Position numbers and translations under genes: made by a program. Under the pieces are notes generated by a model. The model searched no databases and was not told where the DNA came from. It worked only from the letters and a program-made list of their open reading frames with translations. Shown here in pieces: positions 1 to 41,762 of a stretch of DNA of 41,762 nucleotides. Origin of the DNA: Verrucomicrobiia bacterium (lineage in GTDB: Bacteria > Omnitrophota > Omnitrophia > Omnitrophales > Aquincolibacteriaceae); the NCBI GenBank assembly GCA_035495615.1, contig DATJFP010000088.1, forward strand, positions 1 through 41,762, read 5' to 3'. The stretch's first letter is position 1; each line of letters starts with the position of its first letter.

Positions 1-503
1 AAATTCGAGCGCGGATTTTTCGGCTTTTCCTCGATGCTCTTCGGACGCAGGCGCTCGTCGAACTCCACGACGCCGTAGCGTTCGGGATCTTTGACCTGAT
101 AGGCGAAGACGGTCGCGCCCTTTTCGCGCTCGGCCGCGCGCAGGAGCGCGGTCCGCAGGCCGTTGCCGTAAAAGATGTTGTCCCCCAGAATCAGCGCGAC
201 GCGGTCCTTGCCCACGAAGTTGCGGCCGATGAGGAAGGCCTGCGCCAGGCCTCCCGGCTCGGGCTGGACTTCGTAAGAAATTCTAATGCCGTAGCCGCTG
301 CCATCACCGAGCAGCCGGATGAAGGCCTCCTGCTCGTGCGGGGTCGTGATGATGAGGACGTCGCGGATGCCGGCCAGCATGAGGACGGACAGAGGGTAAT
401 AAATCATGGGCTTGTCGTAGACCGGCACCAGCTGCTTGCTGATGGCCTTGGTCACGGGGTAAAGGCGCGTGCCGGAACCGCCCGCCAGGATGATGCCTTT
501 CAT
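1..503 (-). CDS. rmlA: Glucose-1-phosphate thymidylyltransferase (RmlA/RfbA), 3'-truncated by window edge
   Basis: Joins glucose-1-phosphate and dTTP to give dTDP-glucose, the first step of dTDP-L-rhamnose synthesis in the cytoplasm. The visible 167 codons start [20 protein letters not shown], the nucleotide-binding GGxGTRLxP signature of the family. They continue through [20 protein letters not shown], a metal-binding LGDNIFYG, and [11 protein letters not shown] at the edge, in the usual RmlA order. The family is about 290 aa, so roughly 120 residues lie outside the window. The start ATG (501-503) overlaps the rmlB stop as ATGA, which argues for translational coupling in an rmlB-rmlA operon. 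The frame is open to base 1. No oddity is seen; the identification is firm. Confidence 0.96.
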
Positions 504-1615
504 GAATGCCTCTTCATGGATTCTTTTTTCGGCGCTTCCCCGCCCAATCTTTCACGCCCGTATTTGCCCGACTGTACTTTTTCACACCACGCGCCATTGG
601 CCAGGTACCACTGGATCGTCTCGACGATCCCCTTGTCGAACGGATGCTTGGCTTTCCAGCCCAGCTCTTTGGAAATTTTCGACGCGTCGATCGCGTACCT
701 TTTGTCATGGCCCGGCCTGTCGCGGACGAAGGTCTTGAGGTCCGCGTAGCGCTTCATGCCCTGCGACGCGAGCGCCGCGTTTTTCGCCGCGGGCCGCACG
801 CTTTCCAGGACTTCGCAGATGCGGTCCACGATCTGGAGGTTCGTGCGTTCGTTATTGCCGCCGATGTTGTATTTCTCGCCCAGCTTTCCTTTCTGAAAGG
901 CCAGGAGGATGCCGTCGCAGTGATCCTCCACGTAGAGCCAGTCGCGCACGTTGCTGCCGTCGCCGTAGATCGGCAGTTTTTTTCCTTCCAGCGCGTTCAA
1001 GAGGGTCAGCGGAATGAGTTTCTCGGGAAACTGGAAAGGCCCGTAATTGTTCGAGCAGTTGGTAATGAGCCCGGGAAATTTATAGGTCTCGTAATACGCG
1101 CGAACCAGATGGTCGGCCGCGGCCTTGGAAGCCGAATACGGCGAATTGGGCGCGTACGGCGTGGTTTCCATGAAAAGCCCCGTCGCTCCGAGAGAACCAT
1201 AAACTTCGTCGGTGGAAACGTGGAGGAAGCGAAAATTTTTTTGCGCGGCCTCGGTCAGCTCTTTGTAATAATGAAGCGCCACGCGCAGCAGCGTGTGCGT
1301 GCCCACGACATTCGTCTGGATAAAATCGTCGGGGCTGTCGATGGACCGGTCCACATGGCTTTCGGCCGCGAAGTTGAAGACGCCTGCGGGCCGCGTTTCC
1401 CGGAAAAGCTTTTCCATGGCCTCGCCGTCGGTGATGTCCGCGTGCACGAATGAATAGCGGGGATCCTTGGCCACCTCTTCCAGGCTTTCGAGATTGCCGG
1501 CGTAGGTCAGCTTGTCGACCACGCAAATGCGCCAGGAGGTCTGCTTGAGCAGGGTACGGACGAAATTGGCGCCGATAAATCCCGCGCCGCCCGTCACGAT
1601 CACCGTCCCGTCCAT
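500..1615 (-). CDS. rmlB: dTDP-glucose 4,6-dehydratase
   Basis: Converts dTDP-glucose to dTDP-4-keto-6-deoxyglucose with NAD, the second step of dTDP-rhamnose and related deoxysugar synthesis. It is 371 aa, an extended SDR. The NAD-binding GGAGFIG is at residues 9-15, the catalytic TDE triad at 135-137 in STDEVYG, and the YxxxK pair at 160-164 (YSASK). [15 protein letters not shown] and [16 protein letters not shown] follow as typical RmlB blocks. The last ~20 residues are lysine-rich and go beyond the usual end. The ATG at 1613-1615 has a purine-rich AAAGGGGGG upstream, fixing the start. It overlaps rmlA by four bases. A promoter lies just upstream (1666-1694). The product feeds rhamnose-containing surface polysaccharide; rmlC and rmlD are not in the window. 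Confidence 0.97.
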
Positions 1616-1665
1616 TCGCCCCCCTTTATAAGTGATTGTAAATGATGGTGTTGCAAATTTTTAAA

Positions 1666-1694
1666 ATTATACCCGACTCGCCCCTAAACTGCAA
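1666..1694 (-). promoter_or_regulatory. Candidate sigma-70-type promoter for rmlB-rmlA
   Basis: On the minus strand a perfect TATAAT (1666-1671) is preceded after 17 bp by TTGCAG (1689-1694), which matches the -35 consensus only in its TTG. It lies 50-80 bp upstream of the rmlB start, in the 96-bp gap after the pseudouridine synthase gene. A short TCAGG/CCTGA hairpin with no T-run sits between that stop and the promoter, so read-through from upstream is also possible. Confidence 0.6.
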
Positions 1695-1711
1695 TCAGGC
1701 CTTTCCTGACT

Positions 1712-2383
1712 TCAGAAGTCGAGATCCGGCGGAAGCGGCGACTCGAATTTCATGACCTCGCCGCTCATGGGATGCGGAAAGGATAAAAAGGAAGAATGAA
1801 GCGCCGGCCGTTCGAGCGCGAGGTTCCACGCCTCGCGGCAGTATTGGCCGTACTTCCGGTCCCCCAGCACGGGAAAGCCTTCGGCCGCGGCCTGGACGCG
1901 GATTTGATGCGACCGCCCGGTTTCCAGTTTTAATTCCGCGAGCGTGAGCGTCCGGTTTTTCCATGACGCACGGCGCCGCGGCGTCATGGACAAATGCGCG
2001 GGCTTGGCCCCGCCGGTTTTCGCGGAAACCACGCGGACTTCGTTTTTCTTTTCGTCTTTCAGGAGATGATGCTTCCATGCGGCCGGCGCTTTCAGATCTC
2101 CCACCAGCCAGGCAAGGTAATGCCGCACAAGCGCCCCTTCCTGGAGCGACGCGGTCAGGCGCGCCGCGGACTTGGTCCTCTTGGCCACCACCATGAGCCC
2201 GGACGTGTTGCGGTCGAGGCGATGGACAAGCCCCACGTAATGCCGCCCCAAATAACCGCGAAGCCAGTCCACGAGATTGGGCGCGTCGGTTTCTTCGCCC
2301 TGGCTCAGAAGCCCGGCGGGTTTGGACACGACGATGAGGTGTTGATCTTCAAAAATGATTTCGGGCTTGAGGGAAAGTTTCAT
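1712..2383 (-). CDS. RluA-family pseudouridine synthase
   Basis: Isomerises uridine to pseudouridine in rRNA or tRNA. It is 223 aa. The family core is complete: VVSKPAGLLSQ near residue 18, the catalytic motif HRLDRNTSG at 54-62 with Asp57 as the nucleophile, and LETGRSHQIRVQ, GFPVLGDRKYG and ALHSSFLSFPHP towards the C-terminus. There is no N-terminal S4 RNA-binding domain, as in the short RluA/RluC-like and TruC forms, so the target site cannot be named. The gene starts 12 bp after the SDR stop and has no clear Shine-Dalgarno, so it is probably translated by re-initiation within the same transcript. The start is the first ATG giving the conserved N-terminus. Confidence 0.93.
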   Translation of the reverse strand: MKLSLKPEIIFEDQHLIVVSKPAGLLSQGEETDAPNLVDWLRGYLGRHYVGLVHRLDRNTSGLMVVAKRTKSAARLTASLQEGALVRHYLAWLVGDLKAPAAWKHHLLKDEKKNEVRVVSAKTGGAKPAHLSMTPRRRASWKNRTLTLAELKLETGRSHQIRVQAAAEGFPVLGDRKYGQYCREAWNLALERPALHSSFLSFPHPMSGEVMKFESPLPPDLDF

Positions 2384-2395
2384 CGGAGCGGGCGG

Positions 2396-3178
2396 TCACA
2401 CGGCGGCGATTTTTTTCGCTTCTACGGGCTGCATGCGGAATTTTTTGTTGCCCCAGGCGAGAAAGGCTTCGGGCACGAGATGAAGCGCAAAAGCGACGAG
2501 CGCCCAGCGGCGCGTGACATAGACCTTTTTTTTGCGCGCGCGGATCGCGGCCACGATCTGCGCCGCGGCGGTTTCACAGGAAGCGACCCAAAAGCGGACC
2601 CGGCTGCCGGCAATCATGGCCGTGTCCACAAAGCCGGGACGGATGTCGGTGACTGCAATGCCCTGTGAGGACAAACGCATCCGAAGGCCTTCGAGCAGAC
2701 GCGAGGCGAAACTCTTGGACGCGCTGTAGGCCGGGCATTTGGGGCTGCCGCGCAGGCCCGCGATCGACGAAATGCCGACCAGGTGCCCGCTCCCCTGGCG
2801 TTCGAAATGATCCGCGGCTTCCGAGGCGAGGGCTGCGAAGCCCACGACGTTCACCTGGAGAATCTCATGTTCCGGGTCCCAGGCCTTGTCCGGATTTTCG
2901 GGATTCACCCCGGAATTGAGGACGACCAGATCCACACCGCCAAGTTCCCGCACCAGGTCGTTGAAAAGGCGGCGCGAACCTTCGATGTCCCGCAAATCCA
3001 TGGGCTTGAGAAGCGTGGGCGAGGCAATTTCCTTTTGAAGGCTTTCCAACAGCTCGGTCCGCCGCGCGGCAAGTCCCACCGTGTAGCCTTCGGCCGCGAG
3101 CGCCTTGGCCAGCGCGCGCCCGATGCCGGAGCTGGCGCCGATCACGATTGCTTTGCGCGCGGGGGCTTGGGCCGGCAT
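2396..3178 (-). CDS. Short-chain dehydrogenase/reductase (classical SDR)
   Basis: NAD(P)-dependent oxidoreductase of unknown substrate. It is 260 aa with a classical SDR layout: cofactor loop GASSGIG at residues 14-20, an NSG variant of the NAG motif at 88-90, the catalytic serine in GISSIAG (137-138), YSASK at 151-155, and PGFVDT at 181-186. An Arg pair (AARR, 37-40) after beta-strand 2 suggests NADP preference; this is inference. A hydrophobic C-terminal stretch (about 222-241, WALVAFALHLVPEAFLAWG) recalls the membrane-associated tail of lipid-acting SDRs. AAAAGGAGA three bases upstream is a strong ribosome binding site and fixes the start. It lies 27 bp after the small secreted-protein gene and 12 bp before the pseudouridine synthase, so the three probably form one transcript. 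Confidence 0.92.
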   Translation of the reverse strand: MPAQAPARKAIVIGASSGIGRALAKALAAEGYTVGLAARRTELLESLQKEIASPTLLKPMDLRDIEGSRRLFNDLVRELGGVDLVVLNSGVNPENPDKAWDPEHEILQVNVVGFAALASEAADHFERQGSGHLVGISSIAGLRGSPKCPAYSASKSFASRLLEGLRMRLSSQGIAVTDIRPGFVDTAMIAGSRVRFWVASCETAAAQIVAAIRARKKKVYVTRRWALVAFALHLVPEAFLAWGNKKFRMQPVEAKKIAAV

Positions 3179-3205
3179 GGCTCTCCTTTTGGACTGCGGG
3201 AAAAT

Positions 3206-3598
3206 TTACGGGTTTTCTTCCGCGGGTTTGACGACCTGCACGACGGACACGGCCTTTGCCGGCGCCTGGAACGGCGTCGGATAGACCTTGGCCAGAGGCC
3301 GGATCACCTGGATGGGCTGAGGAGGAATGACCCTGACTTTCTGATTGCGGGGAAACAGAACGGGTTTCTTAGCCGGGATGACGTTCGCCGGAAGACGGGC
3401 CGGCGTGAAGACAAGAGCCGGCGGGATCACGGTTTTCGGTTCCGTTTCCTCGCCCGTTTTCTTGTCCTGCCAGACCGCGGGGCGCACAACGGCTTCATCC
3501 TTGAGATCGTTCCCCCAGATGAGCGTCGCGGGCGATACGTTCAGGACGGCCGCGGCGAGCAGCAAAACCAGAAAAGTTTTTCGGCGGATCGGGATCAT
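3206..3598 (-). CDS. Small secreted hypothetical protein, 130 aa
   Basis: Not recognised. The N-terminus has a signal peptide: basic MIPIRRK, hydrophobic TFLVLLLAAAVLNV, and a likely cleavage near residue 24-29. The mature part is short, rich in Pro, Val and Lys (runs such as VIPPQPIQVIRP and AKAVSVVQVVKP), has no cysteine, and looks extended rather than globular. A GGAAG ribosome binding site lies six bases upstream and a perfect TATAAT lies 46 bp upstream. It is followed after 27 bp by the SDR gene. Export to the periplasm or cell surface is inferred only from the signal peptide; lack of a lipobox cysteine argues against a lipoprotein. Confidence 0.72.
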   Translation of the reverse strand: MIPIRRKTFLVLLLAAAVLNVSPATLIWGNDLKDEAVVRPAVWQDKKTGEETEPKTVIPPALVFTPARLPANVIPAKKPVLFPRNQKVRVIPPQPIQVIRPLAKVYPTPFQAPAKAVSVVQVVKPAEENP

Positions 3599-3643
3599 GG
3601 CGTCTTCCGTTATCGGCGTAAAAGCCGGGGAAATTGATAGAGC

Positions 3644-3649
3644 ATTATA
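3644..3649 (-). promoter_or_regulatory. Candidate -10 box upstream of the small secreted-protein gene
   Basis: The minus strand reads TATAAT at 3644-3649, about 46 bp upstream of the 3598 start. At the correct spacing (3667-3672) the sequence is TGGCCC, so there is no good -35 element. A perfect 7-bp hairpin (CATGGCC, loop of four, GGCCATG; 3657-3674) covers that spot and might be an operator or a weak terminator of the upstream gene. Confidence 0.4.
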
Positions 3650-3696
3650 GCGCTTTCATGGCCTGCGGGCCATGGTTTAATGCCGTGAGTATGGAC

Positions 3697-3722
3697 GGGG
3701 ACAGGTCTTTAGACCTGTCCCC
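3697..3722. repeat. GGGGACAG-type palindrome, copy A
   Basis: Perfect inverted repeat: 12-base arm GGGGACAGGTCT (3697-3708), TT, and AGACCTGTCCCC (3711-3722). It lies in the 190-bp gap downstream of the GAF gene stop (3789) and upstream of the next promoter. No T-run follows on either strand, so it is not a standard intrinsic terminator. Related copies lie at 4901-4926 and 18372-18407, also just 3' of genes. Confidence 0.85.
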
Positions 3723-3788
3723 ATGGGAACGAATGCAAAGGGCCTATGGCGTGCATAAAAACGTTTCCAGATAAGACAGGGTTTATGA

Positions 3789-4730
3789 TTATGCGGACAA
3801 GCGGGGCTTTTTCAGGAACGGGACCGTGACCGGGGACATCTTTTCGATTTCGCTGAGTTCTTCGCGGCTCTGGCGGTAAAGGCGGTACATCGTCTTGAAC
3901 TGCTGCGCATTTTCTCTCAGCATCATGCAGACCTGGCCGTAGTGAAGTGCCGCGCCGATCTGCTTGGCGAGAAGCGTGGCGCGCGTCAGGTCCTGCGACG
4001 TGAATGCGTCTTCCCTTTTCGTGCGGCTGAGGTTCAGGATGCCGAGCACTTTGTCCTGATGGCTGATCGGGCAGATCATGGACGAGCGGATGATGGGATT
4101 GCCTTCCAGGTTTTTGAAAAGCGGATAATTGTCGAGCGTTCCATTCAGCAGGAATTCCGTTTTTTCGAGCGCCGCAAGCCCGGCCACGCGCTCGCCCAGC
4201 TTGAGCTGGACTTTCGACGCGACGTCGTCGCCAATGCCGCGGCTGGAAACGATTTTGAGTTTTCCCCTGCCGTCGAGCAGCATGACCGAACCCTGGTCCG
4301 CGCCGAGCACCCGTTCGGAAACTTCCATGACTTTGTCGGATAATTTTTTGATTTCGGATTTTTCGAAAAGCAAAACACAGGATTCGAGAAATTCCACAGC
4401 CTCGTTTTCCTTGCGCCGGATTTCCCGCTCGAGCCGGTCGACCTGCTCGCGGTGGCGTGCGTGAATCGAATCGATCCAGGTGCGGTAGCTGTTCAACGAC
4501 CGGAGAAGAAACACGAACGACGCGAGAAAGACGGCGCCCGTCCCCGCGAAAAAAACGCTTTGCACGGCGCCGCTCAGATTCAGCGCGTCGTGAAAATAAA
4601 ACTCCAGCGACAGCACCGCGAAAGAGGCCATCAGGACAAACGCGGGCAGCAGCATTTGCAGGACGTTCATCGCTTCGGCGCGAGCCGGTTTAGGACTCGT
4701 GTTGGGAATGTTGAGGGTTTGATAGGTCAT
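3789..4730 (-). CDS. Membrane-anchored GAF-domain protein, 313 aa
   Basis: Probable sensor or regulatory protein. From the chosen start (MTYQTLNIPN) it has two predicted membrane helices within the first ~80 residues (LLPAFVLMASFAVLSLEFYF and VFFAGTGAVFLASFVFLL). A charged coiled coil follows (RHREQVDRLEREIRRKENEA), then one GAF domain spanning about residues 130-285, with blocks GADQGSVMLLD, LGERVAGLAALEKTE and SSMICPISHQDKVLGILNLS. No kinase, GGDEF, EAL or DNA-binding output domain is present, so signalling must go through a partner. The frame stays open upstream to 4928, but that extension would run through the palindrome and terminator of the giant gene. The ATG at 4728-4730 has TAGGAAAG at proper spacing and is preferred. 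The ligand is unknown. Confidence 0.82.
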   Translation of the reverse strand: MTYQTLNIPNTSPKPARAEAMNVLQMLLPAFVLMASFAVLSLEFYFHDALNLSGAVQSVFFAGTGAVFLASFVFLLRSLNSYRTWIDSIHARHREQVDRLEREIRRKENEAVEFLESCVLLFEKSEIKKLSDKVMEVSERVLGADQGSVMLLDGRGKLKIVSSRGIGDDVASKVQLKLGERVAGLAALEKTEFLLNGTLDNYPLFKNLEGNPIIRSSMICPISHQDKVLGILNLSRTKREDAFTSQDLTRATLLAKQIGAALHYGQVCMMLRENAQQFKTMYRLYRQSREELSEIEKMSPVTVPFLKKPRLSA

Positions 4731-4852
4731 GACTTTCCTATAAGGTAAAGTAACACGCGTGAGGGCCAATTCAAGGCGGGAACGGTTAAAAAAACCCGGG
4801 AGAGACTTCTTAAATCGTGAAAAAAACTCGGTTACATCACAAAAGTGACATG

Positions 4853-4890
4853 AAAAAACAAAAAAAAGGAGGGGAGAAATTCTCCCCTCC
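4853..4890 (-). terminator. Intrinsic terminator of giant gene 1
   Basis: Read on the minus strand, an 11-bp perfect stem (GGAGGGGAGAA, one central base, TTCTCCCCTCC; 4868-4890) is followed at once by eight T, one G and six T (4853-4867). This is a textbook Rho-independent terminator, about 50 bases past the stop codon at 4942. Confidence 0.92.
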
Positions 4891-4900
4891 AAAAGGTAAT

Positions 4901-4926
4901 GGGGACAGTCTTGAAGACCTGTCCCC
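4901..4926. repeat. GGGGACAG-type palindrome, copy B
   Basis: GGGGACAGTCTT (4901-4912), G, AAGACCTGTCCCC (4914-4926): a 12-bp stem with one bulged C. It lies between the stop of giant gene 1 (4942) and its T-run terminator, in the same 3' position as copies A and C. It may block 3' exonucleases or be a short REP-like element. Confidence 0.85.
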
Positions 4927-4941
4927 AAATCTTTTTTTTGC

Positions 4942-7900
4942 TTAGGCGGCGGCCGCGATCTTCTGCAGGACCTGTGCGAAACGGCTGAGCCTGCTCGAGA
5001 TGTCGGCGCGGGAATAGCCTTTGCTTTCCAGCGACGTCAGCATGTCCACGACGTCCTGTCCGATGTCCACGGCCGGCATCAGGATGAGCGCGCGGCTGAG
5101 ATTGAGCTCCTCGCGCAGCATGATGCGGCCGAGGTAACGCCCTGCCCCGGTCGTGATGACCGGAATGGCCTGGAGGAAGCGCGGGTCCGTATCGAGTACC
5201 GCGGGCTGGTTGCTGGCATAACGGCCCTTGACCACGGTGTTGATCATGCTCGTGCGCAGCGCGCCCAGGTTCGTCTGGTCGTCGACTTTCTTCAGCGTGA
5301 GGTTCTGGATCACGGCCTTGGGATTGCCGCCCAGGCGCGTGACCTGTCCGGCGATCTGAGTCTTGATCGCATCGAGATCGGCCTGCGAGAGATCCTCGCC
5401 CGCTTTGTCGGGACTCGCCGGCGCGTAGTAAACCGTCAGCTTGTCCTGAGGCGCCTGGATCATCTTGAACGCGATCAGGAGCTGGTTCTGCTCGTCCTTC
5501 AATTCGGCGGCCGTCCTTACCCGCGGCGCAAGGTGCAGCGGCTGAAGTCCGGTTTTGAACAGGTCGTCCGCAAGATCCGGGCCGAGCTCTTCGCGCGCGG
5601 CACGCATCGCGAGATCAAACTTCGCGGCGTTGGTAACGTCTTCGACGACAAGCTGGTCCACGACGAGCGCGAGGGCTTCCTCAACGCCGATGCCGAGTTC
5701 TTTGCTGAGCGCTTCGGCCTTGCCGTAAATCGTCTCCGTGACGTTCTCCGCCACTTCCGCGGCCGCAGCCGGCAGTTTCTCGTTACGATTGCGGTAGTCC
5801 TGGATCACGGGACGCACGGCTTGCTGCGCCGCGCGCGTCGAGACTTCCGGACCTTTGAAAAGAACGTCCGACAGCCGGCGCACCGGGCTTTGGTTCACGA
5901 CGGCCGGTGTCCGGGGCCGCGCTTCCGCGTACCGGAGTTCGCCGCGCAGGACGTCTTTCAACGCCTGGGCCACGATTCCGTAAACGGTCGGAGGAAAACC
6001 CTTTCCCTGATAGTAAGCGGTCATTTCCGCGGAACTTTCGTGGCGGCTGGATGCCAGCTCCGCCGCGAGGCGTTCACGCTGCCCGTTGATATAAATCAGT
6101 TCTCCGCCGATTTCCACCAGCAGGAGTTTGGCCGGCCGCGTCAAAAAGGTATCGATGTTGCCCGCGTTGACGGCCGATACGGAAGTCGTCGTCGAAATAA
6201 GGCCGCCGCTTCCGACCAGGCGATTGATCTCCTGCTGAAAGCGCACCGGGGTTTCGGCTTTGGCAACCGCGAGCCTCCGGTTTGGATTCAGGCGGTAGTC
6301 GGCGACTTCGGAAGCCGTGCCTCCGCTGACCACGAGCTCTTCATCCTGACGGGAGAAAGCGGCGCGGATCAAATCGGCAATGATTTCCTGGTATCCCTCG
6401 TCCGGATTGACGACGTCGGTAACGCGAAGTTCGGCACGGCCGTTCCGGATAAGTCCGGCAGGACTGATGACGTCCACGGTCGGATAGCCCGGGTTCGCTT
6501 CATGGATGTAACCGATTTCCAGAGGCGTTTCCTCTTTGCCGTTCACGTAAAGCGTCACGCCTTCGTTGACCGTGACTCGCTGCGGCACGCCGGGTTCGAG
6601 ACGCGCGACCGGAAGCTCCAGATTGTCGGTGTTGTCGTAAATCACAACCGGCTCCGCCAGAGTTTCCAAGGTCAGCGTGACCCGGTGCTCCTCGGTGTCG
6701 ATCGTATTGACCGTCAAAGCGACATGAGCCTGATCGAAACGCGCTTCCACGCGGTCGTTTTCGAGAAGCTCCGTGCGCAGTTCGCTTTTGCGGATTTCTT
6801 CCAGGGCCTGCTGGACCAAGCCGGCAAAACGGTAAAACTCCGGCGTGCCTTCGATCCGGAGGCCGAAACGTCTGACCAAGTCCTGCATCCTCTGGCCGAT
6901 GTCCACCGTCTGCGCCGAGGGCTGGGCCGGCGTCCGCGGCGAAAGGCTGAGCGCCTGCACGTATTTCGGGAAATTTTCAAAAATGCCCGGAAGTCCGCGC
7001 AGGGCCAGGGCCGCGCGCTTGGCTTCATACGGGGTGACGGTGGGCGACGTGAGGAGCGCCCGGTGCGCGTCGATGGCTTCCGCCAGATCGACGAGCGCCT
7101 CGGTGATGTCTTTATTGGTGGCCGCGGCAACGACCTTCGGAAGGTCCTGCTCGAGGGCCCGGACTCCCAAAAGGCGCGCGAATTCCGCCGCGCTCGCTTC
7201 CGTATAAAAAAGCGCTTCGGGAAAACCTGCGAGGCCTTGCGGAAAAGATACGGGATTGCCGGTCACGTTGGCGGTGATGATATCCGCGATTTTATTTCTC
7301 GCGGCCCGCGGCGCGGGAAAGTTTTCCACGGCGCCTTCGGTGCTGACCGCCGCGCGCTGCACGATGCGCCGGTCAAAACCGCCGAGTTCGTCGAGCTTGC
7401 GCGCGCGCGCAGCTTCGAAAACAGCCTCGGGGCCGTAGAGCCCGGCAAAGGCTTCGATGATTTCATGGAGCGCCTGGAATGTTTCGCTGCCGGGCGTCGT
7501 CACATAAGCCTGCACGGCGCGCGAAAGGCGTCCTTGCATGTCTTCGACGGCGCGGACGCGTTCCGCGGTGCCGACGTAAATCGTGCCGATGGCCTGCGCC
7601 AGTTTATCGGCGCCGGCGATGATGTCGGCGGGAAGCGACGCTTCGCGCGCCACTTCGGAGGCGCGTTTCAGGTCGAGCGACGCGTATTCCGGAAAAGTAG
7701 CCAGAACGGCGCGCGCCCGGTCCATCACGATCTGTCCCGTGGTGCCGCTGACGGGACGGCCGAAAAGGATAAGCTTCAGGAATTCGTCGGCCAGCTTGCC
7801 GCCGCCGCTCGTCGCGACGATGATGGCCAGGTACTCGCCGATGGTTTCGAAAATCTCGCGGATCTTGGTTCTTTCCGGTTCCGGCGTGCCTGCTTCGTCG

Positions 7901-10900
7901 TACATCGCCTGGATCTTGCGAAGCGTTTCCGCTTCCTTGTTTTTGGGATACTGGGTCAGAGGCACGCCTTCGATGACCAGACCTTTCTGGATCGCGAGCT
8001 CGAACACGGCGTCCTGCGAGAAGAGCTGCTGGCCCGTTCCGAAAATGTCGTACGTGCGATGCTTGTGCCCCGTGTCGCCGATGAACGCGACCAGGTAGCC
8101 GAGCTCATAAAGGCGCGTGGGGAAACTGCCGTTCGCGGCCACGTAACCGCCGCCGAGACTGGTGCCTCCCGCGATATTGAAGATGCTGCCCTGCTGCAAG
8201 AGCGCCGCGGCCCAGAGCGAACCGACGTTGCCGTCGTTGGTGATGCCCGTGGGCACGGGAGCTTTCAAGCCGAACGTGCTTTGCAGGCCTTCGCTCACGC
8301 GAGCCGCAAGCGGCTTGATGTAGGCGTTGAATTCCTGGCGGTAGCCCGCGGAATCCCGGCCTTGCGGATCGTATTTTTTCCGGAGCGCCGCGGTCTTGGA
8401 CGTCATGCCGCCGAGCACTTCATTGTTGGCGATCACGTCCGGAAAGCTGATGCCGACCGAGGCCGGGGCCTGGACCGTCACGGTTTTTTTCGCTTCCTCG
8501 ATGAACGCGTTCAACTCCGCGAGTTTCGCTTCCGGATTTTTGAGAAGCTGCTGCGCTTTCCCTTTCAAGCCGTCGTTGCCCGGGCTTTTCAGGACACTGG
8601 CGGCCGCGACCGCGAATTCGATGAGCTTCACAAACACTTGCGGGAATTCGCTCGCATCCGTCAGGTCCGCGGGCTTGGTTTCCCATTCGTAGACTTTCGT
8701 GAGGATCGGCTGCGTGCTGGTTTCATCCATGATCACGATCTTCGCGTCCGTTCCGCCGACGTCAAAACCCACGGCCAGTCCCTGAATGGACTGGATCGAC
8801 GCGAGCTTCGCGCGCAAGGCCTCTCCCGCGACGACAGGCTCCACGGGAGGAACCGCGGGCACGGGCTGGCCGATCAGCACTTCGATCGGATAAGTCTGCG
8901 CCGCGGGAATATTATGAAGGCTCTTCAGCACGTCCAGCACCACGGAATAACCCTTGGGCGTGTTGAGAAGCGCTTCGCGCACGGCGGTGATCGGCGCGGC
9001 AAGCTCCGCCGGGCCGTAAATCTGAATGGCCGCGGGGCCGGTCACCACGAACACGTTGAAAATACTGGCTTTGAGATATTCGAGGACAACGTCCGGGCTT
9101 TCGCCTTTGGCCACGGGGATATTGAGGATTCTCTTCTGCCCGTCGACTTCCGCGACGACCGTGACGGTATTCACGGATCCCGGAGCGCTGGCCGCAAGCT
9201 GGTGGTATTCGCGCGCGAGCGCGGTCACCGCGAGCGGGCCTTCCGATAGATTATGCGGGATGCCGGGACGGTCGCCCTGCACGCGCAATTCGGGCTTGGG
9301 CGCCGCGGGCACGACGGGCGCGGCCGGAATCGGGCGCGTCGCGGTCATGCGGAACTTGTCGTCCAAAAAGTCCGCCAGGGTCTTGTAGCGGTCACTCGGG
9401 CGGCCGTTGATGATGACGCGTTTTCCTTCGATCAAGGAGCGGATGATCTCCGCGAAATTGCTGAGGTCGCCCTGCGTCACAGGCTGCGCCGCTTCGATGT
9501 CTTTTCCCTTGGCATCGACCTTGAGATTGTTCGGTCCCAGCGCTTCGGCGTGTTCGCGCGCAAGCCACCGGACCATGCCCCAGAGAAAAACGTCGCGGCG
9601 GCGGGAGCCGAGCGCTTCGGCGATGCGTTCGAAATTCAGCGTGTCGTCAAAAGTCAGCGCAGGCGTGCGTCCGCGCGTGCCGGCCGGAAGCGGGCTTTCC
9701 TGCGTCAGGCGGAAAAAGTCGGCGACAGCCTTGATGAACCGGCGGTCGCGGGGATTCAGACGGCTTTCCTGCGGAAATTGCGCGCGGAACCTGCGCTCGA
9801 GAGTCTGGAGAAGAGTGTCCACGGCCTCGCGCGAAATGGGACCGCGTGGAGACAGGACCTTGTCGATCGTATAAGGATGATATTCTGCGGGAAGATTGAC
9901 CTTGAACACACCGATCCCGCCGGCAGGGGCCGGAACTCCGGCAACAGTCCCCGCGCCCTTGGGAACAAGCGCGATGCCTGCGAGGTTGAACTGCCCCTGG
10001 GCTACGGGCATGCCGGGCACGGTGGCAACTTCGATGGTGATTTCAGAGATGCCGCGGCGGGCCGGAATGACCGACGCGGGCGTCGTGAATTCCACGGTGC
10101 CTCCCGCCGTGATTGCGGGCGCGGCGGTCCGGAGAACGACGGCCTCTTCGCCCGGGGCCTTGATCTTGACGCGAACGTCTTCCGCGCTGGGAAAAACCTG
10201 TCCTTCTTCGCCGCCGAAAATCAGGCTGATGGATTTTGACTCCGGCAGATTAAAAGCACCGTCGAACTTCAGGACCACACCCGAAAAACTTTTGACGGGC
10301 GCGCCGGCGAGGTCGAATTTGAGCGTGACCACGCCGTCCTGACGCGTTACGGCATTCGCTCCGGCATTGGGAACGTCCACCGTGAAACCTTCCCCCTTGT
10401 TGACGGAACGTTCCACGAGATTGATCTGTCCCGGCGGAATCACGGCGGCCACCAGCTTTTTTTCCGCGGGCACCACGACTGCGGGCGTTACGGGTTTTTC
10501 TTCGCCTTTCGGCGCTTCCACCACCGGGGGCTTGTCAGCGATCCGGCTCAAGCGTCCCTGCGCGGCAAGCTTTGCGAGATTTTCATCGGAGAACTCGGTG
10601 GTCAGGTCCGTGAACGGACGCACGGGCGCGGCGAAATACCAGGGCACCATGCCGTTGAGCCAGCCTTCGTCCGCCACCGCGTAACCCTTGCGCTGCAGAA
10701 AACCGCGGAGGTAGTCGCGCACGGCGTCGGGACTCTTTGCCGCGGCTTCCTTATAAAGGGCCTCTTCCTTGTCCGCGGGCGCAGGCGCTTGCGGCTGGAC
10801 GAGCGGTTTTTCCGGCTGGACGATGCGGGGCCGGACCGTTTCACGATCGGCCTTCTTCGGAGCTTCGTTGACGCCGCGGGTCGCCACAAAGGCCGCAACG

Positions 10901-13900
10901 CCTCCCATGATCAGAACAGCGGCGATTCCAAGGCCGTAATAGAGAATGCGGGAACGGTCCTCGTCCACGCGCAGCTCGGACTTGGGCGTGAGATAAAGCC
11001 GGACGTCGAAAGCGCCTTCGGTTTTGGTTCCCGCGCCGGGCGCGGTAATGGAAACCGTGACTTCCGTGACGAGGTCATTTTTGGCGGCCGTGAACGTCGT
11101 ATCGAGCGGAAATTCGTAGACGCCGCCGGTTTTCACGGGCGTGGCGCCGTTGTCTTCGGTGTCCGTTCTTTTGAGAACGTAAGTCACACCTCCGGCTTTG
11201 ATGCGGACCGTGACTTTTTCGGGAACAATGCCTTCGGTGCCGAACGCCAGCGTCAGCGATTTGCTTCCGTTGATGTCCAATCCTTTATATGCGAGCACAA
11301 GGCCGCTGAAATCGTTCTTGGCGCCGACAGCGTACTGCACACGGACGCCGTTGGTTTCATTTTTTTCCGCTTTGTTGCCGGGAAAGCTGTCGGCCTGCGT
11401 GAAGATGCCGACGCGGCTCGCCTGCTTGACCAGGTTGTCCTGATCGCGGATAACGGGTTCTTTCACCTTCGGTTCGGGCGTCTTTTTTGAAGGGACCACC
11501 GGCGTCGGGGTTTCGGCCAGCTCCCCTTTCACCTGCGGCGACTGCGCGGGATTTTCGTCGATGCCCAACGAAGCCGGCGCAAAAAGCGTGTCGAGGGTCT
11601 TGATGGCATCCGGCATGCCCAGAGCGGGCAGCCGAAGCGCCGCGAGCGTATCGTTGGTCTTGTCGTCCGCCATGTCATAGCGGTTGCCGGCCGTGATCAC
11701 GCCCGGGGCGATGACGGGCATGGAATAAACGTCGACCACGCGGATTTCGTTCGTCGTCGTACCCAGGAGATAGGCTTCGTTGTACAAGCCGCCGCGCGAT
11801 TCGTTGCCGAGCTTCAGCGGGACGATGCGCGTCCCAAAATCTTCCACCACAAAACCGAAATTAAAGAAGCCGCCGGCATAGCCCGGCACGAGGTACCGGG
11901 GATTGATGCCTGTGGCTTCGGCAAGGTCGGGATGTCCGAGTTTGCCGCCATAGCGCCCGACTTCAATGTAAGCGGCGCCCGGGAAATAACTCTGGCGGGG
12001 ATTGCGGTTCGCCAAATCAATGAAAGCCGCGCCGGAATTGCCCATGAGGATCCGGTAAGGACGGTAGCGGTGCGACAAGCCGATCGTATTGTTGTAACCG
12101 ATCTGGAAAGCTCCCCCGTCATAAGGCTGCCACACGCGGTAGGTATTGCCGGCTTTGTCCGTGTAGTCGCGGTGCATGAGCTTGGCTCCCGTGAAAGCGG
12201 AAGGAGGCGCGTAACCGGCGGCTACGACCAATGCCATGTATTCGAAATCTTCGACCGCGCGGTCTTTCTGGCGGGTCTTGTCCTGCCTTTTCGTGCGCGG
12301 GTTGTAATCTCCGGCGAGACGGCCGGTGGCCGGCACGAGGAGTTCCTTATAAATAGGCTGGAATCCCTGGATCAGCTTGATGTTCATGGCGATGATGCGG
12401 TCAGCCTGAGCTTCGGTCCCCTTGTTTTTCGGATTGGCCTTGCCGCCGAGAAGCGCGCCGACGGTCGGGAATGTCATGCCGAAATCCGCGTTGATGTCTT
12501 CGATGCCCGTGACTTTGCGGTCCGGGTCGATCCGGGCGACCAGATGCCTGCGGTCGTTCTGGGTGATCTGGAACCAGGCCGAGCCGTGAAGCTTCTGCCA
12601 GGCCAGACGGAACTTCGTGACTTTTTCGAGCTCATCGAGCGGGTTCTCGACCGTGGACGGAATGTCGCCTTCGTACATGTCGGCGAGGATCTGCGCCCAC
12701 GCCGCGACGGCCAGAGGCTGCGAATGCATGCGCTGCGCGCCCCGTTCCACGAGGTCCACGGGAAGCAGCGCGTTTTCGAATTTGCTGTCAAGGGTAAGGA
12801 AATTCACGCGCACGAGTCCGGCGCCTTCTTTGAAGAACTGCGCCTGGGCGCGGGCAAATTCCGTCGAAATGGCCTTTCTCGCCTTTTCGTCGCCGGCTTT
12901 AACGGCGGGCTCAGCGGGCTTCACCGGCAATTCGATTCTCGGCTCGGGCGCTGGAATGACCGGGCGGCCAATGTCCTCGACGGGGATGGGATGCAATTTA
13001 CCTTCCCTCACCCATTGGGAGATATTAGCCCGGACTTCCCTCTCGAATTCCCAGAGAGGACGGTCCACGGGCGTGCGTGCATTCGCCGGAATCTCGGGCG
13101 CGGGTACGGACGGCGACAAGTAATAAGGCGCGAAGTCATCCAGCCACTTGCGCTGCACGATGGCATAACCCATTTGCGCAAGATAATCGCTGATGTAATT
13201 CTTCAAGGTCCCCAGGTTCTGCTTGGCCACGTCAAAAGCGCGGGCCCGGTCTTCCTGCGCCTTCTTCGGCGGCTGCACCGGGGCGGTCTCGACAATGCCT
13301 GTCTCCGGAGCCTTTTCGGGAGCGCGCGGGCTGCGGAAAGCGACATACCCCACGATGCCCGTCACCACGATGAGGAAGCCGGCGGCAAGCACGACCGCGA
13401 GGGTGCGGCTGCCCTTGGGCGTTGGCGTGAGCGCCGACGCATCCGCGGCGGCAGACGTTCTGCGCGTTGATTTCACGGCGGTGGAGGGAGACTTCAAGCG
13501 CGCGATCAGATTCGGAAGCGTGTCCCGGACCCTGACGGTATCAGTCCCGACCTGCAGGGGCACGGTGAAAATTTTCTCGGCAATCGCGGGCTTCCTGCGC
13601 AGAAACGCTTCGGGATTCTTCAAAAATTCCGGTTCTTCTTCCGGCGTGAGCAAGGGAGGCGTCGCGGATTTCAGCGCGGCGGCCACGGCCTTGACCAGTT
13701 CGTCGACCGTCTTGATGCCGGGCTTTTTCGCGGGCTCTTCCGCGCGCAGTTCCGGCCGTCCGAGGCGGCTGGCGATTTCGGTCCACAGCTTCTGGCGCGC
13801 GGCTTCGTTGATGGACTTGGAGGAATTCTCCGACATGCGGTTGATTTCTTCGTACGTGATCCCCGCCAGCTGCGTGTCCGAATAGCCGGGCGCGAAATTC

Positions 13901-16900
13901 GGGCCGTGCTTCGCGTCGTTGAAAGGCACGGCATGGAGGTCCTGGCCGTTGTAGGTGAACGGCATGTTCAGGACAATCTGATGCCCCTTGTCCGCGGGAA
14001 GCTGCGGACGCTGGATGCCCAGATACGAATAGCCGGCCGCGACCGTGACGTCCTGGTCGGTAAGCGCATTGTAAACGAGGCCGTTCTTGACCGTGTAGGT
14101 CTTGGCCAGAGACCCATGGACAAAGGAGTTTTCCGCCTGAAGTTCCGCGGAGCTGTTCTGCACGAGACTGCTGATGACGCGGGACGAACCAAACAGCCGG
14201 CTGTTGCGGATGATGGAGCCCTTGATGTAAACGCCGTCGATCGTGATGCCGTTCTGGACATCGTCGAACGTGATTTCAAAGGTACCGGCGATGCGGCCTT
14301 CGTTGTCGACGTAGACTTTGCCGATGTACGTGTTGGTGATCGGATGCACGATGTTGCGGAGCGTGGCGTAATGGATCGCCTGCTCGACCTGGCGGGTCGT
14401 GGCCGCGGGCGCCGCGGTGACGGCGGCGCCGTTGTCGTCGACAAGGCTGCCCTGGTCGTTCAGTTCGATCTTCGTGCCGTAGCGCGCGAGCAGGAGGAAA
14501 TTGGAATTCGCGTATTCGAGCGGACGGCGGTAGCGGTCCCAGTAGGAATCCGCGCCGAAATCATAAACGCCCAGCCAGTTGGGGCCGAGCTGCTTGTTGT
14601 AAGTGAGATAAAAACGGACTACTTCGCGATACTTGGCCGTTTCCGCCTCTTTCTTGTCCTGGATCTTGCCGGCGTCGCCGAGCTTCTCCGCTTCGCGCAG
14701 CGCCGCGTCCAAATCCGCCTGCAGTCCCGGCAGGAGCGAGAAAACGCGGCTGATGTTCTCTTCGGAAACCGCCGCGGGATTGATGGCCGCGATTTCCGAC
14801 GCTGCCGTCGTATCCGCTTCGATGCCGCGCAGAAGGAGCGCCATAGGCTTGATGAATTCCGGAGGTTCGCGGTTGATGTTCTTCGGACCGCTCAGCGTCG
14901 AGGCGTAAAATTCCGCGAGCGCATTCACGAGTTTTCCCGCCACGCGATGGGATCCGAGCGAATACAGGCCGCGATGGCTGCCGAGCCAGGTCTTGGCCGC
15001 GTCAACGGCCGTGGCTCCGCCCGCTGCCTTGAAAGTGCCTTTGGGCAGGCTGACCAGAATGCGGCCGGCCGCGTCGGCTTCATAGAGTCCGAGATCTTTG
15101 AGGTTGCGTTCGGTGACCGCGTTGTCGCCCTGGAGTTCCTGGGCGAACTTCACGAGCAGCGCGCCGTTGCCCTGCTGGTGGAGAACGTCGGCCGACGGGA
15201 CCATGACCTGGCCCGCGTAAACGTCGTCGATGTAGCTGCCGTCGTTGGAAATGCCGAGAGGGGCATGCGTGGCCAGAACGAGCGCGAAAAGCGTCAAAGG
15301 CCGCGCCGCGGGCGTGGCCGTATCCGTGCGAGTCAACAAGTCGCCGAAAACGCTGGAGGAACCGCGCGAGGAATGCTCGGTCTGGTTGAGGCCGTTCATG
15401 CGCTTGGCGCGTCCGCCGTTCAGCGTGTGGCGGATACGGACGACCGTGCCGGTATTGTCGGTGAATTTTCCGTCCGCGTTGATGCCGATGCCGATCGCGG
15501 CCTTGGCTTCATTATAAATGTTGATGGTGCCGAGCAGGTTGCCGGCGCCGCCCTTTCCGGGCTCCTTGACCTTGTTCCACTGTTCGATGATGGAAAGCAC
15601 CTGGACGGGCTTTCCGCTGGGGCCCACTTTGCCCCGCGTGAGCGCCTTCACTTCTTCTTCGCGCAGGGCGCGTTCGTCTTCGGAAGTATTGCTGATGATT
15701 TCGATGTCGTACGGCCAGAAATTCGAGGCCGGATTCAAAAGCTCGCGGATGTATTCGACGTTCTGCTCGAGCGTGCGCAATTCCGCGCGTCCGGAGACGG
15801 GCGCGGCCGCGACGGGTTCTTCCGGGTTGATCATGGTGGCCAGCTTGTCGCGCGCCCGGATGAGTTCGTCCAGTTCCGCCTGGAAAGCCTCGCGGTTCTT
15901 GCCGAGCGGACGGTCGGCGATCAGGGCCCGGGCCGACGGAATGAATCCCTCGGCTTCGTTCAGAAGGTTTTGCGCCGCCTGCGTCGGATTGCCGGTTTGG
16001 GAAATCAGCGCGGCTTCCTTATTAATCTGATCGCGCAGGTTGAAAAGCCGGTCCAGCGGAAAGGGAGTGGCCGCGGGGGTGCCGGTAACCAATTGAGTGC
16101 CCGCCGGGCGTACTTCGACGACGGCGGCGGTTTGCGCGCGCGCGGAAGCGGGACGGCGAGATGCCGCGACCGGGGCATAAAGCCGGTTGAAGTCCTGTGC
16201 CGTGCTCGTGACAGGCGCGATCATGACGCCCTGCTCGTCGAAAGCGGCCGGACCTTCTTTGGATTCCCCGCGGGAAGGATTCACTTTAAACTGGATGCGC
16301 GACGCATTCCCCGTCACTTCGGACTGCGCGGAAAGCACGCCGGAAAGAATGGGATGGCGGTTGGCGGCTTCGGCCACTTTTGCGCCGATCTCCGCGTGCG
16401 GGATCTGATATTTTTCCCAAAGATTGGGCGCTCCGGATTCCACGAGCGACTTGAAGAAAACCGCTTCCTGGCGGTTCAGCGTGGGCGTTTCGAAATAAGA
16501 CGACACGTCGGACGTTTCTTCGCGCAGGACTTTGTGGTAGAGCTCTCCCCCGTCGGTCTTCAGAATCTTGGGCTGGATCACGGCATAGCCGATGTTCTTT
16601 TCCTTCATGAGGCGCACCAGGCCTTCGGTGTGGAAACCGCCGGTGACGAGCACCGCGGCTCCGTTCGAGGCGTTCTTCAGCGTGTTCTGAAGGAGGATCT
16701 CGTCGCGCTTGCGGGCGCCTTCATAGAAAGACAGGGCCTGGTCGATGCGTTTCTGCAGGGCTTTGCGGTCGGTTTCCGTTTCGCTTTTGCCCGCGAGTTC
16801 CGGCAGGCGCTTTCCGAAAACGGAATCCAGGATTTCTTTCTGGCGCTCCTGATACTTCGCCTGGTCGTCCGCCGTCCATTTGAGGCTGAGCAGTTTTTCC

Positions 16901-18162
16901 ACCAGGCTCACGTCGTCCAGCATGCGCACGAGCTCGCGTTCTTCCGGCGTCCGCGCCAGCTTTTCGATGAGCCAGCCTTCCAGGACGTCGAGCTCCGAGA
17001 AGAGCTCCGTGGAATCGACTTCCGAGCGCAGGATGACCGCGCCGAGCTGCTTCAGGTAATCGGGATAATCTTTGAGGGAAATGCCGCGGCTTGCAGCCCA
17101 ATCCCATACTTTTTCCGCGATGCCGCGCGCGGGCATGCCGCTTTCGAGATTGGCGAAAACTTCGACGAGGTTCTTTTCCTGGTCCTTGCCCGCGGCCTTG
17201 CGCAGGGCCTGCATCAGCTTTTCTTTCTGCTCGCGCGCCTTTTTCGGGGCAAACGCCTTTTCGAGGTCGCCCAGCACGAGGAGGCGCACCAGGTTCGGGA
17301 AGCGCACCTGCTCGAAGCGGTCGTTGAGGTCGATCTGGAGCTGGTTCTTCACCTGGCCGGAAAGGAATTGCAGGTACGCGGCCAGCTGGGGCGAAGACTC
17401 GCCGTTGTCGTAATCGCCGAACTTGCGGCGCTGCCGTTCCTTGATGAATTCGCGGAGTTCCGGAGAAAAGATGCGGGACTTGGCAAGCTCGGCATTCGCG
17501 TCCACGGGTTTGAGAAGCGCCTGAATCTCGTCCTGCAGGAAAATCAGCTCGCGGAAAGTTTTCAGGTTTTCGCGGTAAAGGTCCGCGTCTTCGGCGCCCT
17601 GGATCTGGACTTTCTCTTCCTGCGCTTCAAGGCCGGACTGTTTCTGCTTTTTGTAACGGTCCCACGCAAAAAGTTCGACGCCGTTCAATTCGCCTTTTTG
17701 CACGAGGTCCTGAACCATGGCCTCGTTGACTTCGGAATATTGCGGGAAAAATTCCAGGTATTCGGGATGAAGTTCGTCGATGCTGCCTTCGAGCGAGACC
17801 AGCATCTTGCCGTCTTTGCCGGCCTGGTGCGACTCGATCCAGTTGAGCAGCCCGTTGATTTTCTGCTGCGCGTCGGGATTGGCGTGCGCGTCCTGGATGT
17901 GGAAGATGAACGGCTTTTCTGCTGAGGCCGCGGGCTGGTAATAATCTTTCAGGCTGCCGAGTTCCGCGGGAATCTGAACGGGGTCGAGCAGCTCACGGAT
18001 GCCTTCGAGATTGCCGACCTGCGGGAGCGCGACCGACTGCGCGTAAAGCAGACCGTTTCCGGACACAGTGGTGGCGCTGAAGAAGAAAACAACCGCGAGG
18101 CTCGTCCAGCGGTTGATTTTTTTCGTCAGGCTCGGTGTTACCCACGGCGTCTTTGGCGTCAT
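4942..18162 (-). CDS. Giant secreted multi-domain protein 1 (4,406 aa), ELR-punctuated
   Basis: One uninterrupted frame. In order: signal peptide (about 1-42, hydrophobic SLAVVFFFSATTV then LLYA/QS). HIQDAH domain (about 46-620) with HIQDAH at 88-93, SLEGSID at 123-129 and GGFH at 508-511. Decayed sugar-nucleotidyltransferase plus beta-helix (about 795-1470). Membrane helix 1587-1609. Large unrecognised domain (about 1760-2230). Beta-sandwich (about 2256-2395). Membrane helix 2408-2427. Second beta-sandwich (about 2585-2735). Helical region, then a ROK-kinase-like domain (about 3110-3600) and unrecognised C-terminal domains. ELR motifs start at residues 794, 1471, 2396, 2958, 3794, 3911 and 4075, mostly at domain borders and often next to Ala/Pro-rich linkers. 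The ATG at 18160-18162 is preceded by GAGG six bases upstream. The N-terminus implies export; overall function is unknown. It could be a polyprotein cut into enzymes or a surface scaffold. Confidence 0.93.
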   Translation of the reverse strand: MTPKTPWVTPSLTKKINRWTSLAVVFFFSATTVSGNGLLYAQSVALPQVGNLEGIRELLDPVQIPAELGSLKDYYQPAASAEKPFIFHIQDAHANPDAQQKINGLLNWIESHQAGKDGKMLVSLEGSIDELHPEYLEFFPQYSEVNEAMVQDLVQKGELNGVELFAWDRYKKQKQSGLEAQEEKVQIQGAEDADLYRENLKTFRELIFLQDEIQALLKPVDANAELAKSRIFSPELREFIKERQRRKFGDYDNGESSPQLAAYLQFLSGQVKNQLQIDLNDRFEQVRFPNLVRLLVLGDLEKAFAPKKAREQKEKLMQALRKAAGKDQEKNLVEVFANLESGMPARGIAEKVWDWAASRGISLKDYPDYLKQLGAVILRSEVDSTELFSELDVLEGWLIEKLARTPEERELVRMLDDVSLVEKLLSLKWTADDQAKYQERQKEILDSVFGKRLPELAGKSETETDRKALQKRIDQALSFYEGARKRDEILLQNTLKNASNGAAVLVTGGFHTEGLVRLMKEKNIGYAVIQPKILKTDGGELYHKVLREETSDVSSYFETPTLNRQEAVFFKSLVESGAPNLWEKYQIPHAEIGAKVAEAANRHPILSGVLSAQSEVTGNASRIQFKVNPSRGESKEGPAAFDEQGVMIAPVTSTAQDFNRLYAPVAASRRPASARAQTAAVVEVRPAGTQLVTGTPAATPFPLDRLFNLRDQINKEAALISQTGNPTQAAQNLLNEAEGFIPSARALIADRPLGKNREAFQAELDELIRARDKLATMINPEEPVAAAPVSGRAELRTLEQNVEYIRELLNPASNFWPYDIEIISNTSEDERALREEEVKALTRGKVGPSGKPVQVLSIIEQWNKVKEPGKGGAGNLLGTINIYNEAKAAIGIGINADGKFTDNTGTVVRIRHTLNGGRAKRMNGLNQTEHSSRGSSSVFGDLLTRTDTATPAARPLTLFALVLATHAPLGISNDGSYIDDVYAGQVMVPSADVLHQQGNGALLVKFAQELQGDNAVTERNLKDLGLYEADAAGRILVSLPKGTFKAAGGATAVDAAKTWLGSHRGLYSLGSHRVAGKLVNALAEFYASTLSGPKNINREPPEFIKPMALLLRGIEADTTAASEIAAINPAAVSEENISRVFSLLPGLQADLDAALREAEKLGDAGKIQDKKEAETAKYREVVRFYLTYNKQLGPNWLGVYDFGADSYWDRYRRPLEYANSNFLLLARYGTKIELNDQGSLVDDNGAAVTAAPAATTRQVEQAIHYATLRNIVHPITNTYIGKVYVDNEGRIAGTFEITFDDVQNGITIDGVYIKGSIIRNSRLFGSSRVISSLVQNSSAELQAENSFVHGSLAKTYTVKNGLVYNALTDQDVTVAAGYSYLGIQRPQLPADKGHQIVLNMPFTYNGQDLHAVPFNDAKHGPNFAPGYSDTQLAGITYEEINRMSENSSKSINEAARQKLWTEIASRLGRPELRAEEPAKKPGIKTVDELVKAVAAALKSATPPLLTPEEEPEFLKNPEAFLRRKPAIAEKIFTVPLQVGTDTVRVRDTLPNLIARLKSPSTAVKSTRRTSAAADASALTPTPKGSRTLAVVLAAGFLIVVTGIVGYVAFRSPRAPEKAPETGIVETAPVQPPKKAQEDRARAFDVAKQNLGTLKNYISDYLAQMGYAIVQRKWLDDFAPYYLSPSVPAPEIPANARTPVDRPLWEFEREVRANISQWVREGKLHPIPVEDIGRPVIPAPEPRIELPVKPAEPAVKAGDEKARKAISTEFARAQAQFFKEGAGLVRVNFLTLDSKFENALLPVDLVERGAQRMHSQPLAVAAWAQILADMYEGDIPSTVENPLDELEKVTKFRLAWQKLHGSAWFQITQNDRRHLVARIDPDRKVTGIEDINADFGMTFPTVGALLGGKANPKNKGTEAQADRIIAMNIKLIQGFQPIYKELLVPATGRLAGDYNPRTKRQDKTRQKDRAVEDFEYMALVVAAGYAPPSAFTGAKLMHRDYTDKAGNTYRVWQPYDGGAFQIGYNNTIGLSHRYRPYRILMGNSGAAFIDLANRNPRQSYFPGAAYIEVGRYGGKLGHPDLAEATGINPRYLVPGYAGGFFNFGFVVEDFGTRIVPLKLGNESRGGLYNEAYLLGTTTNEIRVVDVYSMPVIAPGVITAGNRYDMADDKTNDTLAALRLPALGMPDAIKTLDTLFAPASLGIDENPAQSPQVKGELAETPTPVVPSKKTPEPKVKEPVIRDQDNLVKQASRVGIFTQADSFPGNKAEKNETNGVRVQYAVGAKNDFSGLVLAYKGLDINGSKSLTLAFGTEGIVPEKVTVRIKAGGVTYVLKRTDTEDNGATPVKTGGVYEFPLDTTFTAAKNDLVTEVTVSITAPGAGTKTEGAFDVRLYLTPKSELRVDEDRSRILYYGLGIAAVLIMGGVAAFVATRGVNEAPKKADRETVRPRIVQPEKPLVQPQAPAPADKEEALYKEAAAKSPDAVRDYLRGFLQRKGYAVADEGWLNGMVPWYFAAPVRPFTDLTTEFSDENLAKLAAQGRLSRIADKPPVVEAPKGEEKPVTPAVVVPAEKKLVAAVIPPGQINLVERSVNKGEGFTVDVPNAGANAVTRQDGVVTLKFDLAGAPVKSFSGVVLKFDGAFNLPESKSISLIFGGEEGQVFPSAEDVRVKIKAPGEEAVVLRTAAPAITAGGTVEFTTPASVIPARRGISEITIEVATVPGMPVAQGQFNLAGIALVPKGAGTVAGVPAPAGGIGVFKVNLPAEYHPYTIDKVLSPRGPISREAVDTLLQTLERRFRAQFPQESRLNPRDRRFIKAVADFFRLTQESPLPAGTRGRTPALTFDDTLNFERIAEALGSRRRDVFLWGMVRWLAREHAEALGPNNLKVDAKGKDIEAAQPVTQGDLSNFAEIIRSLIEGKRVIINGRPSDRYKTLADFLDDKFRMTATRPIPAAPVVPAAPKPELRVQGDRPGIPHNLSEGPLAVTALAREYHQLAASAPGSVNTVTVVAEVDGQKRILNIPVAKGESPDVVLEYLKASIFNVFVVTGPAAIQIYGPAELAAPITAVREALLNTPKGYSVVLDVLKSLHNIPAAQTYPIEVLIGQPVPAVPPVEPVVAGEALRAKLASIQSIQGLAVGFDVGGTDAKIVIMDETSTQPILTKVYEWETKPADLTDASEFPQVFVKLIEFAVAAASVLKSPGNDGLKGKAQQLLKNPEAKLAELNAFIEEAKKTVTVQAPASVGISFPDVIANNEVLGGMTSKTAALRKKYDPQGRDSAGYRQEFNAYIKPLAARVSEGLQSTFGLKAPVPTGITNDGNVGSLWAAALLQQGSIFNIAGGTSLGGGYVAANGSFPTRLYELGYLVAFIGDTGHKHRTYDIFGTGQQLFSQDAVFELAIQKGLVIEGVPLTQYPKNKEAETLRKIQAMYDEAGTPEPERTKIREIFETIGEYLAIIVATSGGGKLADEFLKLILFGRPVSGTTGQIVMDRARAVLATFPEYASLDLKRASEVAREASLPADIIAGADKLAQAIGTIYVGTAERVRAVEDMQGRLSRAVQAYVTTPGSETFQALHEIIEAFAGLYGPEAVFEAARARKLDELGGFDRRIVQRAAVSTEGAVENFPAPRAARNKIADIITANVTGNPVSFPQGLAGFPEALFYTEASAAEFARLLGVRALEQDLPKVVAAATNKDITEALVDLAEAIDAHRALLTSPTVTPYEAKRAALALRGLPGIFENFPKYVQALSLSPRTPAQPSAQTVDIGQRMQDLVRRFGLRIEGTPEFYRFAGLVQQALEEIRKSELRTELLENDRVEARFDQAHVALTVNTIDTEEHRVTLTLETLAEPVVIYDNTDNLELPVARLEPGVPQRVTVNEGVTLYVNGKEETPLEIGYIHEANPGYPTVDVISPAGLIRNGRAELRVTDVVNPDEGYQEIIADLIRAAFSRQDEELVVSGGTASEVADYRLNPNRRLAVAKAETPVRFQQEINRLVGSGGLISTTTSVSAVNAGNIDTFLTRPAKLLLVEIGGELIYINGQRERLAAELASSRHESSAEMTAYYQGKGFPPTVYGIVAQALKDVLRGELRYAEARPRTPAVVNQSPVRRLSDVLFKGPEVSTRAAQQAVRPVIQDYRNRNEKLPAAAAEVAENVTETIYGKAEALSKELGIGVEEALALVVDQLVVEDVTNAAKFDLAMRAAREELGPDLADDLFKTGLQPLHLAPRVRTAAELKDEQNQLLIAFKMIQAPQDKLTVYYAPASPDKAGEDLSQADLDAIKTQIAGQVTRLGGNPKAVIQNLTLKKVDDQTNLGALRTSMINTVVKGRYASNQPAVLDTDPRFLQAIPVITTGAGRYLGRIMLREELNLSRALILMPAVDIGQDVVDMLTSLESKGYSRADISSRLSRFAQVLQKIAAAA
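7360..8840 (-). other. Domain: ROK-family sugar-kinase-like
   Basis: Residues about 3110-3600. GFDVGGTDAKIVIMD (about 3131-3145) is the phosphate-1 loop of ROK kinases. ITNDGNVGSLWAA (about 3305-3317) carries the catalytic Asp in the ND-N context. AGGTSLGGGYV follows as the adenosine-side glycine motif. The cysteine-rich zinc motif (CxCGxxGC) usual in ROK proteins is absent, and the segment after the glycine motif is long. Could still phosphorylate a sugar or could be a relic. Confidence 0.7.
9940..13411 (-). repeat. Internal duplication: transmembrane helix + WL-P-Y module + beta-sandwich, two copies
   Basis: Copy 1: membrane helix at residues 1587-1609, then GYAIVQRKWLDDFAPYYL (about 1660-1680), and later a beta-sandwich containing GLVLAYKGLDINGSKSLTL (about 2256-2395). 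Copy 2: helix 2408-2427, then GYAVADEGWLNGMVPWYF (about 2490-2510), and a matching beta-sandwich with GVVLKFDGAFNLPESKSISL (about 2585-2735). Copy 1 has an extra ~450-residue domain between its parts. The beta-sandwiches look like carbohydrate-binding modules but no family is recognised. Confidence 0.65.
13753..15783 (-). other. Domain: decayed sugar-nucleotidyltransferase fold with left-handed beta-helix
   Basis: Residues about 794-1470, bounded by two ELR motifs. GKGGAGNLLGTINIYNEAK and the block around HTLNGGRAKRMNG (near residue 911) resemble the start of an NDP-sugar pyrophosphorylase. There a GxGTRLxPL loop would be expected, but here it is replaced. Residues about 1303-1350 show hexapeptide-like turns (IDGVYIKGSIIRNSRLFGSS) of a beta-helix, as in GlmU or AGPase C-termini. 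Probably catalytically dead or changed in specificity. Confidence 0.5.
16300..18030 (-). other. Domain: HIQDAH / TraB-ChaN-like exported domain of giant protein 1
   Basis: Residues about 46-620. HIQDAHANPDAQ (88-99), LVSLEGSID (121-129) and VLVTGGFHTEGL (about 504-515) are spaced as in the TraB/ChaN/erythromycin-esterase group. Those pair an early His/Glu motif, a middle Glu and a late GxxH. The resemblance is by motif order only and the long charged helical middle is an insertion relative to them. Directly after the signal peptide, so it should be outside the cytoplasm. Confidence 0.5.
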
Positions 18163-18249
18163 AGAGATCCTCGTTTCGATAGATTTTTAATCATTAAATA
18201 CTTTTAGTAAGCTTGGAGAGAGAGGGCTGCCCTTTTAAGATGCTTAAAA

Positions 18250-18276
18250 TTTATATCTCTCCTCACCCCTTGTCAA
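18250..18276 (-). promoter_or_regulatory. Candidate promoter of giant gene 1
   Basis: The minus strand shows a perfect TTGACA (18271-18276) and TATAAA (18250-18255), with a 15-bp spacer that is shorter than the ideal 17. It sits 88 bp upstream of the giant gene 1 start and after the terminator of giant gene 2, so the two giant genes are probably separate transcripts. The rest of the 250-bp gap (18163-18412) is AT-rich with no other feature seen. Confidence 0.55.
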
Positions 18277-18361
18277 TTTGTTGCTAATTGTGATATGGCA
18301 AGAACTAACACCCCTGAACTCGGGCTAATAAACACGTTAGAAAAGTTCTTGTAAATCCCTC

Positions 18362-18407
18362 AAAAAAAAGACACTTGGAGACAGGCCCGAAGACCTGGCT
18401 CCAAGTG
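18362..18407 (-). terminator. Intrinsic terminator of giant gene 2 (palindrome family copy C)
   Basis: On the minus strand a 14-bp stem with one mismatch (plus-strand arms 18372-18385 CACTTGGAGACAGG and 18394-18407 CCTGGCTCCAAGTG, 8-base loop) is followed by TC and eight T (18362-18369). It lies six bases past the stop at 18413. Its inner part (GGAGACAG...GACCTGGCTCC) is a diverged copy of the GGGGACAG palindromes at 3697 and 4901, here combined with a T-run. Confidence 0.93.
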
Positions 18408-18412
18408 CCCGA

Positions 18413-19080
18413 TTAGGCCGATTCCAGCACGCGCGCTTCGGCGCGGATCGCGGTTTCGACCGCTTCCATGAGGTCGATCGCCTGCGTGTTCACATTGGCC
18501 ACGCTCACCTGCTCGTCGCCGGCCACCACGATCTCGCCTTCCGACAGCGGCGCAGCGCTGAGCAGCGCGGCCTTGAGGTTCGCGGACTCAGTGACCGCGC
18601 CCGTGATGAGCTGCGTGATGCGCGTGACTTTGCCGAACTCGCGGGTCAGCTCGTCGGCCTGGACGACCTTGGCGACGAAGGCATCGAGCGAAGTCACATC
18701 CGCGTACAGCGGCACTTCGAGCTGCGCGTTGGCGGTATCGAGCTGTGTCAGCATTTCGCGTTCGGCGGCGCCCACCGCGGCATTCGCGTAGATGACCAGT
18801 TTCACGTTCGGGCCGAGTTTGGCCAGCATGCTTTCGATGAACGTCTTGTCATAGCCCGCCTTGTATTCCACGATGTAACGGCCCGCGGCTCCGGCCTTCG
18901 CGGTCACGCCGACGGAGGCGGCCAGATCAGCAATGGCTTCGCCGAGCACGCGGTCGAGCGTGTGCTCGACGCCGGTCGCATCGGCGGCGGTAATCTTGTC
19001 GAGGAGCGCGGCAAAGCGCGCTTCGGAAGGCGCGCCCACGGCTTCCACCATCTGTTCGCGGACTCCGGGCGCTTCTTTGA
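18413..19080 (-). other. C-terminal domain of giant protein 2, unrecognised
   Basis: Follows the linker variant RAELKEAPG. About 220 residues, alternating helix and strand (VKLVIYANAAVGAAEREML, LEVPLYADVTSLDAFV, GEIVVAGDEQVSVANVNTQA), which suggests a Rossmann-like alpha/beta fold. No catalytic motif is recognised. As the last domain it may be a sorting or anchoring domain; this is inference. Confidence 0.4.
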
Positions 19081-22000
19081 GTTCCGCGCGCGGGGCTTCG
19101 GGCTTCACGATTTCCTGGGCGACGGGCTGCGGCGGAACCTGGACTTCCGGACGCGGCGCCGCGGGAGCCTCACGCAGTTCGGCCGGGCCGGGCTTCAGTT
19201 CCGTGGGCAGCTGTCCCGCGGGCATGGTCGCCGACGCGGAAACCGGCGCCGGAAGCTGCCGCTTGATCTTGTCCGTATCCAGCCATACCAGACGTCCCGT
19301 GTCCTGGAGGAAAATCACTTTCTTGTCGTCGTCCTTGTTCACGTCCACGTCCCAGGCCAGCTGCAGCACTTCGAGCACCTTGGCGTAGTTTTCCTGGAAC
19401 TGCTTTTCGATGCCGTCTTCGGCGACTTCCGACGGCTTCATGCCGCGTTCGCCGCCTTCTTCCTTGGGGCGCGTGTCGCGCGGGAACCGGCGGTCGAAAC
19501 GCGTCCGGCCGTCGCGCATGAGAATCGTTTCGAACATGTCCGTCTGCCGCAGGACCTGGCGGTCCACGCCGAACGCGGTCAGGTCCAGCACCAGGATGCT
19601 CACTTCGCTGCCGTCGATCTCGCGGTAGCCGTGGCGCTCTTCTTCGCGCGTCGCGTGCTTGTCCGCGGGAACCGTGACCTTCTGGCCCGCGCGCAGGTTT
19701 TCGATGTTCCGGCGCTGGGATTCGAGGTCGTAAATCGCGGGGCCGCGGATGGCGGTCACGCCGTCGACAAGGCGCATGCCTTTGGGATGCAGGTACGCGT
19801 CCGAGCTGTCCTGGTCGACGCGTTTTGTTCCGAGCCTTCTTCTGAGCCGTTCGACGACCTGATGCGTAAGCGTGGATTTGCCCGTGGACGAGAGCCCGTA
19901 CAGGCCCACGACCAGCAGATGAGGCCCGGAGGCCGCGAGCTTGCTCTGGTGCTTCAACAAAATCCGTTCGACGAGCCATTCGATGTAAGGCTCGTTGGTA
20001 ATGGCCGCTTTCTGCGAGGTCAGCTCGCCCATCTGCGCATGGATGGCGCGGATTTCATCCAGAAGAGGCTGGGCATCCGGCTGAGCGCCTTCGGCCGAAG
20101 GAGGCGCCGCGCGCAGCACGACAAGCCGGGCCCGGGCGTCCTGCAGTTTTTCCTGCCAGGCCTCGAGCTCGCGCTCAATGCGGTCGAGCGATTCCTGTTC
20201 TTCGGTTCTCAAGGCGCGGGGCTGTTCCGCCTGCGGCATTTCCCGGAACGGCAGGAAAGCGCCCAGGTCCTGCGGCATGAGGACTTCGTGATGCACCTCG
20301 GCGCCGCCCTCGTCTTTTTCCGTGTATTCGAGATTGAAAACATATTGCGGCGAGGCGTCGAGATTGGCCGCCTGCTTCCGGGCCGCGTCGGCGAGGATGC
20401 CCTCCGCGATCGGCGCGGGATGGTCCGCCAGGTATTTCTTCAGGTCTTCGGCAATGCGCGCGCCGCGCGTGCCCCAGGCCACGTTCTTGTATTCGAATTC
20501 GAAGAGGTACGCGTAGTACATCAGGAAGTCACGGCCGTTATTGATGGACGCGACGAGCTTGGCTTTGTCGATGCGCGCGATGCGCCGGTAAATGGCCTGC
20601 TTGAAGCTGCCCACCGGGTCCATGCTGCTGCGGTAATCCCACAGGACGCGGTACAGGTAATTGATGTTCTCATGCTCGGCGGCCCAATCCAGATAGAACA
20701 GGTCGAGCGCGGTCACGCCTTCGTTGGTGGCCTGCTGTCCCGAGAAATGCTGGGACATCATGCCGGCAAAGGCGTGGAGGCCGAGGCCCTGCACGAGCAG
20801 CCGGGCGTTCTGCGTGTAGGTGAAGACGAGCATTTCGGCCAGGAACGCGGGCTTGTCTTCCGGCGCGGCTTCGACCCATTTCTTCTGCCACACTTCCTTG
20901 GGCATGTGGATTTCGTACGTGCCGTCTTCGGCGAGCGTCGGGAAGAACAGGATGCCGGGATACTCCGCGCTGTCGGGCCGCGGGTAAAGGGAATTGCCCT
21001 TCAGGTCGTCGACCACGAACACGATCTTCTCCTGCTGCATCATCTGGCTGAGACCGTCGTAGATCTTGCCGATCTTGCGCTTGTCGATCCAGGCCTTGAC
21101 TTCGCGCGGCACGCTGTAGCGTTCGCCTTCCACGCCGTCTTCGTAGGTGTGATGCGTGATGTCGGTTCCCCGGCCTTTGTATTTTTCCAGCAGGCCGAAG
21201 CGCACGGGATCGAGATTGGGCGTGCTGGGCGCCTTCTTGAAGAAGAGTTCCCGTTCGAATTCCGCGGGCGCGGCCCGGATGACGCGCTTGCGGGCGCCCA
21301 TGTCCGCGCCTTCGCCGCGCGTCGTGGCTTCCCAGAGCTGATGGTAGAAGCTGCCCATGGTGGTGTCCGCGCGCAGGTCGTATTCGCGGTTGAGCCGCTG
21401 CAGGTAGAGCTCGTAATGCTGTTTCAGATGATCCCGGTGGTACTGCTTGTAGCCCTCGTTGTATTTGCCGTTCGGGCCCGGATGGTCTTCGGCCACGGCG
21501 TGGTCGAGGAACCACTGGTTCAGGTCGCTGATGCCGCTGCGTTTGTCCGGCGTAAGGTACATTTCCAGGAGCACGGACTGCTTGTGGCGCGTGATGCGGT
21601 CCGGCGAGCCGAGCAGACGTTCCGCGGTTTCCGCGACAATGAGCTGCGCGAGGAAATCCGGATTGTTCTGCTGCTGCTGCCAGGTCGCCTGCGGCAGGTG
21701 CACGAGCAGAATGGGATTTTTCTCGTACTCCCTGATCGCCGCCGCCAGCGCGGCCGCTTCTTCCCGCTGGCTCCTGCGGATCATCGTGATGAGCTGGGCT
21801 TTTTTCTCGTTGAGCGTCAGGTCGGTCACGATGTCGCCCGGCGCCCTCTCGTAGCCGTAGGTCACGAAGCTGAGAATGCCCATGGGATTCTTCGTGGGGT
21901 CCAGGCGCGGGTACAGGAATTCGTCGTGCACGAGATGCTCGTAGCCCATGCGCTTTGCCAAAGGTTTGATTATCTTTTCAAACGAATCCGAGCCCGGGCC

Positions 22001-25000
22001 TCTCTCGTCCGGTCCGAGCCGGTCCACCATGAACCGGATGCGGCCTTTCTTCAGGAGGAACAGCAGCCTTTCGCCGAACGTCGCGGGTTCCGGCAGATTT
22101 TCGCCGCCCTTGAGCATGGTGGCCAGCGCCTCGTCGTCGACCGGGAACACGCGCCGGATCCTTTCCATGACGGCCTCGCCGGTCGGATGCGCGTGAATGT
22201 CGATGACCGACGCGCGCCGCACCGGGTCCATCGTGTTGTACAGGCGGTCGCTCAAAGCCATGAGGAAGCGTTCTTCTTCACTGGTCAGGTCGGAAGAGCC
22301 CGGTGCCTTCTTGGTGAACACCTGGTACTGCAGGATCATGTCGCGCGGATCGGATTCGGACGTTTCATCGAACTCGCGCAGTTCCGCACGGGCTGCGGCG
22401 GCGGGCACGGCGGCCGCTTCGGCCGCGGGTTTGACTTCGGTCCGCGGCTTCGCTTCCGGGGCGCGGAGCTCGGGTTTCTTTTCATCCGGATTGGGCACGC
22501 GCACGAGCCTGTTTTCGTCCTGCAGCCACACGACCGCGCCGTCGCGGTGCCGGCGCGCCATGTCGAGGATCATGTGCCTCTTATAGAAGAGACCTTCCTG
22601 GATCTGCTTCATCGTGTAATCGCCGAGGATGTAAAGCTTGGAGTCGCCGCGCGTGCCGCCTTCTTCTTTTTTGCGCGCGTCGCGGTCGAGGCGGCGCAGG
22701 AGGCGCACGACGTCTTTCGCGAACGCAACGGGAACGATCATGCCGTTGTCGTTCACGGTTCTCAGGATGGACTGGTCCAAGCCAAAAACCGTGAGGTCCA
22801 TGAGCAGCCATTTCAGGCGGTCACCGCGGATCGTGCGCTGGCCCTGCAGGAATTTGTCGTCATGCGAATGCCCGCTCGGACGCGGCGCATGAGGGTCCAC
22901 TTTTGTCAGGATGGGCTGGCCGCTCACGAGATTGAGCAGGTCGCGGCCGCTGCCGGCGATGTTGTAAATGGGCTGTTCGGCGATGATCGTGAAACGTCCG
23001 CCGTCCGGCAGGCGCTCGTAGCGGATCGGCCCTTTCAGGTTCGCGTCGGAGCTGATGTAGCTGACCAGGTTGCCGAGAGGCTCGTTGGAACGGTCCACGT
23101 CGCCCTCCTCCTTGGCCAGGTGTTCCAGCAGGATGTCGGTCAGCGTGGTCTTGCCCGTGCCGCTCATGCCGTAAAGCGCGAGCAGGAAGGGCTGGATGTT
23201 GTGGTCCATGCGCATTCCCCGTGCCTGCGCGAGCAGCCAGTCGATGAACGGATGGCCTGAGGTTTCCGCGATCTCTTTGGCCGCGGTGTCGAGGCGCTTG
23301 TTCACGCCCTTGATCAGTTCGTTGAGGTCTTTGAGGCGGACTTCGTCGAGCTGGCGGATCTGATCCTTGAGCGCGGCAATGGGTTCCGCGTTTTCGGCAA
23401 CGCCCGCATCGAGCCTGCCGAGTTCCGCTTTTTTGCCGGCGATTTCAGCGACAACCCCCGCCTTTTCCTCGAGAAGCTTGGCGCGCCGGGCCTTAAAGTC
23501 GATCATGCTGTCCCGGGCATTCTGGATTCTGCGCTGCTCTTCCTCTTTCAGCGCGCGCAGCTGCAGCTCGGGCTCGACGTCTTCGGTTTCCATGATGCTG
23601 CCGATGCCTTCGGGCACATACACTTTCAGGCCTTCGAGCTCGTCGACCGGCGGCGAATACAGGTAGCGCTGGTTCTTACCGGAAATATGTTCGGCGATGG
23701 CCGGGTTCTTGGCCGCGGCATCTTCGAGCAGCGGGGCCAGGGCCTGGAGCCTCTTGTCCATCGGAATGTCCATAAGGCGTTCTTCGAACAGGTAAGCGTA
23801 ATAGACCAGCAGGTCTTCACCGGACCTGACCGCCAGCGCGAGCGCGTCCGGCTTGGCGCGGGTGATGTCGTTGAACATCTTGTAGATGAAGCGCTTGTAA
23901 TTGCCGATCACGTCCTTGCTGCTGCGGTAATTCCACAGGAAGTCGAACAGGTACCGGATGTTGCCCTCCGCCGCTTCGTGCTGGATCACGTACTGGTCGA
24001 GATCGTTGACCCAGTGGCTCCGGTGCTCCGGCATCGCGAAATGCAGGGCCTGGAAACCCGCCCATGCATTGCGCGACAGGCCTTCGACCCAGGGCAGGTA
24101 GTTGAGCACGTAGTTGTAGACGAGAACTTGCGCGAGGAAGGCCGGCGAGGCCTGGGCCTGCCGCCACGTCTCTTCGGTCATGTGCAGCTCGAGCTTGGAT
24201 TCCTGCGGCTTGTCCGGTTCCGCGTACGTCATGAAGAACAGGATCCCGGGCGTGCCCTCGGGAAGCTTCGCCGCGTCGGGCCGCGGATAAAAGGCCTGCG
24301 GCTTGCCCGCGACGCGGACGTCGTCGATCTTGAAATCCACGCGCTGCAGCGATTCCATGAACTTGTTGGTGAAATTTTCCCCGATGCCGTGCCGTTCGAT
24401 CCATTCCCGCACGTCGGCTTCGATCGGCTCCAGCCGTCCTTTGCCGCGGTACTCGGCTTCGAGCACGAGGCGGTCTTCGCGCGCCAGGTTCGGCGTATTC
24501 GGGGCCTTTCTCACGTCGATCTCCGAAAGCCGGAAGTCCGGCGTATCCGTCCTGCCGGGCAGGATCACGCCCTTGCGGCGCGCGGTCTGATCCAGCGCCT
24601 GGCGGAAATTCCACATGCTCGGGTCTTTGGTCGGCAGGTAGTCGCGGGCCAGCATCTCGAGGTATTCTTCGTTGCCATTTCTGAGGAACCACAGGTTGAT
24701 GTCCGAAATGCCCGCCTTGCGCGCCTCTTCGCTCAGGAGGAAGGATTCGAAAATCCCGCCCATGGCGTGCGGCGTGAGCAGTTCCGGCGATCCGATCAGT
24801 TCTTCGGAAGCTTCATGGATCACGATTTGCGCGAGGAAGTTGACGTTGCCTTTCATTTCTTCCCAGGTGCGCTTGGTCAGGTGCACGAAGATCGTGTCTT
24901 TGCCTTCGTCGTCCTTGCCTTCGTTGATGAAGCTGACGACGCCCATGGGATTGCGCTGTTCGTCGAAGCGCGGGTACATCCTCTCACGCAGGAGCGCCAT

Positions 25001-28000
25001 CCCTTTCAGGCGGTTCAATCCTTTGATCAGGTTGTTTTTAGGCTCGGAAGTCGGAAGCGCTTTAGCCAGCGTAATGGCTTCGTCCAGGGAAAGGTCCATG
25101 CTGGGCTCGATCTTCTTGGCCTGCTGAGCGAGCTGGCGCAGCAGGGCGAGCAGCGGCTCGCGCTGCGGGACCGATTCCCCGATTTCCGCCAGGTTTCCCT
25201 TGAGCTTTTCGATCTCGCCCTGGAACTTGCGGGACTGGCGGCTCAGGATGGGCTGATAATACGGATCGCGGCTCGCGACTTCCATGATCGTCTCGGTCGC
25301 GCTCATGTCGTCGATCATGAACTTGATCTTGCCCTGTTTCAGGAGAAGCAGCAGGCGTCCGCGGAACGTGGTCGGCTCGCGCTTCTTGGCTTCGAGGAGC
25401 CGCAGGCTTTCGCCGCTCACGGGATAACTTTCCGCGATCAGGTCGGTCACGGCATCGGGAATGGCCTCGATCTTCGCAAATTTCTGGGTGGGCTGGTCGG
25501 CCCGGGCCTTGGCGCGCAGCGCGCTGCTCAGGTGCGCGAGGAAGTACGATTCGAAGTTCGTCGTCGGCTCCGTGCCGGGCGCCTTTTTCGTGGCCGTGGC
25601 GTCTTCCACGTAACGCATCTCCGCGTGGCGGGCGATGTCGTCGATGCGGCTGAAATACGCGTCGTCGGTGAGTTGGACGCGGTTGACTTCTTCGCCCAGG
25701 AAATCCATGACCGCCATCGCCCGCGAAGAATCGCCGGCAAGGGCTCTCAGGCTGTCGGTCTTGGTGTAGACGGCGGGCAATCCGGTCACCACACGGAAAA
25801 TGTCGTCGATGAATTCCTGGAACTGCCGGCTCTTGATCGAATCCGCCGAATATTCCGGCGCGAGAAGGGCCAGCGCGTCATCCAGTTCCACTCTCCGGCG
25901 GACGGGATTGAAGAACGCCACGGGCACTTCTTCGAAGGCGCCCCGGCGGCTCGAATCCGCGATGTGATACTGGTTCTTGTAAGGGGCCAGGTACTGCTCC
26001 AGATTTGAGCGGCGGTCGCTGAGGGTCCCGGCCGAACGCGGGACGGTCAGCACCGCGGGATACGCCAGGTATTTTCCGGCCAGTCCCACGGCCTTGTCCT
26101 TGAGTTCCTGCGCGATCTTCAGCGTGCTCTGATTCGCGTCGGCGGCGGCTTTACCGGCCCGGGCAATGTCTTCGATGCTCACCAGGTCGGCGCTGGAAAG
26201 GGTTTCGAGGCGGTTCATCTGGCGGTACTGGCGGATCCAGTCCAGGAAGTTCTGCCAGCGGCCGGCCGCGGTCTGCAGCGTCGAGAAGCGCGGCGAATCC
26301 GTCCACAGCATCGGCCGTTCCACGAAAGTGGCGCCTTCCTGCTGCGCCAGGAGGAGCAGTTCGGTGTCGAAGCTGAAGCGCTTCTCCACGGATTTGCGGA
26401 GGATCGCCTCGAGGATGTTGCGCGGGTAAAGCTTCATGCCGACCTGCGAGTCCACGAGCCTGTCGTGCGTGAGCGGCGTGAAGAGGTAAATCTTCGCGAA
26501 GTATTCGCGCGTGACGACTTTCACGCGGTCGGCTTCCGCCGTGGGCAGCGGATCCACGCCCATGGGCAGCGCGAAATCTTCGAAATCGTCTTCGTCGTAA
26601 AGCTGGCGTCCCGACGGGTTCGAGAAGCGCGAACCGGTCGCCACGATCCGGGATTCGAATTTCTGGGCGGCATTGAAGCGGATATTCCCCTGCTCGGTGA
26701 GCACCGTGGCCCCAAGCGCGACGCCGCTCCAGCGCGGGTCCATCGTGTTGTCGGCGTCGGTGTAGAACACGAGGTCCGCGGGCGCGCGGCCTCCGGCTTC
26801 GGAGCTGATCGCGTACTTCATGCCGTGCACGATCTGCGAGCCTTTGCCTTCGGACGGGTCCGCGCTTTCCATGTTGACGATGCGAACCTGGCCGGAAGTC
26901 AGATAAGGCGTAAGCGCCGCGTCGGAAGCGAGGATCTGCCGCGCCACGTCCCCGCTGCGGTCCGGGTCGGTTGCGTTGCGCGAAACGTAAATGACTTCCC
27001 AGTCGATGTTCGTGCCTGCGTAGAGTTCTTTCAGGCGCTCGAGCTTGACGCGCAGCGCGTCTTCTCCGTAAGGATTGTCCGCGCTCTTGGGATTGAGCCG
27101 TCCCTTTTCGCCGTAGATGCCGATTACGTACGCGACTTTCAGGCGCTTGCCTTCCTGCTTGAGCTGGGCGTCGATCTGATCCACATTTTTCGCGGACTCG
27201 ATAAAAAGGTCGCGGACCTTCTCGACCTGGTCCTGCGTGATAATCCAGTTGTTCAGGACTTCGGCCTTGAAGCGTTCCGGCCATCCCGGAGACTGCGGCG
27301 TCCAGGCCGCGAGCCGCGCGAAATAAGGATGCTGCGGCTGTTCCTGGCGCAGGCCGTCCAGCGGCGTGGCCATGCGCAGCGCGCGCACGTACGTGTCCGT
27401 GTAATTGCTCTCCTCGACCGCGAGCGGCGAAGGCTGCAGCAGCCCGAGCTTGCCGCCGGAAAGGATGTCGATCAGCGTGAGCACGTCCGCGGGCTTCGAG
27501 CTCAGGTCATGGGTCCGCTGCCGGATGACTTCCCACGTGTTCAGCCCGTTCGCATACAGCGCCGCGTGGCGGAACAGATCGTCGATGAAAACGCGGTAGG
27601 CGTTGTGGCGTTCCTCGTCGCCGGTATAGCCTTCGAAGATCGCCGCGAGCCCGCGGTCGATGATGAGGCTCTTCTTGCCCGCGTGGTAGTAAGCCACGCT
27701 GCGGTTCGGCCGGTTGGACAGCTCGAAGTTGATGCCCGTGTCGCGGCGCGCCTGCTCGAGGAAGGTGTTGAGCAGCTGTTCCTCGGGCGTGATTTTCTGG
27801 CGTTCGCGCTTCTGGACGACCGCGTTTCTTTTTGCCGGAGCGATTTTCAGGACCGCCGGGTACGCGGTCAGGTTCTCGTTGCGGCGCAGAATGCTCATCA
27901 GCCATCTCTTTTCGTCGAGCTTGAGGTCCTGGGCGTTCACGAACGTCTCGTCGTCGACGCCCATCTTAAGCTCGGCCTCGATCGAGGCCTTCAGCGAACG

Positions 28001-31000
28001 CGCCTTCTGCGGGCTTCCGAGGAAAAGGCCGAGCGTTTCTTCATCCAGGGAGGAGCCGATCTGGTGCCGGTCGAGGAGCTGCTGGATAACCTGGCTCAGC
28101 GCATAGCGGCCCTGGAAAGGCGCCACGACTTTGGCGAGCACCAGCGAAAAGTCCGGGTTGTTGCCTTCGTAGATTTCCTGCTCGTCGATCAGCCGCTGGA
28201 TCATGAGGCGCGCGTCACTGGAGCTTTCCCGCGCCGGGCTCGTGCTGGCCCAGTCGAAGACCTTGCCGATCACGCGGAATTCGCGGACGAGCGTCTCGAA
28301 AACCGGCTTGTACAGCGAAATGTTGCGGTACGCCTCGCGGATGTCGGCGGCCGTCACGTTGTCCAGCGTAGACTTGACGAACGCGTCCAGCTCCGCGGCT
28401 TTCGCCGCATCACCGTTCACGGCCGTCCCGGCTTCGACGCGCTGCTTGGCCAGCGCCCGTTCCTGGTACCAGCCCGACGTGATGCCCTGGCTGCGGGCAT
28501 ACGCCGTGGCCAGGAGGTCTTCGCCGTTCTGGAACAGGATATTGCCCACGATTTCCACGCCCGAGAACGACTGGCCGAACCGTCCCACGGGCTGCACGGC
28601 TCTCGGGATGATGTACAGGACGTTCTTCTTATAAATGACGTTGTACGGGATGTTGCGGTTGTGCAGGTTTTCCATCATGGCCTGGGCAAGCGTGGCCAGG
28701 TTGTCGAGCGTCTCCGGCATCGTGGAATCGGGCTTCAGGGCAAACCCGCTGAGCGGCATGGCATCGGAAGTAACGATGCTTTCCACGCGGATGGAATCGC
28801 TCACGAACAGTGATTCGGTCTTGATGTTGTCGAACGGCAGTTCCTTGTTCTGGAAGAAGTGCACGTGCGGGTGTCCGACCGACGCATTGGCCCCGATCGA
28901 GTTGAACGTGAACGTCGAGCCCGGCATCTCTTTCGCCGCGTCCAGGACAAGGCGCAGGAACTTGCGGCCCATGCGCTGGCGCTCGGCCTTTTCGTAGACC
29001 AGCATGCCCTGGTGCTCCTGATGCGGGTACGCATTCCACATGAACCAGGCCTTGACGGTCGCATCGCCGATGCGGCGCGAGATTTCATGGATGATCTTGT
29101 GCGGCTCTTTCGTTCCGAGATCTTTGAACGGGTCCGGGAAAACGCCGTACGGATAATTGATGCTCTTGTACGGCTGCAGTTCCGAGAGCGGCGCGCCCTG
29201 GCGGCGTGCGCGCTTGGCGATGTAGCGGATCACGAAATTGTCCGGCGTGATGACGCGGCGGTAACCGTCCGCGGCATTTTGCGGGTTGTACATGATCGGG
29301 ACGATTTCCGGGTCGGTCAGGCCGCGCTTGCGCAGCTCGTCGCTGATGATCTGGATCTGGTCCAATTGATCGTAGAGCGCATCTTCCAGGGTCATGTGAT
29401 GCAGCGCCACTTCCTGCCCGAGGTCCAGCTGATGCTCGAGGTAGATCTCCTGCGCCTTGCCCAGCGTTTCCGGCTTCGAGAAATCGAGCGCGAGAATGTC
29501 GTCGGAGAGTTTGCGCAGTTCCGATTTGACCGGCTTCTGAAGGCCGCGGTCGTCGAGCTGCCGGCGGACCTCCGCGTCCAGGACGGCCAGCGCCACCGCG
29601 TCGGTATAGCCCGCGGGATTGCGGCGGAAATCCTGGTCCATTTCGGCCGACGTCATGAGGTCGTAACCCTGGATGCCTTCGACTTTCGTGTCCGGCTGCA
29701 GGGCCGCGATTTCCTGCGCGTTGAAATCATACGTGTAAAGCGCGATGAGCTCGTTGTTGATCCAGTGGTCGCTTTCAGGAAGGCCGGTGTCCAGCGCGAT
29801 CTTGCCCGTGGCTTCGTGCAGCGCTTCCACGTCTTCTTTATGAAGCACGTAAGCCAGCACCGAACGCGTCTTGGCGTCGAACTGGAAGAGCGTGCGCCGC
29901 GCGGCGTCGGGCTGCGCGCGCTGTTCCCGCGCCTGGATTTCTGCGGCGGATTTCAGCAGCTTCTTATATTGTTCCGCGTTCAGGGCGTCGAAGCGCGCAA
30001 GCTCGAAAAAGATCGGGTGGTCAAAGGGCCGGTCGGACGACTTGACGACCTTGCGGATGCGGGACTCGTCGATCGCTTCCAGCGGCAGTCCCCATTCTTC
30101 GTGGATTTCCCGCTTGATCGCGGCCAGGCCGTCGACGTCATCGAGATCCACGCCGCCGGTCACCGTCATCGTGCGTGTGCGCGGGAAAACGAACGTGTCG
30201 CCGCGCTTCTGGAGCATCCACTTGCCGTTCGGGTGCTTGCCCATCAGGAAGACCGAGGTGTGCACTTCCCCGTCACGGTGCGCGGCCTGCATGGAAATGC
30301 GGCGGTCCGTCTTCTGGCCGGTCGCGGGATCATAGACGTCGACCTGCGTGCCTCCGAGGACCCAGGTCACGCGGCGGAAAAGATGCTCGAAGAGTCCCAG
30401 ATTCTGGCGCGCCTCCAGCGCGAAATGCAGCCGGGCCGCCCATTGCCAGCCCATGGCGCGGTAAATCCGGCCCGCGGCCCAGACCAGCAGGCCGGTCAGC
30501 CGGGCCGGGATCCAGCGCGCGTCGCGCGCAAGGCCCTGATAAAGGGCGTGCGCGGCATTCAGATAAGAATCAGCGAGGCTGCCCTGGTCGTCGGTGAGCC
30601 GCGTCCAGGCTTCCTGGACGAGCGCATTCGCCTGTTCGAACCGGACTTCGTTATTGCTGCGGGCGCCGGCCATGCGGGCGGTGACTCCGGCCGTGATTTC
30701 GTCGACGGTCCTGAGTTCGGCCTTCAAGCCGATGTTCTGCCTGACGAAGTACGGCACAAAGTAATTGTCGAAACGGCGCGAGGACGAAAGTCCGTTGGTT
30801 TCCAGGACAATCTTCAGCGCGTCCTGCACGATCGGCTGCGCTTTCAGCGTGTCGAACGGCATGGCCGCGATCCTCGCGAGGTCGAGCTTCGGACCGCGCG
30901 GGCTGTCACGCAGGCCGCTTGCGAGCGCATAGATGAGACGGGCCTGATTGGTCTCGGCCGTGATCGCGCTTTTGGACAGCGTGCCGTCCCAGTCGAAGAC

Positions 31001-34000
31001 CACAGCTTTGATGTCGTTCTGCTTGATGATCCGCCGCAGCCAGTTGTTCCAGTTGCCCAGGCCGTCGACGACCTGCGTGGCATAGCGTTCCGCGGGATTC
31101 TTTCCCGCCATCTCGGGCCGGCGGATGAGCACGAAATTCGCGCCCACGGCGTTGGCGGCCTCGGCCTCGGCAATGCCGTCGCCGATGCTCAGAATGTGCT
31201 TGCCGCCGTATTCTTCGGCCAGGCGCTTCATGCCTTCCATTTTATTACGCGGATAGCCCGGGTCCGGCACTTCGTGCGCGCCCCAGACCTGGCCGCCGCT
31301 TTGCTCGATCGGCAGCATGATGTCCCCATAGATGCGCTTGGGGATGAACTCGCGGTCGATGCCGGTCATGATGTAAGCAACGCCCTGCCCCGCGACGTAG
31401 TCGACGGCTTCCCGCGCCCCGTTATCGAGCACGATGCCGAAGCGCGCGACATCCTCCGCGTTCAGGTAATTTTCAAGGTAATCGAACACGCCCGCCGCGG
31501 TTTTTTCCTGGCGCAGGCGGCGCAGCGTGGGCTGCGGCAGATCCATGACTTCTTCGGCGTAACGGACCAGCACGTTTTTCGCGCGCTCGGAATCGAATTC
31601 GCGCATTTCCGGACGCTCGGGCCCGAACGGCGGCGCGCCTCCGGCCGCGATGGCCGTGACGGCCTGCGGCGCCCGGACTTCGGGCTTTTCTTCGATGACA
31701 CGCAGTTCGGTCTTGGCCGCTCCGGCCGCGGAGACCTGCGCGGCAGGCGCCTGGATTTCCGCCGGGGCCATGGCCACGCCTTCGGCCAGCGAAACGGCCG
31801 GGGCTTCGCGCAATTCGGTTTTGATCGCCTTCAGGCCCGCGAGGTAGCTTGCGTCCGTCGCGAGGACCGACGTGCTGGCTTCGAGGATGGCGACGAGGCG
31901 TTTGACATGCGCGGCCTGCTCCGGCTTGTTCAGGCGGCGCAGGTTGCGGAGCGAGGCAAAGGCCTTCACGGCGCCGCCGTGGAGTTCCGTGCCGAATTCC
32001 AGCATATCGTTGATAAGCGACTGGAAGGCCTGAGACGCCGGGCTCGCAGGATCAAAGGCCGGGATCGCGGTCAGCGCAAGCGCCCTGTCGATGTCCATTT
32101 TCTTGGTTTTCGGATTGTAGACGGCGACCGGTTTGCCCGGCATGTCCACGATCTCGTAGCCGCCGAACTTCCCGGACTTTTTCACCGTCTCGGTCAGCAG
32201 GGCCGCGTCCAGGTACTGCTTCAGCGCGGCGAGGCGGTCCGCCGCCGGCACGCGCGCGCGGTCCAGGTTCACGAGGCGCGACGGGTACGACTGATATTTG
32301 AAGCGGGCCTGCGCGAGCCAGGCGTTCAATTCATCGGCGAGCTCGAGCATCTTTTCCAGCGGCGATTCCATGGCCTTGATCGCGGTCTGTTCGAGATAGG
32401 CCAAGTCCCCTTCGTCGATCGTCTTCACCGTCACGGTGCTGCGGTACTGCTCGACAAAAGTCTTCAGCATTTCCCAGCGCATCTTCGGGTTCGTGCTCGA
32501 TTCCGCGGAGTTGGTCCAGAACACGAAGTAGCGTTTGAGCTTGGCCTGCTGTTTGAGCGCGAGCGTCAGCCATTCCGTGTCGAAGGTCCAGTTGTTGTCT
32601 TTCGCGGACTCGATGAAGCCGGCGACCGTGCGCGCGGGGAAGGATTTCAGCGCCATCTGCGTGTCGGCGATGCCTTCCAGGATGATGTCCTGGTTGAAGA
32701 AGAGCTTGCGGATGCCGGTAACGGCCTGGTTGATCGCGCCTTCGATGTCGTTGGGCGGCAGTTCCGGGAACGCGAACTTCGGGCGCGAGCCAATGCCGAT
32801 GACGTTCTGGATCTCGCCCTCGTCATTGACCTGGTCCTGCATGATGAGACCGATCTGGCGGAGATCGACGGCAAGGTCCACGTCCGTGTAAACGAGAAGG
32901 TCGGCCGGCGTATGCCCGGGCCTGTCTTCCAGGGCGTCGATGGCCGCGTGATGCAGCTTGCCGCCTTTGCCCGGAGCGCGTCCCTGGATGGAAAGCGCGC
33001 GCACCTGGCCGGAAGCGAGGTACTGCGGGTACGATTCCGCGAGGATTTCCTTCACGACCTGCGCGCTCTGCTCGAACGTGCTGACCGGCGACGCGTAAAC
33101 CAGTTCCCAGTCGATGTTCGTGCCGCCGAAGAGTTCTTCCAGCTGCTTGATCTTGCCGCGCAGCGCGTCCTGGCCCGTGGGATTCTTTTCCGCGTCGAAC
33201 GGAAGGAGCGTGTTCTTGTCTTTCTGGATGGCGACGAGGACCGACACTTTGATGCGCTTGTCTTTGGCCTTCAGCGCCCCGTCGATCCTCTTGATGGCCG
33301 CGTAGGACGGCGCGAAGACTTCGCGGTTGATCGCCTGCACGGTATCGTTGGGCAGGAGCCACAGAGTTTCCGGAAACGCGTGCCCGTCGACCGTCGCGTT
33401 GGCGTAACGCTGGAAGTACGGATGATCCGGGTGCGCGGCCTGGAATTCGCCGAGCGGCACGCCCACGTCGAAAGATTTCCAGTACTGATCATTCGTCGTG
33501 ATGCCTTTCGGGACGCCGGGCACAATGTCGTACTTGCCGGACATCATGATGTCCATCAGCATCAGGTAGTCTTCCACGTGTTCCTTGAAGTATTCGACGC
33601 GCTTGTCGAACACGTCCCACTTGCTGAGGCCCTGGCGGTAAAGCGCCTGCTGCTCGAAGAGGTCGTTCAGGAAGACCATGAACGCCTTGCTGGCCGGCGT
33701 GTTTTCCTGCTTGGGCGCGATGATCGCAAGGCCCACGTCGAACTGGATGGCGCCCTTGGCCCCGGCCTTGAGATCGAAAGCCGCGACGGATTTTCCTTTG
33801 CGGTCGGCGAGCGTGTAGTCGATGCCGGTGCGCGCTTTCAAGGCGTCGAGATAGCCTTTGAGAGTCGTCGTCTCTTCCGGCGTGACGGAGCTGCGCTCGC
33901 GGTCCTTGATTTCGAGCGTGCTGAGCGATTCGGGCGGCTTCACGTCCGCGAGGCCTGCCTTGTAATCTTTGCCGGCATTCAATTTTCCAAGCACATTGCG

Positions 34001-37000
34001 GATCGAGCCCGCTTCGGTCGCGCGCAGTTCCGATTTGCGTACTTCCACGAGATTGCGCTTGATCGCGTTCGCCTTGACGTAGCCGCCCGCGAACAGCATG
34101 CCCATGCGCACCACGTCGCGGACAAAGGCCTTGAACTCATCGCGCTCGGTTGAAGCCGCGGTGAAGTCCGGCGCGATCAGCGCCAGGCGGGTGTCGATTT
34201 CGAGTTTCTGCGTCTGCGGGTTGTACGCGGCCAGCGGACGGCCCGCGCGCGGCTCGAAGTAAAAGCCGAAATTCGGGAAGCCGCGCTTGCCCAGCTCGAC
34301 GACCGTCTGGCCGCGCGGGTCTTTCCAGGCATAGGATCTGTCGCCGGTCACGCCGGTCAGGACTTCCGCGAAGTATTTTTCCAGGTTGGCTTCCTGAGCG
34401 CTCGCAACATCCGCGGGCTCGGGGCCGGCGTCGGCCGGGTACGAAAGATACCGGTCGCGGGATTCCGCGAACCAGTCGCTGAGTTGATTGGCCAGTTCCA
34501 CCATGCGCGGGAACGGCGAGGCCATGGCCTCGGTCGCCAGCGCGATCAGCATCTCACGGTCTTCTTCGTCGATCGTCTGCACCTTGCCGATGTTCTTGTC
34601 CTGCTGCGCCCAGGTCTTCAGCATTTCCCAGCGCATGCGCGGGTTGGTGCTGGAATCTTCCGAGTTGGTCCAGAACACGAAGTAACGCTTGAGCGCCGCT
34701 CCCCTTTCCTGCGCGAGCTGCAGCCATTCGGTGTCGAACGACCAGTCCAGGTCTTTGGTATCTTCGATGTAATCGTCCAGCATCTTGCCCGGGAAGGCTT
34801 TCAGCGCCATCTGCGTGTCCGCGATGCCGGCGAGCACCGGGCTCTGCGTGAAAAAGTATTTTCTCAGCTGCGTGTTGGCCGCGTTGATCACGCCTTCGAC
34901 GTCGTGCGGCGGCAGCGGCGGGAACGCGAAGTTCGGGCGCGAGCCCACGCCGACGACGTCCAGCACTTCGCCGTGGTCGTTCACCATGTCCTGGATGACC
35001 AGGCCGGTCTGACGCAGGTCGACCGCGAGGTCGACGTCGGTATACATCACGATGTCCGCGGGCTTGTGTTCCGGACGGCTTTCCAGCGCGTCTTCGGCCG
35101 CGGCTTTCAGCTTGCCGCCTTTGCCCGGCGCCTTGCCCTGGATGATGATCGAACGCGCGCGCTGTCCCACGTGATAGTTCGGGAAATCGCGCTTGATGAT
35201 GTCTTCGGCAGCCTTGCCGCTCTGGTCCGGCGACGAGGCCGGCGAGCTGATCACGAGTTCCCAGTCGATGTTCGTGCCGCCGAAGAGTTCTTCGAGCTGC
35301 TTGATCTTGCCGCGCAGCGCGTCCTGGCCGGTCGGGTTGGTCACGGCGTCGAACGGGCTGAGCGTCTTCACGTCTTTCTGGATCGCGAAGATGACGGCGA
35401 TCTTCAGGCGCTTGCCCTCGGCCTTGAGACCGCGGTCGATGCGCTCCACGGCGGCGTAGGACGCGTCGAAGACCTGTGTCTTGATGCCGTTGACTTCGGA
35501 TTTCTTCAGGATCCACAGCGTTTCCGGGAACGCATGCGCGCCCGAGGCGGCTTCCTTATAGCGGTTGAAATACGGGTGGTTGGGATTCTCACGGCGGAAT
35601 TTTCCGAGCGAGACCGAGACGTTCAGCTGGTCCAGGTAATCCTGGCCCGTCTGAATTTCCTGAGGCAGGCCCGAGGGCAGGATCTCGTAGGCGCCTTTGG
35701 AAAGGACGTCCATCAGGATCAGGAACTCTTCCGGGTTTTCCTTGAAGTAGGCCGAGCGCTTGTCGTAGACCTCCCACTTCGAATGCCCGATGCTGTACAG
35801 CTTGAGCTGCTCGAAGAGGTCGCGGACGAAAATCTCGCGGGCCCTGTCGGTCAGCGCGGGGCTGGCGAGGAAAGCGAGGATCGCGCGGTCGACCAGGATT
35901 TTCCGGGCGGCCGTGTCGTAAACCGCGGCCGGCATTCCCGGGCGGTCCGCGAAAGCAAAATCCACGCCCGTCAGCTGCGCCGCGCGCTCGATCAGGCGCT
36001 CGCCCTTCAAACGCTCGCGGTCCGGAACCGTGGCACGGCGCTGATCCGCGGTGTACGTGAACTGCGTCGGGTAGCTGGTCTGGGCGAATTCTTCGAGCCC
36101 TTCGGTGAACGATTTCGCGACTTCGAGGCCCTGCTTCTTCAGCACGCGCTGCATCTGCAGCAGTTCTGTCGGCTGGCCGCGGAAATAAAGGAAGCTCTGG
36201 CGCTGCACTTCTTCGGGCGTGATGACCGCCGCGCGCTCGTAAGCGACGGCCGCGCGGAACATGTCGCGGATCAAGGCCTGGAACGATTCGGAATCGGGAT
36301 TGCCGGCTTCCAGCGCGGGAGCGATCGCCGCCAGGCCGTTGTCGACCGTCAGCGTTTTCGTGTCCGTGCGGTAGCTCGCAGCCGCCTGGCCGGGACGGTC
36401 CGCGTGCTGATGCTGGACGAGCACTCCGGTTTCTTCGGCAATGTCTTCGGCCGCGGCCGTCAAATGCGCGGTGAGGTTCGCCTGGTTCGCCGCGGGAAGC
36501 GTCTCGCGCTTGATGCGGCTCAGGCGGAACTTCGCGGGATACAGGAATTCCGTCGCCTTGTCCGGCCAGGCCGGCGTCTGCGCGGTGTAAGAAGCGAGGG
36601 CCACGCGGTTGCGGAGCGACGGTTCCACGGCGCGCAGGTACGGGTCCATCTTGTAGCGGTCGAAGAAGGTCAGGCTTGCCAGCACTTTTTCCCGGTGCGC
36701 GGCGGGGAGAAGCGCGGTGAGCGCCGCGGCGCGGCCGAACCGGTACGCATCGCCGAGGTCCTTGATCTTCTGTTTGATGGCAACGGCCGCGTCGGAAGGC
36801 CGGCCCATCGAGAGGCTGCGGACGAGCGCTTCGTCAACCGGAACGGCTTCGACCTCGCCCTTCACTTTCAGATAAATCCACCTCATTTCGGCGCGGCCGA
36901 ACTCGATCGTCTCGAGATCGAGGTTGATCGTGACCGGGCCTTCGAGCCTTGCTCCATTCCTGTTCAGTGCGCGGCCGAAAAGGTCCAGCATCGGCTCCAT

Positions 37001-40000
37001 CGGTTTCTGCTGGGTGTTGACGACGGTGATGACCGTGGTCGCGGGATCGTACGCGATGCCGCTCGCGTCGAGAAGCGCGCGGTACTGCGCCTGGATCTGA
37101 TCGTGCCCGACCTGGGCCTGCGCCCGCGGGATGTCCTGCAGGCGGTCGAGCGTGCGTGCGCCGCGCAGCACTTCCCTGACGGCGGGGCTGGTTTCCGGCT
37201 GCGGCGCGCGCTGGATCGCCGGGAGATTGACGTCGAGCTCCGACAGATTGCCCGGGCCGGTATTGAATTCGAGGCCGTAGCGCAGCGCCAGCTGGCGGAG
37301 CGGCTCGAACTCGAGTTCTTCCAGGGCCAGGTCCTGGCTCCACAGCCGCACGTGCCGCAGCGTGTGATCGAGCGGGGCCACGTCCATGGGAGCAAGCGCT
37401 TTTTCCGCGCTCACGTAAATCATTCTCTTTCTCAAAGGCGCCTGGTCGTTGACGAAGACGGTCCACGCGTCGTTGACCGAAGAAGACGCCTGCTCGCCGA
37501 ACACCTGGGCAAAGGCCGTGGCCATGGCGCCGGGCGCGGCCGCGCGGCTGAGCTCGCTCGCGCGCGAACGCAGGGCCGGGTCAAGGGCGTTGCGGAGAAG
37601 TTCTTCGAGGCGCGGCGGGATCTGGCGTCCGCGCAGGCCGCGGAAAGCCGCGTCCAGCGACTGCCGGCGCGCGCCCGCGAGGCTGGACTGGGCCGCGTTT
37701 TCAAAAATTCCGATGAGCGCTTCGGCAATGGCCGCGGCAATGAGCGCGTTCAATTCCGTTTCGTCGAGACGCGTGAGGCCCGCGCGCATGTCCAGCGTCA
37801 GGGCGTCTCCCACGGCCGCGCGCAGGCGGTCCAGCGTTTCGGGCTGCGTAAAAAGTCCCATAGCCTGGTTGAAAGCGTTTTCGAGCGCCGCGCGGAATTC
37901 CGGAGTCAGGACGGGCTCCACGTCGATCGGCGTCATCACGTACTGCGCGTTCTGGACCGCTTGTTCCGCCTGCGGCCTGAGAAGGCCCGTGAGGCCGGCG
38001 GCGATCCGCGATTCAAGGCCCGCGGTTTCTCCGGTGGGCTGAGACGTCTGCACGCCCTGCGCGGCAAAGCGAGAGAGCTCCTGCGTGAATCCGGCGCGTT
38101 CGAGCGCGGCCGTAATCGCGGGCGCAAGCTGGCGGGCGGCATTGGCAAGCGTGCCGTCCGTGCCGGGACGGAACCGCGCTGACTGCGCGGCCGCGTAGCG
38201 CTGGAATTCCTGTGCGGCTTCGGGGCCCTGAGACACCTGCTGGAAGTGCAGGAACGCGAGATAAAGGAAATTGGCGATGGCTTCGGGGCTCAGGTGCTGC
38301 AGGAGCGGCCGCGTGCTGTGGAACGCCAGGTTCGCCAGGAAATCTTTGAAAGCGCCCTGATGGCGGGCGTCGATCATGTCGATCAGCTCGACCACACGCT
38401 GGAGTTTCGACGGCTGAACCGCGGCCCGGATCTGCGTGAGGCTGTAATGCCTGAGGAAGTGGCGCATCTCGCGCAGCGCTTCGGTGTCCATGGCCACGTT
38501 CGCGTAATGCCTGCGCAGGCCGGCTTCGGCCAGGGCCCGGCGCTGTTCGAAAGGAATCGTTTCGTCCGCGGCCGCGTCGCGGAGGAGCATGTCTCCCGGC
38601 AGGCCCTGCACGAAGGCAAGCAGAGCTTCGTCGCTGCGGCTGCGCGAGGCCTGCGGGATCGCGTTCAGGTATTCGGCGATCTGCGCGGCGGTCTGGCTCG
38701 TGAAAAGCGGCGGCATCGGCGCCAGGAAATCGATCAGCGCCGTGGGCGTGTCCACCGGTTCGAGCTGCTCGCGGTAGTAATTAAGGAGGGCCGTACGGTT
38801 TCCGTCCAGCGTCTCTCTGAGGATTTGCTGGATGCCGTCCGGAACGCCTTTCTTGGTCGCGGCCATCTGGCGCAGCTGCGGGTCCGTCAGCTTGGCGATG
38901 CGGCGTTCGGTTTCCTGCATCATCGCCGCCTGGCTCGCGCGCATGGCCGGCATGTCTTCGCCCTGGATAAGTCCTTTCAGCGCGTCGGCAAAACGCATTT
39001 CAGATTTCGGATCCAGGAACGAGAGTTTCTCGGCCAGCGCGGCCATGTCGGCCTGGGCTTTTTCCACGGCCGGCTTCTGAAGGTCTTCGCTTTCGAGCTG
39101 GAGCAGCTGCGACACCGTGGCCACCTGGCGGTCGAGGACGCGCCTGCGGTCCAGTTCCAGCCCGAGGTCACGCGCTCCCTGGCCCGGAGCCAGCGGCTGT
39201 TCGCCCGGCCGCTCATGGCCGATCTGCACGACACGGCGTTCGCCGCGCTGCACGTATTCGAGGTCCGCGAGCGTTTCCAGCATCATGCGCATCGTCTCGC
39301 GGTTGAGCGGCGACGGCGTCGCGCCCGCGAAGTCGGCGATGTTGAGCACCGCGACGAAAGCGAGCAGCGTCTCGAGATCGTTCTGGCCGCGCAGCCGGTC
39401 GAGTTCAGTCACAAGGCGGTAATAGGTTTCGTCGCCGTACTGGATGCGGGTGTAGGCGCTGTGCTGCATGGTCATGAACGTGGCCAGCTCGACGTCGCCG
39501 TCGTTGAAGCCGAGGCGGCGGAACATGTTCGCCAGCAGCGGGTAGCCGATCGTCATGTGCTGCGGCAGCGAAACGGTCTTGCCCACGTCATGGATGAGGA
39601 GCGACAGATAAAGGAGGACACGCGCGTCCTGGCGGCGGTCGTCGGACGTATCCCCGCCCAGGCGCAGCCGCGTCGTCAGCGTCAGGTTGAGCGCCTGGCG
39701 GTAAACGTTCACATATCTAAGGAAGTCGATTTCGCCGAGGCCGGCAAGCGCGGGCGCTTCCGCGACGAAGCGGTCCTTCAGCGCCACGAAGTCGTCCTGC
39801 CAGCGCGGCTGGACTTTTCCTTCTTCGTCGATCATGCGGCTGGCTTCGTGCACGAAATAAAGCCGGCGCACGGCATTGAGCATGTGGTCGAGCATGTTGT
39901 AGCCGCCGTGGCCGCCGTCCGGATAGCTGACCTGGCCCAGTTCGAACAGCTCGGGCAGGATGTTGGCCATGCCGCCGCCGCGGATGAAGTTTTCGAGCGC

Positions 40001-41762
40001 GGCCGCGGGATTCATTTCTCCGTTCAGGATGCCGCGCTTCAGGCGGTAATAAGCATTGGCGCCGACCGTGCGGGTGATCGAACCGCCCAGGGTGTTGACT
40101 TGTTCGTACAAGGCCCGGACGCTCGCCGCCTGGCCCTGCACGACTTCCTGCTCGCGCAGGCGCTCGCGTCCGGCAAGGGCGGGCGTCTGGCTCACGGCCT
40201 GGTTCTCGATGATGTCGGTCAGATAAATCACGGGCAGGGAATCCAGGAAAGCGATCATCTCGGAAAAGGCCGGCGCTTCGATGCCCTGCAGGAAGCGTCC
40301 CGCGTCTTCTTCCGTCAGCCCCGCGGCTTTCGCGTTCGTAAAGCCCGGAAGCGTGATTTCGCCGGCGCGCACCGCCGCGGCCAGACGGGCATGCACGGAG
40401 CCGGGATGCGCCTTGAAGATGTTTTCGTCGCCGAATACGAAGTATTTCACGAAATCCTGTTCGCTCATGGCGTCGATATTGGCCGCGCCCGTCTCTTTCA
40501 GGATCCGCGTCACGAGCTCCGGGGAAATGTCCTGGCGTTCCACGATGTCCGCGCGGGTCACGCCGTCACGGCGCTTGAGCCGCACCAGCTGGACGCCGCC
40601 GTAATTCTGGCGCGCCGCGAATTTGAGCATCTTCGAATGGCGCGTGGCCGGCAGGCGTTCAGTCCATCTCAGGAATTCCCAGCCGTTGCGTTCGGCAAGG
40701 AGCGCGCGCCCGGTCTCGATTTCCGAAGCCGGCACGTTTTCCTTGACCAGAGCCTCCACGAGCGGCGTGAATACGCCCAAGCCCCAGCGGTCGATTTCGT
40801 CGTTGGGCGTCTGGGTTTCCCGGCGCGCCCACTGGACTTCGAAAAGGTCGCTGAGCCACGTCGAAAGCGCTTCGTGCGTGGCCGGATGCAGGCCGCCCAG
40901 CGCGCCGCCGGAAAAGAGCGCCACCGCTTCCTCGTTCCGGCGCCGGATCACGGCGTCGAGCGCGCGGGACTTCAGCTGGCGCACGCGGGTCTGCTCGGTC
41001 TGCTGTTCCCGCACGCGGGCCGTGATCTGCTCACGCACCTGCTGCGGGCTCAAATTGTCGATCGTGATGACATGGAAGAGCCCGGGATTATTGCGCAGCG
41101 CTTCTTCGGACCGGTCTTCGCGGTCGCGCGCCTGGATCCGGGCCATCTGAGTATTCACGTTGCGGGTGAATTCGTCGTCCTGCTCCCCTTCCGGACGGCG
41201 GGGGCGTTTCAGAATGTCGTTTTCGACCACGCGGCGGGCGCGCACGCGCGCGGAAGCCTGCAGGTAAAACTGGTAGAGACGATTGGAATGTCCCACAAAG
41301 CCGCGGCCCGCGATCACCAGCGGCCCTTCCGAAGCAAGGCGGTCGCGGATTTCGCGTTCGCGCTCGAGCGTCAGCGCGCGGTAAGCGGGAATGTTGCGCA
41401 GGATCGCGTTCATGTCCACGATACCCTGCGTGCGCAGTTCGCGTTCGGGAATCAGGGCGCCGTTTCCGTAGATCTGGCCCATGCGGTAATCGACCTGGAA
41501 CTTGCGGGCCGCGCTCACGATCTGGGACTTGGACTGATCGGACAAGGCCACCTGGCCGGTCGCGACGAGCGCTTCCACGAGCTTGGCCCGCAGCGCCGGG
41601 ACCCGCGCGAGAAGCGACGCGGCCGACGCGATGCGGTCCATCGTCCCTTCCTGCATCCGGTCGAACGAGAGCAGCCGGCCGTTCATGAAGATGCGGCCCT
41701 GGCGGAAAATGATTTCGGTATTGTCGAGCGCGGCGAGGATGCGGTTGTTCTCTTCCGCGGTC
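18413..41762 (-). CDS. Giant multi-domain protein 2, at least 7,782 aa, 5'-truncated by window edge
   Basis: The frame is open to the right edge. The first in-window ATG (41684-41686) is preceded by 25 more in-frame codons without a stop, so the true start is outside. Domains in order: unrecognised helical region; GlnD-like HD domain (about 39290-39920); long Ala/Leu/Arg-rich helical region; three GT-A glycosyltransferases (about 34430-35440, 32290-33290, 26080-27170) bracketed by seven copies of an RPG-A-Y-D-LA module; a HAD domain with permuted motifs (30715-31690); Nudix (29530-30420); HIT/GalT-like (28430-29520); two units of HEASE module + related module + P-loop kinase (19250-25460); C-terminal unknown domain (18413-19080). 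ELR motifs have their Glu codon at 34028, 31817, 31708, 30718, 29521, 22471, 22384 and 19180. It ends at a strong terminator. Function is unknown; many parts are sugar or nucleotide enzymes. Confidence 0.92.
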   Translation of the reverse strand, partial: TAEENNRILAALDNTEIIFRQGRIFMNGRLLSFDRMQEGTMDRIASAASLLARVPALRAKLVEALVATGQVALSDQSKSQIVSAARKFQVDYRMGQIYGNGALIPERELRTQGIVDMNAILRNIPAYRALTLEREREIRDRLASEGPLVIAGRGFVGHSNRLYQFYLQASARVRARRVVENDILKRPRRPEGEQDDEFTRNVNTQMARIQARDREDRSEEALRNNPGLFHVITIDNLSPQQVREQITARVREQQTEQTRVRQLKSRALDAVIRRRNEEAVALFSGGALGGLHPATHEALSTWLSDLFEVQWARRETQTPNDEIDRWGLGVFTPLVEALVKENVPASEIETGRALLAERNGWEFLRWTERLPATRHSKMLKFAARQNYGGVQLVRLKRRDGVTRADIVERQDISPELVTRILKETGAANIDAMSEQDFVKYFVFGDENIFKAHPGSVHARLAAAVRAGEITLPGFTNAKAAGLTEEDAGRFLQGIEAPAFSEMIAFLDSLPVIYLTDIIENQAVSQTPALAGRERLREQEVVQGQAASVRALYEQVNTLGGSITRTVGANAYYRLKRGILNGEMNPAAALENFIRGGGMANILPELFELGQVSYPDGGHGGYNMLDHMLNAVRRLYFVHEASRMIDEEGKVQPRWQDDFVALKDRFVAEAPALAGLGEIDFLRYVNVYRQALNLTLTTRLRLGGDTSDDRRQDARVLLYLSLLIHDVGKTVSLPQHMTIGYPLLANMFRRLGFNDGDVELATFMTMQHSAYTRIQYGDETYYRLVTELDRLRGQNDLETLLAFVAVLNIADFAGATPSPLNRETMRMMLETLADLEYVQRGERRVVQIGHERPGEQPLAPGQGARDLGLELDRRRVLDRQVATVSQLLQLESEDLQKPAVEKAQADMAALAEKLSFLDPKSEMRFADALKGLIQGEDMPAMRASQAAMMQETERRIAKLTDPQLRQMAATKKGVPDGIQQILRETLDGNRTALLNYYREQLEPVDTPTALIDFLAPMPPLFTSQTAAQIAEYLNAIPQASRSRSDEALLAFVQGLPGDMLLRDAAADETIPFEQRRALAEAGLRRHYANVAMDTEALREMRHFLRHYSLTQIRAAVQPSKLQRVVELIDMIDARHQGAFKDFLANLAFHSTRPLLQHLSPEAIANFLYLAFLHFQQVSQGPEAAQEFQRYAAAQSARFRPGTDGTLANAARQLAPAITAALERAGFTQELSRFAAQGVQTSQPTGETAGLESRIAAGLTGLLRPQAEQAVQNAQYVMTPIDVEPVLTPEFRAALENAFNQAMGLFTQPETLDRLRAAVGDALTLDMRAGLTRLDETELNALIAAAIAEALIGIFENAAQSSLAGARRQSLDAAFRGLRGRQIPPRLEELLRNALDPALRSRASELSRAAAPGAMATAFAQVFGEQASSSVNDAWTVFVNDQAPLRKRMIYVSAEKALAPMDVAPLDHTLRHVRLWSQDLALEELEFEPLRQLALRYGLEFNTGPGNLSELDVNLPAIQRAPQPETSPAVREVLRGARTLDRLQDIPRAQAQVGHDQIQAQYRALLDASGIAYDPATTVITVVNTQQKPMEPMLDLFGRALNRNGARLEGPVTINLDLETIEFGRAEMRWIYLKVKGEVEAVPVDEALVRSLSMGRPSDAAVAIKQKIKDLGDAYRFGRAAALTALLPAAHREKVLASLTFFDRYKMDPYLRAVEPSLRNRVALASYTAQTPAWPDKATEFLYPAKFRLSRIKRETLPAANQANLTAHLTAAAEDIAEETGVLVQHQHADRPGQAAASYRTDTKTLTVDNGLAAIAPALEAGNPDSESFQALIRDMFRAAVAYERAAVITPEEVQRQSFLYFRGQPTELLQMQRVLKKQGLEVAKSFTEGLEEFAQTSYPTQFTYTADQRRATVPDRERLKGERLIERAAQLTGVDFAFADRPGMPAAVYDTAARKILVDRAILAFLASPALTDRAREIFVRDLFEQLKLYSIGHSKWEVYDKRSAYFKENPEEFLILMDVLSKGAYEILPSGLPQEIQTGQDYLDQLNVSVSLGKFRRENPNHPYFNRYKEAASGAHAFPETLWILKKSEVNGIKTQVFDASYAAVERIDRGLKAEGKRLKIAVIFAIQKDVKTLSPFDAVTNPTGQDALRGKIKQLEELFGGTNIDWELVISSPASSPDQSGKAAEDIIKRDFPNYHVGQRARSIIIQGKAPGKGGKLKAAAEDALESRPEHKPADIVMYTDVDLAVDLRQTGLVIQDMVNDHGEVLDVVGVGSRPNFAFPPLPPHDVEGVINAANTQLRKYFFTQSPVLAGIADTQMALKAFPGKMLDDYIEDTKDLDWSFDTEWLQLAQERGAALKRYFVFWTNSEDSSTNPRMRWEMLKTWAQQDKNIGKVQTIDEEDREMLIALATEAMASPFPRMVELANQLSDWFAESRDRYLSYPADAGPEPADVASAQEANLEKYFAEVLTGVTGDRSYAWKDPRGQTVVELGKRGFPNFGFYFEPRAGRPLAAYNPQTQKLEIDTRLALIAPDFTAASTERDEFKAFVRDVVRMGMLFAGGYVKANAIKRNLVEVRKSELRATEAGSIRNVLGKLNAGKDYKAGLADVKPPESLSTLEIKDRERSSVTPEETTTLKGYLDALKARTGIDYTLADRKGKSVAAFDLKAGAKGAIQFDVGLAIIAPKQENTPASKAFMVFLNDLFEQQALYRQGLSKWDVFDKRVEYFKEHVEDYLMLMDIMMSGKYDIVPGVPKGITTNDQYWKSFDVGVPLGEFQAAHPDHPYFQRYANATVDGHAFPETLWLLPNDTVQAINREVFAPSYAAIKRIDGALKAKDKRIKVSVLVAIQKDKNTLLPFDAEKNPTGQDALRGKIKQLEELFGGTNIDWELVYASPVSTFEQSAQVVKEILAESYPQYLASGQVRALSIQGRAPGKGGKLHHAAIDALEDRPGHTPADLLVYTDVDLAVDLRQIGLIMQDQVNDEGEIQNVIGIGSRPKFAFPELPPNDIEGAINQAVTGIRKLFFNQDIILEGIADTQMALKSFPARTVAGFIESAKDNNWTFDTEWLTLALKQQAKLKRYFVFWTNSAESSTNPKMRWEMLKTFVEQYRSTVTVKTIDEGDLAYLEQTAIKAMESPLEKMLELADELNAWLAQARFKYQSYPSRLVNLDRARVPAADRLAALKQYLDAALLTETVKKSGKFGGYEIVDMPGKPVAVYNPKTKKMDIDRALALTAIPAFDPASPASQAFQSLINDMLEFGTELHGGAVKAFASLRNLRRLNKPEQAAHVKRLVAILEASTSVLATDASYLAGLKAIKTELREAPAVSLAEGVAMAPAEIQAPAAQVSAAGAAKTELRVIEEKPEVRAPQAVTAIAAGGAPPFGPERPEMREFDSERAKNVLVRYAEEVMDLPQPTLRRLRQEKTAAGVFDYLENYLNAEDVARFGIVLDNGAREAVDYVAGQGVAYIMTGIDREFIPKRIYGDIMLPIEQSGGQVWGAHEVPDPGYPRNKMEGMKRLAEEYGGKHILSIGDGIAEAEAANAVGANFVLIRRPEMAGKNPAERYATQVVDGLGNWNNWLRRIIKQNDIKAVVFDWDGTLSKSAITAETNQARLIYALASGLRDSPRGPKLDLARIAAMPFDTLKAQPIVQDALKIVLETNGLSSSRRFDNYFVPYFVRQNIGLKAELRTVDEITAGVTARMAGARSNNEVRFEQANALVQEAWTRLTDDQGSLADSYLNAAHALYQGLARDARWIPARLTGLLVWAAGRIYRAMGWQWAARLHFALEARQNLGLFEHLFRRVTWVLGGTQVDVYDPATGQKTDRRISMQAAHRDGEVHTSVFLMGKHPNGKWMLQKRGDTFVFPRTRTMTVTGGVDLDDVDGLAAIKREIHEEWGLPLEAIDESRIRKVVKSSDRPFDHPIFFELARFDALNAEQYKKLLKSAAEIQAREQRAQPDAARRTLFQFDAKTRSVLAYVLHKEDVEALHEATGKIALDTGLPESDHWINNELIALYTYDFNAQEIAALQPDTKVEGIQGYDLMTSAEMDQDFRRNPAGYTDAVALAVLDAEVRRQLDDRGLQKPVKSELRKLSDDILALDFSKPETLGKAQEIYLEHQLDLGQEVALHHMTLEDALYDQLDQIQIISDELRKRGLTDPEIVPIMYNPQNAADGYRRVITPDNFVIRYIAKRARRQGAPLSELQPYKSINYPYGVFPDPFKDLGTKEPHKIIHEISRRIGDATVKAWFMWNAYPHQEHQGMLVYEKAERQRMGRKFLRLVLDAAKEMPGSTFTFNSIGANASVGHPHVHFFQNKELPFDNIKTESLFVSDSIRVESIVTSDAMPLSGFALKPDSTMPETLDNLATLAQAMMENLHNRNIPYNVIYKKNVLYIIPRAVQPVGRFGQSFSGVEIVGNILFQNGEDLLATAYARSQGITSGWYQERALAKQRVEAGTAVNGDAAKAAELDAFVKSTLDNVTAADIREAYRNISLYKPVFETLVREFRVIGKVFDWASTSPARESSSDARLMIQRLIDEQEIYEGNNPDFSLVLAKVVAPFQGRYALSQVIQQLLDRHQIGSSLDEETLGLFLGSPQKARSLKASIEAELKMGVDDETFVNAQDLKLDEKRWLMSILRRNENLTAYPAVLKIAPAKRNAVVQKRERQKITPEEQLLNTFLEQARRDTGINFELSNRPNRSVAYYHAGKKSLIIDRGLAAIFEGYTGDEERHNAYRVFIDDLFRHAALYANGLNTWEVIRQRTHDLSSKPADVLTLIDILSGGKLGLLQPSPLAVEESNYTDTYVRALRMATPLDGLRQEQPQHPYFARLAAWTPQSPGWPERFKAEVLNNWIITQDQVEKVRDLFIESAKNVDQIDAQLKQEGKRLKVAYVIGIYGEKGRLNPKSADNPYGEDALRVKLERLKELYAGTNIDWEVIYVSRNATDPDRSGDVARQILASDAALTPYLTSGQVRIVNMESADPSEGKGSQIVHGMKYAISSEAGGRAPADLVFYTDADNTMDPRWSGVALGATVLTEQGNIRFNAAQKFESRIVATGSRFSNPSGRQLYDEDDFEDFALPMGVDPLPTAEADRVKVVTREYFAKIYLFTPLTHDRLVDSQVGMKLYPRNILEAILRKSVEKRFSFDTELLLLAQQEGATFVERPMLWTDSPRFSTLQTAAGRWQNFLDWIRQYRQMNRLETLSSADLVSIEDIARAGKAAADANQSTLKIAQELKDKAVGLAGKYLAYPAVLTVPRSAGTLSDRRSNLEQYLAPYKNQYHIADSSRRGAFEEVPVAFFNPVRRRVELDDALALLAPEYSADSIKSRQFQEFIDDIFRVVTGLPAVYTKTDSLRALAGDSSRAMAVMDFLGEEVNRVQLTDDAYFSRIDDIARHAEMRYVEDATATKKAPGTEPTTNFESYFLAHLSSALRAKARADQPTQKFAKIEAIPDAVTDLIAESYPVSGESLRLLEAKKREPTTFRGRLLLLLKQGKIKFMIDDMSATETIMEVASRDPYYQPILSRQSRKFQGEIEKLKGNLAEIGESVPQREPLLALLRQLAQQAKKIEPSMDLSLDEAITLAKALPTSEPKNNLIKGLNRLKGMALLRERMYPRFDEQRNPMGVVSFINEGKDDEGKDTIFVHLTKRTWEEMKGNVNFLAQIVIHEASEELIGSPELLTPHAMGGIFESFLLSEEARKAGISDINLWFLRNGNEEYLEMLARDYLPTKDPSMWNFRQALDQTARRKGVILPGRTDTPDFRLSEIDVRKAPNTPNLAREDRLVLEAEYRGKGRLEPIEADVREWIERHGIGENFTNKFMESLQRVDFKIDDVRVAGKPQAFYPRPDAAKLPEGTPGILFFMTYAEPDKPQESKLELHMTEETWRQAQASPAFLAQVLVYNYVLNYLPWVEGLSRNAWAGFQALHFAMPEHRSHWVNDLDQYVIQHEAAEGNIRYLFDFLWNYRSSKDVIGNYKRFIYKMFNDITRAKPDALALAVRSGEDLLVYYAYLFEERLMDIPMDKRLQALAPLLEDAAAKNPAIAEHISGKNQRYLYSPPVDELEGLKVYVPEGIGSIMETEDVEPELQLRALKEEEQRRIQNARDSMIDFKARRAKLLEEKAGVVAEIAGKKAELGRLDAGVAENAEPIAALKDQIRQLDEVRLKDLNELIKGVNKRLDTAAKEIAETSGHPFIDWLLAQARGMRMDHNIQPFLLALYGMSGTGKTTLTDILLEHLAKEEGDVDRSNEPLGNLVSYISSDANLKGPIRYERLPDGGRFTIIAEQPIYNIAGSGRDLLNLVSGQPILTKVDPHAPRPSGHSHDDKFLQGQRTIRGDRLKWLLMDLTVFGLDQSILRTVNDNGMIVPVAFAKDVVRLLRRLDRDARKKEEGGTRGDSKLYILGDYTMKQIQEGLFYKRHMILDMARRHRDGAVVWLQDENRLVRVPNPDEKKPELRAPEAKPRTEVKPAAEAAAVPAAAARAELREFDETSESDPRDMILQYQVFTKKAPGSSDLTSEEERFLMALSDRLYNTMDPVRRASVIDIHAHPTGEAVMERIRRVFPVDDEALATMLKGGENLPEPATFGERLLFLLKKGRIRFMVDRLGPDERGPGSDSFEKIIKPLAKRMGYEHLVHDEFLYPRLDPTKNPMGILSFVTYGYERAPGDIVTDLTLNEKKAQLITMIRRSQREEAAALAAAIREYEKNPILLVHLPQATWQQQQNNPDFLAQLIVAETAERLLGSPDRITRHKQSVLLEMYLTPDKRSGISDLNQWFLDHAVAEDHPGPNGKYNEGYKQYHRDHLKQHYELYLQRLNREYDLRADTTMGSFYHQLWEATTRGEGADMGARKRVIRAAPAEFERELFFKKAPSTPNLDPVRFGLLEKYKGRGTDITHHTYEDGVEGERYSVPREVKAWIDKRKIGKIYDGLSQMMQQEKIVFVVDDLKGNSLYPRPDSAEYPGILFFPTLAEDGTYEIHMPKEVWQKKWVEAAPEDKPAFLAEMLVFTYTQNARLLVQGLGLHAFAGMMSQHFSGQQATNEGVTALDLFYLDWAAEHENINYLYRVLWDYRSSMDPVGSFKQAIYRRIARIDKAKLVASINNGRDFLMYYAYLFEFEYKNVAWGTRGARIAEDLKKYLADHPAPIAEGILADAARKQAANLDASPQYVFNLEYTEKDEGGAEVHHEVLMPQDLGAFLPFREMPQAEQPRALRTEEQESLDRIERELEAWQEKLQDARARLVVLRAAPPSAEGAQPDAQPLLDEIRAIHAQMGELTSQKAAITNEPYIEWLVERILLKHQSKLAASGPHLLVVGLYGLSSTGKSTLTHQVVERLRRRLGTKRVDQDSSDAYLHPKGMRLVDGVTAIRGPAIYDLESQRRNIENLRAGQKVTVPADKHATREEERHGYREIDGSEVSILVLDLTAFGVDRQVLRQTDMFETILMRDGRTRFDRRFPRDTRPKEEGGERGMKPSEVAEDGIEKQFQENYAKVLEVLQLAWDVDVNKDDDKKVIFLQDTGRLVWLDTDKIKRQLPAPVSASATMPAGQLPTELKPGPAELREAPAAPRPEVQVPPQPVAQEIVKPEAPRAELKEAPGVREQMVEAVGAPSEARFAALLDKITAADATGVEHTLDRVLGEAIADLAASVGVTAKAGAAGRYIVEYKAGYDKTFIESMLAKLGPNVKLVIYANAAVGAAEREMLTQLDTANAQLEVPLYADVTSLDAFVAKVVQADELTREFGKVTRITQLITGAVTESANLKAALLSAAPLSEGEIVVAGDEQVSVANVNTQAIDLMEAVETAIRAEARVLESA
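19250..22380 (-). repeat. HEASE-module / P-loop kinase unit, copy 2
   Basis: Same layout as copy 1, starting right after the ELR motif at 22384. LLFLLKKGRIRFMVDRL; a module with ILLVHLPQATW and LAQLIVAETAERLLGSP (His changed to Ala, 21632-21634); a related module with EIHMPKEVWQKKW and LAEMLVFTYTQNARLL. Then a coiled coil and a P-loop GLSSTGKST (19871-19897) with a PRK-like AGQKVTVPADKHATR and FDRRFPRDTRPKEEGGERG. The kinase part looks the more intact of the two. Confidence 0.65.
22470..25460 (-). repeat. HEASE-module / P-loop kinase unit, copy 1
   Basis: In order: a lead region (LLLLLKQGKIKFMIDDMSAT). A module with GKDTIFVHLTKRTW and LAQIVIHEASEELIGSPELL (HEASE at 24803-24817). A related module where LAQVLVYNYVLNYLP replaces it. 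A long charged coiled coil (MIDFKARRAKLLEEKAG onward). Then a P-loop domain with Walker A GMSGTGKTTL (23141-23170) and RRLDRDARKKEEGGTRG, resembling phosphoribulokinase/uridine kinase. It ends at the ELR motif at 22471. HEASE looks like a zinc-protease helix but lacks the second His. Confidence 0.65.
26080..27740 (-). repeat. Glycosyltransferase unit 3 (GT-A), diverged copy
   Basis: SNRPNRSVAYYHAGKKSL module (about 27660-27720), KVAYVIGIYGEKGRL, YAGTNIDWEVIYVS, FYTDADNTMDPRWSG (about 26735-26775) with a DxD as DAD, DSQVGMKLYPRN, FSFDTELLLLA and MLWTDSPRFSTL. It has an insertion of about 25 residues after ATGSRF that units 1 and 2 lack. It lies about 6.1 kb further along the gene than unit 2, separated by the HAD, Nudix and HIT domains. 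Confidence 0.72.
28430..29520 (-). other. Domain: HIT-superfamily nucleotidyltransferase, GalT/GDP-L-galactose-phosphorylase-like
   Basis: NAYPHQEHQGMLVYEKAERQ and NSIGANASVGHPHVHFF carry the paired HIT blocks; the catalytic triad is HPHVH at 28859-28873. FGQSFSGVEIVGNILF follows as a late conserved region. It begins just after the ELR motif at 29521. In sugar metabolism such enzymes move a nucleotide between sugar phosphates or cleave a nucleotide-sugar; the substrate is not evident. Confidence 0.65.
29530..30420 (-). other. Domain: Nudix hydrolase / IPP-isomerase-like
   Basis: HTSVFLMGKHPNGKWMLQKR and FPRTRTMTVTGGVDLDD lead into the Nudix box ending KREIHEEWGL (about 30098-30170), matching the RE-x-x-EE-x-G core. 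The Glu seven residues into the canonical box is replaced by Val, with Asp on both sides. The N-terminal part resembles isopentenyl-diphosphate isomerase. Bounded by ELR motifs at 30718 and 29521. Confidence 0.68.
30715..31690 (-). other. Domain: HAD hydrolase with permuted motif order
   Basis: In protein order: GAREAVDYVAGQGVAYIMTG (motif II, near 31370), YPRNKMEGMKRL (possible motif III Lys), SIGDGIAEAEAANAVGANFV (motif IV, about 31150-31195), and only then KAVVFDWDGTLS (motif I, 30981-31003) followed by a cap-like start (PFDTLKAQPIVQDAL). Normally motif I is first. Bounded by ELR motifs at 31708 and 30718. Confidence 0.68.
32290..33815 (-). repeat. Glycosyltransferase unit 2 (GT-A), tandem copy of unit 1
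   Basis: Same order: ADRKGKSVAAFD module (about 33780-33808), VSVLVAIQKDK, GQDALRGKIKQLEELFGGTN (same as unit 1), YTDVDLAVDL (about 32858-32890), DTQMALKSFPAR, FDTEWLTLA and FVFWTNSAESSTN. Three landmarks lie exactly 2,154 nt (718 codons) from their unit 1 counterparts (35271/33117, 35044/32890, 34664/32510), and the DNA around 33117-33184 differs from 35271-35338 at only a few bases. DxD motif intact. Confidence 0.78.
34430..35970 (-). repeat. Glycosyltransferase unit 1 (GT-A, DPM/GtrB-like) with flanking module
   Basis: After an ADRPGMPAAVYD module (35915-35950) comes a GT2-like domain. It has IAVIFAIQKD at the start, APGKGGKL (nucleotide-sugar side), YTDVDLAVDL (about 35012-35044) with the DxD metal motif, GIADTQMALKAFPGK, FDTEWLQLA and FVFWTNSEDSSTN. 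The D-Q-KAF, FDTE and W-S blocks are those of polyprenyl-phosphate glycosyltransferases. No membrane helices follow it here. Nearly identical in part to unit 2. Confidence 0.78.
39290..39920 (-). other. Domain: HD phosphohydrolase-like, GlnD-type
   Basis: NMLDHMLNAVRRL supplies the first His (near 39886), LLIHDVGKTVSLPQHM the HD pair (39587-39592), TMQHSAYTRIQ a following His, and NIADFAGATPSPLN the closing Asp. Order and spacing match the HD domain of PII uridylyltransferase/uridylyl-removing enzymes, including the final AD-G-TPSPLN block. The metal ligands look intact; no nucleotidyltransferase domain is visible next to it, but the protein continues beyond the window. Confidence 0.72.

Follow-up and report, generated by a model that had tools for sequence, protein, structure and literature searches.

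The two giant proteins encoded in the window (the whole stretch of 41,762 nucleotides analysed here) are punctuated by a five-residue motif, which probably marks the points where a protease with sequence specificity processes exported bacterial polyproteins of a lineage-wide family. The motif-bearing proteins form a class with a signal peptide, a conserved N-terminal domain (N-domain) of about 500 aa, unrelated passenger segments, and an Ala-rich C-terminal tail. A giant gene of this kind would encode the signal peptide, the conserved N-domain, a string of fast-changing passengers, and a C-terminal helix ending in Ala. During or after export, a putative endoprotease would read R/K (P5), S/A/P (P4), E (P3), L/V/M (P2), and R (P1), and would probably cut past the final Arg, ahead of a small P1' residue (A/T/S). 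Cleavage would liberate the N-domain and then the passengers. We infer cleavage itself, the scissile bond, the enzyme, and the fate and role of the pieces from sequence patterns.

Motif sites in the window and in the source genome

Two long ORFs, P0001 and P0002, were found in the window, both on the minus strand. P0001 comprised a signal peptide, the N-domain, passengers, seven motifs, and a C-terminal AAAA. P0002 carried its own signal peptide and was 23,959 aa in full length, a single open frame (72-kb gene) on the 121,398-base contig. Its start was located upstream of the window, at contig position 90292 (C88:18416-90292). As P0002 overruns the window, the preliminary description had only the C-terminal third of this protein in view. 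No protease gene was detected among the ordinary window genes at 6-4928. The features are as follows.

6-4928: ordinary genes (dehydratase, pseudouridine synthase, dehydrogenase, GAF protein, nucleotidyltransferase)
4945-18162 (ORF span from 4942), minus strand: P0001, 4,406 aa, ORF
16321-18162, minus strand: P0001 N-domain (aa 1-614), made up of the signal peptide and a conserved alpha/beta domain, motif-free inside
15775-15789, minus strand: motif RAELR, P0001 aa 792, first past the N-domain
13744-13758, minus strand: motif RPELR, P0001 aa 1469
10969-10983, minus strand: motif KSELR, P0001 aa 2394, immediately ahead of a membrane/signal-like helix
10873-10950, minus strand: hydrophobic helix downstream of the P0001 KSELR at aa 2394
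9283-9297, minus strand: motif KPELR, P0001 aa 2956
6775-6789, minus strand: motif KSELR, P0001 aa 3792
6424-6438, minus strand: motif RAELR, P0001 aa 3909
5932-5946, minus strand: motif RGELR, P0001 aa 4073
4945-4992, minus strand: P0001 C-terminus, Ala tail of 16 aa with the final residues AQVLQKIAAAA
18416-41762 (ORF span 18413-41761), minus strand: P0002 C-terminal third, 7,782 aa, ORF
38993-39007, minus strand: variant KSEMR, P0002
36881-36895, minus strand: variant RAEMR, P0002
34037-36289, minus strand: glycosyltransferase (GT)-like unit 1, P0002, internal repeat
34022-34036, minus strand: motif KSELR at the end of GT-like unit 1, P0002
31823-33910, minus strand: GT-like unit 2, P0002, internal repeat
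31808-31822, minus strand: motif KTELR at the end of GT-like unit 2, P0002
31601-31714, minus strand: cluster KTELR / KPEVR / RPEMR in an Ala/Pro linker, P0002
30710-30724, minus strand: motif KAELR ahead of a Nudix-like region, P0002
29513-29527, minus strand: motif KSELR ahead of a HIT/ATP_transf-like region, P0002
25634-27817, minus strand: GT-like unit 3, P0002, internal repeat
25613-25627, minus strand: variant HAEMR at the end of GT-like unit 3, P0002
22478-25054, minus strand: kinase-like unit 1, P0002
22463-22477, minus strand: motif KPELR at the end of kinase-like unit 1, P0002
22376-22390, minus strand: motif RAELR, a little upstream of kinase-like unit 2, P0002
19226-21997, minus strand: kinase-like unit 2, P0002
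18416-18463, minus strand: P0002 C-terminus, Ala-ending tail with the final residues EARVLESA

The motif [KR][ASTPG]ELR was present at 14 sites, exactly as the preliminary description had counted, with seven in P0001 and seven in the P0002 part, but the total of ELR in the two proteins was 18 and not 15. Only 0.29 motifs were expected, both after shuffling the whole proteins (maximum 3 in 300 shuffles) and after shuffling 40-aa blocks (maximum 3 in 200 shuffles), which preserves the local Ala/Pro-rich composition. The counts were then taken over 1.36 Mb of the 3.16-Mb source genome. ORFs of at least 2,500 aa and ORFs of 1,500-2,500 aa held 102 and 18 motifs against 1.4 and 0.2 expected, respectively, and the proposed excess over shuffled sequence was borne out in this sample. 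ORFs below 1,000 aa were at background (6 motifs, 5.2 expected). The altered motifs DLR, [DE]xELR, and RLEx[KR] showed no enrichment in the source genome.

The profile of 143 sites was K/R, A/S/P, E, L/M, and R, followed by A, T, or S at +1 and acidic residues, mainly E, at +3/+4 past the Arg. In the single-substitution scan, P1 accepted R but not K, P3 accepted E but not D, P4 was small, P2 was L, M, or V, and P5 was basic, with His likewise enriched at P5 in the source genome. This pattern of tolerated residues behaves like a set of protease subsites. Among the diverged forms named in the preliminary description, EMR was enriched in the source genome and EVR was the main form in several relatives, but ELK stayed at background (3 observed, 2.0 expected).

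Codon choice at the motifs matched that found throughout the giant genes, and among the 143 15-mers, 129 were distinct. As the codons vary freely, selection acts on the peptide and the motif is no DNA repeat. An artefact of chance or composition, or an in-frame DNA repeat like the Rickettsia palindromic elements, is therefore extremely improbable. The linkers are rich in Ala, Glu, and Arg and a 20-aa motif-carrying repeat is present in three giants of the source genome, which would agree with such an origin; however, the local shuffle (0.29 against 14) and the permuted motifs (absent or low) contradict chance, and the motif copies, compared with the Rickettsia elements, lack nucleotide-level conservation and have ordinary codon use. 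The 20-aa repeat, of type RPELR-ASSEELLRSAGLKEV, occurred singly or in tandem (L044, L048, L003), and each copy terminated in the motif.

Inside P0002, the distance between the end of the unit and a motif was 10, 3, and 5 aa for GT-like units 1, 2, and 3, respectively, and 10 aa for kinase-like unit 1. For these units the domain-border placement claimed earlier is supported. The HAD match began 4 residues past the RPEMR of the linker cluster. The duplicated modules retained the motif while their flanks diverged. P0002 aa 1,124-5,728 and 8,683-12,821 contained zero motifs, so some borders are motif-free. The AlphaFold2 model of a GT-like unit with its motifs had a mean pLDDT of 45, which is too poor to reveal exposed linkers.

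The P0002 passengers resembled cytosolic enzymes (cytidylate kinase, HAD, Nudix, HIT/ATP adenylyltransferase, and uridine-kinase type), although the chain opens with a signal peptide. Upstream of the window, at P0002 aa 1728-4765, a block of several hundred residues was repeated in many copies (22-55% identity) without motifs in between.

The N-domain and the C-terminal tail

The N-terminal part of P0001 (about 500-600 aa) was found in 54 of the 58 related genomes, commonly in many copies per genome, and many of these N-domains stand at the head of large ORFs, the longest being 26,995 aa. The P0002 N-terminus is a version of the same domain, conserved in relatives while the remainder differs, and the longest related ORF with a P0002-type N-domain was 35,113 aa. 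A single-sequence N-domain scan of the genome contigs gave nothing; the alignment query gave matches. The domain carries the signatures HIQDAH, LEG, and GGFH, and H93, E125-G126, and G508-G509-F510-H511 were invariant in 26 sequences.

In the comparison of 108 giants, no region besides the N-domain recurred in at least five other giants. When giants were compared between two genomes at the same locus, the first 650-730 aa were shared, at 47-51% identity. Past the N-domain, the P0001 pair had nothing detectable in common, and the P0002 pair had three more stretches in common at 26-34% identity. Despite the divergent passengers, the same-locus giants of both genomes were punctuated by the motif. 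In the same-family genome G014, a 4,957-aa counterpart of P0001 adjoins a further counterpart of 13,048 aa.

The motif was confined to N-domain proteins, and ORFs of at least 1,000 aa without an N-domain were essentially motif-free. Two motif-bearing giants, L096 and L089, were scored by the regular expression as lacking the N-domain, and BLAST showed that both have it; the remaining 21 large ORFs without an N-domain held one motif in total. A property of all large proteins is excluded by these N-domain-less large ORFs and by the giants of other lineages, which are without the motif. In BLAST of the giants against smaller source-genome ORFs, the hits were confined to relatives of the N-domain and a few identical overlaps of 46-47 residues at contig ends.

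AlphaFold2 modelled the P0001 N-domain with confidence (pLDDT 83) as an alpha/beta fold that contains a large helical insertion. Foldseek with this model found no significant relative (best E 0.15, unrelated proteins), and the large helical insertion could mask fold similarity in this search. Pfam showed a weak ChaN/Tiki (PF04187) match in 3 of the 26 members (best E 0.0019, not reaching the curated cut-off) and no PF04187 match for member 1. The His, the Glu, and the late G-x-x-H of the N-domain resemble the pattern of the Tiki/TraB/ChaN-EreA superfamily. Compared with that superfamily, the N-domain has a large helical insertion, heads giant proteins, and has no significant PDB fold match. 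A Tiki/TraB-like fold is a lead and is not established.

Within the cut-site model, the N-domain itself, with a distant TraB/ChaN/Tiki-like fold, might cut the motif in cis or in trans. It is the sole region recurring across giants, the motif is confined to proteins that carry it, and the conserved H, E, and GGFH go together with the weak ChaN/Tiki match in a superfamily that includes the Tiki proteases. The N-domain is, however, also present in motif-negative lineages and gave no significant Foldseek relative; it stays a candidate, but we consider such a role rather unlikely.

At the other end of the chain, a C-terminal helix ending roughly in L-x5-A-x3-[IL]-A-x-A-A was common to passenger-bearing N-domain proteins, among them the two window proteins and L165, L187, L208-L210, and L213. 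An Ala ending was found in 24 of 33 N-domain proteins compared with 145 of 1,096 other ORFs (p = 4e-14). The helix was present in motif-negative lineages and missing from short stand-alone N-domain proteins. It is possibly a degradation, export, or processing tag. Three stand-alone N-domain proteins of about 520-600 aa (L211, L216, and L217) ended shortly past a sequence resembling SEIR / EVR (PRSEIRPLAFAEAVAEE), which gives the impression of a stop just past the junction.

Position of the motif and its lineage distribution

No motif was located inside the N-domain. The first motif stood 60-300 aa past GGFH in 42 of 46 proteins, and random placement gave 18.1 (maximum 29). Among the 108 giants, the motifs were depleted in conserved alignments (9 observed, 29.6 expected), but showed no enrichment near the alignment ends (35 observed, 44.6 expected). 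The spacing of the motifs was very irregular (median 314 aa, range from below 30 to above 4,000); some were grouped in tight clusters, and some stretches of more than 4,000 aa were motif-free.

Signal-like or TM-like helices followed within 30 aa downstream of 13 motifs in the source genome (3.3 expected) and of 13 motifs in relatives (6.2 expected), where some cases are overlapping motifs preceding one shared helix. Upstream of the motifs, such helices showed no excess. The signal-like and TAT-like segments right after motifs suggest that some passengers were once separate exported proteins. One internal TAT-like signal (SRRELFRRAGDAAKLAVAAKVAAAITFVGALTPGLAAG) was observed immediately past RSELR in a 4,957-aa ORF (G014:C44, aa 714-763).

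For the giants of four genomes (G014, G016, G041, and G018), an unbiased pattern search ranked R-[SA]-E-[VLM]-R first or close to first, and the same pattern was the top one for pooled Omnitrophota loci (172 against 12.8). In G014, RSELR was found at 24 of 24 sites with no variant, and permuted motifs reached at most 1. The P2 preference depended on the genome, with a chi-square of 426 against a maximum of 180 in 500 permutations, in a table where a few rows may be one genome under two names.

To obtain the lineage distribution, matches to a degenerate DNA pattern were set against those of the reversed pattern as a control. The motif was present in nearly all members of the family of the window, in families f6 and f8, and in part of f3. 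It was not seen in f4, f5, f7, f9, f10, and most of the wider phylum, and f2 was borderline. Families f4, f5, f7, and f10, and probably f2, have the N-domain but no motif. Related motif-negative genomes have equally huge N-domain proteins (16,198 aa in G039 and 13,276 aa in G048), so processing at the motif is not required for giant size. It looks as though the motif was added, in particular lineages, to giant proteins of an older kind. In the giants of the motif-negative genome OFTM55, another repeated pattern, ASLGxGVRxGRV-like, was dominant (L170, L172, L208, and L213).

The preliminary description also considered that the motif might be a relic of gene fusion, i.e., a pentapeptide left at the joints of fused genes with no present function. 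The signal-peptide-like and TAT-like segments downstream of some motifs agree with this view, as do the absence of recurring regions besides the N-domain and the Pfam matches, which are to varied, diverged enzymes. However, the free codons leave no DNA scar, and functionless joints would decay, yet RSELR is invariant between unrelated passengers in G014 and P2 tracks the genome. Duplicated modules also retain the motif while their flanks diverge. As to origin, the fusion idea is partly correct, but a passive relic is very unlikely.

Candidate readers of the motif, known systems, and meaning

The protease families were compared with the distribution of the motif in related genomes. C11 was absent, C14, C1, and CHAT proteases were rare, S8 was present in 14 of 58 genomes, and S1 was patchy; none of those present was co-distributed with the motif. 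The six families were rejected as universal partner. In the C25 search the control failed likewise, and C25 is not shown absent. A compact secreted S1 protease of the source genome (C20, 235 aa) was missing in several motif-rich genomes, including G010 and G012. A recurring passenger as protease was also rejected, as none was found in at least five other giants. The search proposed earlier for a co-occurring protease gene gave no partner among the six canonical families and the compact secreted S1 protease. Of the readings offered in the preliminary description, that of a signal for a protease or an assembly factor agrees best with the data: the signal is short, acts at peptide level, has defined positions in variable linkers, at the N-domain/passenger junction, and at module borders, and its P2 choice is genome-specific.

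Alternatively, the motif might be a docking or sorting signal, bound uncut by a factor for export, assembly, or anchoring, which would keep the chain in place at intervals. It is short, sharply conserved, placed in linkers, and present many times per chain with genome-specific variants, and no protease among the families examined is co-distributed with it, all of which would suit docking. However, the marked positions at the N-domain/passenger junction and ahead of helices are what a cut site predicts; docking gives no obvious reason for a motif at the first junction of nearly every protein, and the spacing is very irregular. We regard docking as unlikely.

The cut-site reading has parallels in known systems. 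As in the viral polyproteins of picornaviruses, potyviruses, and flaviviruses, unrelated units are bordered by a short P-site consensus that is lineage-specific; the giants differ in being exported products of cellular bacterial genes, at dozens of loci per genome, with up to tens of thousands of residues and with passengers replaced between relatives. The multifunctional autoprocessing MARTX proteins of Gram-negative bacteria are very large and exported, and cut sites lie between their exchangeable internal domains; a cysteine protease domain within the chain cleaves them after Leu. The giants resemble them in description, as large exported bacterial proteins with swappable domains and putative cut sites; their motif is basic-x-Glu-x-Arg, and no internal cysteine protease domain was found in them. 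Sortase LPXTG and PEP-CTERM signals are likewise short recurring motifs of exported proteins read in trans, but each is a single C-terminal signal with a TM helix and a basic tail. The motifs of the giants are internal, multiple, and sometimes followed by a helix, and their tails are Ala-ending helices. The sortase-like enzyme suggested earlier gained no direct support, as the motif is internal and repeated. Semi-tryptic peptides starting or ending at ELR, which had been proposed as a readout, are confounded because trypsin itself cleaves after R.

Seymour et al. 2023 (PMC10066038) describe giant ORFs of Omnitrophota that show little conservation and have no clear role, and the window ORFs are of this kind, as size, phylum, and poor conservation agree. 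That article treats the giants as single surface, adhesion, or degradation proteins, and a term search of its text found no mention of polyprotein or protease. A preprint on Omnitrophota giant ORFs (West-Roberts et al. 2023) is cited in PMC12057145, where the integrity of such giant proteins is called unclear. No publication linking Omnitrophota with polyproteins was found in a search that excluded preprints, so an earlier notice of the motif is possible.

That each genome carries dozens of loci with an N-domain head, an Ala tail, and swapped cargo, cut at a lineage-specific R-S-E-Φ-R, is in our judgement evenly balanced between true and false. Some of the largest predicted proteins known are from Omnitrophota, and their existence as single chains is treated as an open question in PMC12057145. 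If the cut-site reading is correct, a large share of the genome throughout the lineage would encode exported polyproteins; ORFs of at least 1,500 aa made up about a quarter of the sampled source genome (107 kaa in 1.36 Mb). For cellular organisms, this would be a polyprotein system of unusual size. According to the model, a protease that recognises five residues, an unusual specificity, awaits discovery, and the cut-site code would supply rules for splitting giant ORFs into annotation units. The giant proteins in this part of Omnitrophota would not be giant when mature, and the question of what job a 24,000-residue protein does would become the question of the jobs of its pieces.
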